Below are positions 1 through 64,000 of a DNA stretch of 64,000 nt, piece after piece. This DNA is from Paucidesulfovibrio longus DSM 6739 (GTDB lineage Bacteria > Desulfobacterota > Desulfovibrionia > Desulfovibrionales > Desulfovibrionaceae), in NCBI RefSeq assembly GCF_000420485.1, contig NZ_ATVA01000017.1, positions 62,001 to 126,000 on the forward strand. Reading direction: 5' to 3'. Position numbers and translations under genes: made by a program. Position 1 is the stretch's first letter. Each line of letters starts with the position of its first letter. The notes under the pieces are model-generated. The model did not search any database. It was not told the DNA's origin and saw only the letters and a list, made by a program, of their open reading frames with translations.

Positions 1-342
1 ATCATGGACAGCGCCGTGCCCTGCCACATGCCGGACGTCATCGAGATGCCCTACCGGCCCCACGTCGTCGGCTCGGGCCAGCCGGGCGAAAAGGCCTGGA
101 CCTGCCGCATCGGCGGGCCGTCCTGCCTGGCCGGGGACTCGGCCGGGGAATATTCCTTCGACCAGCCCCTGCGCGTGGGCCAGCGCATCGTCTTCGCGGA
201 CATGGCCATCTATTCCATGGTCAAGACCAACACCTTCAACGGCATCCGCCTGCCGGACATCGTGCTGCAAAAAGAGTCCTCCGGCGAGCTGGAACTCGTG
301 CGCCGTTTCGGGTACGAAGACTTCCGCGCGCGCCTTTCCTGA
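1..342 (+). CDS. nspC: Carboxynorspermidine/carboxyspermidine decarboxylase, C-terminal part
   Basis: This is the last 113 codons of a gene that begins before the window. The product family is PLP-dependent and decarboxylates carboxyspermidine or carboxynorspermidine in the bacterial alternative spermidine pathway. The visible part carries the C-terminal blocks of the fold-III decarboxylases: a GGPSCLAGD stretch, then DxP/VGQRIVFADMAIYSMVK and the TFNG segment that closes the active site. Full-length members have about 370-390 residues, so roughly two thirds is missing to the left. It lies 75 bases before an agmatinase, which makes the pathway's putrescine, so the two are probably one operon. 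Family assignment is confident; the preferred substrate cannot be told. Confidence 0.88.
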   Translation: MMDSAVPCHMPDVIEMPYRPHVVGSGQPGEKAWTCRIGGPSCLAGDSAGEYSFDQPLRVGQRIVFADMAIYSMVKTNTFNGIRLPDIVLQKESSGELELVRRFGYEDFRARLS

Positions 343-417
343 CCCGCTGCGCAGCAAAGCCGCATCGCGGAGCTAGCTTCCGGAAGAAATCAATCAACCT
401 CAAGGGAAATCAATACG

Positions 418-1320
418 ATGGATCAGCCGAATTGGAATGGCGTGGAATTCGAGGCCCCGGATTTCCTCGAGTCGGAGCTGGCGGACCGCAGTCCGGAGAA
501 CTGCCGCTTCCACGTCATTCCCGCGCCCTTCGAGGCCAGCGTGTCCTACGGCGGCGGCACCGCCAACGGCCCGGCGGCCATCCTGGAGGCGTCGCAGCAG
601 CTGGAGGTCTGGGACGGGCTTTCCGCCCCGGCCGTGCTCGGCATCCATACCACCCCGGCGGTGAACGCGGGCGGAACGGCCCAGTCCGTGGTCAGCCGCA
701 TCGAGGCCGCCGTGTCCTGGGTGGCCGAGCGCGGAGCCGTTCCCGTGCTGCTCGGCGGCGAGCACACCGTGACCCTGGGCGCGCTGCGCGCGCTGGCCGC
801 GCGCCACGAGCGCTTCGGCATCGTCCAGTTCGACGCCCACGCGGACCTGCGCCAGAGCTACGAAGGCTCGAAGCTCAGCCACGCCTGCGTGATGCGCCGG
901 GCTCTGGACCTGACCTGCACGGACGGCCTGCATCCCGAAATCTTCCAGATCGGCGTGCGCGCGCTCTCGCCCGAGGAGGTCGCCCTGCGCCGCGAGCGGG
1001 GCATCGCCCACCTGGACGCGCGCGCCCTGGCCCTGCACGGCATTCCCAGGCCCCTGCTCCCGCCCGACTTCCCCGAAAAGGTCTACCTGACCTTCGACGT
1101 GGACGGCCTCGACCCCAGCGTGATCCGGGCCACGGGCACGCCCGTTCCCGGCGGGGTGGGCTGGCACGACGCCCTCACGCTTGCGGAAATGGCCCTCAAA
1201 GGCCGCACGGTGCTCGGATTCGACGTGGTGGAACTGGCCCCGGCCGAAGGGGACCACGCCTCGGACTTCGCCGCGGCCCAGCTCGTCTACGCCCTCATGG
1301 GCATGGTCCAGCGCGGCTGA
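418..1320 (+). CDS. speB: Agmatinase (ureohydrolase family)
   Basis: The 300-residue cytoplasmic enzyme is predicted to hydrolyse agmatine to putrescine and urea with two manganese ions. All ureohydrolase signatures are visible: GGEHT with H116, DAHAD with D139, H141 and D143, SHACVMRR around 154-161, and FDVDGLDPS with D227 and D229, followed by the late glutamate in ELAP. The length is normal. The ATG follows an AAGGGA ribosome site. It sits behind the carboxyspermidine decarboxylase, so putrescine from this step probably feeds carboxyspermidine formation. The stop lies five bases from the stop of the convergent BLUF gene. Other ureohydrolases such as guanidinobutyrase or formiminoglutamase are possible, but the context favours agmatinase. 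Confidence 0.92.
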   Translation: MDQPNWNGVEFEAPDFLESELADRSPENCRFHVIPAPFEASVSYGGGTANGPAAILEASQQLEVWDGLSAPAVLGIHTTPAVNAGGTAQSVVSRIEAAVSWVAERGAVPVLLGGEHTVTLGALRALAARHERFGIVQFDAHADLRQSYEGSKLSHACVMRRALDLTCTDGLHPEIFQIGVRALSPEEVALRRERGIAHLDARALALHGIPRPLLPPDFPEKVYLTFDVDGLDPSVIRATGTPVPGGVGWHDALTLAEMALKGRTVLGFDVVELAPAEGDHASDFAAAQLVYALMGMVQRG

Positions 1321-1325
1321 AAGCT

Positions 1326-1766
1326 TCACCCGCAGCCGGAAACGTCCACCTGCCCCCGGTACGTCTCGGCCACTTCCAGCAGGAAGGTCCGGGCCGCGTC
1401 CCCGCTCATGAGATACGGGTCGTACTTCTCCAGCACGGCATACCTGTCCAGCAGGCCCAGCGGGATGTTCGTCGTGGCCACGGCGGCCATGCTCCAGTCC
1501 GCGAAATCGCGGCGGTGGATGTAGCCGTATTCGAGCAGTATCAGGCTGTGGTGCTTGGGATTGTCGAGCAGCCTGCGATAGAGGTCGTTCACTGATTCGC
1601 GCGGACCTTCGATCCATTGCAGGAAGGAATCCCCGGAATGGCAGAGAATGCCGGTGATGCTGTCGCGCTTGTTCAGGCGCCGGGATTCCTCAAGGATCGA
1701 CTCCAGGTCGGCCTCGCTGAAGCCCTCGACGGGTCTGCTCGCGTAGATCAATCGGACCATGTACAT
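1326..1766 (-). CDS. Stand-alone BLUF-domain blue-light photoreceptor
   Basis: The 146-residue protein consists almost entirely of one BLUF domain, which binds FAD and responds to blue light by rearranging hydrogen bonds around the flavin. The key residues are at their usual positions: Y8 in LIYAS, N32 in SRRLNKRD, Q50 in FLQWIEG, and W91 and M93 in FADWSM. The remaining 40 or so residues form a short C-terminal helical cap, with no EAL, GGDEF or cyclase output domain. It therefore resembles the short PixD/BlrB type, which acts through a protein partner. The start ATG follows an AGGGAGAG ribosome site. No partner gene is evident nearby. Confidence 0.93.
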   Translation of the reverse strand: MYMVRLIYASRPVEGFSEADLESILEESRRLNKRDSITGILCHSGDSFLQWIEGPRESVNDLYRRLLDNPKHHSLILLEYGYIHRRDFADWSMAAVATTNIPLGLLDRYAVLEKYDPYLMSGDAARTFLLEVAETYRGQVDVSGCG

Positions 1767-1811
1767 GTCTTTGCTCTCCCTTCTGCGGGCGAACGCCGCC
1801 CAGCTCCCCCA

Positions 1812-1839
1812 AGCATAGCATACCAGCGCGCCGGCGCAA
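1812..1839 (-). promoter_or_regulatory. Candidate sigma-70 promoter for the BLUF gene
   Basis: Read on the minus strand, TTGCGC is followed after 16 bases by TATGCT, about 45 bases upstream of the BLUF start codon. The hexamers match the vegetative consensus in four or five of six positions. It was found by eye only. Confidence 0.4.
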
Positions 1840-1874
1840 CACGTCCGAGGGATTCTTCTTCTCCGGGAACGCCG

Positions 1875-2786
1875 CTACAGCCCGTATTCGTCCTTGAGCC
1901 GGTGAAAGGCCTGCTCTTCCATGTCGCGGTAGCGGGCCTTGTCCAGGAGCGTGGGCTGGCCCGTGGGCGGCACGTCGTGGTGCATGTATTCATAGATGTC
2001 GAAATGCTTGGCCACCTTGCCCCGCAGATGCATCTCGCGGAACCACTGGCAGCCCACGTCGAGAATCTGCTTGCCCACGCCCACGATGGCCCCGAAGGGC
2101 GTGACCCTGCCGTGGGGCGCGGTCATTTTTCGCGCGGTCTTGAGGTCGATGAGCGCGCACCATTCGTTGACGCGGCATTCGGGCAGGGGCCAGGGCTGGT
2201 CCTGAAACATGGCGTGCATGCGCGGCAGGTGGTAGGCGCGCATGAGCGAGCCTTCGGGCGCAACGGTCTTTTTGTAGAGGTCGAGCAGTTCGGAAAAGCC
2301 GGGCCGGTAGTCGAGGTGGCGTTCGGAGCCGCACCTGCCCGTGAAGGCCGCCGGGCAATACCAGCACTGGCCCACATGGCCGATGGCCACGGCGTCGCCG
2401 ATGTTCTCCAGCAGCGCCCCGACCACGTCCCCGTGGAATACGGCGTCGTTATGGATGATCAGGACATGGTCCTTGTCCGACATCTCCCAGCCGTACTGGT
2501 AGCGCACGGAGTGGCGGTAGTCCGTATCGCCCAGCTTGTCGTACTCCACGCCGAAGCAGTAGTTCCATTGCTTCGGCTGGAAATAGACGATCTTGTGCTT
2601 CAGGCGTTCGAGCACGTAGTCGTACTGCCCGCTCTGGATGTCGTAGCCCATGGAGCGGGTGTTTTCCTCGATGAAGTAGATCCTGTCGATGCGCCCGCCG
2701 CAGGCGCGGTCCAGGGAGAGCAGCGCCAGCGTGGTCTGCCAGGGCTTGCCGCAGACGCTGATGATCACGTCGATTTTCTTGCTCAT
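1875..2786 (-). CDS. Glycosyltransferase-like protein (probable GT-A fold)
   Basis: This is a 303-residue soluble protein. It opens with a strand-loop typical of GT-A glycosyltransferases (KIDVIISVCGKPWQTTLALLSL). Around residue 110 it has HNDAVF, which could serve as the metal/nucleotide-binding D-containing motif, although a textbook DxD is absent. The later part is rich in Trp, His and Tyr. It lies 105 bases downstream of the patatin gene on the same strand, so they may be co-transcribed. The start has only a weak ribosome site. Family is uncertain; a glycan role is inferred from the fold resemblance. Confidence 0.6.
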   Translation of the reverse strand: MSKKIDVIISVCGKPWQTTLALLSLDRACGGRIDRIYFIEENTRSMGYDIQSGQYDYVLERLKHKIVYFQPKQWNYCFGVEYDKLGDTDYRHSVRYQYGWEMSDKDHVLIIHNDAVFHGDVVGALLENIGDAVAIGHVGQCWYCPAAFTGRCGSERHLDYRPGFSELLDLYKKTVAPEGSLMRAYHLPRMHAMFQDQPWPLPECRVNEWCALIDLKTARKMTAPHGRVTPFGAIVGVGKQILDVGCQWFREMHLRGKVAKHFDIYEYMHHDVPPTGQPTLLDKARYRDMEEQAFHRLKDEYGL

Positions 2787-2891
2787 GGCATGTCCGGATG
2801 GATGTTTTCAGGGCTCGGCCCCGGAACCTGCCGGGTCCGAATGGCCCCGGATACCTTTCCGCGCTCCCCAAGGCAAGCCCCGGCCCCAATC

Positions 2892-3761
2892 TCAGCCCAG
2901 GTAGTCCATGAGCCCGCCCCATTTTTCCCGCGCGTCGTCGTGCCCCCGCCGGATCACTGCGCGCAGCACGTCCTTGTTCCGCTCCACGCGGCCCACGCCC
3001 AGGGGGGAGGAAGGCCGGATCACGAAAATCTCGCCCCGCGCCTCCAGCGCGTCGATCTCGTCCATGAGCGCGTTGTAGCGTTCGTGGCGCTCGGCCAGGG
3101 CCGCGCGCAGCCCCTGGAGCCGGGGGTGGCGCAGCCGCACGAGCCAGAGCCCGCGCGTCGGGCCTTTGCGGTAGCCCCTGGGCTGGGTCAGCACGAGCAC
3201 GCGGCGCGAAAAGCCCAGGGCGCGGCTTTTGTCCAGGGGGATGGGATCGGCGATGCCGCCGTCCATGAGCAGCCGGACGCGGCCCTCCGGGTCGGTCCAG
3301 GGCACGGGCCGGGCCAGCACGGGCAGGCTGCACGAGGCCTGGAGCAGGGTCATGGTCTCGACCCGGTCCCAGCCGGATTTCTCGTGATACACGGCCCTGC
3401 CCGTGGCGCAATCCGTGGTCACGGTCCAGAAGCGGGCGGGATTGCCCAGGAAGGCGTCGTAGTCAAAGGGCACGAGCCGGTTCGGAATGGCGTCGAAGAT
3501 GAAGCGCATGCCGAAAAGGTCGCCTCCGCGCAGCAGCCGGGCATAGCTGAGGTAGCGCGGATCGTTGACGAATTCCACGTTGACGATCTCGTTGCGCTCG
3601 GTCTGGCGCGAAATGTAGTTGGCCGCGTTGCACGCGCCCATGGACACGCCCAGCACGTTGGGGATGAAGAGCCCGCGGTCCATGAAGAGCCGGAGCACTC
3701 CGGTGGTGTAGACGCCGCGAAGGCCGCCGCCTTCGAGCAGGAGAGCCGTGCTTGAATCCAT
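2892..3761 (-). CDS. Patatin-like phospholipase
   Basis: The 289-residue serine hydrolase belongs to the YjjU-like patatin group and is expected to cleave acyl esters of phospholipids. The oxyanion-hole loop GGGLRG (residues 11-16), the nucleophile elbow GVSMGA with S40, and the Asp of the DGG motif (D167) are all present, forming a complete Ser-Asp dyad. I chose the ATG at 3761, where the patatin core begins, with a GGAAG site. A TTG 23 codons upstream gives only a low-complexity extension. No signal peptide is seen, so the protein is probably cytoplasmic. Confidence 0.88.
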   Translation of the reverse strand: MDSSTALLLEGGGLRGVYTTGVLRLFMDRGLFIPNVLGVSMGACNAANYISRQTERNEIVNVEFVNDPRYLSYARLLRGGDLFGMRFIFDAIPNRLVPFDYDAFLGNPARFWTVTTDCATGRAVYHEKSGWDRVETMTLLQASCSLPVLARPVPWTDPEGRVRLLMDGGIADPIPLDKSRALGFSRRVLVLTQPRGYRKGPTRGLWLVRLRHPRLQGLRAALAERHERYNALMDEIDALEARGEIFVIRPSSPLGVGRVERNKDVLRAVIRRGHDDAREKWGGLMDYLG

Positions 3762-3934
3762 CGCTTCCGCTTTGCCCGCCGCACCCGTCCTGGCCGGGGG
3801 CGGTCCGTTTTCCGTTTGATATTCTGCCAAGATCGGGAACAGGACCTATTTACGCAACACCCGTTCACTGATAGTCTTTTTCCCTGTTCCCTGCAAAGCC
3901 GTCCGGTTTGCGCCCGTACGCCGAAGGAGTGACC

Positions 3935-4366
3935 ATGCGATTCTTTCTTCCGGTTTTCGCCTTGCTGCTCTTTTTCGCTGCCGGAGCCCAGGCCGAGGAG
4001 TTCGTCGGCTCGGTGAAATCCGCGGACGGGGACGCCGTCATCGTCCGCCAGGACAAGAATCTGCCTGCCCGGATCGGCGAGCACCTCCTGCGCGGCGACG
4101 TGCTCCGCACGGGCAGCGGCAGCATGGGCGTGCTCTTCCGGGACGACACGGCCATCTCCCTGGGGCCGAACACGGAGATCGACGTGCAGGAATTCATCTT
4201 CGACCCGCACGGCGGCAATCTCGACTTCCTGGTCCAGGTGACCAAGGGCTCGGCGGCCTTCGTCACGGGCCAGCTCGGCAAGATCCGTCCGGCAGCCTTC
4301 AAGGTCGAAACCCCGCAGGCCACCATCGGCATTCGCGGCACCCGCTTCGTGGTCGAAGTGAACTAG
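3935..4366 (+). CDS. Secreted FecR-domain protein
   Basis: The 143-residue precursor has a clear signal peptide (about residues 1-20, ending AGAQA). A FecR-type beta domain follows: the G.V..A.G...V.R segment, the R-G-D-V-L-RTG turn, the FRDDTAISLGPNTEI block and the TPQATIGIRGTRF closing motif. The start is the ATG at 3935 behind an AAGGAG site; an in-frame start 27 bases earlier would spoil the signal peptide. It ends ten bases before an OmpA-type lipoprotein, so the two probably work together in the periplasm. There is no FecI sigma factor or TonB receptor nearby, so a classical iron-regulation role is unlikely. Confidence 0.88.
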   Translation: MRFFLPVFALLLFFAAGAQAEEFVGSVKSADGDAVIVRQDKNLPARIGEHLLRGDVLRTGSGSMGVLFRDDTAISLGPNTEIDVQEFIFDPHGGNLDFLVQVTKGSAAFVTGQLGKIRPAAFKVETPQATIGIRGTRFVVEVN

Positions 4367-4376
4367 GAGTTCCGGC

Positions 4377-4979
4377 ATGAAAACCATCAAGCATTGCTGC
4401 ATGTTCGGACTGCTGCTCGCGGCCCTGCTCCTCTCCGGCTGCGGGCGAGAAACCGTGGTCCTCCTGCCCATGCCGGACGGCGGTCCCAGCGCCGTGGTCG
4501 TCACCCCGAAGGAGGGCGCCCCGGTCCTGCTGAACACGCCGGGCGAAGCCGTGGACGTCAGCGGCAAGAGCGCGGGAACGGCCTATTCCCTTTCCGAGGA
4601 GCGCATCCAGGCGCGCTTCGGGCAGACGATCAAAAACCTGCCCGACCCGCCCCTGCATTTCCTGCTCTACTTCGAAAGCGGCACGGCAGAGATGCTGCCT
4701 GGCTCACGCGCGCTGCTGCCCAAGGTGCTGGAGGCCGTCAAGGCCCGCCAGTCCACGGACGTGAGCGTGGTCGGCCACGCGGACCGCGAAGGCAACCGCA
4801 AGTGGAACTACACGGTCTCCCAGCGGCGCGCCGCGGAGGTCAGCCGCTGGCTGAAGAAAATGGGCGTGGACCCGGAGATCATGGAGGTCACCTCCCATGG
4901 CGAGGAAAACCCGCTCGTCCCCACTGCGGACGGCGTGGCCGAGCCGAAAAACCGCCGGGTGGAAGTCATCGTCCGTTGA
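4377..4979 (+). CDS. OmpA-family peptidoglycan-binding lipoprotein
   Basis: The 200-residue precursor has a lipoprotein signal with lipobox LLSGC (lipidated C22) and an OmpA C-terminal-like domain over about residues 93-200. It carries the family landmarks: an F-E-S-G-x-A start, VVGHADREGN (normally GHTD), QRRAAEVSRWL, and the closing NRRVEVIVR. It should anchor the outer membrane to peptidoglycan. It is translated ten bases after the FecR gene and is followed by a strong terminator, giving a two-gene operon. This FecR plus OmpA pairing is common in Gram-negative bacteria, but its precise role is unclear. Confidence 0.88.
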   Translation: MKTIKHCCMFGLLLAALLLSGCGRETVVLLPMPDGGPSAVVVTPKEGAPVLLNTPGEAVDVSGKSAGTAYSLSEERIQARFGQTIKNLPDPPLHFLLYFESGTAEMLPGSRALLPKVLEAVKARQSTDVSVVGHADREGNRKWNYTVSQRRAAEVSRWLKKMGVDPEIMEVTSHGEENPLVPTADGVAEPKNRRVEVIVR

Positions 4980-5027
4980 CGCTCCCCAGGGGACAACGGC
5001 TTTCCTGAATATTATCCAAGACGTTCC

Positions 5028-5062
5028 GCGGCCCGCCCCTTTCCGGAGCGGGCCGCTTTTTT
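5028..5062 (+). terminator. Rho-independent terminator after the FecR/OmpA operon
   Basis: A perfect 9-bp stem (GCGGCCCGC / GCGGGCCGC) with an 11-base loop runs straight into six T residues. Confidence 0.9.
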
Positions 5063-5158
5063 ATTCCACACATCGCGAATTTGCCCTTTCCTGCGGATCA
5101 GGTATGCTGGAAGCTGGACAAGCTTCCAGCCCGCCGACACCTTCAACCCGCAAAAGAC

Positions 5159-6697
5159 ATGACTGAAAACGAGACCACCCACAAACTGAGGCTCCGAAAC
5201 CTGACCCTGGACGACTACGACCGCGTGCGCGAGATCTGCAGCAGGGTCTACCGCATGACCAAGCCCTGGACCCAGGAGGAAATCGCCTTCATGGTCCGGC
5301 GCTTCGGCGAGGGGCAGATCTGCATCGAGGACAAGGGGCGGCCCGTGGCCGTGGCCCTGTCCCTGATCATCGACTATTCCATCTTCGGCGAGAACCACAC
5401 CTACGAGGAGATCATCGGCGACGGCAAGATGCGCAAGCACGACCCGGACGGCGACTACCTCTACGGCATCGAGGTCTTCGTGGACCCGGAATACCAGGGC
5501 ATGCGCCTGGGCCGCAGGCTCTACGACGCGCGCAAGGAACTCTGCGAGCAGCTCAACCTCAAGGGCATCCTCGTGGGCGGCCGCATTCCCGGCTACCGCG
5601 AATACGCCGAGGAGCTGCGGCCCCAGGAATACATCCAGAAGGTCCAGCTGCGCGAACTGTACGACCCGGTGCTCTCGTTCCAGCTCTCCAACGATTTCCA
5701 CATCAAGAACATGCTCCGCAACTACTGGCCGGAGGACGAAGCCTCCCTGGGCAACGCCGTGCTGCTGGAGTGGATCAACATCAACCACGAAAAGCGCACG
5801 CGCATCTTCGGCGGGACCAAGACCGTGGCCCGCGTGGGCGTGGTCCAGTGGCAGATGCGCCGGTTCGAGTCCTTCGAGGACTTCATGCAGCAGGCCGAGT
5901 TCTTCGTGGACACGGTTTCGGACTACGGCTCGGACATCGTGCTCTTTCCGGAGCTGTTCAACGCGCCGCTGATCCACCAGTTCGACGACCGCAGCCCGGC
6001 GGACGCCATGCGCGCCCTGGCCGGACACACCGAGCGCATGCGCGCGGAAATGAGCGAAATGGCCCTGGCCTACAACATCAACATCGTCACGGGCAGCGTG
6101 CCGGAACTCCAGGAGGACGGGAAGCTCTACAACGTCTGCTACCTGCTGCGGCGCGACGGCACCTGGGACAGCCAGTACAAGCTGCACATCACCCCGGAGG
6201 AGTCCTACAGCTGGGGCCTGACCGGCGGCGACAAGCTCAAGGTCTTCGACACGGACGTGGGCAAGATCGGCATCCTGATCTGCTACGACATCGAATTTCC
6301 CGAACTGGCGCGGCTCCAGGCCGAGCAGGGCATGCGCATCCTGCTCGTGCCCTTCTGGACGGACACCCGCAACGCCTACCTGCGGGTGCGGCGCTGCGCC
6401 CAGGCCCGGGCCATCGAAAACGAATGCTACGTGGCCATCTCCGGCAGCGTGGGCAACATCCCCAAGGTCGAGACCATGGGCATCCAATACTCCCAGGCCG
6501 CCATCTTCACGCCCTCGGACTTCTCCTTCCCGCACGACGCCATCGCGGCCGAGGCCACGCCCGGCGTGGAAACCACGCTGATCACGGACCTGGACCTGGG
6601 CCTGGTCAAGGAACTGCGGGCCAAGGGCAGCGTGCGCAACGCCGAAAGCCGCCGCACCGACCTCTACAAGCTGGAATGGCTCGGCCACGAAGATTGA
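5159..6697 (+). CDS. GNAT acetyltransferase fused to a carbon-nitrogen hydrolase
   Basis: The 512-residue cytoplasmic fusion has two domains. Residues about 9-200 are a GNAT N-acetyltransferase with the acetyl-CoA loop Q113-G-M-R-L-G-R119. Residues about 223-510 are a nitrilase-superfamily hydrolase with the full Glu-Lys-Cys triad: E265 in FPELFNAP, K341 in YKLHITPEE and C375 in LICYDIEFPE. The combination is a recognised family, usually annotated bifunctional GNAT / C-N hydrolase, whose substrate is not known. The start is the ATG at 5159, whose site is weak; a TTG 78 bases upstream only adds non-conserved sequence. It stands alone between two hairpins. Confidence 0.9.
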   Translation: MTENETTHKLRLRNLTLDDYDRVREICSRVYRMTKPWTQEEIAFMVRRFGEGQICIEDKGRPVAVALSLIIDYSIFGENHTYEEIIGDGKMRKHDPDGDYLYGIEVFVDPEYQGMRLGRRLYDARKELCEQLNLKGILVGGRIPGYREYAEELRPQEYIQKVQLRELYDPVLSFQLSNDFHIKNMLRNYWPEDEASLGNAVLLEWININHEKRTRIFGGTKTVARVGVVQWQMRRFESFEDFMQQAEFFVDTVSDYGSDIVLFPELFNAPLIHQFDDRSPADAMRALAGHTERMRAEMSEMALAYNINIVTGSVPELQEDGKLYNVCYLLRRDGTWDSQYKLHITPEESYSWGLTGGDKLKVFDTDVGKIGILICYDIEFPELARLQAEQGMRILLVPFWTDTRNAYLRVRRCAQARAIENECYVAISGSVGNIPKVETMGIQYSQAAIFTPSDFSFPHDAIAAEATPGVETTLITDLDLGLVKELRAKGSVRNAESRRTDLYKLEWLGHED

Positions 6698-6736
6698 GCC
6701 TCGCGGCCCTCGAATCCTGATACGCACGACGACAGA

Positions 6737-6770
6737 GCGGCCCGCTCCCCGGTTCAAGGGGGCGGGCCGC
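6737..6770 (+). terminator. Hairpin after the GNAT-nitrilase gene
   Basis: GCGGCCCGC-T-CCCC pairs with GGGG-G-CGGGCCGC across a seven-base loop, giving a long near-perfect stem 40 bases after the stop codon. There is no U-tract on either strand, so it may be a weak terminator or an RNA 3'-end stabiliser. Confidence 0.45.
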
Positions 6771-6826
6771 AACGGTTTCCACGCGGAGGGAGGTGACGTG
6801 GGAGATGCGCCGATCAGGCCGGAACG

Positions 6827-6997
6827 CTACGCGGGTTCGTAGAAGCAGCGCCGGGGAGAGACGATCGCGCCTTCTTCCCTGAGCGCCTTGACGGCCTTGG
6901 AAACCTCCTTGGGGTCGAGGCCCAGGGCCTTGGCCACGTCGCCGGGTCGAATCGGCTTGCCCGCGGCCTTGATCGCTTCGAGAACCTGTTCGCGCAT
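6827..6997 (-). CDS. Very small winged-helix DNA-binding protein (MarR-like)
   Basis: This 56-residue protein runs from an ATG at 6997, behind an AGGAGC ribosome site, to a TAG at 6827. It reads as a minimal winged helix: helix 1 MREQVLEAIKAAG, a turn with KPIRPGDVAKALGL, recognition helix DPKEVSKAVKALREEG, then the wing AIVSPRRCFYEPA. Proteins of this size and sequence type are conserved in Desulfovibrio-like genomes and annotated as MarR-family regulators. It has no effector domain, so it may be a constitutive DNA binder or be controlled only by its level. It has its own promoter-like upstream DNA. Confidence 0.82.
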   Translation of the reverse strand: MREQVLEAIKAAGKPIRPGDVAKALGLDPKEVSKAVKALREEGAIVSPRRCFYEPA

Positions 6998-7041
6998 GTC
7001 CTGCTCCTGTCGGGTTGGGGTTGATCGAAGAGTGTGAATAA

Positions 7042-7070
7042 TTCCTATTACTATTTTTGGATCACGTCAA
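7042..7070 (-). promoter_or_regulatory. Candidate sigma-70 promoter for the small winged-helix gene
   Basis: On the minus strand, TTGACG is followed after 17 bases by TAGGAA, about 45 bases before the start codon. It lies in a conspicuously AT-rich patch (7021-7080) inside otherwise GC-rich DNA. Confidence 0.45.
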
Positions 7071-7155
7071 CCACAAAAGATCCCGGACGGAAATTTCCCG
7101 CGCGCAACCAGGGCTTTCTATGGACAAGCCCCGGCAAATGGGGCTAGTCCGGGCC

Positions 7156-8070
7156 ATGCGATCCAACATTTCCGGGCCGGACGCGGCCCTTCCCATCGGT
7201 GTTTTCGATTCCGGCGTGGGCGGACTGACGGTGCTTCGCGCCCTGGCCGCGCGCCTGCCCGGCGAGGATTTCCTCTATCTCGGCGACACGGCCCGGCTGC
7301 CCTACGGCGCCAAGAGCCCCGCCTCGGTGGCGCGCTACGCCGTGCAGTGCGCGCAGGTTCTGGCCGCGCGCGGCATCAAGATGCTCGTGGTGGCTTGCAA
7401 CACGGCCTCGTCCGTGGCCTTGCCCGTTCTGCGGGAGAGCTTTCCCGACCTGCCGGTGCTGGGCGTGGTCCGGCCCGGAGCGCGGGCGGCCTGCGCCCGC
7501 TCCGCCACGGGCCGCATCGCGGTCCTGGCCACGGAAAGCACCGTGCAGGGCGGAGCCTACCAGCGGGCCATCGAATCCATCCGGCCCGAAGCAGTGGTCC
7601 GGCAGCGGGCCTGCGCGCTGTTCGTGGCCCTGGCCGAGGAAGGCTGGACCCACGGCCCCCTGGTGGAAGCCGTGGCCAGGGAATACCTGATTCCGCTCTT
7701 CGCGGAATTCGGGACGCAGGGTCCGGACAGCATGGTTCTCGGCTGCACGCATTTTCCCGCCCTGGCCGGGGCCATCGCCAACGTGGCCGGGCCGGACGTG
7801 GCCGTGATCGATTCCGCGGACACCACGGCCGCGGAGGTGGAGGAATATCTCGTGCGCGAGGGGCTCCTGCGGGGCGGGCCGCACGCGGAGAAAAAGGACG
7901 CAGGACAAGGGGCGGACATCTGCGCGCAGGTCTGCGCGGAAGGCGTTCCCGGCGTTCCCGACCGGGTGCGCTTCCTGGCCACGGACGGGGCCGAGCGCTT
8001 CGCGCGGGTGGGCGGCGTGTTCCTGGGCTGCCGTCTGGCGGCGTCCTGCGTGGAGATCGTGGACCTCTAG
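7156..8070 (+). CDS. murI: Glutamate racemase
   Basis: The 304-residue enzyme interconverts L- and D-glutamate for peptidoglycan synthesis in the cytoplasm. The first active-site loop FDSGVGG (17-23), the catalytic C81 in VACNTASS and the second catalytic C197 in GCTHFP are present, as is the GDTARLPYG block. A stretch of roughly 30 residues rich in Lys, Gln and Val interrupts the C-terminal part before the final FLG strand, slightly longer than usual. I chose the ATG at 7156, which matches the family N-terminus; three in-frame ATGs upstream (7057, 7120, 7138) lack ribosome sites. It converges with the LysE gene. Confidence 0.92.
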   Translation: MRSNISGPDAALPIGVFDSGVGGLTVLRALAARLPGEDFLYLGDTARLPYGAKSPASVARYAVQCAQVLAARGIKMLVVACNTASSVALPVLRESFPDLPVLGVVRPGARAACARSATGRIAVLATESTVQGGAYQRAIESIRPEAVVRQRACALFVALAEEGWTHGPLVEAVAREYLIPLFAEFGTQGPDSMVLGCTHFPALAGAIANVAGPDVAVIDSADTTAAEVEEYLVREGLLRGGPHAEKKDAGQGADICAQVCAEGVPGVPDRVRFLATDGAERFARVGGVFLGCRLAASCVEIVDL

Positions 8071-8085
8071 CCCGGACGCCTCGGC

Positions 8086-8703
8086 CTAGCGCTGGGCCAG
8101 GGCCAGCCGGATGCCGAAATACAGCATCGCTCCGCCCAGGGCGCGGGAAATCCAGCGCTGGGCGCGGCCCAGGCCCTGCTTGACCGGGGCGTGGGTGGCC
8201 AGCACGGCCAGAAGTACGAACCAGCCCCCGACCACGAAGGCGCATTCCAGGCCGTAGAGCGCGCGCACGCCCAGGGGCGCGGCCGCGGGCACGACCACGG
8301 AATAGAAGGCGATGAAGAAAAGCGGCGCCTTGGGATTGAGCAGGTTGCAGAAGAAGCCCTGCCGGAAGGCGCGCCAGGGGCTGATGTCCGGCCTGGAATC
8401 GACGCTTGCCGAACACGCGGCCCCGCCCCCGCTGCGCAGGCTCTGCCAGCCCAGCCAGCAGAGGTAGGCCGCGCCCGCATACTTGACCGCGGTGAAGAGC
8501 GCCACGGACTGGGAGATGAGCACGGCCAGGCCGAGCAGGCTGTAGGAGGTGTGCACGAGCATGCTCGCGCCCACGCCCAGGGCCGTGAGACAGGCGCTGC
8601 GCCGCGAGTAGAGCATGGAATTGCGCATGACCATGGCGAAGTCCGCGCCCGGAGCCATGGCAGCCAGCAGAATGAAGAGCGTCACGCCCAGAAACTCCAG
8701 CAT
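8086..8703 (-). CDS. LysE/RhtB-family amino-acid exporter
   Basis: This 205-residue inner-membrane protein has about six hydrophobic segments. It shows the family N-terminal signature: FILLAAMAPGADFAMVMRNSMLYSRR, with the PGAD motif near residues 18-21. Members export amino acids or their derivatives. The ATG at 8703 is preceded by a good GGAGG site; a start nine codons earlier is less likely. It lies 97 bases downstream of a histidine kinase that has an amino-acid-type binding domain, so it could be under related control. The substrate cannot be read from sequence. Confidence 0.9.
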   Translation of the reverse strand: MLEFLGVTLFILLAAMAPGADFAMVMRNSMLYSRRSACLTALGVGASMLVHTSYSLLGLAVLISQSVALFTAVKYAGAAYLCWLGWQSLRSGGGAACSASVDSRPDISPWRAFRQGFFCNLLNPKAPLFFIAFYSVVVPAAAPLGVRALYGLECAFVVGGWFVLLAVLATHAPVKQGLGRAQRWISRALGGAMLYFGIRLALAQR

Positions 8704-8800
8704 GGTGAACCTCCGCTCCGGCTGTAGCACGCCGCTGCCGGGCCAGGCAACGCCGTTTGCGACGCACGAAAAATCGCCTTCATGATCGGGATGTGCGGAA

Positions 8801-10897
8801 TCAGGCGGGCACGCCGAAAAGTTCGCCCAGAACCCGCCGCAAATCCTCGCGGTCCACGGGCTTGGCCAGATACGCGTCCATGCCGCCCGCCAGAAATTGC
8901 TCCCGGTCGCCCTTCATGGCGTGGGCCGTGACCGCGACGACGGGCAGCGCGCGGTTGGCCGCGCCCACCTCGCCCGCGCGGATGCGCCGGGTGGCTTCCA
9001 GCCCGTCCATGATCGGCATCTGCACGTCCATGAGCACGCAGTCCACCCGCTCCAGGGCGAGCAGGTCGAGCACTTCCCTGCCGTTGCCCGCCTCGATGGG
9101 ACTGTGGCCCAGCTTTTCCAGAAAACGCCGCATGGCCAGCCGGTTGACCCGGTTGTCCTCGCCGATGAGAATGCGCAGGCCCTTGGGCTCGGCCCTGGTC
9201 TGCGCGGCCCTTGCGCGCTGCTCCGCGTCCCTGTCCGGACGCTCGTGCTCCCCGACGCTGCGCGTGGGCAGGATGACCCGGAATTCCGTGCCCCGGTCCG
9301 GCTCGGAGGAGATTTCGACCTCGCCGCCCATGAGGTCCGTGAGCCGCCGCACGATGGACAGGCCCAGGCCCGCGCCGCCGTAGGCCCGCGTGCTGGAGGC
9401 GTCGAGCTGGCAAAACGGCTCGAAGCAGCTTTCCACCAGCCCGGGATCGATGCCGATGCCCGTGTCGCGGACCACGATGCGCAGGCGCTCGGAAGCGGCG
9501 TCCTGACCGGCCGCGACCCTCGCCAGGACATGAACCCCGCCGCTGCGCGTGAACTTCACGGCGTTGCCGATGATGTTGAAGAGCATCTGGCGCAGCCTGC
9601 CGGGATCGCCCGCCAGCCAGTCCCCGTTCTTTGCATCCGTTTCCCAGCTCAGGCCGATGCCCTTGCGCCGGGCCTCTTCCACGAACAGCCCGCAGACCCC
9701 GCCCACCAGCTCCGACAGTGAATACGGCTCCTCGACCACGTCCATGGCGCCCGCCTCGATCTTGGAGAGGTCGAGCACGTCGTTGATCACGGTCAGCAGG
9801 TTGCGCCCGGAGTGCAACGCGGTCTGGACGTATTCCTCCTGCTCGCGGTCCAGGCCCGTGTCCCGCAGGATTTGGAGCATGCCGAGCAGGCCGTTCAGCG
9901 GGGTGCGCACCTCGTGGCTCATGTTGGCCAGAAAGCGGCTCTTGGCTTCGGAGGCGGCATGGGCCGCGTCGCGCGCCTCCACCAGCTCGGCGGTGCGCTC
10001 CGCCACCCGGCGGCGCATGATCATGTTCATGCCCGCGAGCAGCATCAGCACCGCGCCCACGAGGCTGAGGCCGGGCAGCAGCCAGCGCGGCACCATGTCC
10101 GGGGCGACGCCGCCGAACCAGCGGGCCTGGGAGCGGTGGTACACGGAATCCCGCTCGCGCATCATGGCCGTCACGCGTGCGTCCAGGGCCGGGAGCAGGC
10201 GCCGGGGATCGCCCAGGGGAGCGGCGAAGCGTATCTCGATGGGATTGAAGACCACGGGCGTGGCCCGCACGTCGTACTGGCCGGAATTCTGGGTGCCGAA
10301 GATGCGGTTCACGGCCACGGCCTCGGCAACGCCGCTATCCAGGGCTTCGAAAAGCTGACGATAGGTGTCGTACTCCACCACGGCGTATTCGATGCCGAAC
10401 TTGTCGAGCGCCTTGAGCAGGGCCGCGCCGTGGGTGTCGCGTCGCTGCACGCCGATGATCCGGCCCCGAAGATCAAGCAGGGATTGGAGCGGATCGTCCC
10501 GGCGGACATAGATCTGCCCCCAGTTCGTCAGCAGCGTCTGCTCGGAAAAGGCGAGGAATTTCGAGCGGGCTTCGTCATAGGCCACGGCGGGAAGCAGGTC
10601 GATGCTCCCCGCGCGCACCGCGTCGAACACATTGGTCCAGCGGTCGAAGACATATTGGATGCGCCAGCCTCGCTCGCGGGCGACCTGCTCCAGGATGTCC
10701 ACGAAAAACCCGGCGGCCTCGCCGTCCTCGTCCCGGAAGATGATCGGGCGATTGTCATAGACGCCGACGCGGATGAGCAGCCCGGAAGGCGGCTGCTCCG
10801 CGCGCGCGGGAAAAGACAGGGCCAGCGCGAAAAGCGCCGACGCGAAAAGCGCGGACAAAATGCGTGACAACAACCGAATGCCCCCCTGCGCGGTCAT
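8801..10897 (-). CDS. Hybrid sensor histidine kinase with periplasmic solute-binding sensor domain
   Basis: The protein has 698 residues. An N-terminal signal/anchor (about 8-33) leads to a periplasmic SBP_bac_3-type domain (about 41-260) like amino-acid binding proteins. A membrane span follows (about 270-292), then a HisKA dimerisation domain with phospho-acceptor H328 in NMSHEVRTPLNG. The HATPase domain has N- and G-boxes (NAVKF, DTGIGI, GAGLGLSI), and a receiver domain carries D624 in LMDVQMP and K679. The start is uncertain: ATG at 10897, with TTG two codons upstream, and neither has a good site. It lies 42 bases after the 3D-domain gene. It probably detects a periplasmic ligand and passes phosphate to an unlinked partner. 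Confidence 0.92.
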   Translation of the reverse strand: MTAQGGIRLLSRILSALFASALFALALSFPARAEQPPSGLLIRVGVYDNRPIIFRDEDGEAAGFFVDILEQVARERGWRIQYVFDRWTNVFDAVRAGSIDLLPAVAYDEARSKFLAFSEQTLLTNWGQIYVRRDDPLQSLLDLRGRIIGVQRRDTHGAALLKALDKFGIEYAVVEYDTYRQLFEALDSGVAEAVAVNRIFGTQNSGQYDVRATPVVFNPIEIRFAAPLGDPRRLLPALDARVTAMMRERDSVYHRSQARWFGGVAPDMVPRWLLPGLSLVGAVLMLLAGMNMIMRRRVAERTAELVEARDAAHAASEAKSRFLANMSHEVRTPLNGLLGMLQILRDTGLDREQEEYVQTALHSGRNLLTVINDVLDLSKIEAGAMDVVEEPYSLSELVGGVCGLFVEEARRKGIGLSWETDAKNGDWLAGDPGRLRQMLFNIIGNAVKFTRSGGVHVLARVAAGQDAASERLRIVVRDTGIGIDPGLVESCFEPFCQLDASSTRAYGGAGLGLSIVRRLTDLMGGEVEISSEPDRGTEFRVILPTRSVGEHERPDRDAEQRARAAQTRAEPKGLRILIGEDNRVNRLAMRRFLEKLGHSPIEAGNGREVLDLLALERVDCVLMDVQMPIMDGLEATRRIRAGEVGAANRALPVVAVTAHAMKGDREQFLAGGMDAYLAKPVDREDLRRVLGELFGVPA

Positions 10898-10939
10898 ATA
10901 CAAGGGTTTCGCTCGAAAGGAAACCGACGCGGGCAGAGG

Positions 10940-11437
10940 CTAGATGTCGAGCAGGGCGGCGCGGGCCTTGCGGCGGCCAAAGGCCGTGGCCTGGTTCTCG
11001 TCCCACATGAACACGTCGATGCTGCGGGAAAAGCGCTTGTTCATCAGGTCGTTGATCTCGAAGATGCCGAGCCCTTCGATGCGGACCTTTCTGCCGAACA
11101 CCCAGCCCTGGTCGAAGAGATCGCGGGAAACGGCGATGGTCCCGGTGCGCACCTTGCGCATGCTCGCGGCCACGAGGGGATCCTCGTCGCACTGATCCTC
11201 GCTCGGGTTGTAGGCGGTGATGGTCACGCTCTTGACCCGCTTGCTCTCCAGGAGCTGCTTTTGCAGGGCCTGGGTCACGGCCAGGGTGCGCTGTCCGCTT
11301 TCGACCTTGTATTCGGCGAGGCGCAGGTCGCGCTCAAGATTGTCGATCCGCTGATTCTTGGCTTCGATGCGCACTGCCTGAAAGAGCAGGCCCAGAACCA
11401 GAAGCGGAACAAAGGCGTATTTCACTACGATATGCAT
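10940..11437 (-). CDS. Membrane-anchored 3D-domain protein
   Basis: The protein has 165 residues. An N-terminal hydrophobic anchor (about 3-24) is followed by a coiled-coil-like stretch (about 27-65), then a 3D domain. The 3D domain is the double-psi beta-barrel related to lytic transglycosylase MltA, named for three aspartates. The visible core is VTITAYNPSEDQCDEDP, the RTGTIAVSRDLF strand, RIEGLGIFEINDLM and the closing SIDVFM. The ATG at 11437 follows GGAGG by eight bases. It presumably faces the periplasm and acts on or near peptidoglycan. It may be co-transcribed with the downstream histidine kinase. Confidence 0.85.
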   Translation of the reverse strand: MHIVVKYAFVPLLVLGLLFQAVRIEAKNQRIDNLERDLRLAEYKVESGQRTLAVTQALQKQLLESKRVKSVTITAYNPSEDQCDEDPLVAASMRKVRTGTIAVSRDLFDQGWVFGRKVRIEGLGIFEINDLMNKRFSRSIDVFMWDENQATAFGRRKARAALLDI

Positions 11438-11463
11438 GATTCTTTCCTCCAAAGGGGAAATGG

Positions 11464-11492
11464 CTCTTACCCACTGACAATAGGACTGTCAA
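11464..11492 (-). promoter_or_regulatory. Candidate promoter and dyad upstream of the 3D-domain gene
   Basis: On the minus strand a perfect TTGACA is followed after 17 bases by TAAGAG. The -35 region overlaps an inverted repeat, TGACA at 11475-11479 and TGTCA at 11487-11491, separated by seven bases. The arrangement looks like a repressor operator on a promoter. Confidence 0.5.
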
Positions 11493-11676
11493 TACTGCGC
11501 AAGCCACCACAAATACTGGCCTTCAGATATTTTCCCCCACCATTACACCCGCTTGCGGCACCGTTATTTTCCCCTGGCAGGCGGGTTTTTGCCCGCTGTC
11601 CGAGTTGCTGGCCTTTGAAGCGAAAATCCACTACACCGCACTCATTCCGCAGGATACAAGACCAGAAGGAGAACGC

Positions 11677-11976
11677 ATGGCAGCCACCGTGGAAGAATTG
11701 ACCGTCGCATATGAAGAGGATGGGGTGGAGATCGTCAAGGAGCTGGACAAGCGCGTGCTGACCAAGGGCGCGTGGGCCACCCTGATGTATCGCTACCAGG
11801 AGCTGAACCGCACCAGCGGGGAATTCGGGCCGGAAAAATATTCGATCCGGCGCTACCAGAAAGTCCAGGGCGACTATCGGCCCAAGTCCAAGTTCGTGAT
11901 TTCCAGCGCCAAGCAGGCCCGGATGATCATGGAAATCCTCACGGAGTGGCTCCCCGCCGAGGGAGAGGACGCCTAG
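11677..11976 (+). CDS. Conserved small protein of unknown function
   Basis: This 99-residue acidic, soluble protein has no recognisable domain. It starts MAATVEELTVAYEEDG, has a central KGAWATLMYRYQELNR helix, and ends with SAKQARMIMEILTEWL. Similar short proteins are, to my knowledge, common in Desulfovibrio-like genomes without an assigned function. The ATG follows a strong AAGGAG site; an in-frame ATG 72 bases earlier has none. It is a single-gene unit ended by a strong terminator. No function is proposed. Confidence 0.8.
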   Translation: MAATVEELTVAYEEDGVEIVKELDKRVLTKGAWATLMYRYQELNRTSGEFGPEKYSIRRYQKVQGDYRPKSKFVISSAKQARMIMEILTEWLPAEGEDA

Positions 11977-12054
11977 CGGCTCTGCCCGCTCCGGAGCGGA
12001 ACGCACCACGGGTTCCGCTCGGATCAGGGGCCGCCCGGACGGCCCTGGACGATG

Positions 12055-12097
12055 AAAGCCTGTTTTCCGCGCCTGTCGCCGGAAAGCGGGCTTTTTT
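12055..12097 (+). terminator. Strong Rho-independent terminator
   Basis: A 15-bp stem with two G-U pairs (12055-12069 against 12080-12094) runs into TTTTTT. It ends the 99-residue protein gene and lies directly against the stop of the convergent HAD gene at 12098. Confidence 0.9.
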
Positions 12098-12568
12098 CTA
12101 TCGCCGCAGGCCCGCCAGGATGCGCGCGGGCCGAAGCAGCAGGCCCAGGGCCGCGAGGATGTCCGGGGCGATCAGGTCCGCGGCCCGCACCGCCTCGGCC
12201 GAGGCGCATTCGCCCTGGACCACGGCCACGCCCAGGGCGGCCTCGGCCAGCATCAGCGCGTCGTTGCGGCCGTTGCCCACGGCAACGCAGGCTTCCGCGC
12301 CCAGGGCGCGGACCGCTTCGCGCTTGGCCTCGTGCTCTGCGCCGGGGGGGAGCACGGTCAGCCGCACGGGCAGCCCGGCCAGGGCGCGGGCGCAGCCGCC
12401 GTGCGTGTCCGCGGTGACCACGTGCAGGTCCAGGCTCCCGGCCAGGGAGCGCAACGCTCCGGCCACGCCGGGCAACAGCGCGCCGTCCAGGGCCAGGGTG
12501 CCGTTGAAGTCGAGCACGAGATGCTCCAGCCGAAGCAGGCCGAAGCCGGGGATGTCCAAGGGGATCAT
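12098..12568 (-). CDS. HAD-family hydrolase of the soluble P-type-ATPase-like group
   Basis: The 156-residue protein is a bare HAD core with no cap. Motif I reads DFNGTLA: the nucleophile Asp is present, but the usual second Asp (general acid) is Asn. That is how the soluble P-type-ATPase-like group (COG4087) reads. Motif II is VVTADTHGG, motif III the Lys of EAKREAVR, and motif IV GNGRND. With the acid missing, phosphatase turnover may be slow and ATPase-like chemistry possible. The ATG at 12568 follows a GGAGG site. It is 22 bases behind the solute-binding protein and is probably the last gene of that operon. Confidence 0.85.
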   Translation of the reverse strand: MIPLDIPGFGLLRLEHLVLDFNGTLALDGALLPGVAGALRSLAGSLDLHVVTADTHGGCARALAGLPVRLTVLPPGAEHEAKREAVRALGAEACVAVGNGRNDALMLAEAALGVAVVQGECASAEAVRAADLIAPDILAALGLLLRPARILAGLRR

Positions 12569-12590
12569 GCGGCCTCCGGAGGCGGTCGGG

Positions 12591-13433
12591 TCAAGGTTGG
12601 CCGGGCGCGGTTTCAGGGAGTCCGGCAGTCGGGTCCGGGGCCTGCCCGCCCACGCGCCAGGGCGCGAAGCAGGCGCGGTTGATCTCCGCGATGCGCCCCT
12701 CGTCGCGCAGTTCCTGGAAGGCATTGTCCAGGCGGCGCAGCAGGTCCGGGTCGGAATTGGCCTTCAGGGCCATGTAGTAGCCCGCCTCCGCCGGAATTTC
12801 CCAGACCCGCTCCACGCTGTCCAGCGGCAGGCCCTCCTTGCGCAGGAAGCTGGCCAGGACCGGGTCCGTGCCGGAAACGAGGTCCACCCGCCCGGCCAGG
12901 AGCATCCGCAGGGCCTGCTCCTGGGTGGAGGCCTGGGTGAAGCATTCGTTGTCCAGGAAGCCCCGGTCCGCGAAGTAGTGCTCGGCAAAATCGTCGCGCA
13001 CCAGGCCGATGCGGTATTGATGCAGGTCGTCGATGCTCCGCACGCGCAGGTCGTCCCTGCCGGCAAGGCGGTAGAGGAAGAGCCTGCGTTCGCCGATGGG
13101 CCCGATCCAATGAAACTGCGGCTCGCGCTCGGCGTTGCGGGCGATGGAATAGATGAGCACGTCGGGCAGAGTCTGGGCCAGGACATAGGCCCGCGCCCAG
13201 GCGTAGGACTCGAAGCGGCCCTGGATTCCCGCGCGCTCCAGCACGGCCCGGACCACTTCGGTGGAGCAGCCGACCACCTCGCCGTTCCGCGTATAGTTGT
13301 AGGGAGGCCAATCCTCGGTGACGACGCGCAGGATCCCCTCGCTCCAGGCATGGGAAGGCGCGGCCAGGGGCAGGGCCAAGGCCAGGAGCAGCGCGCAGCA
13401 TCCATGAAGAAGCAAGGCGGAGAGTGGTCGCAT
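12591..13433 (-). CDS. Periplasmic solute-binding protein (SBP_bac_3 type)
   Basis: The 280-residue precursor has a cleavable signal peptide (about 1-29, ending APSHA). A type-II periplasmic binding domain of the amino-acid family follows: RVVTEDWPPYNYTRNGEVVG at the front, then the IDDLHQYRIGLVRDD hinge and GYYMALK. No permease or ATPase gene is nearby, so it may serve an unlinked transporter or be a stand-alone sensor. The ATG at 13433 begins the signal peptide; its ribosome site is weak. It lies between the amidase and the HAD gene, all on the minus strand. Confidence 0.85.
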   Translation of the reverse strand: MRPLSALLLHGCCALLLALALPLAAPSHAWSEGILRVVTEDWPPYNYTRNGEVVGCSTEVVRAVLERAGIQGRFESYAWARAYVLAQTLPDVLIYSIARNAEREPQFHWIGPIGERRLFLYRLAGRDDLRVRSIDDLHQYRIGLVRDDFAEHYFADRGFLDNECFTQASTQEQALRMLLAGRVDLVSGTDPVLASFLRKEGLPLDSVERVWEIPAEAGYYMALKANSDPDLLRRLDNAFQELRDEGRIAEINRACFAPWRVGGQAPDPTAGLPETAPGQP

Positions 13434-13525
13434 TATGAACTCATCGTATCTCTTTTCGCGGGCCGGAAGCAACCTTCGGCAGGACATTCGCGGCAAGGAA
13501 CCTTTTCGGGAGGAAACCGGCAAGC

Positions 13526-15370
13526 CTAGTTCATGGCGAAACTTTCAATGTTCTTCTTGTATTGCAGCAGGCCCTGCACGATGCCCTCGGCGATGCGGCG
13601 GCGATATTTCGCGGAACTCAGGTTCGCGGCGTCGTTCTTGTTGCTCAGGTAGCCCATTTCCACGAGCACGGCGGGCATTTTCGCGCCCATGAGCACGTAG
13701 AACGGCGCGTGCCGATGTCCGTGGTTGCGGATGCCGTACTTCTCGCCCACGTGGGCCACGGCGCTGCTCTGGATGGCCTCGGCCAGGTCCGAGCTTTCCT
13801 CGACCTTGGAGTTGAGCACGAGGTCCGCGAGGATGAATTGCAGGTCGCTGATCTGGTGGGGCTGGACGCCGTTTTCGCGCGCGGCCACGCGCCGGGCCTC
13901 GTCCGAGGAGGACTTCAGGCTCAGGCTGTACGTCTCGAATCCCCGGATCGAGGCCTTCTTGTAGGCGTTGCAGTGCAGGGAGAGGAACAGATCGGCCTTG
14001 GCCATGTTGGCCATGGCCGTGCGCTCCTCCAGGGGCACGAAGGTGTCGTCCGTGCGGGTGTAGAGCACCTTGAAGCCTTTCTTCTCCAGCAGCGCGCCCA
14101 CTTCCTTGGCCACGAGCAGGTTGATGTCCTTCTCGTAGACGCCGTTGTGCACGGCGCCCTTGTCGTGCGCGCCGTGGCCCGCGTCGATCATCACGGTCTT
14201 GATGGTCAGTCCGAGCACCTCCACGAGGTCGCCGGGGTCCACGCCCTTGGCCTGCTTGGCCGCGTTCTTGGGCGGCTTGCCGATGGAGGTGGGCGCGGGC
14301 GGACGGGAGAGGGCCGTAGGCGCGGCGTGCTTTTCCGGGGAATACACGTCCACGATGATCCGGAAGGGATTGTTCAGGTGGAAGACCTTGTGCTCCTGGA
14401 AGTCGAGCAGGTCGAGCACCACGCGGGTCACGTCCTTGTCGTTCTGGCCGACCCGGTAGCCGCGCAGGATGCCGTCCGAGATTTCCACGTTGCGGGCCAC
14501 GTCCGCGCCGATGCGCGCGCTGCGCAGGTCGAGGTAGACCCGGTTGCCCTTGTCCTTTTCCGGCAGGGGGTCGAGAAATTTGTAGACGTATTCCACGGGC
14601 TGGTTCAGTTCCAGGACCACGCGGGTGTAGTCGTCGCTGGAACGGTAGCGGATCATGTCCAGGCGGGCCGGGCCGTCCGCCTGGGAAGCGGGAATCACGG
14701 GCTCCACGGAGCCGGAATCCGGCTCGACGTCGAAATCCGAAGCCGGGGCGGCAGCCGCGGGCTTGGCCGGAGCAGTCTTGGCCGGAGCGGCCTTGGCCGC
14801 CCGCACGGCCTCGGAGTCCATCTCGTCCAGGGCCTGCCGGGCCTTGGGATACATGTCCGAACCCTTGTAGTCCTTCACGATGGCGCTCAGGTCCGCATAG
14901 GCTCCGGCCTTGTCGCCGAGGCGGTCGCGCCGGATCAGGGCCGCGCGGTAGAGGCAGTCGTCGCTCCAGGAATGCCGGGGAAAGCGCTTGACCACGCGGT
15001 GGAAGAAATCCACGGCCTTCTGGAAATCGGCGTCCACGAAGCTGACCGCGCCCATCTCCTCGTAGACCCGGCCGTCGTAATAGAGGGCCTTGGGAGCGTA
15101 TTCGCCGTCCGGGTCGCGGGAGTAGACCTCGGTGAAGGCCCGCTCGACCTTTTCCCATTCGGAGCGGTACTTGCTGCGGGCGGCGTCCCTGGTCAGGGCG
15201 TGGAAATCGTCGTAGGCGCGGTTGAACTGCTGGCCGATGCCCAGCGCCAGGGCAGGACGCGGCAACAGGGCCGCGAACGCCGAAAGCGTCAGAAGCACGA
15301 CGGCCGCAAGAAAAAACGGCACGCGGACGGCGCGCCCGTCGGTATGATGCAAAAGGCCGCTCAAAATCAC
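13526..15370 (-). CDS. N-acetylmuramoyl-L-alanine amidase with AMIN and repeat domains
   Basis: The 614-residue exported amidase cleaves the glycan-peptide bond of peptidoglycan during cell separation. An N-terminal anchor or signal (about 17-43) is followed by a TolA/YbgF-like tetratricopeptide region (about 45-185) and an Ala/Pro/Lys linker. An AMIN domain for septal targeting spans about 235-345, and the Amidase_3 zinc domain about 390-610. Zinc ligands H399, E414 and H466 and catalytic E571 in VLVEMGYLSN are all present. Translation begins at a GTG with an AGGGG site. The helical repeat region before AMIN is unusual compared with AmiC of enteric bacteria. Confidence 0.92.
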   Translation of the reverse strand: MILSGLLHHTDGRAVRVPFFLAAVVLLTLSAFAALLPRPALALGIGQQFNRAYDDFHALTRDAARSKYRSEWEKVERAFTEVYSRDPDGEYAPKALYYDGRVYEEMGAVSFVDADFQKAVDFFHRVVKRFPRHSWSDDCLYRAALIRRDRLGDKAGAYADLSAIVKDYKGSDMYPKARQALDEMDSEAVRAAKAAPAKTAPAKPAAAAPASDFDVEPDSGSVEPVIPASQADGPARLDMIRYRSSDDYTRVVLELNQPVEYVYKFLDPLPEKDKGNRVYLDLRSARIGADVARNVEISDGILRGYRVGQNDKDVTRVVLDLLDFQEHKVFHLNNPFRIIVDVYSPEKHAAPTALSRPPAPTSIGKPPKNAAKQAKGVDPGDLVEVLGLTIKTVMIDAGHGAHDKGAVHNGVYEKDINLLVAKEVGALLEKKGFKVLYTRTDDTFVPLEERTAMANMAKADLFLSLHCNAYKKASIRGFETYSLSLKSSSDEARRVAARENGVQPHQISDLQFILADLVLNSKVEESSDLAEAIQSSAVAHVGEKYGIRNHGHRHAPFYVLMGAKMPAVLVEMGYLSNKNDAANLSSAKYRRRIAEGIVQGLLQYKKNIESFAMN

Positions 15371-15457
15371 TTTTTTCCCCTGTAGGAGGCGGCGGACCTT
15401 GCGGCTCCCCCCCGCGCCCCCTGGCGGCAGCGGATTTCCCCACCCGCGCCTCTCTCC

Positions 15458-15486
15458 TATCTAGAAAAACCCTAAACAAATGTCCA
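15458..15486 (-). promoter_or_regulatory. Candidate sigma-70 promoter for the amidase operon
   Basis: On the minus strand TGGACA is followed after a T-rich 17-base spacer by TAGATA, about 90 bases upstream of the GTG start. Confidence 0.42.
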
Positions 15487-15589
15487 GGCCGGAAGCGCGG
15501 ATCATTGCCCTTCCAGGGCGCGCGCGGTATGTTTCCCGCGTTGCCGGACGCCCGGCAAGGCCCGCCGCCGGGCGATCCGCACCGGGAAA

Positions 15590-15605
15590 TGGCACGGAAC
15601 TTGAT
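15590..15605 (+). promoter_or_regulatory. Candidate sigma-54 promoter at the head of the glycan island
   Basis: TGGCACG-N4-TTGAT matches the -24/-12 consensus TGGCACG-N4-TTGCW except for A in place of the -12 C. The spacing between the invariant G residues is exact. It lies 60 bases before the first glycosyltransferase start. A small inverted repeat, ATTGC (15610-15614) and GCAAT (15621-15625), follows immediately. Confidence 0.5.
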
Positions 15606-15665
15606 AACCATTGCGGAACAGCAATTCCTTCCGACAGAACCGCAACACGCAAAAGGCGACCGCTT

Positions 15666-16472
15666 ATGACCTCTCCCGCCCTTGTTTCCATGATCGTGCC
15701 CACCTACAACCAGGCCCGATATCTCGGCCCCTGCCTCGACTCGATCTGGTTCCAGGACTACCCCAACCTGGAGATCGTCGTGGTCAACGACTGCTCCACG
15801 GACGAAACCGCCGCCGTGCTGGACGAATTCGCCCGGCAGGTGGAAGGCCAGCAGGTTTCCTACGCCTCCTATTATAATGAAGCCACGGACGAGATCGAGC
15901 GCACCTGGCACGACCGCTACCCCAAGGCCGGACGCACGCTGAAGATCCTGCACAACGAAAGGAACATCGGCTCCACCCCGACCTACAACCGGGGCTTTCA
16001 GGCCGCCACGGGCGAATACTGCACCTACATCGCCTCGGACGACATCTGCCACCCGCAGATGGTCTCCACCCTGGCCGCGCCCCTGGACCGCGACGAGGCC
16101 GACTTCGTCTACTCGGACACCTTCATCTTCGACGACGCCGGGCGCATCCTGCGGGAGTTCAAATTCCCGGACTACGATTTCAAGACCAGCTTCGCGGACT
16201 GGTACCTCTGCGGCGTGTCCAAGCTCTACCGGCGCAGCCTGCACGAGCGCTTCGGCTGGTACGACAACGACTACCTGGCCAACGACCACGAATTCTACCT
16301 GCGCATCGCCCTGGGCGGCGCGCGCTTCAAGCACATCGCCAAGACCCTCTACTCCATCCGGACCCACGAGAACCGCGAGGTCAACGTGCACAGCTCCTCC
16401 AACTGGGGCAAGCTGCTCAACGAATCCAAGCGCCTGTGCCTCAAGGCCCGGGCCGCCATGCAGGAGGCCTAG
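15666..16472 (+). CDS. Family 2 glycosyltransferase
   Basis: The 268-residue soluble GT-A enzyme begins with the classic GT2 entry [13 protein letters not shown], then [15 protein letters not shown]. The acceptor-side metal motif is SDD in [10 protein letters not shown], and the DHEFYLRI segment corresponds to the family's catalytic ED/DxE region. It transfers a sugar from a nucleotide donor; donor and acceptor are not predictable. The ATG at 15666 matches the family N-terminus. It is the first island gene, and its stop is two bases before the GTG of the next. Confidence 0.9.
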
Positions 16473-16474
16473 CC

Positions 16475-17539
16475 GTGTCCGTATGCATCGTCACCGGCTC
16501 CGGCGGGCTCATCGGCGCGCAGAGCGCCCGGTTCTTCGCGGAAAAGGGCCTGGACGTGGTCGGCATCGACAACGACATGCGCCGCTATTTCTTCGGCGAG
16601 CAGGCCTCGACCAAGTGGCAGGTCCGGCAGCTGGCCGAAAATCTGCCCCGCTACGAGCACCACGCCGCGGACATCCGCGACGCGGACGCCGTGGACAAGG
16701 TCTTCGCGGCCTACGGCAAGGACGTGCGCATCATCATCCACGCCGCGGCGCAGCCCTCCCACGACTGGGCCGCGCGCGAGCCCTTCACGGACTTCGACAT
16801 CAATGCGCGCGGCACCCTGGTCATGCTGGAGGCCGCGCGCAAGCACTGCCCGGAGGCGGTCTTCGTCTTCACCTCCACGAACAAGGTCTACGGCGACACG
16901 CCCAACCGCCTGCCCCTGGTGGAGCTGGAAACCCGCTGGGAGCTGGACCCGGCCCACCCCTGGCACGCGCGCGGCATCGACGAGAGCATGAGCATCGACG
17001 CCAGCACCCACAGCGTGTTCGGCGCGTCCAAGGTGGCCGCGGACATCATGGTCCAGGAGTACGGGCGCTATTTCGGCATGAACACCGTGGTCTTCCGGGG
17101 CGGCTGCCTGACCGGCTCCGGCCACAGCGGGGCCGAACTGCACGGCTTCCTGGCCTATCTGGTCAAGTGCGGGCTCACGGGCGCGCCGTACACGGTCTTC
17201 GGCTACAAGGGCAAGCAGGTCCGCGACAACATCCACAGCTCGGATCTGGTGAACATGTTCTGGGAGTTCATGCAGGCGCCCCGGCCCGGCGAGGTCTACA
17301 ACGCGGGCGGCGGCCGCCATTCCAACTGCTCCATGCTGGAAGCCATCGCCCTCTGCGAGGAGATCTCGGGCCGCCCCTTCCGCTGGAGCTACGCCGAGGA
17401 CAACCGCGTCGGCGACCACGTCTGGTGGATTTCGGACGTGTCCAAGTTCAAGGCGCACTATCCGCACTGGGAATACACCATGAACGTGCGGGACATCGTG
17501 GAGGAGATCGCGGAAAACCTGGGGCACAGGCTGCGCTGA
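16475..17539 (+). CDS. NAD-dependent epimerase/dehydratase (CDP-paratose 2-epimerase-like) with altered active site
   Basis: The 354-residue extended short-chain dehydrogenase has the Rossmann loop TGSGGLIG (7-14) and the STNKVYGD strand (134-141) with its catalytic Ser/Thr position. The catalytic YxxxK is F182-GAS-K186: the lysine is kept but the tyrosine is phenylalanine. The general shape resembles CDP-paratose/tyvelose 2-epimerases. It may use different chemistry or be a non-catalytic partner of the next epimerase. Translation starts at a GTG eight bases after AGGAGG, two bases past the preceding stop. Confidence 0.82.
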
Positions 17540-17884
17540 GCGCGGGCTTGCGCCCGGCGGACGATCCGGGCCGGGCTTGTGCGGCGTCCCGGTTCCATGC
17601 GAACAGTAAGTGAATGAACGTTTTTCCGGCCACTCCGGGGATCCGGCCTGAAGTCCGCAGCCGAGGCTGCCGATAACGCGGACGGAAAGGCCACGGAAAC
17701 GGCGCTCCCGGCCATGCCTCCGGCGGCGGGGGCAAAGGCCGGAAGGGCGCGGCGCAGGGCGCGCTGAAGCAAGGATGATTCAGCAAGTAAAGAATCCGGC
17801 ACAAGGACCGCCGGGGCCGGAACCTTCGCGGCCTTCCGGCCGTCAAGCGAACTGATCCGCAAGGATCGGCCTGAAAGGACAGAC
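17540..17884 (+). promoter_or_regulatory. 345-base leader with sigma-28-like box, hairpin and CsrA-like motifs
   Basis: No supported gene lies here. GCCGATAA at 17669-17676 is an exact sigma-28 (FliA) -10 box, with TGAAGTCC at 17649-17656 as a weak -35 one base further away than usual. The box sits inside a hairpin whose arms are GTCCGC (from 17653) and GCGGAC, with an inner AGCC/GGCT stem. Downstream are three CAAGGA motifs: CAAGGATG at 17770, CAAGGA at 17802 and CAAGGAT at 17860. These resemble the core of CsrA-binding sites, the last near the ribosome site of the next gene. Regulation by the flagellar programme is an inference. Confidence 0.4.
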
Positions 17885-18898
17885 ATGGACATCAAGGGCA
17901 AGAAATTTCTCGTCATCGGCGGCGCGGGCTTCATCGGCTCCCACCTCGTGGACCAGCTCGCGCAGGAAGACGTGGCCGAAATCCGCATCTACGACAACTT
18001 CACGCGCGGCTGCGAGGAAAACCTCGCCCCGGCCCTGAAGGATCCCCGCGTGCGCATCTTCGACCTCGGCGGCGAGCTGCTGCACCGCGACATCCTCGGC
18101 GAGGCCATGAAGGGCATGGACGGCGTGTTCCACCTCGCCGCGCTCTGGCTGCTGCACTGCTACGACTTCCCGCGCTCCGCCTTCGAGGTCAACATCGGCG
18201 GCACCTTCAACGTGCTGGAGGCCATGCTCCAGAACGGCGTGAAGAAGCTGGTCTATTCCTCGTCCGCATCGGTCTACGGCGACGCGCTCACCGAGCCCAT
18301 GGCCGAGGACCACCCGTACAACAACGACAACTTCTACGGGGCCACCAAGATCGCGGGCGAGGCCATGTGCCACGCGCTCTACCACCGCTACAAGAACACG
18401 GACAAGGCCTTCGACTACGCGGGCCTGCGCTATATGAACGTCTACGGACCGCGCCAGGACTACCAGGGCACCTACATCGCCGTGATCATGAAGATCCTCG
18501 ACCGACTGGACCAGGGCCTGCCCCCGGTGGTCTACGGCGACGGCTCCCAGGCCTACGACTTCGTCTACGTGGGCGACTGCGCCCGCGCCAACATCTGCGC
18601 CATGAAGTCCGAGGCCACGGACCAGTGCTACAATGTGGGCACCGGCATCAAGACCTCCATCAAGCAGCTGGCCGAACGCATTCTCAAGGTCACGGGCTCG
18701 AACCTGGAAATCGAATACAAGCCCGGCGGCCTGACCTTCGTGAAGAACCGCGTGGGCTGCCCGAAAAAGGCCGAGGCCGAGATCGGCTTCAAGTACGAGA
18801 AGGAACTGGACGAGGGCCTGCGACTGCTCATCGAGTGGCGCAACGCCCACAAGGCCGAAGTGGCCCGCCGCCGCAGGCAGGCGGGCATCGCGGAATAG
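17885..18898 (+). CDS. NAD-dependent UDP-sugar 4-epimerase (GalE-like)
   Basis: The 337-residue extended short-chain dehydrogenase shows GGAGFIGSHL (12-21), the YSSSASVYGD strand, an intact catalytic YGATK, and the YGDGSQAYDFVYVGD substrate loop. The family inverts C4 of UDP-activated hexoses; the exact sugar is not readable. The length is normal. It has its own 345-base leader, so it may be the first gene of a sub-operon. The AAGGAC site lies six bases before the ATG. With the upstream epimerase it probably supplies a nucleotide sugar to neighbouring transferases. Confidence 0.9.
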   Translation: MDIKGKKFLVIGGAGFIGSHLVDQLAQEDVAEIRIYDNFTRGCEENLAPALKDPRVRIFDLGGELLHRDILGEAMKGMDGVFHLAALWLLHCYDFPRSAFEVNIGGTFNVLEAMLQNGVKKLVYSSSASVYGDALTEPMAEDHPYNNDNFYGATKIAGEAMCHALYHRYKNTDKAFDYAGLRYMNVYGPRQDYQGTYIAVIMKILDRLDQGLPPVVYGDGSQAYDFVYVGDCARANICAMKSEATDQCYNVGTGIKTSIKQLAERILKVTGSNLEIEYKPGGLTFVKNRVGCPKKAEAEIGFKYEKELDEGLRLLIEWRNAHKAEVARRRRQAGIAE

Positions 18899-18955
18899 CC
18901 CCGCGGGGCCGAAAAACTTTCAGGGGCGGCACGCCGCCCGAGCACGGAGGATCGC

Positions 18956-20695
18956 ATGCCCAGGCCGCTCTGCTACGCGCCGTGGATCAACCTCTACATC
19001 AATGACGCGGTTTACAACTGCTGCTGCTTCTATGGTCTCGGACAAGAGCACATGCCCTTCCCGGCCAGTCGGGACGACGTCCTGCGCATCTTCAACGGCA
19101 GGGGCTTTCGCGAGCTGCGCCGCCGTCTGCTGGACGGGGACATCGCGGGCACGGCCTGCGAAACCTGCCTGGACCGGCAGCAGGGCTTCATGCGGGATCA
19201 TCAGGAAAGCCATTTCTCTGCCGGGACGAGCCAGCTGAATGCCGTCCGCACGTGTTGGGAAAGCGCCAACAAAGGCGAGATCGAGGTCAGCCACGCGCCG
19301 GTGTTCTACTCCGTGAACACCTGCACCGACTGCAACCTGCGCTGCGTGATGTGCTACAACTCCAAGCTCCCGGAGCAGGCCATCAAAGGCAGCCTCGTGC
19401 CCTATGAAAAGTTCATCGCCATGCTCGACGACGTGGGCCTGGAGAACATCACCACGGTCACCGCCGTGGGCGGCGAAACCTTCATGACCAAGGATTCCCT
19501 GGCCATCATCGAACACCTGGCCGCGAACCAGCACACCGGGGTCCGCTTTTCCACCAACACCAACGGCACCCTGCTGCACCAGCGGCACGAGCTGTTGGAA
19601 AAGCTGGATCGCCTCTTTCTGGAGTTCAGCATCGAAGGCTTCGGCGAGAGCTACGAACGCATCCGCAGGGGAGCCTCCTGGGAGCGCATGCTCGCCAACT
19701 TCGAATGGTGCGCCCAGACGGCCCGCACCCGGCCGGGCTGGGAGCTGAGCGTCAATTTCGTGATCATGAAGACCTCCCTGCCCCACATGGCCGAGGTGGT
19801 GGAGCTGGCCAAGGGGCGCGCCGGGTCCATGCGCTTCACCCCGGTCATGGGCGACTATTTCGAGGAAAACATCTTCCTCTTCCCGGACCTGCTGGAAGGC
19901 ATGGATTGGCGGCGCCATTTCGACGAGGCGGAGCAAGCCGCCGGGAAGCATTTCCCCGGAGCCCTGCGCTTCCTGCACTCGGCCCGGCGCCAACTGGAGC
20001 GGGCCGTGGCCCGGGAAAAGGGAGGCGAAAAGGCCGGCAACTCGATTTTCCTCAGCGCGCCGGACAGCTTCGAATTCATGCTCCGGGCCATCGAGGCGGC
20101 CCCTGGCGAGCGCGTGGCCCTGGTGGGCACGCGTCCCTGCCTGGGCGACTTTCTCTCCTGGGCCGTGGGCCGCACGCAAAAACGCCTGGTGCTCGCGGCT
20201 CCGGACATGCCCGCCACCGGCCGCCGCTATGTGGGCCTGCCCGTGGTGCGGATGGACGCCGTGGCGGACGAGGCGGACAGCGCGCTGCTGAGCTGCCAGA
20301 CCTTCGAATACCGCGCCTGCAAAGACGCTCTGGCCGAGCTTCACCCCGACCTGCACGTGGGCGTCCTGCCCTATTGGGGCGAGGAGATCTACGCCGCCAT
20401 CAACGAGCTTGCGGACCGGCTGGCCGGAGTTCCCCTGGTGCTCTACGGCGCGGGCGGCACGGCCGAGGTGCTCATGGAATCGACCCCCTTCCGGAACCTG
20501 GACGTGACGGCCTTTGCCGACGGCAACAAGGCCAAATGGGGCGGCGAATTCCTGGGCAGGCCCGTGCTGGAGCCCGCCCGCATCCCTGAGTTCGCCGAGG
20601 ACGTGGTCATCTGCAGCGACAAGTATTCGCACCGCATCGCCCAGGATCTGGACGAGCTGCACGGCGACGCCCTGCGCGTGCACCGCATTTTCTAG
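18956..20695 (+). CDS. Multidomain radical SAM protein with N-terminal SPASM-like and C-terminal Rossmann-like modules
   Basis: The 579-residue protein has an unusual order. Residues 1-75 look like a SPASM-type cluster domain placed first (C6, C22-C24, C68 and C71, with an IFNGRGFRELRRRLLDG segment). The radical SAM core follows with the CxxxCxxC cluster C126, C130, C133 and a GGETF motif. Residues about 390-580 hold two Rossmann-like units, beginning RVALVGTRPCLGD and LVLYGAGGTAEVL, resembling domains at the end of some sugar methyltransferases. It uses SAM and a 4Fe-4S cluster; the substrate is unknown, possibly a nucleotide sugar. The ATG has a CGGAGG site. Confidence 0.85.
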   Translation: MPRPLCYAPWINLYINDAVYNCCCFYGLGQEHMPFPASRDDVLRIFNGRGFRELRRRLLDGDIAGTACETCLDRQQGFMRDHQESHFSAGTSQLNAVRTCWESANKGEIEVSHAPVFYSVNTCTDCNLRCVMCYNSKLPEQAIKGSLVPYEKFIAMLDDVGLENITTVTAVGGETFMTKDSLAIIEHLAANQHTGVRFSTNTNGTLLHQRHELLEKLDRLFLEFSIEGFGESYERIRRGASWERMLANFEWCAQTARTRPGWELSVNFVIMKTSLPHMAEVVELAKGRAGSMRFTPVMGDYFEENIFLFPDLLEGMDWRRHFDEAEQAAGKHFPGALRFLHSARRQLERAVAREKGGEKAGNSIFLSAPDSFEFMLRAIEAAPGERVALVGTRPCLGDFLSWAVGRTQKRLVLAAPDMPATGRRYVGLPVVRMDAVADEADSALLSCQTFEYRACKDALAELHPDLHVGVLPYWGEEIYAAINELADRLAGVPLVLYGAGGTAEVLMESTPFRNLDVTAFADGNKAKWGGEFLGRPVLEPARIPEFAEDVVICSDKYSHRIAQDLDELHGDALRVHRIF

Positions 20696-20704
20696 GAGGC
20701 GGTC

Positions 20705-21607
20705 ATGCGGGTGCTGGTCTTCTACGACGTGCCGGGCTGGGCCTGGTGGCACAAGGCCCAGGCCCTGGCGCGGCACATGCCCGCCGACATCCGGGTGGAC
20801 CCGCTGGCCTTCGGCGCGGCCTTCGACCCGGAAGACTACGACTTCCTGATCCTCTTCGGCAGCTACATGCTCGACCTGCCCGTGCCCGTGGCCCCGGAAA
20901 AGCTGATCCTCGGCCTGAGCAACAACGGCCCGTGGTACGTGGATTCCGTGCGCACGCCGTACCTTGAGGGGCGGGTGGGCGCGGTCTTCGCCAACAGCGC
21001 CATCGGCCGGGAGCTGCTCGCCCTGGACGGGGCCTTCTGCTGCCAGAACGGCGTGGACGCCGAGTTCTTTTGTCCTGGTCCGGGCCGCGACGAGGAATTT
21101 TCCCTGGGCTGGGTGGGCAATCCCAACTCGGACGTGAACAAGGGCCTGGACCTGATCCGCGCGGCCTGCGAGCGCACGGGAACCCCGCTGCGCACCGTGG
21201 CCCACGACGCCTCCAAGGGCGACGCCTCCGGCATCCGGGGGCACGAAGTGCTGCGCGACGAGGTCTACCGCCGCTGCCACGCCTACGCCTGCGCCTCGGA
21301 GTTCGACGGCACGCCCAATCCCTGCCTGGAAGCCCTGGCCTGCGGCACCCCCCTGCTGACCACGCGCGTGGGCAACATGCCCGAAGTGGTCCGCCACGGC
21401 GAAAACGGCCTGTTCGTGGAGCGGAGCGTGGACGACATCGCCAGGGGCATCGAGCGGCTCCGGGCCATGCCGCCGCAGCCGCTGCGCCGCGCGGCCCGCA
21501 GGAGCATCGAACAGGGCTGGACCTGGCCGCAAAAGACGGCCCGCTACGAGGCCATGCTCCGAACCCTGGCCGCCCGGCAGGCGGATGCGGACGGGAAAAG
21601 CCAATGA
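20705..21607 (+). CDS. Glycosyltransferase, GT4-like (GT-B fold)
   Basis: The 300-residue protein has the C-terminal donor-binding half of GT4 enzymes: ASEFDGTPNPCLEALACGTPLLTT, then VGNMPEVVRHGENGLFVE, which holds the E-x7-E motif. The N-terminal acceptor half is short, so the protein is smaller than typical GT4 enzymes (350-400). It follows the radical SAM gene by nine bases behind AGGAGG, and its stop overlaps the next start (ATGA). A cytoplasmic transferase is likely; donor unknown. Confidence 0.87.
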   Translation: MRVLVFYDVPGWAWWHKAQALARHMPADIRVDPLAFGAAFDPEDYDFLILFGSYMLDLPVPVAPEKLILGLSNNGPWYVDSVRTPYLEGRVGAVFANSAIGRELLALDGAFCCQNGVDAEFFCPGPGRDEEFSLGWVGNPNSDVNKGLDLIRAACERTGTPLRTVAHDASKGDASGIRGHEVLRDEVYRRCHAYACASEFDGTPNPCLEALACGTPLLTTRVGNMPEVVRHGENGLFVERSVDDIARGIERLRAMPPQPLRRAARRSIEQGWTWPQKTARYEAMLRTLAARQADADGKSQ

Positions 21608-22926
21608 ACGCCGCGCTGCGCGTGCTCTGCATCGGCCATGCGGACAGTCCGCAGTTTTCCCAGCGCTGCGCCCTGCTGCGGGGCGCGGGCTTCCGCGTCA
21701 CCGAGCTGACGGGCCGGGCCGCCCCCGCCACTCCCGGCGCGGACGCGGCCCAGCCGCGCGGTCTGCCCCTGGGCCGCTGCTGGCGGCTCACGGCCCTTAC
21801 CCGCTGCGTGCATTTTTTCGCGCTGGCGCGCGCCCTCGACCCGGACGTGATCTTCGTGCAATACGCCCAGGGCCTCTGGGCCTGGCTGGCCACGGCCACG
21901 GGCCGTCCCGTGGTCGTCAGCGTCATGGGCGGGGACGTGCTCTTCGACGAGCAGCACGATCCGGGCGCGGTGCAGCGCGCGGCCACGCGGGGCTGCCTGC
22001 GCCGGGCCGCGCTCGCGCTCTGCAAGTCCGAATACCTCGCGGAGCGGGTCCGGGCCATGCGCCCGCGCGGCCAGGTCCGCGTCATGGCCTGGGGCGTGGA
22101 CCGCAGCCTGTTCCGGCCTGCGAGCGCGGGCGGGGAAAAGCGCGCGGAGCGACGCGCCGCCGGGCTGCCCGAATCCGGCCTGCTGCTGCTCGCCCCGCGC
22201 GCGCTCCAGCCGCTCTACAACCCCGGCGTCATCCTCCGGGCCTTTGCCCGGAGCGGGCTGGCGAACCAGGGCGCGCACCTGGCCCTGTGCACCTTCCGCG
22301 CGGACCCGGCCTGCGAGGCCGGACTGCGGGAGCTTCGCCGCGAGCTGAACCTGGAGAAAAGCGTGCTTTTCCTCCCGCCGCAGGACGCCGCGGGCATGGC
22401 CCGGCTCTACCGCGCCTCGGACCTGGGCATCTCCGTGCCCGAATCGGACGGCCTGCCCCAGACCCTTTTCGAGGCGGCGGCCTGCGGCCTGCCCCTGATT
22501 CTGCGCGACCTGCCCAACTACAACGAAGTGCTCCGCCACGGCGAGCAGGCCCTGCTCGTGGCGGCCAGGGGCAGCCGGGCGCGGCCCGTGGAATTCCGGC
22601 CGGACGAGCTGGCCGCGGCCCTGCGGCTGCTGGCTGCGGACCCGGACCTGCGCGCGGCCCTGGCCCAGGGCGCGGCCCGGCTTCTTCAGGAGCAGGAAGC
22701 GCGCTTCGGCGACGGCCTGCTGCCCGAATTGTTTCAGGAAGCGGCCAAGAGGCCCGGAGCGGGCCGCCTGGCGCGCGCCGCCCAGACCCTGCGGGCTGCC
22801 GCCTGCCTCTTTGCCGGACCGGCCCCGGCCGCACGGCAGGGTCAGCCGACCTTTTCCGGCTTTCGGAGCTACTTCAGAGAACTGGCGCACCCGCTCCCCG
22901 GCCGAAACGCGAGTCGGAAGGCCTGA
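21604..22926 (+). CDS. Glycosyltransferase, GT4-like
   Basis: The 440-residue GT-B protein overlaps the previous stop by four bases (ATGA). The N-terminal half has VMGGDVLFDEQH and CKSEYLAERV. The C-terminal half has SVPESDGLPQTLFEAAACGLPLIL followed by the NEVLRHGEQALLV glutamate motif, typical of GT4. The last 70 residues are Ala/Arg/Pro-rich and not part of the fold. It probably adds a sugar to the same glycan as its neighbour. Confidence 0.88.
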   Translation: MNAALRVLCIGHADSPQFSQRCALLRGAGFRVTELTGRAAPATPGADAAQPRGLPLGRCWRLTALTRCVHFFALARALDPDVIFVQYAQGLWAWLATATGRPVVVSVMGGDVLFDEQHDPGAVQRAATRGCLRRAALALCKSEYLAERVRAMRPRGQVRVMAWGVDRSLFRPASAGGEKRAERRAAGLPESGLLLLAPRALQPLYNPGVILRAFARSGLANQGAHLALCTFRADPACEAGLRELRRELNLEKSVLFLPPQDAAGMARLYRASDLGISVPESDGLPQTLFEAAACGLPLILRDLPNYNEVLRHGEQALLVAARGSRARPVEFRPDELAAALRLLAADPDLRAALAQGAARLLQEQEARFGDGLLPELFQEAAKRPGAGRLARAAQTLRAAACLFAGPAPAARQGQPTFSGFRSYFRELAHPLPGRNASRKA

Positions 22927-22988
22927 GCGATGATCAAGAACACTCGCGGACAGCACATGTCCCGAAACATAGCATGCGAGGCGAAACC

Positions 22989-24107
22989 ATGTTCGACATC
23001 CCCCTGATCCGGGCCGTCATCGACGACAACGTGAAACAGCGCGTGATGGACGTGCTCGACAGCGGCTTTCTCACCGAAGGCCCGGTGACGCGCGAGCTGG
23101 AAGAGCGCATGGCCGCCTATGTGGGCGCGCGCCACGCCCTGGCCGCCACCTCCTGCACCACGGGTCTGGAGCTGGGCCTGCGCGCCCTGGGAGTCGGTCC
23201 CGGCCACGAGGTCGTGGTCCCGGCATACACCTACCCGGCCACGGCCGCGGCCGCCCGCATCGTGGGCGCCCGCCCGGTGATCGTGGACGTGGACCCCGAA
23301 ACCATGCTCATGGACATGGACGCCCTGGAGGCGGCCCTCAGCCCGGCCACCCGCGCCGTGATTCCCGTTTCCCTGTTCGGCAACCCCGTGGACCACGCCC
23401 GGCTGGACGCGCTCAAGGAGCGGCACGGATTCGCCGTGGTCGAGGACGCGGCCTGCACCCTCGGCGCGCAGTACGCCGGAGCCAGGGTGGGCGCGCGGGC
23501 CGACGTCACGGTCTTCAGCCTGCACCCGCGCAAGTTCATCACCTCGGGCGAAGGCGGCATCGTGACCACCGAGAGCGACGCCCTGGCCGACGCCATGCGC
23601 TCCTACAAGCATTTCGGCATGCGCTGCGAAGACGGACAGCTGGACTCCCTGGAGTTCGTCGGGCCGGGCACGAACTACAAGCTCTCCAACGTGCTCGCGG
23701 CCATCGCCCTGGGGCAGATGGACCGGGTGGACGAGCTGCTGGCCGAGCGCCTGGCCCTGGCCGCGACCTACCGCGAGCTGCTGGCCGGAATTCCGGCGGG
23801 CGCGGACATCCGCCTGCCCCGGACCACGCCCGGCGGCGTGCACTCCTACCAGACCTTCTGCGTGCTGCTGGCCAACCGCGACGCCGTGCGCGAACGCATG
23901 CGCGCGCGGGGCGTGGAGGCGCAGATCGGCTCCTACGACATCGCGGCCCAGCCCGCGTTCCAGGGCCGGGACTGCACCATCGTGGGCGACTGCCGCAACG
24001 CGGCGCGGGCAGCGGCCCAATGCCTGGCCCTGCCCCTCTTCCACGGCATGACCCGCGCCCAGCAGCAGCGGGTGGTGGAGGAACTGCTGGCCGCTGCCCA
24101 GGCCTAG
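22989..24107 (+). CDS. DegT/DnrJ/EryC1-family sugar aminotransferase
   Basis: The 372-residue PLP enzyme transfers an amino group to a keto-sugar nucleotide. It shows SGFLTEGPVTRELE at the front, the VVVPAYTYPATA strand, VVEDAACTLGA, and the PLP-binding lysine K182 in SLHPRKFITSGEGG. The length is normal. The ATG at 22989 has a GAGG site; an in-frame ATG five codons upstream is possible. It is the last gene before a bidirectional terminator. Together with the epimerases it suggests an amino-sugar in the product. Confidence 0.92.
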   Translation: MFDIPLIRAVIDDNVKQRVMDVLDSGFLTEGPVTRELEERMAAYVGARHALAATSCTTGLELGLRALGVGPGHEVVVPAYTYPATAAAARIVGARPVIVDVDPETMLMDMDALEAALSPATRAVIPVSLFGNPVDHARLDALKERHGFAVVEDAACTLGAQYAGARVGARADVTVFSLHPRKFITSGEGGIVTTESDALADAMRSYKHFGMRCEDGQLDSLEFVGPGTNYKLSNVLAAIALGQMDRVDELLAERLALAATYRELLAGIPAGADIRLPRTTPGGVHSYQTFCVLLANRDAVRERMRARGVEAQIGSYDIAAQPAFQGRDCTIVGDCRNAARAAAQCLALPLFHGMTRAQQQRVVEELLAAAQA

Positions 24108-24146
24108 CCGCGGAAACCCGCCCGCCTCCGGGGGAACGCCCGACGC

Positions 24147-24190
24147 AAAACGCCCCTGCGCACCGGACATCGGTTGCGCAGGGGCGTTTT
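24147..24190. terminator. Perfect bidirectional terminator
   Basis: A 16-bp perfect inverted repeat (AAAACGCCCCTGCGCA and its complement) with a 12-base loop lies between the convergent aminotransferase and methyltransferase genes. T runs at one end and A runs at the other make it work on both strands. Confidence 0.92.
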
Positions 24191-24221
24191 CCCTCGTTCG
24201 GCGTACCGGCCCGATACGCTG

Positions 24222-25232
24222 CTAGATTTCCATCAGAATCCCTGCCCAGCAGAGCCAAAGCCGTTCCGCGCTCGGCAGTGCCGCAAGAGCCGCGAAGATG
24301 TGGTCGTCCACGCGCTGCCCGGCCTGGGCCTCGAAATGTTCCCGCAATGCCGACCCGGAGTCGCGCTCCAGATCCTGAAAAAAGCCGTACCAAATCGGCT
24401 CGTCCGCGAAAACCACCTGTTCCGGGGGCACGCCGTTGGCCGCGAGCGCGGCAAAGACCTCCTGCGCGTACCAGCTGCAAATGCAGTAGCGCACTGCCGG
24501 ATCGCGGGCCTGGTCCGAGTCGAGCAGGGTGGACTCCTCCACCCCGGCCAGGCGGGCCAGCAGCCGCCCGCGCTTGCCCCGGCCCACGATGCGCATGCGC
24601 CCCGCGCGCAGGTCCGCGAAGTCCCGCTCGCCCCGGTCCACGAACCCGGCGAGGTGGTGCTCGTCGCAGGCCCGGTGGCGGGCCACGATTTTCGCCAGCA
24701 GCTCGGCGTCCGGCAGGGGCGCGGCGGAATCGAGCCTCCCCGTGAAGAGCGTGCGGGCGTAGCTCCAATCCCGCAGCCGTCCCGTGGCGGCCAGGGCGTC
24801 GCAGAGAATCTGCAGCGGGGGAAACCGGGGAGCGTAGTCGTGGAAGGCCACGGGAGCGCCGTCCGGCATCAGTGCGCTCAGGGACAGGAAATCGGTCCAG
24901 GCCCAAAGCAGGGTGTGGCTGCCGTCGATGAAGAGCATGTCCACGCGCTCGTCCGGGTGGGCCTCGGCATAGGCCGGGGAGGCGGCCAGATGGAACCGCA
25001 CGCCCTCGGGCGGGTTCGTGGCCGCGATCCCGGCCCGCTTGTCCCGAATGTCCAGGCTGTGGACCTCGCAGCCGGGCGCGTTGGCCCGCAGCATGCAGCT
25101 GGTCAGCCCGCTGGAGGTGCCCACCTCCAGAATGCGGGATCCGTCCGGCAGGGCCGAGGCCAGCCCGCAAAGGGCAAGTTTTTCCTCAAGGTGCAGCATC
25201 CCCTCAAACTCGGTGGCAAGAGCCTTGGCCAT
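24222..25232 (-). CDS. Class I SAM-dependent methyltransferase with C-terminal extension
   Basis: The 336-residue protein is the only minus-strand gene in the 39-kb island. Residues about 10-190 form a Methyltransf_24-like domain: RILEVGTSSGLTSC binds SAM, then HSLDI and the VDMLFIDGSHT acidic strand. The remaining 145 residues include CICSWYAQEVFAAL, similar to the Rossmann-like tail of the radical SAM protein at 18956. The ATG at 25232 follows GAGGAG; a longer reading frame to 25400 lacks a site and conservation. The target is unknown, probably a sugar or amino group. Confidence 0.85.
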   Translation of the reverse strand: MAKALATEFEGMLHLEEKLALCGLASALPDGSRILEVGTSSGLTSCMLRANAPGCEVHSLDIRDKRAGIAATNPPEGVRFHLAASPAYAEAHPDERVDMLFIDGSHTLLWAWTDFLSLSALMPDGAPVAFHDYAPRFPPLQILCDALAATGRLRDWSYARTLFTGRLDSAAPLPDAELLAKIVARHRACDEHHLAGFVDRGERDFADLRAGRMRIVGRGKRGRLLARLAGVEESTLLDSDQARDPAVRYCICSWYAQEVFAALAANGVPPEQVVFADEPIWYGFFQDLERDSGSALREHFEAQAGQRVDDHIFAALAALPSAERLWLCWAGILMEI

Positions 25233-25685
25233 GTTCCTCCACTCCTCGCGGCCCAGCGGGCGTTCGTTCGGTTGCTTAAGACCCCGTACCGGATCGCACC
25301 TGGATTGGAAAGCCCGAGGCGCAAAGACGCCGGTCGCGATGCGGGTCGCTACCGGCTTGCAGAAATCGGGCCGGGCTCCGGCCGCGTTGGCATGATCCAT
25401 GAAGGAAATGAGAGCAGTCGCCCTGGACGGCGAAATCTGCCTGAAATCCGTCGCCCGAAGTGGTGCGAGCAGGATAAACCAATGGTCGGGGCGGATTCCC
25501 CGCTCCCCGAGGCGTCAAGAAACCGTCGAGAAGGGCCGCCCCAAATCCTTCATGCACTGAAGAAAGAAGAGGGTGGACAAAATAGCGGCAGGCATCTTAA
25601 GTGTTGCGGCAGAAGGGTCGAAGAGATCGACAGAGGCACGCGGCGTTGGAAAATCATTCACCTTCAGAATGAACGGAGCGCAGAC
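25233..25685. other. 453-base divergent intergenic region
   Basis: No supported gene lies here; reading frames on both strands are poor and lack ribosome sites. A possible plus-strand promoter is TGGACA at 25574 with TAAGTG at 25598 (18-base spacer). A 24-base element that recurs 844 bases downstream lies at 25651-25674, just before the cytidylyltransferase. This is the longest non-coding stretch of the island and may be the junction between two gene blocks. Confidence 0.6.
25651..25674 (+). repeat. 24-base repeated element, copy 1
   Basis: It begins AAATCATTCAC and ends GAATGAAC. It matches the copy at 26495-26518 in 19 of 24 positions. TCATTC and GAATGA inside it form an inverted repeat. 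It lies 11 bases before the start codon of the cytidylyltransferase gene. Confidence 0.6.
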
Positions 25686-26447
25686 ATGAGCCCGAAGCAG
25701 GAATGCATCGCCATCATCCCGGCCCGCGGGGGCTCCAAGGGCGTGCCGCGCAAAAACATCCGCCCGCTGGGCGGCAAGCCGCTCATCGCCTGGTCCATTG
25801 AACAGGCCCTGGCGAGCGGCGTGGTCGACCGGGTCGTGGTTTCCACCGAGGACGAGGAGATCGCCGAGGTTTCCCGGCAGTGGGGCGCGGACGTGCCCTT
25901 TCTGCGGCCCATGGAACTGGCCGGGGACACCAGCATCGTGGGCGAGGCCGTGAGCTGGACCCTGGACCGCCTCTCGCGCGAGCAGGGCGTGCTGCCGAGC
26001 CGCCGCCTGATCCTCTACCCCACGCACCCCTTCCGCACGCTGCCCATGCTCCGCGAGGCCGTGGCCGCCCTGGACAGCGGCAGCCAGAGCGTCCATACCG
26101 TCCGGGTCATCCACGACAGCGCCGAGCGATACGCGGTCATGCGCGGCGGCCGCCTGCGCCAGATCGCCCCCCGCCTGCCGGGCGCCAAGCCGGGGGCCTA
26201 CAACCGCCTCTACGGCCTGATCAACGGGTCGCGCTCCCCGGAAACCGGCGGCCCGACCACCCTGCTTCCCGTCACCGACGCGGTGAACCTGATGGACATC
26301 GACACCTACGAGGACTTCGAGCTGGCCGAATTGATTCTGGCTCACGGGCTTTACGATCCGCAGGGATCCTGTGATCGGAGCAGAAGTGCGAGTGCGACGC
26401 GTGAGGGTGACGACGGGACCATGCGGGGCAGGGGACGATTGACGTGA
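25686..26447 (+). CDS. Acylneuraminate/CMP-sugar cytidylyltransferase (NeuA-like)
   Basis: The 253-residue enzyme couples CTP to a sugar acid or related sugar to form a CMP-sugar. The signature IIPARGGSKGVPRKNIRPLGGKPLI is complete, followed by VVVSTEDEEIAEV and the LYPTHPFRT active-site strand. The fold ends near residue 222 (ELAELILAHGLYD). The last 30 residues are Arg/Ser/Gly-rich and look like read-through into non-coding DNA, perhaps after loss of the original stop. The ATG has a GGAGC site. It heads the second island block; a nonulosonic-acid-like or other CMP-activated sugar is a reasonable but unproven product. Confidence 0.87.
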   Translation: MSPKQECIAIIPARGGSKGVPRKNIRPLGGKPLIAWSIEQALASGVVDRVVVSTEDEEIAEVSRQWGADVPFLRPMELAGDTSIVGEAVSWTLDRLSREQGVLPSRRLILYPTHPFRTLPMLREAVAALDSGSQSVHTVRVIHDSAERYAVMRGGRLRQIAPRLPGAKPGAYNRLYGLINGSRSPETGGPTTLLPVTDAVNLMDIDTYEDFELAELILAHGLYDPQGSCDRSRSASATREGDDGTMRGRGRLT

Positions 26448-26494
26448 CGCCCGGAGCGACGCCGGAGGCCCGCAGGCGGGCGCGGTTTTCTCCG

Positions 26495-26518
26495 AAATCA
26501 TTTACTTTGCGAATAAAC
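26495..26518 (+). repeat. 24-base repeated element, copy 2
   Basis: It begins AAATCATTTAC and ends GAATAAAC. It pairs with copy 1 at 25651 and lies 37 bases before the start of the next gene, in an AT-rich patch. Confidence 0.6.
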
Positions 26519-26555
26519 AAACCGCACTGCGCAGCGGATCAGGAAAAAGCGAGAC

Positions 26556-27893
26556 ATGACGGGTAACGGTGCTCACATCGGCGTGCTGATGCCGATCTAC
26601 TTCTCCCCCGGGGAGGCCTGGTGGCGCGAAGCCGCGAACGAGGCCGTGCTCCTGGGCGAGCTGTCGCGCCTGGCCCGCATGGGCGGCACGGAGGGCACGG
26701 GCGACCTGATCGGCCTGCGCGCGCCGCTGGTCGTCACGGACGAAGCCGGGCTCGCCCGGAAGCTGCGGGAGGCGGGACTCTCCGTGCTGGACGGCCCCTC
26801 GCCCTCGCCGGAATCCCCGTCGCTGCTGCCGCTCGGCTCGCGCGCCGCGCTTCGGGAGCTGGCTCCGGACCGGGACGCGCGTCTGCTCCTGCTCGATTTC
26901 CGCCGCCTCGCCGCCGTGGCCGAAGACTGCCGCGCCGTGCTGCGCGCCGCAGGGGAGGCGGGCATGGACGCGGCCGGAGTCTGGACCACGGTGCTCCAGC
27001 CCAGGGACCACCCCTGCCAGCTCCGGCGCCACATGACGGTGCGCGAGACCGGATTTCTGCATTGCCTGGACCCCGCTCCGGAGCTCCTGCGCCGGGGCTA
27101 CCGCGCGTCCCTGCCCTACCAGGCCATGCACGGCTTCGCGCACGAGCCGGCCGGAACCTGCTTCCGGCCCGAACTGGCCCCTGCCGGAGAGCCTTTGCGC
27201 CACGGCGAGGAGGCCGACATTCTTCTGCGCAGCTCCGGCGACGGCGCGGCCCGCTGTTTGGTGAGCGAGCAGCGTCTCGCCCGCATGGCTCGGCGGCTCC
27301 GGCTGCCGTCCGAGGCCCGCATCACGGGCTTCGCCTGCGAGCCGCTGTTCCCGCGGGACGCCCTGCTCTTCGAGCGCGACGGCCAGACCTGGCTGCTTGT
27401 CGAGGCGCTGCCCGACGACGCCGAGGAAACCGGCGCGCTGGCCTCCATCCAAAACAGGGACCACTACCACGAACATGTCTGCGCCATCGGAATCCCCTGC
27501 CGCCTTCCGGTTCCGGCCGTGGGTCCGGGCATTCCGCTGTGCGTCGTCAACGAGGGCGCACAGGGCTCGGCCCCCGCGCTGAGCATTCCCTTTCAGGAAT
27601 CCCTGGGGCTCTGGAGCATGGATTCCGACGGCGAAATGCGCAATCTGACCGAGGGAACCCGCATTTCGGGACGCCAGACATTCCCCGAATGCTATCTCGT
27701 GGAGGCGGTCGCGACCCTGGGCCGCGCTGTGGATCTGGCCCGCTTCGACGCGCTGCTCGCCGAGGGCGGGGTCAGCGGCGTGCCGGTTTCCGAGGAACGC
27801 CTGATCGTCAGGAACCGCCTCGACCTGCTGCGCCACAGGGTTGCCTGCCCGGCGCGGCTCCCGGCCGAGGCCAAGGAGGCGACATGCCCGTAA
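26556..27893 (+). CDS. Unknown protein of the glycan island
   Basis: I do not recognise this 445-residue soluble protein. It has alternating alpha/beta character. Visible blocks are GVLMPIYFSPGEAWW at the front, a VVTDEAGLARKLREAGLSVLDG strand-helix, an RDHPCQLRRHM segment, RETGFLHCLDPAPELLRRGY, and late hydrophobic strands. The RDHP/CQLRR stretch vaguely recalls cytidylyltransferase-type enzymes, but this is not enough to assign. The last ten bases overlap the next start, so translation is probably coupled. It begins the 24-gene run to 55097 and follows repeat copy 2. Confidence 0.8.
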   Translation: MTGNGAHIGVLMPIYFSPGEAWWREAANEAVLLGELSRLARMGGTEGTGDLIGLRAPLVVTDEAGLARKLREAGLSVLDGPSPSPESPSLLPLGSRAALRELAPDRDARLLLLDFRRLAAVAEDCRAVLRAAGEAGMDAAGVWTTVLQPRDHPCQLRRHMTVRETGFLHCLDPAPELLRRGYRASLPYQAMHGFAHEPAGTCFRPELAPAGEPLRHGEEADILLRSSGDGAARCLVSEQRLARMARRLRLPSEARITGFACEPLFPRDALLFERDGQTWLLVEALPDDAEETGALASIQNRDHYHEHVCAIGIPCRLPVPAVGPGIPLCVVNEGAQGSAPALSIPFQESLGLWSMDSDGEMRNLTEGTRISGRQTFPECYLVEAVATLGRAVDLARFDALLAEGGVSGVPVSEERLIVRNRLDLLRHRVACPARLPAEAKEATCP

Positions 27894-28915
27894 GCGACCT
27901 GAGCGCCCTGCCCCTTGCTGCGCCCTCTCCGGCAACGGAATCCCCGGCCCCGGCTCTGCCCGGATGCGACGTCCTGGGCCTGCTCGCGGGGCCGTTCCTG
28001 ACGCATGGTTCCCCCACGGCCTGCGCCGCGCTGAGCGGGCTTTTCGGCGGACTTCAGCCCGCCGCGACCCCGGACGAAACCCTGCCGGAATTCGGCCTCG
28101 CCCCGCTGGAGCGCCGCAGGCTGGACACGAATACCGCGCTGGCCATGCGGCCCGACAGCGTCCGCAGCGAACTGCTCTTTTTCCATGACGGACGGTTCCA
28201 CCGCTACGACACCGCCGGCGGGAAGACCGTTCCGTTCGGGCCGAACATGGGCGCGTCCCAGGGCTGCTTCGGCGGGGCCGACGGCCGGGTCTGGTTCAGC
28301 CATCCCCGCAAGGCCGAGGCGCTCCGCTACGGCCCGGACGGCGAACTGGAACAACGGCTTCCCCTGCGCAACGAGCGCGGCGAGGCCATGCAGCCCTTCT
28401 GGGGGGCGTGCTGCCTGCGCGACGGCCGCGAGGAACACTACTACATCGCCAGCGCGGACCGCGAACGGCTGCTGCTGCACGTGGACCCGGAAACCGGCGA
28501 GAGCGAGACCATGCGTCCGGGACTGGTCAGCCAGCCCACCCGCATCGCCTGCGTGGGGCGGCGCATGCTCGTGCTCGACTCCCGCAACGCCCTGCTGGTG
28601 CTCGACGCGACGCGGTCCTTCCGCGAGCCGCGCGTGGAGCGCGTGATTCCGGTGCCCACGGACACGGCGCACGTCATCACCGCGCCCCACGGCATCTATC
28701 TCTGCGGGATATCCTGGATCAGCCGCATGGACGCCGACCTGCGCAGCCGCGGCAGCGTCCGGCTGGACAGCCTGCCCGGCCTGGAACGGGGGCTGCGCTG
28801 GCCGAGCATGGTCATCACCGAAAACAACGGCCCGGAGCTCTGGGTGCTGGACTGGTGCACCCGCGACCTGATCCGGCTCTCCCTCCGCCTGCCCGGCCAG
28901 TCCATTCAGGAGTAA
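27884..28915 (+). CDS. Unknown protein, probably beta-propeller-like
   Basis: The 343-residue protein has an N-terminal Pro/Ala-rich stretch (about 1-45). Repeated short beta-sheet blocks of roughly 45 residues follow, such as GGADGRVWFSHPRKAEALRY, YIASADRERLLLHVDPE and APHGIYLCGISWISRMD, suggesting a six-bladed NHL or YVTN-like propeller. No signal peptide or catalytic motif is evident. The ATG sits behind a strong AAGGAGG site inside the end of the previous gene. It could be a binding or scaffold protein for the complex encoded here. Confidence 0.78.
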   Translation: MPVSDLSALPLAAPSPATESPAPALPGCDVLGLLAGPFLTHGSPTACAALSGLFGGLQPAATPDETLPEFGLAPLERRRLDTNTALAMRPDSVRSELLFFHDGRFHRYDTAGGKTVPFGPNMGASQGCFGGADGRVWFSHPRKAEALRYGPDGELEQRLPLRNERGEAMQPFWGACCLRDGREEHYYIASADRERLLLHVDPETGESETMRPGLVSQPTRIACVGRRMLVLDSRNALLVLDATRSFREPRVERVIPVPTDTAHVITAPHGIYLCGISWISRMDADLRSRGSVRLDSLPGLERGLRWPSMVITENNGPELWVLDWCTRDLIRLSLRLPGQSIQE

Positions 28916-28919
28916 GAAC

Positions 28920-30236
28920 ATGAAGACCCTGATCTGCAAGTATCGCAACACTTCCGGCGCCCTGTACTGCCACCAGATCGTCCCCCTGCCGGACGGCGCG
29001 GTCTTTTCCAGCGAGATCATCATCGCCTACGCCTTCCTGCGCGACAACCTGCCGGGCGGCTGCGACTACCTCGAACTGGACTTTCCCATGCAGCCGGAAA
29101 CCGCCGAGGAACTGGTCCGGCGCTACGACACCATCGTCTATTTCGCGCCCTTCCCGAACTCCGAGAACCTGGACGTGCTCGCGATGCTCCCGCAAATGGC
29201 CGTGGAGCGCGGCGTGCGCACGGTCTTCGTCTGCCGCGAGTTCGGCTACACCCGCGACCTCGTGGCGCGCTATCCCCTCGGACACGCGGCCCTGGACTGC
29301 ACGGACATCGTGGCCGGGCTGGACCACCTGCTCCAGGGAGGGTTCTTCGAGGCCGCGCCCCAAGGCCCCTGCCTGCACCTGGACGACAAGGCCGTGCCAC
29401 CGGAGACGCGCCTCTACCGCGACATCTCCATTCTGGACGCGCCCGAGGTCACCAACGACCCGGCCTACAAGACCCATCCGGAAATCCGCAGCCAGCGCTG
29501 GTATCTCATCGGTTCCGGCTGCGCCCGGCACTGCTCCTTCTGCCTCTGGAACGGCTCCTGCCACCGCAACCGCGACCTGGACATCCTGGAGCGCGAGTTC
29601 GAGTGGCTGGAAGGCGGGGCCGAATACTGCCATCCGAACCTGTTCTGGAAGCGCTCCTGGAACGAGGACTACCTCAACCGCATCCGCCGCTTCCCGTCCA
29701 AAAGCTACCTCAAGGGCACGGCCCACATCGCGGACCTTTACGCCTGCCGCGACCTGCTGCCCGCATGGCGCGACGTCGGCCTGCATACGCTCAGCGTGGG
29801 CATCGAAAGCGCCCACGAGCGCGTCCTGAGCTCCATCGGCAAGACGGACAACGACATGGAAAAGCTGCGCGAGGTCAGCCGGATCCTGCGCGACCTGGAC
29901 ATGGAGCTCTACGTCAACCTGATCATCGGGCTGCCCGAGGACGGCAACGACTCCCTGAAGCAGACCTACGACCTTATGGGCGAGATGGGCTTCTACACCA
30001 GTTGCTGCTCCTTCCTGGTGCCCTATCCGGGAACCAAAGTGTACCACGAGATCCTGGACAGCGGCCTCTGCACCGCCGAAGACCTGAGCCTGGAAAGGCA
30101 CATGGACTTCTACGCCAACCGCAAGCGCACGGGCGAGCGGCCCCGCGTGCGCACCCGGCACATCGGCGAGGACGACCTCTGCCGCTGGTACGAGACCTTC
30201 CGCAGCAAGCTGCACGGCAACCCCATGGACATCTGA
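28920..30236 (+). CDS. Radical SAM protein of the B12-binding-type (BchE/P-methylase-like) group
   Basis: The 438-residue protein has an N-terminal alpha/beta region (about 1-190) where related enzymes carry cobalamin. The usual DxHxxG cobalamin loop is not seen. The radical SAM core carries C201, C205 and C208 in GSGCARHCSFC, then VGIESAHERVLSSIGK and the INLIIGLPE-type strand (YVNLIIGLPEDG). Members of this group perform methylations, cyclisations or C-C bond formation. It is the second radical SAM gene of the window and starts four bases after the previous stop. The substrate is unknown. Confidence 0.85.
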   Translation: MKTLICKYRNTSGALYCHQIVPLPDGAVFSSEIIIAYAFLRDNLPGGCDYLELDFPMQPETAEELVRRYDTIVYFAPFPNSENLDVLAMLPQMAVERGVRTVFVCREFGYTRDLVARYPLGHAALDCTDIVAGLDHLLQGGFFEAAPQGPCLHLDDKAVPPETRLYRDISILDAPEVTNDPAYKTHPEIRSQRWYLIGSGCARHCSFCLWNGSCHRNRDLDILEREFEWLEGGAEYCHPNLFWKRSWNEDYLNRIRRFPSKSYLKGTAHIADLYACRDLLPAWRDVGLHTLSVGIESAHERVLSSIGKTDNDMEKLREVSRILRDLDMELYVNLIIGLPEDGNDSLKQTYDLMGEMGFYTSCCSFLVPYPGTKVYHEILDSGLCTAEDLSLERHMDFYANRKRTGERPRVRTRHIGEDDLCRWYETFRSKLHGNPMDI

Positions 30237-30250
30237 GCAGAGGAAACGGC

Positions 30251-31354
30251 ATGACCACGACACCCGCCTGCCCCCCCTATCTCGTCACGCTGATCACCTA
30301 TGCGTGCAACTACGCCTGCCCGGGCTGCTACCACGGCCACCGGGAGGAAATGCGGCCCTATTTCGAGGCCAAGCGCAAGAACATGCGGCTCGCGGAGTTC
30401 CGGGGCATCGTGGACGAGGTCGCCCCGCACCGGATCAAGATCGGGCTGAACTCCCTGGGCGAGGTCTTCCTCAACCCCGACGTCTACGACATGATCGCCT
30501 ATGCCGTGGGGTCGGGCCTGCGCATCGAGTTCGACACCAACGGCTCCCTCCTTGAACCCGACGCCCTGGCCGAGGCCGCCCCCTCGGACGTGATCTTCTC
30601 CGTGGACGGCATGAGCCAGGAGTCGTACGCCAGCTACCGGGTCAACGGCAGGCTGGATGTGGTGCTCGGCAAGCTGGAGCGCTTCGCGCGCAACGTGGAC
30701 GCCCGGGGGACCGCGACCAACATCTACGTCAAGTTCCTGATCAACGGCCACAACGAGCACGAGGTGGACGAGGCCCGGCGTTTTGTCGAATCCCTGCCCG
30801 GCGTGCGCTTCCTGGTGGACTGCTTTTTCCCGCCGCCGCCGAGCTTCGGCTATCGGCTCGCGCATCCGGACCAGGTGCCCCTGGACATCTACGAGGACTG
30901 GCGGCCGCGCAAGCTCGCGGAATACGACCTCTTCGCCCCGCACCCGGAGCTGGGCGTGGCCCGCAGCAAGACCTGGGACCACCCCTTTGCCATGCGCTGC
31001 ACGGACATCTACAACACCCTCTACGTGGACACGGACGGCGGGGCCTATCCCTGCTGCTTCGCCAACACGCCCCGCGCCCACGACCTCACCCGCGTGCAGG
31101 ACGAGCTGCTCCTGGGCAACGTCTTCCGGGACGGCGTGCTCGGCGTCTTTCACGGCGAGCGGGCCGCCCGGCTGCGCGAAGCCTACACGCGAAAGCAGGG
31201 GCGCATCCCGGTCTGCGGCACCTGCCGAGCCAACCGCGTCAAGCGGCTGATCCAGGCCGTGGAGGGCGCGAAGTCCCATCATTTCGAAACGCTGAACGAT
31301 TTCGGCCGCAAGCCGGAGCAGGCCGGGCCGAAGCCTGCGGAGGACGCGCGATGA
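30251..31354 (+). CDS. Radical SAM/SPASM protein, paralogue A
   Basis: The 367-residue protein has the cluster C19, C23, C26 in YACNYACPGC and the FDTNGSLL and FSVDGMSQESY strands of the radical SAM barrel. A C-terminal SPASM-like region has LYVDTDGGAYPCCFAN and CGTCRANR. It closely resembles the gene at 40223, so one arose from the other by duplication. SPASM enzymes use auxiliary clusters for oxidations or epimerisations of peptides, sugars or alcohols. The stop overlaps the following ATG by four bases. Confidence 0.87.
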   Translation: MTTTPACPPYLVTLITYACNYACPGCYHGHREEMRPYFEAKRKNMRLAEFRGIVDEVAPHRIKIGLNSLGEVFLNPDVYDMIAYAVGSGLRIEFDTNGSLLEPDALAEAAPSDVIFSVDGMSQESYASYRVNGRLDVVLGKLERFARNVDARGTATNIYVKFLINGHNEHEVDEARRFVESLPGVRFLVDCFFPPPPSFGYRLAHPDQVPLDIYEDWRPRKLAEYDLFAPHPELGVARSKTWDHPFAMRCTDIYNTLYVDTDGGAYPCCFANTPRAHDLTRVQDELLLGNVFRDGVLGVFHGERAARLREAYTRKQGRIPVCGTCRANRVKRLIQAVEGAKSHHFETLNDFGRKPEQAGPKPAEDAR

Positions 31355-32415
31355 ATCCCCCGACGCACCTGTATTTCAACACCACGAACCGGTGCAACTA
31401 CCGCTGCACCTACTGCACCTTCCACTCCCCGATCTGGAAGCCGGAGCTGGGCGCTCCGGGGTTCACCCTCGGGCTGGAGGACTTCCGCCGCGAGCTGGAC
31501 CTGCTGGAAGAGGGCGCGGGCGACCACCGCTTCGAGCAGATCACCTTCACGGGCATGGGCGAGCCCATGCTCAACCCGGACATCCTCGGGCTCATCGCCC
31601 TGGTCAAGGAGCGGGGCTACACCTGCGCCCTGATCAGCAACTTCTCCCGGCTGCTCACCCCGCACATCGACGCGCTCATGGACCTGGGCCTGGACGGGCT
31701 CTACACCAACCTCGATTCCGGCGTGGCCTCCCACTATGAGGAACTGCGCCGGGGCGCGAAGTTCGAAACCACCCTGGCCAACATCCGGGCCGCGGCCCGG
31801 ACGGCGGCGCGGAAGAATCCGGGCCTGAACTTCGAGGTCCACAACCTGGTCACTCCCGAAAGCGTGGACCTGATTCCGGGCTTCATCGACACCGTGGCCG
31901 AAGCCGGGGTGAGGAAGGTCGTCATCAAGACCTTCGTGAACTTCCTGGACGTGGACGCCGGGGACCGCTTCTTCACCCACCTGGATGCGCAGCGCGACTT
32001 TTTCGCGGCCGTGGCCCGCGCCAAGGAATACGGGCGCGAACGCGGCGTGCGGGTCAACGCCCCGGCCTACGCCGAGGTGCTTTCCGGAGCGCGCGAATAC
32101 CGCGCGGACGATCCGGACCTGCGCTGCGGCATCGGCTCCGGCCTGCACCTGAACTTCGGCCCCCTGGAGCTTGGCGAGGAAGACCTGCTGGGCAACGTGC
32201 TGCACTGCTGCCCGGTGATGCGCCGGGAGGAGCACCGCAGCTACGGCAACATCCTGCGCGACCCCCTGGAGCGCATTCTCGCCCATCCGGCGCGGGTGCG
32301 GCTGCTGGAGGGGAACGCGCGCGGCGAGATCGTGCACCCGGAATGCCGGAGCTGCGAATACTGCCTGCTCGGCCTGCACGAACTCCACGCCGCGCCCCAG
32401 GAGGCCGCCTCGTGA
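31351..32415 (+). CDS. Radical SAM protein
   Basis: The 354-residue protein has the cluster C15, C19, C22 in NRCNYRCTYC, a TFTGMGEPMLNPD block and a C-terminal cysteine-rich part (VLHCCPVMRRE, then ECRSCEYC), which probably holds an auxiliary cluster. It overlaps both neighbours by four bases. The GMGEP motif is intact, so SAM binding is expected. It is not close to the paralogue pair. The reaction is unknown. Confidence 0.86.
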   Translation: MNPPTHLYFNTTNRCNYRCTYCTFHSPIWKPELGAPGFTLGLEDFRRELDLLEEGAGDHRFEQITFTGMGEPMLNPDILGLIALVKERGYTCALISNFSRLLTPHIDALMDLGLDGLYTNLDSGVASHYEELRRGAKFETTLANIRAAARTAARKNPGLNFEVHNLVTPESVDLIPGFIDTVAEAGVRKVVIKTFVNFLDVDAGDRFFTHLDAQRDFFAAVARAKEYGRERGVRVNAPAYAEVLSGAREYRADDPDLRCGIGSGLHLNFGPLELGEEDLLGNVLHCCPVMRREEHRSYGNILRDPLERILAHPARVRLLEGNARGEIVHPECRSCEYCLLGLHELHAAPQEAAS

Positions 32416-33590
32416 GCGAAACCCGCGCCTCCCGCAGAGAATACGAGGCCATCCGTGCCCGCGAGGCCGAGAACCGGGCCTATTACGACCGCGACGACGG
32501 CGTGGCCGCGCCCCCGCACACGGTCTGCCTCTCCGTGAACAACAACTGCTTCATGTCCTGCAAGATGTGCGACATCGGCACGGCCAACGCCACGCGCATG
32601 GCCCGGCTGCACGACAACCAGTTCTCGGACCGCTACGTGCAGACCCGGAACTACCGCGAGCTGCCCTTCGAGCGCATCCGCGACCTGGTGGACGAGATCG
32701 CGCCCTTCGCGCCCACGGTGAAGACGAATTTCGTGGAACCGCTGCTCTACAAGCGGCTCCGGGAGGTGGCCGAGCACGTCAAAAGCCGGGGGCTGCCCTT
32801 CTACACCATCACCAACGGCTGGATGCTGGAAAAGCACGCGCCCTGGCTGGCCGAGTGCTGCGACCTGATCCGCGTCTCCCTGGACGGCACGGCCGAGGTC
32901 CACGACGCCATCCGGGGCAAGAAGGGCAGCTGGGAGCGCACCGTGCGCGGGCTCCGGGCCTTGGTGGCGGCGCGGCGCGCACGGGGGGCCGAGCGGCCCA
33001 TCGTCGGCATCTGCTGCACCATCAGCAACCACAACTATTTCAACCTCGTGGACTTCATGGCCGCGCTGGAGCGCGAGAACCTGCTCGGCGAGCTCTACAT
33101 CAACTTCAACCACCTGCTCTTCACCACCCAGTGGGAGCTGGACGAAACCCGCGCGGCCTCGGACCTCTTCGAGGGACTCAAGCTCTGCAGCATCGACAAC
33201 ATCGTCTTCGAGGAGCTGGACACGGACGCGCTGCGCGCCCAGATCGCGACCCTGGAGGAACGCTGGCCCCAGGACGGCCACCATTATTATTTCTCGCCCT
33301 GGCTGCGCGACGAGGACATCGCCGCCTTCTACGATCCGGACTCGCGGATGTTTCCGGGCACGCCCTGCTACCTGCCCTGGTACGCGGCCCAGCTCGACAT
33401 CGAGGGCAACCTGGGCATCTACGGCCACTGCATTCTCCCGGACCTGGGCAACGCCTTCGAGGAGGGCTTTCTGGCCGCCTGGAACTCGGAGCGCGCGCGG
33501 CGGATTCGCCGGGAACTCAAGAACGCGGGCTCGTTTCCGGGCTGCAACAAGTGCATCGGCACGCTCTACCCGCTCAGGGGGCGCAGATGA
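32412..33590 (+). CDS. Radical SAM/SPASM protein
   Basis: The 392-residue protein starts at a GTG behind AGGAGG and overlaps the previous stop. An N-terminal helical segment (1-38) precedes the cluster C46, C50, C53 in NNNCFMSCKMC. The SPASM end has CYLPWYAAQLDIEGNLGIYGHC and GCNKC. The usual GGEP is replaced by NFVEPLLY, an altered SAM-binding stretch. The substrate is unknown. Confidence 0.86.
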   Translation: MSETRASRREYEAIRAREAENRAYYDRDDGVAAPPHTVCLSVNNNCFMSCKMCDIGTANATRMARLHDNQFSDRYVQTRNYRELPFERIRDLVDEIAPFAPTVKTNFVEPLLYKRLREVAEHVKSRGLPFYTITNGWMLEKHAPWLAECCDLIRVSLDGTAEVHDAIRGKKGSWERTVRGLRALVAARRARGAERPIVGICCTISNHNYFNLVDFMAALERENLLGELYINFNHLLFTTQWELDETRAASDLFEGLKLCSIDNIVFEELDTDALRAQIATLEERWPQDGHHYYFSPWLRDEDIAAFYDPDSRMFPGTPCYLPWYAAQLDIEGNLGIYGHCILPDLGNAFEEGFLAAWNSERARRIRRELKNAGSFPGCNKCIGTLYPLRGRR

Positions 33591-34300
33591 CGCCATCGGA
33601 CCGCGACCGCGCCCTGCGCGAACGCCACAACGAATTCTTCACGGGCGAGCACGCCCGGAACAACCGCGGCCGCGTGCTCACCCCCGGACAGCAGAAGCTC
33701 GTCTCCCTGCTGCGCATGGGCGCGCTGGGCGAAAACCTGCGCGAGGGGCGGGGCCGCCCGGCCCTGGACGCGGGCTGCGGCGCGGGCTTCAACACCGTGA
33801 GCCTGGGGCTGCTCGGCTGGCGGGCCCACGCCTTCGACATCACCCCGGAGCTGGCCGAAAACGCCCGCGCCAACGCGGCCGGATACGGCGTGGAGGCCGA
33901 GGTCCGCTGCGGCACGAACCAGGCCGTCCCCTTTGCCGACGCGAGCATGGACCTGCTCGTGTCCATGAACGCCGTCCACTACGTGGAGAGCGCCGGGGAG
34001 ATCGAACAGGCATTCGCGGAGTTCGCGCGGGTTCTGCGGCCGGGCGGTCGCCTCTACCTGACCACCAACCACCCGGAAAACTGGATTTTCCAGGACGGCG
34101 AGCCCGCCGGGAAGAACCTCGTGCGCGTGCGCCGGGACGGCGACTACCGCGACGGCCTGACCCTCTACCGCTTTCGGAACGAGGCCGAGCTGCGCTCCCT
34201 GGCCGAGGCCCATTTCTCGGACGTCCGCATCGGCACGGACATGCAGGAATATTTCGTGAAGACCCTGCGCAACTATGTGCTCACGGGGGTGCGCGCATGA
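33587..34300 (+). CDS. Class I SAM-dependent methyltransferase
   Basis: The 237-residue cytoplasmic enzyme has motif I ALDAGCGAGFNTV, the acidic FDITPEL, and the LVSMNAVHYVES and RVLRPGGRLYLTT motifs of Methyltransf_11. It overlaps the radical SAM gene before it and the amidohydrolase after it by four bases each. It probably methylates an intermediate of the island pathway; O- versus N-methylation cannot be told. Confidence 0.88.
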   Translation: MTPSDRDRALRERHNEFFTGEHARNNRGRVLTPGQQKLVSLLRMGALGENLREGRGRPALDAGCGAGFNTVSLGLLGWRAHAFDITPELAENARANAAGYGVEAEVRCGTNQAVPFADASMDLLVSMNAVHYVESAGEIEQAFAEFARVLRPGGRLYLTTNHPENWIFQDGEPAGKNLVRVRRDGDYRDGLTLYRFRNEAELRSLAEAHFSDVRIGTDMQEYFVKTLRNYVLTGVRA

Positions 34301-35082
34301 TTCTCGACGCCCTGACCCACATCACCCGCGACGGCGACTGGTTCGGCACCGGGCTGGACGCCTCCCTGCCCGCGCTCCTGGCGCGCATGGACCGGGACGG
34401 CGTGGACCGGGCCGTGCTCGCGGGCATGCCGGGCGCGGACGACGACGCCCTGCTGCTGGACGCGGCCAAGGCCCATCCCGGCCGCTTCCTGGCGGTGGCG
34501 GGCGTGGATGTCTGCGAGGACGCGTTTGTGGACGAACGCGGGCTGAACCGGCGGCTGGAAGAGATCAAGGCGCTGGGATTCGCAGGGATCAAGCTGCATC
34601 CGCGCCTTTCCGGCGTTCCCGTGACGGACCCGCGCATCCGCAAGGCCGTGCATCTCGCCGGAAAGCTGGACCTCACGGCCCTGGTCTGCACCCTCCACCG
34701 CCCGCCCCTGCCGCCCCTGGGCCGCCCCGTGTCCGACGCGCTCTACGAGCTTTGCCGCGCCTGCGACAAAACCCGCATCGTGCTCGTGCACGGCGGGTAC
34801 GTTGATCTGCTGGCCACCTCCGAGCTGATCCGCCCGCTGGAACACGTGCTCCTGGACCTGACCCTGACCCTGACCCGCTTCGCCCGGACCTCGGTGGGCC
34901 TGGACTGCGCCTGGCTCCTGGAGACCTTCGACCGCAGGGTCTGCGTGGGCTCGGATTTCCCGGAGGGGGACATGGGCCGCGTGGGCGAGGCCCTGGACGC
35001 CCTGGGCGCTGGGCGGGAGGCCCTGGACGGCATGGCCCGCAACGCGGTGCGCTTCTTCCCCCCGACGCGGGAGGACGCATGA
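34297..35082 (+). CDS. Amidohydrolase_2-type TIM-barrel protein with degenerate metal site
   Basis: The 261-residue protein is related to amidohydrolase family 2. The initial metal motif HxH is DALTHIT here: only H8 is kept and the first His is Leu. Later family features remain, namely GIKLHPRL, VLVHGGYV, and the GSDFPEG aspartate. It may act as a lyase or decarboxylase with one metal, or have lost activity. It sits between a methyltransferase and a DRE-TIM aldolase with four-base overlaps, so it may act on the same carbon skeleton. Confidence 0.75.
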   Translation: MILDALTHITRDGDWFGTGLDASLPALLARMDRDGVDRAVLAGMPGADDDALLLDAAKAHPGRFLAVAGVDVCEDAFVDERGLNRRLEEIKALGFAGIKLHPRLSGVPVTDPRIRKAVHLAGKLDLTALVCTLHRPPLPPLGRPVSDALYELCRACDKTRIVLVHGGYVDLLATSELIRPLEHVLLDLTLTLTRFARTSVGLDCAWLLETFDRRVCVGSDFPEGDMGRVGEALDALGAGREALDGMARNAVRFFPPTREDA

Positions 35083-37154
35083 CCGCCCTGGAGCCCCGCC
35101 GCATCGAGATCCTGGAGTGCACGCTCCGGGACGGCAGCTACGCCGTGGACTTCCAGTTCACCTCGCGGGACACGGCGATCATCGCCAGGGGCCTGGAACG
35201 CGCGGGCATCCGGCGGATCGAGATCGGGCACGGGCTCGGACTGAACGCCTCGAACACGGGCGCGGGAACCGCCGCCGAGAACGACGAAGCCTACATGCGC
35301 GCCGTGGAGGGCGTGCTGGCCGAGGCGAGCTGGGGCATGTTCTGCATTCCGGGCATCGCGCGCCCGGACGACCTGCGCCTGGCCGGGGACCACGGCATGG
35401 GCTTCGTGCGCATCGGCGTGCAGCCGGAAAATTTCGAGCAGGCCGCGCCCTTTGCGCGCGCGGCGCGCGACCGGGGCATGCGGGTCTTCGTCAACCTGAT
35501 GAAGTCCTACACCGTGGACCCGGACGAATTCGGGGCCATCGCCGCCCGGGTCGCGGGCTTCGGCGCGGACGGGCTCTATCTCGTGGACTCCGCGGGCTGC
35601 ATGCTCCCGAACGAGGTCCGGGCCTATCTGGAAGCGGCCGCGCCAGCCGGGCTGGAACTGGGCTTCCACGGCCACGACAACCTCCGGCTGGGCATGGCCA
35701 ACGCCCTGGCCGCGGCCGAGCACGGAGCCCGCTGGATCGACACGACCCTTCAGGGCATCGGCCGCAGCAGCGGCAACCCCTCCACCGAGGCCTTCGCCGC
35801 GCTGCTCCTGCGCCGGGGAGCCTTCCGCGAGGAGGATTTCTTCGCCCTGCTGCGCCTGGGCGAACGCCACATCCGGCCCCTGCTCCGCTCGGCCGGGCAG
35901 GGCGGCATGGAGGTCGTCTCCGGGCTGGCCGGGTTCCACTCCGGCTTTCTGGACCGGGTCGCGGCCATTGCCCGCGAAGAGCGCGCGCCCCTGGCCGGGG
36001 TGGTGCTCCGGCTCTGCGAGCAAACCCGGAGCGGCGCGCCCGAGGAACTCGTGCGCGAAATCGCCCGCGCCCTGCACCGCGAACGGCTGGCAGCCCCGGA
36101 AACGGAAGCGAAGGAAACAGCCGCGACAAAGCGCCCCGCACCCGCACCGGACGCACCCCGCACCCCGCAGGACGAACTGGACGACGTGCTCCGGCGCGTC
36201 ACGGTCCAGGCCCGCAAGCTCGGCCTGCACTCGTTGCTGAACGTGGTGGCGGACCCGCTCCTGACGGAAGGCCGCCGCGTGTCCCATGTGGTCCACGTCT
36301 TTCCGGACGCCGTGTTCGGCTCCGTGGAGGTGGGCGACGCGGACGCGGCCCGCGAGCTGCTGCGCGCCACCGCGGGCAAGGTGGACTTCCACCTCCTGGA
36401 CGCCTCGCCCCTGCCCGGAGGCGCGCCCCTGACCGATCTGGCCCGCGAGGCGCTCAGCCCCTTCGAGATTCTGGAATACGACGACGCCGAGGTGCTGCTG
36501 CGCGCGGTGACAGGCCAGCTCCAGGGCATCCTCTGCGGCCTGCACGGCAAGCGCGTCCTGCTCTTCGGCGGCCCTCCGGCGGGGGCTTCCCTGGCGGAAA
36601 AGCTGGCGCAGCGGCTGGAGCGGCTTCATGCCCGCGTGACCCGCATCGCCCCGCCGGAGCCGGGCCGCGCCCCGGACGGCGACATGCTGGAACGCTTTGC
36701 CGGAGCCGCGGCGCAGTGCGACGTGCTCGCGGTCTGCTCGCCCGGATTCGCGCCCCTGGCCGAGGCCTTTCTCGCCGCCTCGGAGCGGGCCGTGGTCTTC
36801 GAGGCCCGCATCGGCTCCCTGGGCCCGGAGAACATCCGCGCGCTGCGCGGGCAGGGCTTCACGGTCTACCGCCCGGACATGCGCTCGGTCATGGCCTCGG
36901 AGCTGCGCATGCTCCTGGCCTACCGGCTGCACCACCACCAGGGCTTTCCCGAACGGGAGATCGGCGGCGTGCGCCTCGTCTCCCACGGGCTCATCGGCCG
37001 TCCCGGCGACGTGGTCGTGGACGACGTGCTGCGCCCCACGCACATCATCGGCGTGTCCGACGGCGCGGGCCTGACCCGCCCGGCCAAGCCCGACGACGAA
37101 CGGCTCCGCCGTCTGGAGGATCTTTTGCAGGAAGGAAGAGACGATGTCTCGTGA
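35079..37154 (+). CDS. DRE-TIM metallolyase-type aldolase fused to a novel C-terminal region
   Basis: The 691-residue protein has an N-terminal aldolase domain (about 8-290) of the HMG-CoA lyase/4-hydroxy-2-oxovalerate aldolase group. LRDGSY carries R17 and D18, VDSAG follows, and the metal-binding GFHGHD carries H197 and H199. After a Pro/Ala/Lys linker (about 330-365) come about 320 residues I do not recognise. They include RVLLFGGPPAG and VVFEARIGSLGPENIRALRGQGF, which look Rossmann-like, and VVDDVLRPTHIIG. The aldolase probably makes or breaks a C-C bond next to a keto acid. The stop overlaps the ATP-grasp start. Confidence 0.83.
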   Translation: MTALEPRRIEILECTLRDGSYAVDFQFTSRDTAIIARGLERAGIRRIEIGHGLGLNASNTGAGTAAENDEAYMRAVEGVLAEASWGMFCIPGIARPDDLRLAGDHGMGFVRIGVQPENFEQAAPFARAARDRGMRVFVNLMKSYTVDPDEFGAIAARVAGFGADGLYLVDSAGCMLPNEVRAYLEAAAPAGLELGFHGHDNLRLGMANALAAAEHGARWIDTTLQGIGRSSGNPSTEAFAALLLRRGAFREEDFFALLRLGERHIRPLLRSAGQGGMEVVSGLAGFHSGFLDRVAAIAREERAPLAGVVLRLCEQTRSGAPEELVREIARALHRERLAAPETEAKETAATKRPAPAPDAPRTPQDELDDVLRRVTVQARKLGLHSLLNVVADPLLTEGRRVSHVVHVFPDAVFGSVEVGDADAARELLRATAGKVDFHLLDASPLPGGAPLTDLAREALSPFEILEYDDAEVLLRAVTGQLQGILCGLHGKRVLLFGGPPAGASLAEKLAQRLERLHARVTRIAPPEPGRAPDGDMLERFAGAAAQCDVLAVCSPGFAPLAEAFLAASERAVVFEARIGSLGPENIRALRGQGFTVYRPDMRSVMASELRMLLAYRLHHHQGFPEREIGGVRLVSHGLIGRPGDVVVDDVLRPTHIIGVSDGAGLTRPAKPDDERLRRLEDLLQEGRDDVS

Positions 37155-38349
37155 CGCGGTTCTCGTGCTCGGCGCGTCCCGCTATTACGCGGGCTCCATC
37201 CGGCAGATCGCCGAGATGGGCCTGCGCGTGGTGGTCACGGACGGCAATCCGAACGCCTATGCGGCGGACGCGGGCCACGCGTTCCACGCGGTGGACATCA
37301 CCGACGCGCAGGCCACCCTGCGTCTGGCCGAGCAGGAGGGCGTGCGCGCCGTGGTCGCGCTGAACGACTACGGCGTGCCCACGGCGGCTGCCGTGGCCGA
37401 GGCCCTTGGGCTGCGGGGCATCGGGCCGGAGGCCGCGCGCCGGGCCACGGACAAGCTCTTGATGCGCCGGGCCTGGGAAAAGGCAGGCGCGCCCCAGCCC
37501 CGCTTCGTGCTCGTGCCCGGCGACGGTCCCATTCCGGACGATCTCGCGGAACGGCTCGGTTCCGGCCCGCTGATCGTCAAGCCTGCGGAAAGCCGGGGCG
37601 GGGCCAGCCGGGGCGTCCTGGCCGTGGACCGGCCCGAAGACCTGCCCGCGGCCGTGGAATACGCGCGCGGCTTCTACGCGGACAGACGCGTGCTCGTGGA
37701 GCGGCGGGCAGAAGGCACGGAGCACAGCATGGAGCTGATCGGCAGCAACGGGGAGGCCCGCGTGCTCTGCATCGGCGACAAGCGCAAGACCCCGCTGCCG
37801 CACCGGGTGGACACGGACGTGATCTACCCCACGGCCCTCACGGGGGAGCTGCGCCGGGCCGCCGAGCAGGCCGCGATCCAGGGGGCGCTCTCCCTGGGCC
37901 TGCGGACCTTCGCGGCCCACGTGGAACTCTGCATGACCGAGGACGGCCCCCGGCTCTTCGAGCTGGGCGCTCGCTTCGGCGGAGGACACACCGCCAGCCA
38001 CATCCTGCCCCAGGTCACGGGCCGGAAATATCTCCAGGACCACGTGCGCCTGCTCCTGGAGGACGGGCCTCTGCCGCCCCTGCCCAGGGAGGAGCGCGGC
38101 TGCGTCTATCGTTTCCTGACCCCGCCGCCGGGCCGGCTCGCCGCGGTGCGCGGCCTGGAGCGCGTCCTGGACGCGCCCGGAGTGCTCGACGCGGGACTGT
38201 TTCTGAAAGCGGGCGACGCCGTGCCCCTGGTGCGCACCGGGCCGGACCGCGCCGGCTTCATCGTCACGGCAGGCAAAGACCGGAACGAGGCCCTGGAACG
38301 CGCGGACCGCGCCCAGGAGCTGCTCGATTTCCAATACACGGAGGAGTAG
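37144..38349 (+). CDS. ATP-grasp ligase
   Basis: The 401-residue enzyme has an N-terminal pre-ATP-grasp domain (LVLGASRYYAGSIRQIAEMGL). The ATP-grasp core has PLIVKPAESRGGASRGV for nucleotide binding and VELCMTEDGPRLFELGARFGGGH for the metal-binding region. It resembles carbamoyl-phosphate-synthase-like and amino-acid ligases. It activates a carboxylate as acyl phosphate and joins an amine; the substrates are unknown. It overlaps the aldolase gene by eleven bases, so the two may act in order on one intermediate. Confidence 0.88.
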   Translation: MSRDAVLVLGASRYYAGSIRQIAEMGLRVVVTDGNPNAYAADAGHAFHAVDITDAQATLRLAEQEGVRAVVALNDYGVPTAAAVAEALGLRGIGPEAARRATDKLLMRRAWEKAGAPQPRFVLVPGDGPIPDDLAERLGSGPLIVKPAESRGGASRGVLAVDRPEDLPAAVEYARGFYADRRVLVERRAEGTEHSMELIGSNGEARVLCIGDKRKTPLPHRVDTDVIYPTALTGELRRAAEQAAIQGALSLGLRTFAAHVELCMTEDGPRLFELGARFGGGHTASHILPQVTGRKYLQDHVRLLLEDGPLPPLPREERGCVYRFLTPPPGRLAAVRGLERVLDAPGVLDAGLFLKAGDAVPLVRTGPDRAGFIVTAGKDRNEALERADRAQELLDFQYTEE

Positions 38350-38352
38350 CGG

Positions 38353-39537
38353 ATGCGTAAGGACGATTTCGTCGAAAAGGAACTCATGACCCAGCGGAAC
38401 CGGCTCCGCTACATCGAATCCACCCTCACGGGCCGGACCTCTCCCGACTTCGTGCCCCGCCGGGTCTTCATCGAGGTCACCAACCACTGCAACTACCGCT
38501 GCGTGCACTGCCCCTCGCACACGGTCATGACCCGCCCGCGCGGCTTCATGGACTTCGATCTCTACGCCTCGATCATCGACGAGCTGGCCCCGCACTGGGC
38601 CGAGCTGACAGTGAACCTCTACAAGACCGGGGAGCCGACCCTGCACCCGCGCATCTACGACATGCTCGACTACGCCAATGAAAAGGGCCTGTTCGTGCAG
38701 ATGAACTCCAACTTCGGCGCGGTGAAGAAGAAGGATCTGCCCCGCATGGGCAACGACTTCTACCTCGGCGTCTCCATCGACGCGGCCACGGCCGAGACCT
38801 ACAAGGCCATCAAGAACGGCCGGGACTTCTGGGCCATGCTCGACGTGTTCCTGGACTACCTGGAAGCCTGGGGCGAGGGCGCGGACCACGGCGCCTACGC
38901 CTGCGACGCCATCTTCCTGCGCCAGGAGCGCAACTGGGACGAGGCCGAACTCTTCGAGGAGATGTTCTCCCGGCTGCCCGTGGGCCACGTGGCCGTGTAT
39001 CCCATGCACAACTTCACCGGCGACCTCAAGGGCGACGACGGCGCGAGCATCCGCACCTCCGAGATTCCCTTTCCGCAGTGGCCCGCCTGCAACGTGCCCT
39101 GGGACGTCTCCGGGGTGAACTGGAACGGCGACGTGGTCGCCTGCATTTACGACGTGGACGGCCGCTACCTGCTCGGCAACGTGCGCGAAACGCCGCTGCT
39201 GGAGATCTGGCGCGGCGAGGAGATGGAACGCTTCCGCCGGAACATGCGCGCCCGCGACTTCGACGCCATTTCCGGCAACAATCTGCACTGCAAGGACTGC
39301 TCGATCATCTGGGACAAGGACTACCACCTGCCCAAGGACTACCATTCCGAGGTGGCCCGCATGGAGCAGTACCTCGGCGCGGCGGTCAAGCGCGTGGCCC
39401 TGGCCCGCGAGCGGCACGAGGAGATCATGGAGCGCTGGCGGTATCTCAAGGCGCATCGCCAGGACTGGCTCGACGAGCTGCGCGAGCGGGGCGAGGCCCT
39501 GACCCGCGCCCGCGAGGCCGCCAAGGCGGAGGAGTGA
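38353..39537 (+). CDS. Radical SAM/SPASM protein
   Basis: The 394-residue protein has the cluster C46, C50, C53 in NHCNYRCVHC and a KTGEPTLHPR block in the GGEP position. The SPASM end has WPACNVPWDVSGVNWNGDVVACIYD and CKDCSI. A charged coiled-coil-like helix of about 70 residues forms the C-terminus, possibly for partner binding. The substrate is unknown. It lies three bases after the ATP-grasp gene. Confidence 0.87.
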   Translation: MRKDDFVEKELMTQRNRLRYIESTLTGRTSPDFVPRRVFIEVTNHCNYRCVHCPSHTVMTRPRGFMDFDLYASIIDELAPHWAELTVNLYKTGEPTLHPRIYDMLDYANEKGLFVQMNSNFGAVKKKDLPRMGNDFYLGVSIDAATAETYKAIKNGRDFWAMLDVFLDYLEAWGEGADHGAYACDAIFLRQERNWDEAELFEEMFSRLPVGHVAVYPMHNFTGDLKGDDGASIRTSEIPFPQWPACNVPWDVSGVNWNGDVVACIYDVDGRYLLGNVRETPLLEIWRGEEMERFRRNMRARDFDAISGNNLHCKDCSIIWDKDYHLPKDYHSEVARMEQYLGAAVKRVALARERHEEIMERWRYLKAHRQDWLDELRERGEALTRAREAAKAEE

Positions 39538-39539
39538 GC

Positions 39540-40226
39540 ATGTCCGGCCGCGACTCCAAGACCTCCGGCTGCGTCTGCCCCACGGACTGCGCCACGCTCT
39601 TCGCCCCGGACCGCGTTCCCCCGGCCTGCCCCGCCCGCCGGGAGGGCGAGGTCATGGCGCGCGCCCGCGAGGAGTATCGCCGCGAGGCAAGCGTGGCCCG
39701 CACCAACTGGGAGGCCTTTGCCCGGCTCGTGGGCCACGGCGGCGCGGGCCGCTCCCGGCTGGAGCACGTCATGGAATTCAGCCGCTCCATGGGCTGGAAG
39801 CGCATCGGCATGGCCGGGTGCGCGCGCTACCTGCCGCTGATGCACGCGGCCGAGCGCGTCCTGGCGGAGTTCGGATTCGCCTCGGCCTGCTTTTCCTGCA
39901 AGGTGGGCGGCAACAAGTTCCCGGACATCGACATTGAAAAGGACTCGGATTGGACGCTCTGCAATCCGCTGGGCCAGGCCCTGCTGCTCAACGAATGGGG
40001 AGCGGACCTGAACGTGGCCTTCGGCCTCTGCATGGGCCACGACCTGATCTTCCAGCACTACAGCGACGCGCCCGTGACCACGCTCGTGGTCAAGGAAAAG
40101 ATTTCGGACGACGACCCCACGGCCACGCTGCGGCGCATGGATGCGGGCGAATACGCCTGCGCGCCCTTCCTCGTTGACGAGGAGGATGCCCCGGCCGGGG
40201 CCGAAACCACCGGGAGGAGATCATGA
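39540..40226 (+). CDS. DUF1847-family cysteine-rich protein
   Basis: The 228-residue protein starts at 39540. It has about nine cysteines, including CVCPTDC near the N-terminus, CFSCKVGG, and the family end blocks CNPLGQALLLNEWGADLNVAFGLCMGHD and VTTLVVKEK. DUF1847 proteins have no firm function; the Cys set suggests metal or redox binding. It sits between two radical SAM/SPASM genes and overlaps the second by four bases, so a role as electron donor or cluster carrier is a fair guess, no more. Confidence 0.83.
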   Translation: MSGRDSKTSGCVCPTDCATLFAPDRVPPACPARREGEVMARAREEYRREASVARTNWEAFARLVGHGGAGRSRLEHVMEFSRSMGWKRIGMAGCARYLPLMHAAERVLAEFGFASACFSCKVGGNKFPDIDIEKDSDWTLCNPLGQALLLNEWGADLNVAFGLCMGHDLIFQHYSDAPVTTLVVKEKISDDDPTATLRRMDAGEYACAPFLVDEEDAPAGAETTGRRS

Positions 40227-41365
40227 GCACCCCCGAAACCCGCACTTTCCCGCACGACGTGGCCGACTTCCCGAGCTATCTCGGCGTGGCCGTTTCCTAC
40301 GCCTGCAACTACCGCTGCCTGGGCTGCATCCACGGCAACAAGGAGGAGATGCGCGACTTCCTCAAGTCCCGCCAGACCTTCATGCCCTCGGACCGCTTCC
40401 GGGCCATCGTGGACGAGGTGGCGCGGCGGCACCCGCCCATGAACCTGACCTCTCCGGGCGAAACCCTGATGCACCCGGAAATATACGACCTCATCGCCTA
40501 CGCCGCGGAGCGCGGCATCGCCGTGGAGTTCGACACCAACGGCTCCCTGGTCGATCCGGAACGGCTCGCCGCCTGCGGCGCGCGCAACGTGACCTTCTCC
40601 ATCGACGGCCTGACCCAGGAGGCCTACGAGGCCTACCGCCGGGGCGGCGACCTGGAACTGGTGCTGGGCAAGGTCTCGGACCTCGCGCAGCGGGTGGCGC
40701 GCCGGGGCTCCGGCCCGAAGATCTTCATCAAGTACCTGGTCAACGCCTATACCGAGAACACCCTGGAACAGGCCGCAGAATACTTCAGGGCCATGCCCGG
40801 CGTCACCTTCATGGTGGACTTCTTCCACCCCCCGGCGGAAAGCTTCCTGGCCAAGTGCGCCAACCCCATGGCCGTGTCCCTGGCGCGCTGGGAGCAGTGG
40901 CGGCCCCGCAGGCTGCCCGACTACGACCTCTTCCTGCCGGACGAACAGCGCGGCTACGCCGTGCACAAGGCCGCGCTGCTGCCCTTCCGGGGCGACTGCT
41001 ACAGCCCGTTCAAGAACATGTACATCAACACGGACGGCGAGGCCTACGCCTGCTGCTCTCTGGCCCTGGTCCCGGACCCCGCCACGCGCGACCTCTCCCG
41101 GCAATACGGCTACGGCAACGTCTTTGAGCTGGGGGTGCTGGGCGCGTTCTTCGGGGAGCGGGCCAAGGCCTTCCGCGCGGCCTTCCGGGAAAGCGGCGGG
41201 CGCGTGGGGCCGTGCCTCAACTGCTGGTCCAACCGGGTCGCGGCCCAGCAGGAAGCCTTGGCCGTCAAGGGCCAGGGGCGCTTCCCGACCCTTCTGGACT
41301 GGCCGGACAGCGAACAGCCGGACAACGAACGGCCGGACAAGGACGCCGCATGCACGTCTGCCTGA
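40223..41365 (+). CDS. Radical SAM/SPASM protein, paralogue B
   Basis: The 380-residue protein has the cluster C28, C32, C35 in YACNYRCLGC, the FDTNGSL and FSIDGLTQEAYEAY strands, and a SPASM-type end (MYINTDGEAYACC, CLNCWSNR). It matches the gene at 30251 along its length. Its last residues are encoded by a 15-base tandem repeat (41302-41346), giving PDSEQ-PDNER-PDKDA. The next gene starts inside this tail. Function is unknown. Confidence 0.87.
   Translation: MSTPETRTFPHDVADFPSYLGVAVSYACNYRCLGCIHGNKEEMRDFLKSRQTFMPSDRFRAIVDEVARRHPPMNLTSPGETLMHPEIYDLIAYAAERGIAVEFDTNGSLVDPERLAACGARNVTFSIDGLTQEAYEAYRRGGDLELVLGKVSDLAQRVARRGSGPKIFIKYLVNAYTENTLEQAAEYFRAMPGVTFMVDFFHPPAESFLAKCANPMAVSLARWEQWRPRRLPDYDLFLPDEQRGYAVHKAALLPFRGDCYSPFKNMYINTDGEAYACCSLALVPDPATRDLSRQYGYGNVFELGVLGAFFGERAKAFRAAFRESGGRVGPCLNCWSNRVAAQQEALAVKGQGRFPTLLDWPDSEQPDNERPDKDAACTSA
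41302..41346 (+). repeat. Three tandem 15-base repeats at a gene end
   Basis: Three units beginning GCCGGACA(G/A) encode a hydrophilic tail of paralogue B. The third unit has diverged. The next start codon follows three bases later. Confidence 0.75.
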
Positions 41366-42018
41366 CCCTGGACAGCGACTGGGCGCATCCCGAAGTCGCG
41401 GACCACGCCCTGGGGCTCGTCCGGAACGCGGGCGTGCCCTGCACCTACTTCGCCACGGCGGACCAGGAGGTGCGCGCGGAGGCCGATTGCGAAGTGGCGC
41501 TGCATCCCAACTTCGCGGACCGCGACCCCGATGCGGAGCTGGAGGAGCTGCGCGCCCGCTTTCCCGAAGCCGTGGGCCTGCGGCCGCACCGCCTGGACAT
41601 GCCGCCCGCGCGCTGCGCCGAGGCCGTGCGCCGGGCCGGGCTGCGCTGGGTTTCCAGCCGCCACGACCCGGACGCGCGGGGCTTTGCGCGCTGGAACGGC
41701 GAGCTGCCGGACGCGGCCATCCACTGGGGCGACAATCTGCTCTTCCTTCGCGGAGAGCGGCCCGACCTGGACGGCTTCGACCCGGACGCGCCCGGCCTGC
41801 TGGTCTACAATTTCCACCCGGTCCACATCTACCTGAACACGGCCTCGGCCGGGCAGTACGAACGCGCCCGGCCCGGCTACCGCGACCCGGCCCACCTGCG
41901 GGTCTGCCGCAACGAGAGCGAATACGGCGTGCGCGACGCGCTGCTGGACCTGCTCTCCCTGTGCGGGCGGTTCCGGTTCACGACCCTTTCCGACGCCGCC
42001 AAGGAGCTTGCGCCATGA
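41350..42018 (+). CDS. WbmS-like polysaccharide deacetylase-family protein
   Basis: The 222-residue cytoplasmic protein begins LTLDSDWAHPEV, matching the Asp-Asp start of the deacetylase fold. CEVALHPNF and NFHPVHIYLN supply candidate zinc histidines. The compact form resembles WbmS-type proteins encoded in O-antigen clusters. It may remove an N-acyl group from an amino sugar. It overlaps the previous gene by 16 bases and the next by four. Confidence 0.8.
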   Translation: MHVCLTLDSDWAHPEVADHALGLVRNAGVPCTYFATADQEVRAEADCEVALHPNFADRDPDAELEELRARFPEAVGLRPHRLDMPPARCAEAVRRAGLRWVSSRHDPDARGFARWNGELPDAAIHWGDNLLFLRGERPDLDGFDPDAPGLLVYNFHPVHIYLNTASAGQYERARPGYRDPAHLRVCRNESEYGVRDALLDLLSLCGRFRFTTLSDAAKELAP

Positions 42019-42827
42019 CCACCACGAATACATCCCTGCCCGATCTCGCCGCCCTGGGAGGCGCGCTGCTGCGCTCGTTCGACGGCGAACTGGACGAAAA
42101 CGACCGCAGCTTCATCGAGCGGGTCTACAGCGGCGGCGCCGAAGTCTATGCGGACCGGCTGCGCGCCGTGGGCCTGGACCGCTGCGAGCGAGTCCTCGAC
42201 GCGGGCTGCGGATTCGGCCAGTGGTCGCTCTGCCTGGCCGCGCTCGGACCGGAGGTGGTGGGGGTGGACGTCTCCGCGTTGCGGGTCCGGGTGGCCAATG
42301 CGGCCCTCGCCCTTGCCGGAAAAGCGGGCAACGCAATCCGGGGAAACGCGGTTCAGGGCGGCCTGGACGCCCTGCCCGCAGCGAACGGCAGCGTGGACGG
42401 GGCGTTCTGCTACGGCACGCTTTTCTGCACCCCCTGGAAGGCCTCCCTGACCGAGTTCGCGCGGGTGCTCCGCCCCGGCGGCAGGCTCTACTTCACGGCC
42501 AACGGCCTGGGCTACGTGCTGAACATGTGGACGAGCCGCCCGCACCGCAACGCGGACTTCGACCCGCGCGAGGCCGCGGCGAACACTTTTCGCAACACAT
42601 TGGAATATGAGAAGAACGGCACGCCGCCCCAGGGAGGCCAGATCCTCATCGACCCGGACGATGCCCGCGCCGAGCTGGACCGCCTCGGCCTGGACGTGGT
42701 CGCGCTCGCGCCCGAAGGCAACATCAATATCCGGCCCGGCGAGCTGTCGCCCCGGCCGTTCTTCCAAGCCGAATACCATGGCCTGCCCGGATGCTACGAG
42801 GTGCTGGCCGAAAAGAGGAGCGTCTGA
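42015..42827 (+). CDS. Class I SAM-dependent methyltransferase
   Basis: The 270-residue enzyme has motif I VLDAGCGFGQWSL, the acidic GVDVSALRV, and the YGTLFCTPWKASL and RVLRPGGRLYFTA motifs. It overlaps the deacetylase start and the next radical SAM gene by a few bases (TGATG). It likely methylates a sugar or amino acid in the pathway; target unknown. Confidence 0.88.
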   Translation: MTTTNTSLPDLAALGGALLRSFDGELDENDRSFIERVYSGGAEVYADRLRAVGLDRCERVLDAGCGFGQWSLCLAALGPEVVGVDVSALRVRVANAALALAGKAGNAIRGNAVQGGLDALPAANGSVDGAFCYGTLFCTPWKASLTEFARVLRPGGRLYFTANGLGYVLNMWTSRPHRNADFDPREAAANTFRNTLEYEKNGTPPQGGQILIDPDDARAELDRLGLDVVALAPEGNINIRPGELSPRPFFQAEYHGLPGCYEVLAEKRSV

Positions 42828-43927
42828 TGTCCTACATGAATCTCGGCGGACTGGCCTACAGGCTGCGCACGACGCGCTCGGTGAAGAGCTTCGCCAAGCA
42901 TTTCCTGCTCCCGACCATGGCCGGGCAGAAGATCTTTCTCCACAACGAGCGCCTGCCCCGCGTGATCAACCTTTCCTTCAACGAGAAGACCTGCTTCTAC
43001 AAGTGCCGCATGTGCCTCTACTCCGAGCGGGACGTGCGCGACCACTACCGCGAGCAGTCCGAGATGCGCTTCGAAACCCTGCGCCGGATCGTGGACTCCA
43101 TTCCCGACGACCCGTTCCACAGCTTCGACATCTCCGCGGTGGGCGAAACCCTCGAATTCGGCAAGCTGGCGGAATTCGTGGCCTACATGAAGCGCAAGCG
43201 CCCGCTGGTGAACACCATCGTCTCCACCAACGGCGTGCTTCTGGACGAAAAGACCTTCCTGGCCCTGGCCCACGCGGGCCTGGACAACCTCCAGGTCAGC
43301 TTCTTCGCGGAAAACGCCGAGGACCACGAATTCATCACCGGCACCAAGACCTTCGAGCGCGTGGCCGAGAACCTGGAACGGGCCTGCCGCCTGAAGCGCC
43401 AGCTCGGCCTGCCGAAGCCCTTCATCCAGACCTTCGTGCTGGAATCCCGGGAGACGGCCCCCACCACGCAGCGCTTCGTGGACCGCTGGAGCCCGCTGGT
43501 GGACAAGGCCTTTGTCCGTCCGCTCCTGAAGCGCTCCATGGACATCCAGGGCATGACCCCGACCTACGAGTTCGAGCCCGAAGGCCCGCGCCGCCCCTGC
43601 ATGCAGCCCTGGTACTCCACGGCGTTGAATTCCAAGGGCGAGGTGCTGCCCTGCTACGGCTTCCACTGGCACGAGACCACCTGGCAGACCAATTTCGGGA
43701 ACATCAACGACGCGAGCCTGACGGAAATCTGGCGGACGGATGCCTTCCGCGCCTTCCGCGAAAAGCACCTGCGCCTGGATCTCGACGACCTGCCCGTGTG
43801 CCGCAAGTGCAGCAGCTGGAACGACTACACCGACATCTGGGCGCGCAACCCCGACGGCAGCTGGCGGCCCGCGCCGCTGCGGCCCGTCGATTTCCTGCGG
43901 CGCGCGCCCGGACAGCGGGGAGGCTGA
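42827..43927 (+). CDS. Radical SAM/SPASM protein
   Basis: The 366-residue protein has the cluster C56, C60, C63 in KTCFYKCRMC. The SPASM end has RPCMQPWYSTALNSKGEVLPCYG, GNINDASLTEIW and CRKCSSW. It starts at 42827, sharing the last base of the previous stop, with an AGGAG site. A 40-residue basic N-terminal helix precedes the core. It is the eighth and last radical SAM gene of the window. Confidence 0.87.
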   Translation: MSYMNLGGLAYRLRTTRSVKSFAKHFLLPTMAGQKIFLHNERLPRVINLSFNEKTCFYKCRMCLYSERDVRDHYREQSEMRFETLRRIVDSIPDDPFHSFDISAVGETLEFGKLAEFVAYMKRKRPLVNTIVSTNGVLLDEKTFLALAHAGLDNLQVSFFAENAEDHEFITGTKTFERVAENLERACRLKRQLGLPKPFIQTFVLESRETAPTTQRFVDRWSPLVDKAFVRPLLKRSMDIQGMTPTYEFEPEGPRRPCMQPWYSTALNSKGEVLPCYGFHWHETTWQTNFGNINDASLTEIWRTDAFRAFREKHLRLDLDDLPVCRKCSSWNDYTDIWARNPDGSWRPAPLRPVDFLRRAPGQRGG

Positions 43928-43932
43928 CGCCC

Positions 43933-45117
43933 ATGCGCGTGGCCTGTCTCGGCAACATGAACAACAACATGTTCTGCCTGGTGCGCTATCTGCGCGACCG
44001 GGGCCTGGACGCGCACCTGCTGCTGCTCTCCCACGAGCACGAGCGCTACCTGCCCGAGGCCGACACCTACGGCCACGGCCACCGCGCCTGGGTGCGCCGC
44101 CTGGACTGGGGCTCGGAGCCGGACTTCGCCAGGACCGACCCCGAACGGATCCGGCGCGACCTGGAGGGATTCGAGGCCTTCATCGGCTGCAACTACGCCC
44201 CGGCCTTCCTGCACAAGGCGGGACTGGGGCTGGACGTGTTCTGCCCGCACGGCAGCGACTACTACGAAGTGCCCTTCTACACGGACGAGCGCGGCGAGCC
44301 CACGCCCCTGGCCCTGGCCCAGCGCGCGGCCATCCGCGAGGCCGCGTTCTACATGGCCCCGTACACCAATCCGGACCGGGAGCGCTTCTGGGACGGCATC
44401 GGCCCCACGGGCCAACGCTCGCCGCATCCCATCCCCCTGCTCTACCTGCCCGAATACACGCCGGAGCGCATGGACCGCTATTGCAAGCCGGGCCAGGACG
44501 CGGACGCCCTGCGCGAATTGAAGCGCAGGCGCGGGCTGCTCGTGATCCAGCACATCCGGCAGTGCTGGGCCGACCCGGCCCTGGTCAACGACCACAAGGG
44601 CAACGATGTGCTGCTGCGCGGCGTGGCCCGGTATGTGCATGATTCCGGGGGGGACGCCGGGCTGGCGATCTTCGACTACGGGCCGGACGCGGACGCGACA
44701 CGGACCCTGGTCCGCGAGCTGGGCCTGGACGACCGCACCCTCTGGCTCGCGCCCCGGACGCGCAAGGAGATCATGCCCCTGCTGGCCCTTGCGGACGCGG
44801 CCGCCCTGGAATTCCGCTACAGCTGGATCGCCGGGGGGGGCATCTTCGAGGCCTTGGCCATGGGGCGGCCCGTGCTGGCGCGGCGGGACGACGAAATGTA
44901 CGCGGGGCGAACGCTCTTTCCCATGCTGCGGGCCAGGAACGAGGAGCAGATCGCCGAAGCCCTGGCCCGCTGCGCCGCCTCTCCGGAAGAAGTGGCCGGC
45001 CTGGGCGCGCAGGGCCGGGTCTGGCTGGAGCAGGAGGTCATCAACCCCGCCGTGGACGCGGTCTGCGGCATGCTGCGGAGTCTGGAGCGCGGGCGGAACG
45101 CGCGCAAGAGCGCCTGA
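43933..45117 (+). CDS. Glycosyltransferase, GT-B type (GT4-like)
   Basis: The 394-residue protein starts VACLGNMNNNMFCLVRYL and has the nucleotide-sugar half LEFRYSWIAGGGIFEALAMGRPVL with the E-x-MGRPV donor motif. The central part with HPIPLLYLPEYTPERM and VIQHIRQCW is Trp/Tyr-rich. The ATG follows GGAGG by ten bases. It probably adds the sugar produced by the radical SAM block. Confidence 0.8.
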   Translation: MRVACLGNMNNNMFCLVRYLRDRGLDAHLLLLSHEHERYLPEADTYGHGHRAWVRRLDWGSEPDFARTDPERIRRDLEGFEAFIGCNYAPAFLHKAGLGLDVFCPHGSDYYEVPFYTDERGEPTPLALAQRAAIREAAFYMAPYTNPDRERFWDGIGPTGQRSPHPIPLLYLPEYTPERMDRYCKPGQDADALRELKRRRGLLVIQHIRQCWADPALVNDHKGNDVLLRGVARYVHDSGGDAGLAIFDYGPDADATRTLVRELGLDDRTLWLAPRTRKEIMPLLALADAAALEFRYSWIAGGGIFEALAMGRPVLARRDDEMYAGRTLFPMLRARNEEQIAEALARCAASPEEVAGLGAQGRVWLEQEVINPAVDAVCGMLRSLERGRNARKSA

Positions 45118-45143
45118 TCGCGGAAAGCGAGGAAGAGAACGGC

Positions 45144-47030
45144 ATGTGCGGCATCTGTGGAATATTCGGCCCCCGGGGCAAGGCTCTGGAACCGGCCCTG
45201 CTGGAGGCCATGACCGGAGAGCTGGCGCATCGCGGCCCGGACGGATCCGGCCTGTATCTGACTCCCGGCCTGGGCCTGGGCCATCGCCGCCTGGCCATCC
45301 TGGACCTGGACGAGCGCGCGGCCCAGCCCATGCGCGCGGCGGAGCGGGGACTGGCCCTGGTCTACAACGGGGAAATCTACAACTATCGCGAGCTGCGCGC
45401 CGAGCTGGAGGCGCTGGGGCACGGCTTCCGCACCACCTCGGACACGGAAGTGGTCCTGGAGTCCTACGCGGCCTGGGGACCGGCCTGCGTGGAACGCTTC
45501 AACGGCATGTTCGCCCTGGCCCTCTGGGACGCGCGGGCGAACACGCTCTTCCTGGCCCGCGACCGCTACGGCATCAAGCCGCTCTACTACGCGCGGGCGC
45601 GGCAGGGGCTGGCCTTCGCCTCGGAAGTCAAGGCCCTGCTCAAGGTTCCCGGCGTGGAGCGCTCCCTGGACCTGGAAGCGGTCTACGAATATTTCACCTT
45701 CCAGAACCTCTTCACGGACCGGACCTTCCACCGGGGCGTGACCGCCTTTCCCGCCGGATGCCGGGCACTGGCGCATCTGGACGCGCCCGGCGAGCTCCGC
45801 CTGGAGCGGTACTGGGACTTCGACTTCCAGGAGCCGGAAAAGCCCCTGGCCGAGGCCGAATACGAGGAGGAGTTCGAGCGGCTCTTCCGCCAGGCCGTCC
45901 AGCGGCAGCTCGTCAGCGACGTGGAGGTCAGCGCCTTTCTCAGCGGCGGCATCGACTCCGGCGCCATCACGGCCATCGCCGCGGGCAGCCAGCCCTACAT
46001 CAAGAGCTTCACCTGCGGCTTCGACCTCAGCTCCGCGTCCGGCATGGAGCTGAATTTCGACGAGCGCGCCAAGGCCGAGGCCCTTTCGTCCCTCTTCCGC
46101 ACGGAGCACTACGAGATGGTGCTCAAGGCCGGAGACATGGAGCGCTGCCTGCCCGATCTGGTGCGGCACATCGAGGAGCCGCGCGTGGGCCAGAGCTATC
46201 CCAACTACTACGCCTGCAAGCTGGCCGGGAGCTTCTGCAAGGTGACGCTGGCGGGCACGGGCGGGGACGAGCTGTTCGGCGGGTATCCCTGGCGCTATTT
46301 CAAGGCCCCGGAAAGCGCGAATCTCGAAGAGTACGTGGACCGCTACTACCTCTACTGGCAGCGACTGGTGCCGAACACGGCGCTGCGCCGGATCTTCGCG
46401 CCCGTGCGCGGCGAGGTGGCCGGGGTCTGGACGCGGGACATCCTCCGCGACGTGTTCAAGAACCGGGAGATGCGCTTCGATTCGCCCGCGCAGCGCGTCA
46501 ACCACTCCCTCTACCTCGAAGCCAAGACCTTTCTCCGGGGGCTGCTGACCGTGGAGGACAAGCTCTCCATGGCCCACGGCCTGGAAGTGCGCATTCCCTT
46601 CCTGGACAACGATCTCGTGGACTTCGCCATGCGCGTGCCCGTGCGGCTCAAGCTCGGCGACGAGGCCCTGGCCGACGCGTGCGCGCCGCCGCGCATCGAC
46701 GAGAACCTGCTCGGCAAGCACATCACGTATAATCGGCGCCACCGCAACGGCAAGCTGCTGCTGCGCAACGTGCTCGGCAGATTCGTGCCGGAAAACATCT
46801 CCAACGGGGCCAAGCAGGGCTTTTCCGGACCGGACGCCTCCTGGTTCAAGGGCGAAAGCATCGACTACGTTCGCTCCGTGCTCTACGATGACCGGGCGAG
46901 CATCTACGGACTGATGGATCCCGCTGCGGTGCGCGGGCTGGTGGACGATCATCTCGAAGGCCGGGAAAACCGGCGGCTGTTCATCTGGTCGCTGCTCTAT
47001 TTCGAACTCTGGCTGAAAACCTTCCTGTGA
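45144..47030 (+). CDS. asnB: Asparagine synthetase-type glutamine amidotransferase, copy 1
   Basis: The 628-residue enzyme has an N-terminal class II glutaminase domain with catalytic C2, HRGPDGSG, YNGEIYNYREL and RFNGMFALALWD. A C-terminal synthetase domain has the PP-loop SGGIDSGA and GTGGDELFGGYP. It moves ammonia from glutamine to an ATP-activated carboxylate. In glycan clusters such proteins amidate uronic acids, which fits here better than asparagine supply, but the substrate is not proven. It lies 26 bases after a glycosyltransferase, the largest gap in the 24-gene run. Confidence 0.92.
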   Translation: MCGICGIFGPRGKALEPALLEAMTGELAHRGPDGSGLYLTPGLGLGHRRLAILDLDERAAQPMRAAERGLALVYNGEIYNYRELRAELEALGHGFRTTSDTEVVLESYAAWGPACVERFNGMFALALWDARANTLFLARDRYGIKPLYYARARQGLAFASEVKALLKVPGVERSLDLEAVYEYFTFQNLFTDRTFHRGVTAFPAGCRALAHLDAPGELRLERYWDFDFQEPEKPLAEAEYEEEFERLFRQAVQRQLVSDVEVSAFLSGGIDSGAITAIAAGSQPYIKSFTCGFDLSSASGMELNFDERAKAEALSSLFRTEHYEMVLKAGDMERCLPDLVRHIEEPRVGQSYPNYYACKLAGSFCKVTLAGTGGDELFGGYPWRYFKAPESANLEEYVDRYYLYWQRLVPNTALRRIFAPVRGEVAGVWTRDILRDVFKNREMRFDSPAQRVNHSLYLEAKTFLRGLLTVEDKLSMAHGLEVRIPFLDNDLVDFAMRVPVRLKLGDEALADACAPPRIDENLLGKHITYNRRHRNGKLLLRNVLGRFVPENISNGAKQGFSGPDASWFKGESIDYVRSVLYDDRASIYGLMDPAAVRGLVDDHLEGRENRRLFIWSLLYFELWLKTFL

Positions 47031-47037
47031 GTTGAGC

Positions 47038-48960
47038 ATGTGCGGCATCGCCGGAATACTCCGCTTCGGCGGACCCACGCCCCCGGAAGGGGCCATGCGC
47101 GAGGAAATCCTGGCCATGACCGCCCGGCTGGCCCACCGAGGCCCGGACGGACGGGGCGCGTTCGCGCGCGGCGGCGTCGCCCTGGGCCACGCCCGGCTGG
47201 CCATCATCGACCTTTCCGAGAGCGGGGCGCAGCCCATGCGCACCACGGACGACCGGCTGGCCGTGACCTTCAACGGCGAAATCTACAACCACCGCGAGCT
47301 GCGCGCCGAGCTGGAAGCCGAGGGCTTCGCCTTCCGCTCCGGCTCGGACACCGAGGTCATCCTCCACGCCTGGGACCGCTGGGGCGAGGACTGCGTGGAC
47401 CACTTCCAGGGCATGTTCGCCTTCGCCCTCTGCGACTTCCGGCTGGAGCGCCTCTTTCTGGCCCGCGACCATGCCGGGATCAAGCCGCTCTTCTACCGCC
47501 GGGGGCCGGGCTTCTTCGCCTTTGCTTCCGAGCTTTCCGCCCTGCGCGCGGTGAACGCGCCGCCGCCGCGCGGCTCCCTGCAGAACGTGGACTATTTTCT
47601 GCGCTTTCAGTACGTGCCCGCGCCACGGACCATTTTTTCGGACGTGTTCCAGCTCCGGCCCGCGCACTGCCTGCGGGTGGGCCTGGACGGCCGGGAGCAG
47701 GAGCCGCGCCGCTGGTGGCGGGTGCGCTTCGCGCCGGAGCCGCCGCGCCGCGCCGCCGAGGTCCGCGAGGAGGTCCGCGCGGCCTTGACCCGCGCCGTTT
47801 CCCGCTCCCTGGTGGCGGACGTGCCCGTGGGCATCTTTCTTTCCGGCGGGCTGGATTCCAGCGTGGTGGCCATGGAAGCGGCGCGGCTGGCCGATCTCCC
47901 GCCCACGGCGTTCTCCATCGGCTTCGGCGACCGCGCGAAGGACGAGCTGCCCTGGGCCGAGCAGGCCGCCCGCACCCTGAGCCTGGAGCTGCGCAGCGAG
48001 GTCGTGGAGCACGCCTCCCTGGACATCCTCCCGGAGCTGCTCGACCATTACGGCGAGCCTTTCGGCGACGCCTCGGCCATTCCGTCCTGGTACGTGGCCC
48101 GGCTGGCCCGGCGCGAAGGCATCAAGACCGTGCTTTCCGGCGACGGCGGGGACGAGCTTTTCGGCGGGTACGAGCGCTTCCTGGCCTGGGCGCGCGGGGG
48201 CAAGTGGGCCGCTGCCCGGCGCAGCGAGCTTTGGCGCGACATCCGCTTCGGCAGGATGAAGACCCTGCGCGACTGGATCGACGGCTTCGGATTCGGCCCG
48301 GAAGCCTGGACCCGCTTCGTCTGCTTCGCGTTCTGGCCGCAGCGCGCGCGGCTCTGGCGGCCGGAGCTGCGCCACCTGGCGGACACGCCCAGCGGACCGT
48401 TCCTGCTCTCCTGGGTCCACGCGCGCAAGAGCGGCAAGGGCCGGAGCATGGCCCTGCCCCAGTCCATGGACTACGAGAACTACCTGCCCGGAGCCGTGCT
48501 GGCCAAGGTGGACCGCGCGAGCATGGCCCACGGCCTGGAGGTCCGCCCCGCCCTGCTCGACCGCGAGCTGACCGAGGCCGCGGCCCGGCTGCCGGAAATC
48601 TGCAAGCACGACCGGGGCCGCAGCGGCAAGCTCGTGCTCAAGGAAATCCTGCGCGAGCGCTTCGACAGCGCCTTTGTGGACCGGCCCAAGCAGGGATTCG
48701 GCATTCCGCGCGGCAAGTGGCTCTCGCCGGGCGCGCGCGGCTGGGAGATGCTTGGCGACCTGCTGCTCGCGGGCCGCTCCCCCCTGCACGACTGGTTCGA
48801 ACCCGGCGAAATCGAGCGGCACATCCGCATGCACGAGCGCGGCCTGGACAACTCCCAGCACACCTGGCTGCTGCTGGTCCTGGCTCTCTGGGCCGACCGC
48901 AATCCCGACATTTCCTTCACCGAAACCCCAGGCAGCCCCCCGGAAGGAGGCGGCGCATGA
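47038..48960 (+). CDS. asnB: Asparagine synthetase-type glutamine amidotransferase, copy 2
   Basis: The 640-residue protein must start at the ATG 47038 so that Cys is residue 2, as the glutaminase chemistry requires. A TTG two codons upstream is rejected. It has HRGPDGRG, FNGEIYNHREL, the PP-loop SGGLDSSV and SGDGGDELFGGYERF. It differs clearly from copy 1, so it probably has a different carboxylate substrate. It overlaps the following transferase by four bases. Confidence 0.92.
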   Translation: MCGIAGILRFGGPTPPEGAMREEILAMTARLAHRGPDGRGAFARGGVALGHARLAIIDLSESGAQPMRTTDDRLAVTFNGEIYNHRELRAELEAEGFAFRSGSDTEVILHAWDRWGEDCVDHFQGMFAFALCDFRLERLFLARDHAGIKPLFYRRGPGFFAFASELSALRAVNAPPPRGSLQNVDYFLRFQYVPAPRTIFSDVFQLRPAHCLRVGLDGREQEPRRWWRVRFAPEPPRRAAEVREEVRAALTRAVSRSLVADVPVGIFLSGGLDSSVVAMEAARLADLPPTAFSIGFGDRAKDELPWAEQAARTLSLELRSEVVEHASLDILPELLDHYGEPFGDASAIPSWYVARLARREGIKTVLSGDGGDELFGGYERFLAWARGGKWAAARRSELWRDIRFGRMKTLRDWIDGFGFGPEAWTRFVCFAFWPQRARLWRPELRHLADTPSGPFLLSWVHARKSGKGRSMALPQSMDYENYLPGAVLAKVDRASMAHGLEVRPALLDRELTEAAARLPEICKHDRGRSGKLVLKEILRERFDSAFVDRPKQGFGIPRGKWLSPGARGWEMLGDLLLAGRSPLHDWFEPGEIERHIRMHERGLDNSQHTWLLLVLALWADRNPDISFTETPGSPPEGGGA

Positions 48961-49814
48961 CCCACGCCCCCATCGCCCTGTTTTGCTACAATCGGCCCGA
49001 ACACCTCGCCCGGACCCTGGACGCCCTGGAAGCGAATCCGGAATTCGCGCGCAGCAAGGTCTACGCCTTTTGCGAAGGCCCGAAGGACGAGGCGGAACAG
49101 CCCCAGGTGGACGCGGTGCGCGCCCTGCTGCGCCGCCGCGCCGGAAAAATGGACCTGGAGCTGGTGGAGCGCGGGGAAAACCTCGGCCTGCGCGCCAGCA
49201 TCGTGGACGGCGTGACCCGCGTCTGTCGGGAGCATGGCCGGGCCATCGTGGTGGAGGACGACATCGTGGCCAGCCCGGTCTTCCTGAACTCCATGAACGC
49301 GGCCCTGAACCGCTACGAAGACACGCCGGAGGTCATGCACGTTTCCGGCTATTTCCTGCCCGTGGACCCGGCCGGACTGCCCGAAAGCTTTTTTTACCGC
49401 CCGACGAGCTGCTGGGGCTGGGCCACCTGGCGCGAGAGCTGGCAGCACCTTGACCTGGACGCCGCAGGATTGCTCGCCCGGCTGCAAGGCGAGGCCGGAG
49501 AACGCTTCGATCTGGACGGAGCCTACGACTTCCGCGCGCATCTGCGCCTGAACCTCGAAGGCCGCATGTTCACCTGGGCCATCTTCTGGTACGCTTCGGT
49601 CTTTCTGCGCGGAGGCTTCTGCCTGCATCCCCGGATTTCCCTGACGCGCAACATCGGCCATGACGGCGGGGGCAGCAACTGCCGCCCGACCACGAGCTTT
49701 CTCGGCGAGATGGGCGGCGCTCCCGTAAGCGCCTTCCCGGACGTCCTGCAAGAGGAGCCGCTCGCACTGGCGCGGGCGCGGGAATTCTACCTCAACAACA
49801 AGGGCCGCGTATGA
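48957..49814 (+). CDS. GT-A glycosyltransferase, GNT-I-like
   Basis: The 285-residue protein opens IALFCYNRPEHLARTLDALE and carries VVEDDIV, an EDD-type metal motif as in GNT-I-like transferases. SCWGWATWRESW is typical of this bacterial group. It is soluble. It overlaps AsnB copy 2 and the next methyltransferase by four bases each. Sugar and acceptor are unknown. Confidence 0.88.
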   Translation: MTHAPIALFCYNRPEHLARTLDALEANPEFARSKVYAFCEGPKDEAEQPQVDAVRALLRRRAGKMDLELVERGENLGLRASIVDGVTRVCREHGRAIVVEDDIVASPVFLNSMNAALNRYEDTPEVMHVSGYFLPVDPAGLPESFFYRPTSCWGWATWRESWQHLDLDAAGLLARLQGEAGERFDLDGAYDFRAHLRLNLEGRMFTWAIFWYASVFLRGGFCLHPRISLTRNIGHDGGGSNCRPTTSFLGEMGGAPVSAFPDVLQEEPLALARAREFYLNNKGRV

Positions 49815-50803
49815 CCGCCTGTCCGCTGTGCAGCGCTCCGGGGGCGGCCCCGCTCGAACACGTCCGATCCGAAGACATCGCCGCGCTCTACGAGCGCTTT
49901 TTCCGCATGGACGCGGCCCGGCTGCTGCCCGCCCAAGGCCTGGACTACCGCGAGTGCCCGACCTGCGGCCTGGGCTGGTTCTCCCCGGCCGCGCCCGGCG
50001 ACGGCGACTTCTACGCGGACCTGCAACGCTTCGACTGGTACTACGACCCGCAGCGGCCCGATTTCGACGCGGGCGCGGCCTATGTCCGCCCCGGCGACCG
50101 CGTGCTCGACGCGGGCTGCGGCCGGGGAGCCTTTGCATCCCGCCTGGAAGAACAGATGGCCGCCCGCATGGTGGAAAGGCACGGCGCCCAGAGCGCTGCC
50201 GTGGCCTACGAGGGACTGGAAACCAGCGAAAACGCGGTCTGCATGGCCTGCGCGTCCGGGCTGAACGTGCACTGCGCCGACATCGCGGAATTCGCGGAGC
50301 AGCGCGCCGGGGAATACGACGCGGTCTGCGTTTTCCAGGCTCTGGAGCATGTTCCCGCGCCCGGAGCGTTTCTGGACGCGGCGCGGCAACTGCTCGCTCC
50401 CGGAGGCAGGCTGATCGTGTCCGTTCCCTCCCAGAGCGCGTTCGTGGGCCGGTCCTGCAACGCGGTGCTGAACCTGCCGCCGCACCACCTGAGCCGCTGG
50501 CCCGACCGGACCCTGAAATATCTCGCGCAGCGGCTCGGATTGAACCTGCTGCGCCTCGAGCACCTGCCCCTGGAGCCGGTGCACCATGAATGGTACGCCA
50601 TGACGCGCATTCTCGAAAAGCTGCGCAGCAGCGGCGCGCCGAGGCTGGTGGACGGCTCCCTGGCGTTCTGGCGGCGCTATCGGCTGGCGCGCTTCCTGGC
50701 CCGGCGCGGCGCGGCCGCACCCGACCCGCACCATCCGCCGGACGGCCACACCGTGCTCGTGGTCCTGGAAAACGACAACACCGCAGCCAGGGAGGAACAA
50801 TGA
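49811..50803 (+). CDS. SAM-dependent methyltransferase with N-terminal zinc motif
   Basis: The 330-residue protein has a zinc-ribbon-like start with C4, C7, C49 and C52. The methyltransferase domain follows: VLDAGCGRGAFA for SAM, then YDAVCVFQALEHV and LLAPGGRLIVSVPS. The architecture resembles sugar C-methyltransferases that carry an N-terminal zinc domain, though their usual C-terminal domain is missing. The last 30 residues are Pro/His-rich. It overlaps both neighbours by four bases. Confidence 0.88.
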   Translation: MTACPLCSAPGAAPLEHVRSEDIAALYERFFRMDAARLLPAQGLDYRECPTCGLGWFSPAAPGDGDFYADLQRFDWYYDPQRPDFDAGAAYVRPGDRVLDAGCGRGAFASRLEEQMAARMVERHGAQSAAVAYEGLETSENAVCMACASGLNVHCADIAEFAEQRAGEYDAVCVFQALEHVPAPGAFLDAARQLLAPGGRLIVSVPSQSAFVGRSCNAVLNLPPHHLSRWPDRTLKYLAQRLGLNLLRLEHLPLEPVHHEWYAMTRILEKLRSSGAPRLVDGSLAFWRRYRLARFLARRGAAAPDPHHPPDGHTVLVVLENDNTAAREEQ

Positions 50804-51981
50804 CCGCCGCTGTTTCGGAAAACATGCTCCCCAGCCTGAACCTGGACTACGACCTCTGCCTCCAGCGCCTGCGCAGCAAGCGGGAATGGCTGCGCTCCCC
50901 GGAAGCGCAGGCCGCGTTTGCCGGGCTTGCCGAACGCCTGAAGGAGTTCGGCCAAAGGCCGCGCATCGCCCTCTACGGCTCCTCCTGGTCCGGATACATG
51001 GCCGCAAACCTGCTGGAGCAGGCAAACGCGGGCGCCGTGGAACTCGTGTTCGAGTCCAGCGACCCCCTGCCCGAACTGGCCCACCTGCCGCACCGGAACC
51101 TGCTGCATGGGGATGCACGCGACTCGGCGGACTGCGTCCTGCTGGCCACGGCTCCGCGCCACTACCCCTTCATCGAACCCCTGGTCCGGGCCAAGGTGGA
51201 CGCGCCCCTGGTGGTGGGCATGTACGCGCCGCAGAAGCCGGAAATCCCCCTGCCCGAACCCGACTCCTCCCTGGGCGTCCGCACCCGGGTGGGCACGGCC
51301 GGAGTGGAAGCGCGCCTGCCCCTGCACCGCTCGAACCTGGCCCTGGTGCTCATCGACCTCTGGGATCTGGGCAGGCCCTCGTCCCCGTACGACGACTGCA
51401 TCCCGGAACTGCTCGCCCTGGCCCGACGACACGACCTGACCGTGATCCATGCGCCGAGCTACAAGCTCAAGCCGGGAGGCGGGTTCGTGACCAAGTCCCT
51501 GGAAACGCCCGTTGCCGCGTCCCAAGAGTGGCCCCCCCTGGAATTCCGCAACCGCCAGGGCCGATTCGGACACTGCGACCACACGGCCCGGAGACTCAAG
51601 GCCGGCGACCCCCGGCCCCTGGGTCTGCTCGACTGCGCCATGCCCGTGGACCGGCCCAACGAATACGTGGAGTCCTCCTTGGAAGGCGTGCTCGAAATCC
51701 TCGAACGCCGGCGGATCCTCTATCCGCTCTACGCCGGGGGCGGCACGCTGCAATGCCTGGTGTTCAAGCCCGCAGGCTATTTGAACCTCGCGCGGCACGG
51801 CTACCAGCCCATCCTGGTGCGCGACGCCACTGCCGACAACCTCCAGGAAGTGGACGGCGCGCTCGTGGACATGCAGGCCGCCGGAGTGGCCTGTTTCGAA
51901 AATCTCTGCGGCCTCTCCACGACCATCACCGACCTGCGCGACGCCCTGGACGCTCCGAGCGCGGGCAGGGAGCGGAGCTAG
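50800..51981 (+). CDS. Rossmann-like domain fused to an isochorismatase-family hydrolase domain
   Basis: The 393-residue protein has two parts. Residues about 10-170 carry RIALYGSSWSGYMAANLLE, a nucleotide-binding-like loop. Residues about 180-385 are isochorismatase-like: LALVLIDLWD gives the catalytic Asp, TVIHAPSYKLKPGG the region near the catalytic Lys, and GGGTLQCLVF the nucleophile Cys at the family position before ILVRDATAD. Such hydrolases cleave amides or ethers. In this operon it could trim an amide made by a neighbouring AsnB. The start follows GGAGG. Confidence 0.78.
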   Translation: MTAAVSENMLPSLNLDYDLCLQRLRSKREWLRSPEAQAAFAGLAERLKEFGQRPRIALYGSSWSGYMAANLLEQANAGAVELVFESSDPLPELAHLPHRNLLHGDARDSADCVLLATAPRHYPFIEPLVRAKVDAPLVVGMYAPQKPEIPLPEPDSSLGVRTRVGTAGVEARLPLHRSNLALVLIDLWDLGRPSSPYDDCIPELLALARRHDLTVIHAPSYKLKPGGGFVTKSLETPVAASQEWPPLEFRNRQGRFGHCDHTARRLKAGDPRPLGLLDCAMPVDRPNEYVESSLEGVLEILERRRILYPLYAGGGTLQCLVFKPAGYLNLARHGYQPILVRDATADNLQEVDGALVDMQAAGVACFENLCGLSTTITDLRDALDAPSAGRERS

Positions 51982-51984
51982 GCC

Positions 51985-53853
51985 ATGTGCGGCATCTTCG
52001 GCGTTGTGGGACGGCTCGACGCGGACACGGCCGGGCGCTGCCTGGACCGCCTCGCGCATCGCGGCCCGGACGGCCGGGGCCTGGAAATCCTCGACGGCTG
52101 CGTGCTCGGCCATCGCCGCCTCGCCATCCTGGACGCCTCCGAGGCCGGAAAGCAGCCCATGACCTCGGCCTGCGGGCGCTGGACCCTGAGCTTCAACGGC
52201 GAAATCTACAATTTTCTCGAACTGCGCGCGGACCTGGAAGCGCGGGGCCGGACCTTTCATTCCGGCAGCGACACCGAGGTGCTTCTGGAAGCGCTGGTCC
52301 TCTGGGGACCGGACTGCCTTTCGCGCTGCAACGGCATGTGGGCGCTGGCCCTCTGGGACAGGCGCGAACATAGGCTGCTGCTGGCGCGCGACCGTTTCGG
52401 CAAGAAGCCGCTCTTCTGGGCCGAGACGCGCCACGGCCTGGCCTTTGCCTCGGAAATGAAGGCGCTCTTCCCCCTGCTGGACAGGCTGGAGGCGAATCCG
52501 GAGCTGGCCGGGTCGAGCCGCCGGATCATGAGCTACGAGGGCACGCCGGACTGCCTCGTGCGCGGGATCAACCGCTTTCCGGCCGGGCACCTAGCCTGGA
52601 CGCGCGGCGAGGCCCCCCGGCCCGTGCGCTGGTGGAACACCCTGGACCACCTGGAAACCCCGCCCGCCCGCTTCGAGGAGCAGGCGGAACGTTTCCGCGA
52701 ACTGTTCCTGGACGCCTGCCGCCTGCGCCTGCGCAGCGACGTGCCCCTGGGCACCTCCCTTTCCGGCGGGCTGGACTCCGGAGCCGTTGTCTGCGCCCTG
52801 GCCCACCTGGAACGGCAGGGCGGCCGCGCCCCGCGCCAGGGCCGCGACTGGCGCAACGCCTTTTGCGCGGCGTTTCCGGGCACGCCCCTGGACGAGTCCG
52901 CCCCGGCCACGCTCGCGGCGCGCCACGCCGGGCTGGACGCGCATCTGGTGGAAACCGACCCGGCCTCGGTTCCGGACACGCTCTACCGCGACCTCTGGCT
53001 GCTGGAAGAGCAGCACCTGACCCTGCCCTCGCCGTTCATGCGCGTCTACGCGGCGCAGCGGCGCAGCGGCGTGCGCGTGAGCCTGGACGGGCACGGCGCG
53101 GACGAGATGTTCGCGGGCTACGGCTTTGATTACCTGCACGCCATGCACGACGCCCCGCCCTGGCGCTGGCCGGACGTGGCCGCCGCCTACCGGGCCGGAC
53201 TGCCGCGCGGACCGCAATTTCCCCGGCCCTCGACCCTGCGGCTCGTGCGCGACCACCTGAAAAACCGGCTGCGCCGCGAGCCAGCGCCCATGTTCGGCGG
53301 ACCGGACGCGGACCACCCGGCCTGGCAGGGCATGGGCCGCCTGAACCGGCTGCTCCACCACGGCTTCCACCGCACCATCCTGCCCACGCTGCTGCGCAAC
53401 TACGACCGCTATTCCATGGCCTGCGGCGTGGAGGTGCGCATGCCCTTCATGGACCACCGCATCGTGACCTTCGCCTTTTCCCTGCCCTGGACCTCCAAGC
53501 TGCGCGGCGGGTTCAGCAAGGCCGTTGTCCGCGCGGGCATGGCCCCGCTCATGCCACGCGAAATCGCCTGGGCCAGGACCAAGATCGGGTTCAACGCCCC
53601 GGCCCTGGAATGGATGCGCGGGCCGCTGCGCCCGTTCTTCGAGGACGCCCTGCATTCGCGGGCCTTCCGCGAGTCCGGACTGGCGGACCAGCCCCTGGCG
53701 GCCGGGCGCTTTCAGGCCCTGGTCGATGCCGAGCGGCCCACCTTCGACCAGGCCCAGGCCTGCTGGACCGCATTTTTGCCATTTTTCTGGGAGGAGGCCG
53801 TGCTGCGCGGCAAGGGCGAGCCCAAGGGGGGAACGTGCGCGTCGTCCTGCTGA
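51985..53853 (+). CDS. asnB: Asparagine synthetase-type glutamine amidotransferase, copy 3
   Basis: The 622-residue protein has C2, HRGPDGRG, FNGEIYNFLEL, RFGKKPLFW, the PP-loop SGGLDSGA and SLDGHGADEMFAGYG. All glutaminase and ATP-pyrophosphatase residues are kept. The glutaminase-synthetase junction is longer than in copies 1 and 2. The last 18 bases overlap the next gene. Like its relatives here, it is more likely a glycan amidase-type enzyme than a supplier of asparagine. Confidence 0.92.
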   Translation: MCGIFGVVGRLDADTAGRCLDRLAHRGPDGRGLEILDGCVLGHRRLAILDASEAGKQPMTSACGRWTLSFNGEIYNFLELRADLEARGRTFHSGSDTEVLLEALVLWGPDCLSRCNGMWALALWDRREHRLLLARDRFGKKPLFWAETRHGLAFASEMKALFPLLDRLEANPELAGSSRRIMSYEGTPDCLVRGINRFPAGHLAWTRGEAPRPVRWWNTLDHLETPPARFEEQAERFRELFLDACRLRLRSDVPLGTSLSGGLDSGAVVCALAHLERQGGRAPRQGRDWRNAFCAAFPGTPLDESAPATLAARHAGLDAHLVETDPASVPDTLYRDLWLLEEQHLTLPSPFMRVYAAQRRSGVRVSLDGHGADEMFAGYGFDYLHAMHDAPPWRWPDVAAAYRAGLPRGPQFPRPSTLRLVRDHLKNRLRREPAPMFGGPDADHPAWQGMGRLNRLLHHGFHRTILPTLLRNYDRYSMACGVEVRMPFMDHRIVTFAFSLPWTSKLRGGFSKAVVRAGMAPLMPREIAWARTKIGFNAPALEWMRGPLRPFFEDALHSRAFRESGLADQPLAAGRFQALVDAERPTFDQAQACWTAFLPFFWEEAVLRGKGEPKGGTCASSC

Positions 53854-55097
53854 ACACCTTTGAGGACAAGGGCGGCGCTGCGCGGGCCGCTGTGCGCCTC
53901 TTCGAGGGGCTGCGGGGGCTGCCGGAGCTGGACGCGCGCATGCTCGTGCGCGAGGCCGGAGCGGGCAGGCCGGGCGTTCGCGTGCTGCCGGGGCTGCCGA
54001 CGGCCTGGACCGCGCGCCTGGACCAGCGCGCGCTCAAGGCGGCCCACCCCCGGCGCGAGCGCATCCCCTTTTCCGTGAACCGCGTGCCCGGCCTCGCGGC
54101 CGCCGCCCTGCGCGGCCTGCGGCCCGACGTGGCCCACCTGCACTGGCTCCACTGCGGCCTCACCCGCATCGAGAGCCTGGCCCGGCTGGAGGTTCCCGTG
54201 GTCTGGACCATCCACGACATGTGGGCCTTTACCGGAGTCTGCCACTACGCGGGCGGCTGCGAGCGCTACCTGCACGGCTGCGGCTCCTGCCCGGCCCTGC
54301 GCAGCGAAAATCCCGGCGACGTGTCCGCGCGGACCTTCGCCCGCAAGGCCGCCGCCTGGCCGCGCATGAACCTGACCGTGGTTTCGCCGAGCCGCTGGCT
54401 CGCCCGGCTGGCGCGCAAAAGCCCGCTTCTCGGCGGGAAGAGGGTGGAGGTCATTCCCAACGGCCTGGACACCGAGACGTTCGCGCCCCTTTCCGCCGCC
54501 GGGCGCGTTCTGGCCAGGCAGCGGCTCGGACTGCCCGCCGACGCCGAGCGGCCCTTGCTCCTCTTCGGCGCGGACTTCGCCCTGCGGGACGCGCGCAAGG
54601 GCGGAGGCGACCTGCTCGCGGCCCTGGCCCGGAGCGGGCTGCAAGCGGACCTGGCCATTTTCGGGCACGACGGCCCGGCTCCGCAGGTCGAAGGATGCAG
54701 GGTCCACGGCCTCGGATACCTGCGCGACGACGCGCACCTCGCCGAGGTCTACGCCGCCTGCGATCTCTACGTCCTGCCCACGCTCCAGGACAATCTGCCC
54801 AACACCGTGCTGGAATCCCTGGCCTGCGGAACGCCCGTGCTGAGCTACGACGTGGGCGGGGTGCCCGAAATGATCGAGGACGGGAAAAACGGATTTCTCG
54901 TGGCCGGCGCGGCCGAAATGCGCGGGGAGGAACGCGCCGAAGCCTTGGCCCGGACCCTGCGAGCGGCCCTGACGACCCTGGGCGCGCCGGAACGCGCCGC
55001 GCAGCTGCGGGCCGGGGCGAGGGAAAAGGCGCTCGGGGAATATTCGCTGGAAAGGACGGCGCGGCGCTACGCCGCGCTCTACGCGGAGCTGCACTGA
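53835..55097 (+). CDS. Glycosyltransferase, GT4 family
   Basis: The 420-residue GT-B protein starts at a GTG behind GGGGGG. It has VRVVLLNTFEDKGGAARAAVRL, the WTIHDMWAFTGVCHY loop, VIPNGLDTETFAPL, and the C-terminal donor motif VLPTLQDNLPNTVLESLACGTPVL with the EMIEDGKNGFLV glutamate. This resembles transferases that add a sugar during colanic-acid-like synthesis (WcaC type). It is the last gene of the island and runs into a convergent histidine kinase without an obvious terminator. Confidence 0.9.
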   Translation: MRVVLLNTFEDKGGAARAAVRLFEGLRGLPELDARMLVREAGAGRPGVRVLPGLPTAWTARLDQRALKAAHPRRERIPFSVNRVPGLAAAALRGLRPDVAHLHWLHCGLTRIESLARLEVPVVWTIHDMWAFTGVCHYAGGCERYLHGCGSCPALRSENPGDVSARTFARKAAAWPRMNLTVVSPSRWLARLARKSPLLGGKRVEVIPNGLDTETFAPLSAAGRVLARQRLGLPADAERPLLLFGADFALRDARKGGGDLLAALARSGLQADLAIFGHDGPAPQVEGCRVHGLGYLRDDAHLAEVYAACDLYVLPTLQDNLPNTVLESLACGTPVLSYDVGGVPEMIEDGKNGFLVAGAAEMRGEERAEALARTLRAALTTLGAPERAAQLRAGAREKALGEYSLERTARRYAALYAELH

Positions 55098-55145
55098 AAC
55101 ACGGGATTCGCGGCAGGGCCGGTCCCGGCGGGGCCGAAGCTCCGC

Positions 55146-57110
<1,965 letters not shown>

Positions 57111-57149
57111 GCCCTCCTCCCGCGCTGCTCTCCCTTGTTCTCTCATGCG

Positions 57150-57608
57150 CTATTCCACGCAGAATTCCACGGTGAAGGAGCCGTCCGGAGTGGTGAAGGG
57201 GATGGCCATGATCGGCGCGCTCGTGATGTGCTGGATGGTGTGGTTGTCGCCCATGACCACCGTGGGGGTTCCGCTCTGCAGGTTGACTCCCTGCTTGTCG
57301 ATGGCGGCTCTGGCCTGCCCCGAGACCATGTTCGTAATCTCGCCCACGGCGTCCTTGACGTCCCGCAGGATGTCGCCGATGTCCGGTCCGAGCATGCTCT
57401 TGACCACGGCTATGGCGCAGGCCTTCTCAAAGGAGATGGAGATGGATCCGGTCATGTCCCCGGTGATGCCGATGATCCCGGTCACGTCGCCCTTGGCCAC
57501 CTGGCCCTTCTTGACGTAGGGCTTGCCCGGCTGCGGATCCACTCCGGCCATGGTTGAAAGAACGTCTTGCGCGGCCTTGATGACGGCCTTGGCCATTTCC
57601 ATGTCCAT
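57150..57608 (-). CDS. cheX: CheX-family phosphatase, first of two
   Basis: The 152-residue protein belongs to the CheC/CheX group that dephosphorylates CheY. The active-site helix DAVGEITNMVSGQAR has the E-x-x-N pair. The rest, GIIGITGDMTGSISISF and VVMGDNH, fits the family. It sits directly before the hybrid kinase and after a second CheX-like protein. CheX proteins work as dimers, so the two may form a heterodimer. The ATG has an AGGGG site. Confidence 0.9.
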   Translation of the reverse strand: MDMEMAKAVIKAAQDVLSTMAGVDPQPGKPYVKKGQVAKGDVTGIIGITGDMTGSISISFEKACAIAVVKSMLGPDIGDILRDVKDAVGEITNMVSGQARAAIDKQGVNLQSGTPTVVMGDNHTIQHITSAPIMAIPFTTPDGSFTVEFCVE

Positions 57609-57635
57609 CCGGATTCCCCTTTGGCCGATGCGGGC

Positions 57636-58055
57636 CTAGCCCGAACAGCTTTCCAGTCCCTTGACCATGACCACGAACCCGCCCTCGTCGGTGACGTAGA
57701 GCGTGGGCTCGCTGCCCTTGGGCGGCCAGCCCGTGCCGTTTTCGGGCACGCTGAGCCGGAAGGGCGTCTGCGGCGGCAGCAGGGCGCTCATGACCCGGCC
57801 GGCCACGGTGTTGACCACCTCGGCCAGGGTGTCCCAGAGGGTCTGCTCGCGGATGCGCTCCTGCTCTCCGAAGATGGCCTGGGCCACGTGTTCCAGCAGG
57901 TTTCGCTCGAAGGCGAGGGTCACGGAGCCTTCGCAGGGTTCGAGCACGCGGACTTTGGACCAGAGGAAGTCGGATTCCCTGGACTCCACGAAAAACATCT
58001 CCTCCATGGTCGCGTTGACCGCCGAGTTCACGGCCTGCTTCACGTTCATCACCAT
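57636..58055 (-). CDS. CheX-like phosphatase, second copy
   Basis: The 139-residue protein has the same layout as the previous CheX but has diverged strongly. The active-site helix LAEVVNTVAGRVMSAL keeps E-x-x-N. The N-terminal part (ATMEEMFFVES) is typical of the CheC/CheX fold. It overlaps the stop of the upstream response-regulator gene by seven bases, pointing to translational coupling with its likely substrate. Confidence 0.82.
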   Translation of the reverse strand: MVMNVKQAVNSAVNATMEEMFFVESRESDFLWSKVRVLEPCEGSVTLAFERNLLEHVAQAIFGEQERIREQTLWDTLAEVVNTVAGRVMSALLPPQTPFRLSVPENGTGWPPKGSEPTLYVTDEGGFVVMVKGLESCSG

Positions 58056-58444
58056 GCGGCACCTCCTTTCGCAGGAAGCAGGGGCGCGAGCGCTTCGGCC
58101 AGCATGGCCGGATTGACCGGCTTGGGCAGCACGGCGAAAGCGCCCAGCTCAATGAGTTCCCGCGCGTTGGCATCGTTCTTGGCACTTGAGATGACGAGCA
58201 CCGGCATGTCGCGGTACTCCTCCTCCTGCTTGAGCCGCTTGAGCAGGTCCAGCCCGCCCATGACCGGCATGGTCAGGTCCGTGACCAGCAGGTCCGGCGG
58301 TCCCCACTCCAGCAGCTCCAGCGCTTCGAGCCCGTTGGCGGCTTCGAGAAATTCGGCTCCGGCCAGACCGGCGATCTCCAGGCAGCGCTTGATCACCATG
58401 CGCGCCGTTGCGGAGTCGTCTGCTATGATCACCCGTTCCATCAT
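58049..58444 (-). CDS. cheY: CheY-like single-domain response regulator
   Basis: The 131-residue receiver domain has the acidic pair D9 and D10, phosphorylation site D56 in LVTDLTMP, the switch Ser at VISSA and K108 in PKPV. It lacks an output domain. Translation may begin at either of two adjacent ATGs (58444, 58441). The overlap with a CheX-like gene suggests a phosphorylation and dephosphorylation pair. Confidence 0.9.
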   Translation of the reverse strand: MMERVIIADDSATARMVIKRCLEIAGLAGAEFLEAANGLEALELLEWGPPDLLVTDLTMPVMGGLDLLKRLKQEEEYRDMPVLVISSAKNDANARELIELGAFAVLPKPVNPAMLAEALAPLLPAKGGAAW

Positions 58445-58469
58445 CGTCCCCCAATGCTCGCGTGCCCTG

Positions 58470-58958
58470 CTACAAATACCAGGATTCCCTGCCCGCCGAA
58501 GCGATGGTCACTCTGCCCGTGTCCACCTCGAGGCTGACCGTGCGGCTGATGCTGCCCGCCACGTCCTCCGCGACGGGGCCGAGCTTATATTGCCATAATA
58601 TTTTCTTTATTGCCAGCACGTTGCGTTTTCCGATATTGAATACTTCGTTATGGTCCATGACCTTGGCGCCCCCGGCCAGCTTGACGATCATGCCGTGGCC
58701 GTTCTTGGCGGCCCCTTCCTTCTCCATGGCCTGGAAAAGCACGGGGATTCCCGTATCCGCGAAATAGGCCGGACGCTCCTTGGCGCGGTCCGGCTGGATG
58801 CTGGAATCGGGAAGCGCGATATGGGCCATGCCCACCGTGCGCGTCCTGGGGTCGAGCAGGATCACCGCCACGCACGAGCCCAGGGCGTAGGTCTTGATGA
58901 CCTCTCCAGGCTTTCGCGATGCGCCGTGATCCCCCACTCCGAGCGTGATCACTCCCAT
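58470..58958 (-). CDS. cheD: Chemoreceptor glutamine deamidase
   Basis: The 162-residue protein has the complete catalytic triad at the expected spacing: T23, C29 in YALGSCV and H46 in GMAHIALP. CheD deamidates glutamines of methyl-accepting chemotaxis proteins and interacts with CheC/CheX. It is coupled to cheB, whose stop shares a base with its start. It contrasts with the second CheD-like gene in this operon, which lacks the Cys. Confidence 0.93.
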   Translation of the reverse strand: MGVITLGVGDHGASRKPGEVIKTYALGSCVAVILLDPRTRTVGMAHIALPDSSIQPDRAKERPAYFADTGIPVLFQAMEKEGAAKNGHGMIVKLAGGAKVMDHNEVFNIGKRNVLAIKKILWQYKLGPVAEDVAGSISRTVSLEVDTGRVTIASAGRESWYL

Positions 58959-60016
58959 TAGCCCCCCATCTTGCCGAGCAGGTTCAACGTCTCCTGCGCG
59001 ATGTTGCCGAGCGGAACGAGCCGTTCGGCCCCTCCGCGCGCATAGGCTTCCTTGGGCATTCCGAAGACCACGCAGGTGGCCTCGTCCTGGGCCAGGGTCC
59101 GCGCCCCGGCGTCGCGCATGATCTTCATGGCGTCGGCTCCGTCCGCGCCCATGCCCGTGAGCATCACGCCCACGGCGTTGGCTCCGGCGTGCTCGGCAAC
59201 GGACTTGAACAGCTCCTCCACCGAAGGGCAGTGGCCGTTGACCAGGGGACCGGGCTTGCAGCGGACCTGATAGATGCCGCCGGAGCGGACCAGGCGCATG
59301 TGCATGCCGCCCGGAGCGATGAGCACCCGGCCCGGCATGACCCGGTCGCCGTCCGCGGCTTCCTTGGCTTCCATGTTGCAGAGCGTGTTCATGCGCTCGG
59401 AAAACATCCGCGTGAAGCCCGCGGGCATGTGCTGCACGATGACCACGCCCGGCGTGGTCACCGGGAAGGCCGTGATGACCTCGCGGATGGCCTCGGTGCC
59501 GCCCGTGGACGCGCCGATGGCGATGACCTTGTCCGTGGTGCCGGAAAGAGCGCGCCCCTGGATCGAGCGCGGCTTGAAATCGGAACGCTTGTGCTTCCAG
59601 TGCGAAACATTGGCCGTGGAGGCGATCTTGATCTTGGTCCGCAGCTCCGTGAGCATGCTGTTCAGGCCGGAGGCCATGTCCGAGGTGGGCTTGGTGACGA
59701 AGTCCACGGCCCCCGCGTCCAGGCAGTCCAGGGTGATCTGCTTGCCCCGCTCCGTCAGCGAGCTGACCATGACCACGGGCAGCGGGAACTGGGGCATGAG
59801 CTTGCGCAGAAACTCCAGCCCGTCCATGCGCGGCATTTCCACGTCCAGGGTGACCACGTCCGGCCTGAGCTGCACGATCTTGTCGCGCGCGACGTAGGGA
59901 TCAGGAGCGGTGCCGACCACTTCTATTCCAGGATCCATGGACAGCCCGCGCTCCAGAACGCTGCGCACCAGCGCGGAATCATCCACCACCAGAACCTTGA
60001 TCACTCGTCTCTCCAT
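58958..60016 (-). CDS. cheB: Chemotaxis methylesterase CheB
   Basis: The 352-residue protein has an N-terminal receiver (D58 in VVTLDVEMP) and a methylesterase domain with the triad S170 in GASTGG, H196 in VQHMPAGF and D292 in GMGADG. It removes methyl groups from receptors when phosphorylated. The ATG overlaps the last base of the cheR stop (TAATG), with GGTGG upstream, so the pair is coupled. Confidence 0.95.
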   Translation of the reverse strand: MERRVIKVLVVDDSALVRSVLERGLSMDPGIEVVGTAPDPYVARDKIVQLRPDVVTLDVEMPRMDGLEFLRKLMPQFPLPVVMVSSLTERGKQITLDCLDAGAVDFVTKPTSDMASGLNSMLTELRTKIKIASTANVSHWKHKRSDFKPRSIQGRALSGTTDKVIAIGASTGGTEAIREVITAFPVTTPGVVIVQHMPAGFTRMFSERMNTLCNMEAKEAADGDRVMPGRVLIAPGGMHMRLVRSGGIYQVRCKPGPLVNGHCPSVEELFKSVAEHAGANAVGVMLTGMGADGADAMKIMRDAGARTLAQDEATCVVFGMPKEAYARGGAERLVPLGNIAQETLNLLGKMGG

Positions 60017-60843
60017 TAAACCACCTTCCGGTACACGGCGGGCATGACGTACTCGAAGGGGCAGTCGTCGCGCCCCAGGGTTTCCGAATGTCCGATGAAG
60101 AAATACCCGCCGGGCTGCATGAATTCGTGAAACATCTTCGCCAGTCTGCTTCGGGTGACCTGATCGAAATAGATCATCACGTTGCGGCAGAAGACGATGT
60201 GGAACTTGCCCTTGAAGGGCCACCGGGTGCTCATGAGGTTGAAGCGCCGATAGATCACGTCCCGCTTCAGCTCTTCGCGCACGGCCCACTGGTCCGGGCC
60301 GAGGCGCTGGAAATACTTGTTGCGCAGGCCGGGCGGCGTGTGCGTCATGCGCTCGTCCGGGTAGAGGGCGCGCTGCGCCGTGGCCAGGGCCTGCGTGGAG
60401 ATGTCCGTGGCCAGCATCCCGGCCTGCCACTGCGGATATTGCGACCCGAAGAACTCGCGCAGGACCATGGCCAGGGTGTACGGCTCCTCGCCCGTGGCCG
60501 CCGCCGCGCACCACAGGCGCAAGTCCTTCTTGCCGGAGCGGGCGATGCGCTCGGTGATCTCCGGCAGAACCGTGGAATGCAGGTAGTCGAAATGGGCTTT
60601 TTCGCGGAAGAAGAAGGTGTGGTTCGTGGATATGCGGTTGATCAGCTCTTCCACGGCCTTGCCGGACTTGTCCGCGCGAACGTAATTATAATATTCGGCG
60701 AAGGAGGAAAACCCCTCGCGGGAGAGCACCTTCTGCAGACGTCCGACCACCAGGGCCCGCTTCTGGTCCGTGAGGTTGATCCCGGCATACTCATAGATGA
60801 AGTCGCGGAGATCCTTGAATTCCTTTTCCGTCAGCTGATACAT
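60016..60843 (-). CDS. cheR: Chemotaxis methyltransferase CheR
   Basis: The 275-residue protein methylates receptor glutamates with SAM. It has the N-terminal helical domain, NHTFFFRE, the LWCAAAATGEEPYT SAM loop, LATDIST and FCRNVMIYFD. The beta-subdomain region that binds receptor pentapeptides is present. Both receptors in this operon end in a matching tail. Confidence 0.94.
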   Translation of the reverse strand: MYQLTEKEFKDLRDFIYEYAGINLTDQKRALVVGRLQKVLSREGFSSFAEYYNYVRADKSGKAVEELINRISTNHTFFFREKAHFDYLHSTVLPEITERIARSGKKDLRLWCAAAATGEEPYTLAMVLREFFGSQYPQWQAGMLATDISTQALATAQRALYPDERMTHTPPGLRNKYFQRLGPDQWAVREELKRDVIYRRFNLMSTRWPFKGKFHIVFCRNVMIYFDQVTRSRLAKMFHEFMQPGGYFFIGHSETLGRDDCPFEYVMPAVYRKVV

Positions 60844-60888
60844 TCGCCGCCTCTTCCTCTGCTCTTGTGTGCGGATTCGTCCGCCCCG

Positions 60889-61395
60889 CTATTGCGGGTA
60901 CCAGTCCGAAGCGCGGATGCGTTCCACCTTGGCCAGGACGACCTCTCCGGTTCCCGTATTGAAGACCACCTTGCGTCCGCGCGTGCCGCCCACGTCCCGC
61001 TGCACGCCCCGGATGCGGAGCTTCTCCAGAATCTCCAGGCCGACCTTGACGTTGTCCTCGCCCAGCCCTTCCCGAAAGCCCTCGACCTTCCTGTTGCTGG
61101 CGCCGCCGAAAAGGTGCGTTTCCAGGTCCGCCGGGGACGAGCCCGAATCCAGCAGCATGCGCACCAGGGTCACGATGGCGGGCGCGGCGTACATGGCCGT
61201 GGATCTCCCGCCGGGCTCGCGATAGGGCCGGGCGTAGTGGGTCATGCCGCCCCGCCTGCGGCGGCGGTCCCAGACCGCGACCACGGCTCCGGAGCCGACC
61301 ACGGCGCAGATTTTCGCCGCCTTGGAAGGCAGGCAGATGCACCCGGCTCCGAGCATGAACTCATTGGCAACGACCTGCCGCCCGTCGTCATCCAT
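60889..61395 (-). CDS. CheD-like protein without catalytic cysteine
   Basis: The 168-residue protein aligns with CheD, but the nucleophile Cys is Gly (G36 in VVGSGAVV) and the partner Thr is Cys (C30). H53 in GGMTHY is kept. Length and downstream blocks (HLFGGASN, FNTGTGEVVL) are family-like. It is therefore probably not a deamidase and may act as a receptor- or CheX-binding adapter. I chose the ATG 61395 with a GGGAAG site; an ATG at 61440, ten bases after the receptor stop, is also possible. Confidence 0.85.
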   Translation of the reverse strand: MDDDGRQVVANEFMLGAGCICLPSKAAKICAVVGSGAVVAVWDRRRRRGGMTHYARPYREPGGRSTAMYAAPAIVTLVRMLLDSGSSPADLETHLFGGASNRKVEGFREGLGEDNVKVGLEILEKLRIRGVQRDVGGTRGRKVVFNTGTGEVVLAKVERIRASDWYPQ

Positions 61396-61449
61396 GGCGC
61401 TTCCCGTTTCGGGAAGGCCCGTTGAAACGAGCCTCCCCATGTTGCCGTC

Positions 61450-63663
61450 TTAATACTTCCCGAACTCCTCGTCCAGCGAGATGGCCTCTTCCGCGTCCAC
61501 GTAGCGATCATTTTCGGGATCGGCAAGCTCCGTGCCCGGCAACGCGCGCCTTGCAGCGCCTTGCGCCGCGCCCGGAAGCGGCCTGGGCCCGTTTTCTTGC
61601 GCGAGCCGGAAGCGGGCCACGATCTCGCGCAGCGTCTCGGCCTGGGCCGAGAGCTGTTCCGCAGCCGAGGCGGTCTGCTCCGCTGTGGCCGTGCTGCGCT
61701 GGGTCACGGCCTCGACCTGGTGCAGTCCCTCGTTGACCTGGCCCACGCCCTCGGCCTGTTCATTGGACGCGGCCGCGATTTCCTGGACGAGATCCGCCGC
61801 CTTGGTCACGTTGCCCACGATTTCCGAGAGCGATTCCGCGGTCTCCTGGGCGATTCTGCCGCCGACCTTGACCCGGTCCGCCGAGCCTTCTATGAGCTGC
61901 GCGGTTTCCTGGGCGGCCTTGGCGCTGCGCCCGGCCAGGCTGCGGACCTCCTCGGCCACCACGGCGAAGCCCTTGCCGTGGCTGCCCGCGCGGGCCGCCT
62001 CCACCGCCGCGTTCAGCGCCAGCAGGTTGGTCTGGAAGGCGATTTCGTCGATGACCTTGATGATCTTGCCGATGGCCTGGCTCGACTCGCTGATGGCGCT
62101 CATGGCCTCGGTGAGCCGCTCCATGTGCTCCTCTCCCTGGCCCGCCGCGCTCTTGGCCTGGCCCGTGAGCCGACTGGCCTGGGAGGCGTTCTCGGCGTTG
62201 GCCTTGGTCTGCGAGCTGATCTCGGTCAGGGAACTGGTGATTTCCTCCAGGGAGGAAGCCTGCTCCGTGGCGCCCTGGGACATGGCCTGGCTCGAATCCG
62301 AAACCTCTCCCGAACCGGCGGCCACCTGGGAGGCCGCGTCCTGGATGCTGCGCATGGCCTCGTTCAGGGACACGACCATGCTCTTCAGAGCCTTGCCGAG
62401 CACGTCCTTTTCCGAGGCGACCTCGATGCGCACGGTCAGGTCCCCCGCCGCCACCCGTTCGGCCGCGCCGGTCTTGGCCCGGAAGTAGTCCACCAACGCA
62501 GCGAAGGATCGCCCGGCCTCGCCCAGCTCGTCCTTGCGCTTCAGCAGCCTGCCGCGCTCGGCGCGGTCCAGCTCGGCCATCTCCACGTCGCCGCGCGCGG
62601 TCAGTTCCGCGCTGCGCGAGATGAAGCGGATGGGCTTGGCGATGAGCCCGGCCAGCCACCAGACCAGCGCCGTGGCGACCGCCAGCAGGCCCAGGCCCAC
62701 CCAGATCATCTTCCAGGCCATGCTCCAGGCCTTGGTCCGCACCGAGGCGTCGTCCGCCAGCAGGTTCACGGACCAGGGACGTCCCGTTGCGCCGATGTGC
62801 ACGGGCACGAAGACCTCGAACTGCGAGCCCTGGTATTCGCTGATGACCTCCCCGGCCTGAAGCCGGGGAAGATCCTCGGCGATGTCGGGATGCAGCGCCT
62901 CCGCGCTTTTGCCCGTCAGCTCCGGTCGTCCCGTGACCCCGGCGAAGGTGCCGTTGTAGGAGATGATCGCGAGCAGCCCGGTATGGTCGAACACTTTGGC
63001 GTTCTGGGCCATCTCGTGCATCTGGTCCAGGGTCACGTCCACGCCCACGATGCCCTGGAAAACGCCGCCCACCATGATCGGGGCGGTTATGGAAACCAGG
63101 AGGACGTCCTTGCCCTGGGCCTTGAACGGGATCGGGTCCACCACCACGGGCTTGCCCGTGCGCTTCGGAATCAGGTAGTAGCCGCCCTCCGTCTCGTCGT
63201 CGTAGCCGTAGAGAGGCTCTCCGGCCACGCTGCCGCCCATGCGGTTCCAATAGGCCATGAACCGGCCCGTCTGGTCATGGTATTCGGCGTTGCGGTAGAG
63301 GGCGTCCGCGCCGTCGAAGGCGTCGGGTTCCCAGAGCGTGTACACGCCCTGGAATTGGGGGTTGCGCTCCAGCTCGCTCTTGAGCATGGCGGAAACCTCC
63401 GCCCGGCTCACGCCGAGGTTGCCCTGCTTGATCGCGGCCAGGGCGTTGGCCAGCGTCTTGGCCGCGCCCAGAGGCTCCTGAAGCATGGACTCCACGCGGC
63501 TGGAATAGTTCTCCGCAAGGTTCATGGCCTGCTCGCGCGCTCCGTCCACCTGCCTCTCGAACATGCTCACGGAGGCGAACGTGGTCAGCACGATGCACAC
63601 GCCGAAAAGCGCGGCGCTGGTCCAGAGCGCGATTTTGAACTGAATTCCGCTTGTCAGCCGCAT
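61450..63663 (-). CDS. Methyl-accepting chemotaxis protein with periplasmic Cache domain
   Basis: The 737-residue receptor has TM1 (about 9-33) and a periplasmic dCache-type ligand domain (about 40-300). TM2 (about 305-330), HAMP, and the signalling domain follow, with the conserved hairpin [19 protein letters not shown]. It ends in EEFGKY. The last five residues E-F-G-K-Y fit the x-[aromatic]-x-x-[aromatic] tether for CheR/CheB. The ligand is unknown. The start follows GGGGGAC. Confidence 0.93.
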
Positions 63664-63719
63664 GGAGTCCCCCCATTGCTTCGAGGCGTCACGACCCAGG
63701 ATCGCCTCCGCATTCTACA

Positions 63720-64000
63720 TTAATATCTTCCGAATTCCTCTCCATCCAGGGAGATGATTTCCTCCGGCCGCACTGTTTGCGCGCCCTCCAGGCCTCTCTG
63801 CGACCGCTGCGGCGCATCGGCGCGCTCGGACCGGCCTCCCTCGCCCTGGGGCAGCGCTTCGGGACGTCGGCTTCCGGCCTTCAGCGGCCGGGACGGCCGC
63901 GGCCCGCCGAGGGAAAATCCTTCCAAGACCCGGCGCAGGGTCGCGGCCTGGGCCGAGAGCTGCGAGGCCGCGGCGGCAGTCTGCTCCGCGCTGGCCGTGT
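63720..64000 (-). CDS. Methyl-accepting chemotaxis protein, C-terminal part
   Basis: Only the last 93 codons are in the window; the gene continues past 64000. The end of the signalling helix is visible (TASAEQTAAAASQLSAQA). A Pro/Gly/Arg-rich flexible linker of about 50 residues follows, then the tail ISLDGEEFGRY. The final E-F-G-R-Y matches the tail of the other receptor and fits the CheR tether consensus. It is 56 bases upstream of that receptor, in the same operon. Confidence 0.9.
   Translation of the reverse strand, partial: TASAEQTAAAASQLSAQAATLRRVLEGFSLGGPRPSRPLKAGSRRPEALPQGEGGRSERADAPQRSQRGLEGAQTVRPEEIISLDGEEFGRY

Follow-up and report, generated by a model that had tools for sequence, protein, structure and literature searches.

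Surface sugars of bacteria and archaea carry many unusual acyl groups and, to our knowledge, the origin of many of these groups is unclear. In Treponema denticola, the flagellin glycan reportedly contains a pseudaminic-type sugar with a 2-methoxy-4,5,6-trihydroxyhexanoyl group. In a window of 64,000 nt (the whole stretch of DNA analyzed) from Paucidesulfovibrio longus DSM 6739, a bacterium related to the sulfate-reducing Desulfovibrio, we found a gene island that is similar to pseudaminic and legionaminic acid loci in having PseC-like and PseF-like genes, and in that its aldolase/ATP-grasp pair occurs with the nonulosonate synthase NeuB in other organisms. However, it differs from those loci in lacking NeuB and in having seven radical SAM and three AsnB-type genes in its operon. 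We propose, with moderate confidence in the reading as a whole, that the block makes an amino sugar (probably CMP-activated and pseudaminic/legionaminic-like), adds a purpose-built N-acyl group to it, and is a horizontally variable glycan island.

The initial annotation described a unit of 24 same-strand genes at 26556-55097 with a largest gap of 26 nt. Frame translation and spacing bear out the gene count: each gene is an open frame without internal stop, intergene distances range from -19 to +26 nt, and 4-nt overlaps occur at 10 of the 23 junctions, a spacing from which we infer co-transcription. As limits of the functional unit, however, these coordinates proved too narrow. In the same-genus genome G054, the amidase and histidine kinase genes are adjacent (L109 4611-6308 and 6697-8646), which represents an empty site, and in the relative G409 the u1 and u2 genes lie beside the conserved cassette described below. 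These two observations rule out 26556 as a functional boundary and extend the unit upstream to position ~15.5 kb, and judged by them the functional unit is an island of ~39.7 kb (Table 1). Upstream of the 24-gene block, the island adds genes for one more radical SAM protein (the eighth), a PseC-like aminotransferase and a PseF-like CMP-transferase, the last of these genes ending 108 nt before g01. The gene call of the window was trained on genes chosen from Pfam results. We rejected the reading of 24174-26447 as one CMP-transferase gene of 757 aa because of the minus-strand methyltransferase gene in that span; this longer frame was the query in the Pfam scan and in some of the relative searches, and its C-terminal part in others. 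The island ends share no long direct repeat (longest shared word, 9 nt), and a sigma-54-like site at 15590 is not above chance expectation.

Table 1. Features of the island, in coordinates of the window (id, identity; G and L numbers, genomes and loci compared).
Feature	Position	Strand	Evidence and remarks
Whole island (~39.7 kb)	15488..55145		Between amidase and histidine kinase genes; adjacency in G054, junctions
u1 GT2 glycosyltransferase	15666..16472	+	PF00535; 75% id relative beside cassette in G409; start uncertain, scanned frame begins at 15480
u2 NAD-dependent epimerase/dehydratase	16475..17539	+	Pfam; 77% id in G409
u3 NAD-dependent epimerase-like	17885..18898	+	SSSASVYG and YxxxK by eye; 72% id in G009 and G050
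u4 radical SAM protein, eighth of island	18956..20695	+	Pfam; CX3CX2C
u5 GT4 glycosyltransferase	20705..21607	+	Pfam
u6 GT4 glycosyltransferase	21604..22926	+	Pfam
u7 DegT aminotransferase, PseC-like	22974..24107	+	Pfam 340.8 bits; PseC 277 bits, below cut-off; 55% id in G009/G050
Methyltransferase	24222..25400	-	PF13578 2e-13
22-nt element, copy 1	25653..25674	+	Upstream of u8
u8 CMP-sugar cytidylyltransferase, PseF-like	25686..26447	+	PF02348 (longer frame); PseF 137.5 bits, below cut-off
22-nt element, copy 2	26497..26518	+	Upstream of g01
g01, no assigned family	26556..27893	+	No Pfam at E 10; weak 28% match in G050
g02, no assigned family	27884..28915	+	No Pfam at E 10; possibly beta-propeller-like, by eye
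g03 radical SAM, HpnJ/BchE/AprD4-like	28920..30236	+	Pfam, CX3CX2C; PDB best AprD4 8e-7
g04 radical SAM/SPASM	30251..31354	+	Paralogue of g13 (41%)
g05 radical SAM/SPASM	31351..32415	+	Counterpart in G409/L026; PDB best BlsE 5e-10
g06 radical SAM/SPASM, conserved cassette	32412..33590	+	55-57% id in G009, G050, G409; tree; PDB best BlsE
g07 SAM methyltransferase, conserved	33587..34300	+	Pfam; relatives in other genera
g08 amidohydrolase (PF04909), conserved	34297..35082	+	59% id in G009/G050, 45% in G409
g09 aldolase (1-340) fused to NAD(P)-dehydrogenase-like domain (about 352-691)	35079..37154	+	Pfam, profile, structure comparison
g10 ATP-grasp ligase, L-amino acid ligase type	37144..38349	+	PF18603; PDB 3vot 3e-16 and BacD
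g11 radical SAM/SPASM, conserved cassette	38353..39537	+	Pfam, relatives, tree; PDB best BtrN 9e-10
g12 DUF1847 protein	39540..40226	+	Pfam; 57% id in G409
g13 radical SAM/SPASM	40223..41365	+	Pfam, CX3CX2C; PDB best BlsE
g14 WbmS-like polysaccharide deacetylase	41350..42018	+	PF22537; 39% id in G009/G050
g15 SAM methyltransferase	42015..42827	+	Pfam
g16 radical SAM/SPASM	42827..43927	+	Pfam, CX3CX2C; PDB best BtrN 2e-6, DesII 0.0015
g17 GT4 glycosyltransferase	43933..45117	+	Pfam; conserved cassette
g18 AsnB-type amidotransferase	45144..47030	+	Pfam; 59% id in G009/G050
g19 AsnB-type amidotransferase	47038..48960	+	Pfam; conserved cassette
g20, no assigned family	48957..49814	+	No Pfam at E 10; possibly glycosyltransferase-like, by eye
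g21 SAM methyltransferase	49811..50803	+	Pfam
g22 possible isochorismatase-type hydrolase	50800..51981	+	Sub-threshold PF00857 E 0.19 only
g23 AsnB-type amidotransferase	51985..53853	+	Pfam
g24 GT4 glycosyltransferase	53835..55097	+	Pfam

The island is missing from both same-genus genomes searched, as expected of variable surface loci, and its five Pfam glycosyltransferases (u1, u5, u6, g17, and g24), AsnB-type amidotransferases and WbmS-like deacetylase could also belong to an ordinary O-antigen or capsule locus, where radical enzymes would deoxygenate, oxidize or epimerize sugars and the aldolase would make a branch. We consider this unlikely, as a flippase, a polymerase and an ABC exporter are all missing from the island genes by Pfam.

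Two other genera each have ten of the 24 genes, and eight are present in both. These eight encode the radical SAM proteins g06 and g11, methyltransferase g07, amidohydrolase g08, aldolase fusion g09, ATP-grasp ligase g10, glycosyltransferase g17, and AsnB-type g19, and this cassette (g06-g11 plus g17 and g19) is found in three genera with its blocks in conserved order, including in Fundidesulfovibrio agrisoli SG106. The conserved gene order that the initial annotation suggested seeking in related genomes was recovered for blocks of the cassette in two other genera. Of the seven radical SAM genes, four (g03, g04, g13, and g16) had no orthologue matched in the relatives G009, G050, and G409. The center of the cassette is the putative aldolase-dehydrogenase fusion and the ATP-grasp ligase, not the radical enzymes, and the island's central enzyme set also occurs in distant bacteria and archaea. 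In keeping with the view that no described pathway has this combination, no publication on such a locus or its product was found by title or abstract opening in a library that includes few subscription journals.

Pfam upholds the earlier assignments of g09 (aldolase fusion), g10 (ATP-grasp), g08 (amidohydrolase), g12 (DUF1847), g14 (deacetylase), g07, g15, and g21 (methyltransferases), g18, g19, and g23 (AsnB-type amidotransferases), and g17 and g24 (GT4 glycosyltransferases). The aldolase half of g09 aligns with solved 4-hydroxy-2-oxovalerate aldolases (4lrs) at Z 37.3 over 266 residues (1.8 A, 32% identity). Among 23 fusions (alignment A2), conservation is complete at His197 and His199 and at least 90% at Asp18; we take these three residues to be metal ligands, and g09 has both the fold and the metal-ligand positions of an HMGL-like metal-dependent pyruvate aldolase. 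It shares with DmpG-type aldolases the fold, the aligned metal-site residues and a score above the NF006049 cut-off (249.2 vs. 229 bits). It differs from them in falling under the TIGR03217 equivalog cut-off (216.5 vs. 286 bits), in having TLRDGSY instead of the DmpG motif, in its fusion to a dehydrogenase-like domain, and in that the DmpG communication domain is sub-threshold only. Because Foldseek with the whole g09 model returned mainly the aldolase half, the C-terminal half was folded alone for the structure search; its best Foldseek matches are FolD and dipicolinate synthase A, and profile search gave dipicolinate synthase A (2e-8), then adenosylhomocysteinase and formate dehydrogenase. 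The best VIA rows cover 126-138 of the 340 residues at Z 13, and transcarbamoylases score almost as high; no clear GxGxxG is seen by eye. Overall, the C-domain resembles NAD(P) dehydrogenases and may be a Rossmann-type NAD(P)-binding domain.

Among 80 aldolase loci, an ATP-grasp gene lies within 10 kb in 13 of 13 C-domain aldolase loci with full flanks vs. 7 of 30 without the C-domain, 23 of these 30 unfused loci, also with full flanks, having none (Fisher p 2e-6). With L059 dropped, since it is the record behind G009 and was used in profile training, p is 5e-6. The local profiles were trained partly on G009, G050, G025, and G115; for the amidohydrolase and deacetylase profiles, the G025 and G115 proteins were first chosen by eye and later supported by Pfam. 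This pair of aldolase fusion and ATP-grasp ligase recurs across bacterial and archaeal phyla. The putative ligase g10 has the domain architecture (ATP-grasp, LAL_C2) of its best PDB matches, BacD and the L-amino acid ligases; unlike them, it is located in a glycan locus. In G025, G115, and the Clostridia locus L052, aldolase, ATP-grasp, radical SAM and NeuB occur together with a PF04909 amidohydrolase and a methyltransferase, and a PIG-L deacetylase is present where the island has WbmS. As a single query, g08 gave a sole match per genome in G000, G009, and G050 and none in G025 or G115, where the amidohydrolase link rests on Pfam (PF04909); the usual HxH is not seen in g08 by eye, and the structure search gave no solved relative. 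The fusion and ATP-grasp genes of Chlorobium ferrooxidans (L092) accompany Polysacc_synt_2 (PseB-like), aminotransferase, CMP-transferase, NeuB and methyltransferase genes, and a further gene just below the Glyco_tran_28_C cut-off is taken for a putative PseG-like one.

No NeuB-family synthase gene is present in the island or elsewhere on its contig (C17), the genome's three being on C15 (two) and C19, while the island's CMP-transferase is above the PF02348 cut-off and misses the PseF equivalog cut-off (137.5 vs. 205.7). Together with the pyruvate-type chemistry of the aldolase family, this could mean that the aldolase takes the place of NeuB and condenses pyruvate with a modified amino-sugar aldehyde; the new 2-keto acid sugar so formed would then be activated with CMP by the PseF-like enzyme. 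We find this improbable: NeuB lies within 10 kb of the aldolase in 32 of the 80 loci, and is also near it in G025, G115, and G029, so that the aldolase often occurs in addition to NeuB, and the substitution is kept as a rival only; nor does it account for the close association with ATP-grasp genes. The 32 loci also favor our own reading, against which count the lack of NeuB in the island and its frequency beside C-domain aldolases (6/13), not above that beside others (15/30). In one Spirochaete family (that of G119, source of L079), a search of 80 genomes detected the aldolase in only 1, and the T. denticola precedent, being unsupported in that family, therefore serves only as a chemical analogy. 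The nearest PF01973 (Maf-type) gene is ~12.5 kb beyond the window; flagellin genes are on other contigs here, whereas in G009 and G050 they share a contig with the aldolase gene and lie ~35 kb from it.

Each of the seven radical SAM proteins noted earlier in the block (g03, g04, g05, g06, g11, g13, and g16) carries a single CX3CX2C motif and passes the Pfam Radical_SAM cut-off, g03 only just (30.7 vs. 29.5); all except g03 have a SPASM domain, and none reaches an NCBIfam cut-off among the matches listed. In a PDB search with six of the seven (g04 excluded), the closest solved structures were in every case BtrN (g11 and g16), BlsE (g05, g06, and g13) or AprD4 (g03), enzymes whose substrates we take to be sugars or aminocyclitols, although the island matches are partial and often cover only the SPASM or core region. 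PqqE and MoaA come next for some of the proteins. In a tree built after removal of two L059 rows that duplicate G009, the G025, G115, and L052 members are candidate orthologues of g11. The six SPASM proteins, and AsnB-type proteins that match lasso cyclase models below cut-off, would also suit a secreted small molecule or modified peptide, with the SPASM enzymes tailoring a ribosomal peptide and the AsnB-type enzymes closing amides. The sugar/cyclitol relatives argue against it, as do the lack of an exporter by Pfam among the island genes and of a stand-alone precursor gene that fits the 24-gene block, and we hold it to be very unlikely. The earlier remark that no precursor peptide is encoded stands for this block as regards a stand-alone gene; the gaps upstream of it contain ORFs of 20-54 codons that could be candidates. 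Likewise, a sugar modified by radical chemistry remains plausible, given the nucleotide-sugar-type enzymes, the glycosyltransferases and the BtrN/BlsE/AprD4 relatives, but that proposal missed the acyl module.

For the N-acylated amino sugar that we favor, the gene content, conserved cassette, aldolase/ATP-grasp pairing, protein folds and families, and island limits suggest a scheme in which every reaction, substrate and position in the order is predicted. Epimerase u3 and aminotransferase u7 would produce the amino sugar, and deacetylase g14 would provide a free amine. The aldolase half of g09 may condense pyruvate with an aldehyde to a 4-hydroxy-2-oxo acid, which its dehydrogenase half may reduce to a 2-hydroxy acid; amidohydrolase g08 could open a lactone or trim an intermediate, and methyltransferase g07 could cap a hydroxyl. 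ATP-grasp g10 would then join the hydroxy acid to the sugar amine as an N-acyl group. As part of the cassette, g06 and g11 may carry out a radical step on the sugar or the chain, with further tailoring possibly by g03, g04, g05, g13, and g16, while the AsnB-type enzymes would form amides and the glycosyltransferases would assemble the glycan.

More tentatively, the island could be the most elaborate form seen here of a widespread, undescribed sugar decoration, in which a polyhydroxy acid made by the aldolase-dehydrogenase from pyruvate and an aldehyde is attached to an amino sugar by the ATP-grasp enzyme, with conserved radical SAM enzymes acting on sugar or chain in this lineage, and which has spread among bacteria and archaea. 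If so, the aldolase-dehydrogenase and ATP-grasp module, often with an amidohydrolase and a methyltransferase and sometimes with radical SAM enzymes, would allow such acyl groups to be predicted from the genomes of many phyla, and the conserved radical SAM enzymes g06 and g11 would gain a pathway in which to seek their substrate.

The 24 plus-strand genes (g01-g24) that the initial annotation had described as a single operon form one closely spaced run, a putative transcription unit: none contains an internal stop, the gaps do not exceed 26 nt, and 4-nt overlaps occur at 10 of the 23 gene junctions. Its count of seven radical SAM proteins also held, each having a CX3CX2C motif and a Pfam match above the cut-off; with one gene outside the block, they account for the eight Radical_SAM matches in the window, out of 40 genome-wide. 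The remaining families named there were recovered by Pfam, apart from g01, g02 and g20, for which the search returned no family, and g22, with a sub-threshold Isochorismatase match (E 0.19).

The initial observation was correct, though understated; the block is part of a larger island of ~39.7 kb. In the same-genus genome G054 (locus record L109), the amidase and histidine kinase genes that flank this unit adjoin each other, and similarity to the window stops at 15487 on the left and restarts at 55162 on the right; ~39.7 kb is therefore missing from G054. In G013, the other same-genus genome searched, no aldolase match was found, and the kinase neighborhood is unlike that of the window. The G+C fraction is 0.691 in the island vs. 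0.663 and 0.657 in the flanks. Outside the 24 genes, the island contains two epimerase-like genes, a radical SAM gene, three glycosyltransferases, a PseC-like aminotransferase, a minus-strand methyltransferase and a PseF-like CMP-transferase. Chemotaxis genes adjoin it, and a Maf-type gene lies ~12.5 kb outside the window. No further copy of the 22-nt element listed below was found genome-wide with a pattern one base longer, built from its own two sites and allowing up to two mismatches.

Features and their coordinates (window positions, contig C17 62001-126000 of the 3.70-Mb genome, unless a contig or locus record is named)
Feature	Position	Position in L109	Remark
Amidase gene	13526-15298	4611-6308	Left flank
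36-bp stretch	15452-15487	6511-6546	Upstream of amidase gene; 92% conserved with G054; minus-strand terminator-like hairpin called here; no similarity to G054 found between it and 15258
Sigma-54-like site TGGCACGGAACTTGAT	15590-15605		Precedes the first gene of the island; 2.6 such sites per window expected by chance at one mismatch
Radical SAM gene	18956-20695		Outside the 24-gene block
22-nt element ATCATTYACYTTNNGAATRAAC, first copy	25653-25674		Upstream of CMP-transferase gene
22-nt element ATCATTYACYTTNNGAATRAAC, second copy	26497-26518		Upstream of 24-gene block
24-gene block	26556-55097		Plus strand
g02	27884-28915		Beta-propeller-like by eye, within a biosynthetic block
g20	within 48957-51981		GT-A glycosyltransferase-like by eye
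g22	within 48957-51981		Isochorismatase-type hydrolase-like by eye, with an N-terminal Rossmann-like part
Histidine kinase gene	55146-57110	6697-8646	Right flank
Radical SAM genes near NeuB	contig C15, 289106-295597		Two genes, less than 6 kb from a NeuB gene
Split aldolase and dehydrogenase-like domain	L086, 9905-12067		Adjoining reading frames
Split aldolase and dehydrogenase-like domain	L100, 5302-7391		Adjoining reading frames

Six of the seven radical SAM proteins of the operon (all but g04) were compared with solved structures, giving partial matches, of which the best were AprD4 for g03, BlsE for g05, g06 and g13, and BtrN for g11 and g16. These three enzymes act on an aminoglycoside, a nucleoside uronic acid and an aminocyclitol, respectively. 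Lower-ranked matches were PqqE and MoaA (g05), PqqE (g11) and DesII (g16), and among the matches listed, none of the seven proteins reached an NCBIfam cut-off. The pair of radical SAM genes on contig C15 may mark a second radical-plus-nonulosonate locus in this genome.

The N-terminal half of g09 is a 4-hydroxy-2-oxovalerate-type aldolase (Z 37.3 to 4lrs over 266 residues), fused to a C-terminal half of ~340 residues for which no Pfam family was found. A profile of the latter, built from 23 fusions, retrieved dipicolinate synthase A (2e-8), adenosylhomocysteinases and formate dehydrogenases, and the top Foldseek matches of its predicted model (pLDDT 90) were FolD and dipicolinate synthase A. 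In the VIA comparison, dipicolinate synthase matched only part of the domain (Z 13), with transcarbamoylases nearly level. We tentatively read this C-domain as NAD(P)-dehydrogenase-like. The ATP-grasp protein g10 grouped with L-amino acid ligases.

Full-length matches to the fusion were found in only three of the 119 family genomes searched, namely P. longus itself, Fundidesulfovibrio agrisoli SG106 (G009) and G050, while in six others the match was confined to the aldolase half, in whole or in part. The C-domain profile was positive in 5 of 348 class genomes, newly adding G409 and a stand-alone C-domain in G007, where it lies in a 393-aa frame within a 30-kb stretch lacking an aldolase match. 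G009 and G050 contain clear relatives (39-59% identity) of 10 of the 24 block genes in a single run, ordered g18, g06, g08, g09, g10, g11, g07, g14, g17, then the upstream island genes u7 and u3, then g19. G409 also has relatives of 10 (g05-g12, g17 and g19), with g06-g07-g08 and g09-g10-g11 intact but exchanged and g12 next, and relatives of u1 (75%) and u2 (77%) adjoining on the opposite strand. Twelve genes occur in at least one of these two sets and eight (g06-g11, g17 and g19) in both; the eight make up a conserved cassette with g09 and g10 at its center. In the tree, g06, g11 and g05 group with their counterparts in the relatives (support 100/99, 100/100 and 99/97, respectively), g04 and g13 are mutual nearest relatives, and g16 has no counterpart.

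An aldolase alignment was used to scan 84,980 species, one genome each, and we analyzed the best 80 loci of at least 561 relatives. Aldolase and C-domain co-occur in 24 of these 80, fused in 22 and as adjoining reading frames in two, including loci from Acidobacteria, Hydrogenedentota, Chlorobium, Woesearchaeota and Hadesarchaea. Neighbors within 10 kb were counted in the 43 loci flanked by 9 kb or more on each side (13 with and 30 without the C-domain), which are non-independent, ranked by likeness to g09 and scored by differing methods. A g10-type ATP-grasp gene is present in 13/13 loci with the C-domain vs. 7/30 without (Fisher 2e-6), and NeuB in 6/13 vs. 15/30; thus ATP-grasp tracks the C-domain, whereas NeuB does not. 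The counts are 6/13 vs. 1/30 for the amidohydrolase and 10/13 vs. 14/30 for an aminotransferase. As background, six whole genomes gave ten ATP-grasp matches in total, and one amidohydrolase match each in three of the six, which is the cassette's own.

Radical SAM/SPASM genes of the cassette kind occur in only three of the best 80 loci (L026, taken as that of G409; L052, from Clostridia; and L059, from G009), indicating that the radical SAM component was added locally. In genomes G025 and G115 and in the Clostridia locus, aldolase and ATP-grasp genes occur together with those for a radical SAM protein, NeuB, a methyltransferase, a PF04909 amidohydrolase and a PIG-L deacetylase. As a single query, g08 gave no match in G025 or G115; at the family level, the Pfam test strengthens the comparison with these three. 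In Chlorobium ferrooxidans, one run consists of a PseB-like gene, an aminotransferase, a CMP-transferase, NeuB, ATP-grasp, a methyltransferase, the fusion and a possible PseG-like gene slightly below the Pfam cut-off.

We infer every reaction of the following pathway. The aldolase-dehydrogenase g09 would produce a hydroxy acid, which the ATP-grasp ligase would join to the amino group that the deacetylase exposes on a sugar; the methyltransferase would cap a hydroxyl, and g06 and g11 may perform radical chemistry on the sugar or the chain. A lactone or a related intermediate may be the substrate of the amidohydrolase, whose family, PF04909, includes sugar lactonases. The flagellin glycan of T. 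denticola reportedly carries an acyl group of exactly the shape that this pathway would yield, but the aldolase is rare in the Spirochaete family searched (1/80 genomes). Pfam detected no gene for a flippase, polymerase or exporter in the island; its neighbors are chemotaxis genes, and in both G009 and G050 a flagellin gene is located ~35 kb away from that of the aldolase. Flagellin would be a reasonable target, though one still unproven.

No account of such a locus was found in titles and abstract openings from a literature with most subscription journals outside its scope, and we take the recurrent acyl module to be undescribed so far. The initial reading of a radical-modified sugar was half right. 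The locus is a new, elaborate form of sugar-modification locus with the recurrent acyl module as its heart.
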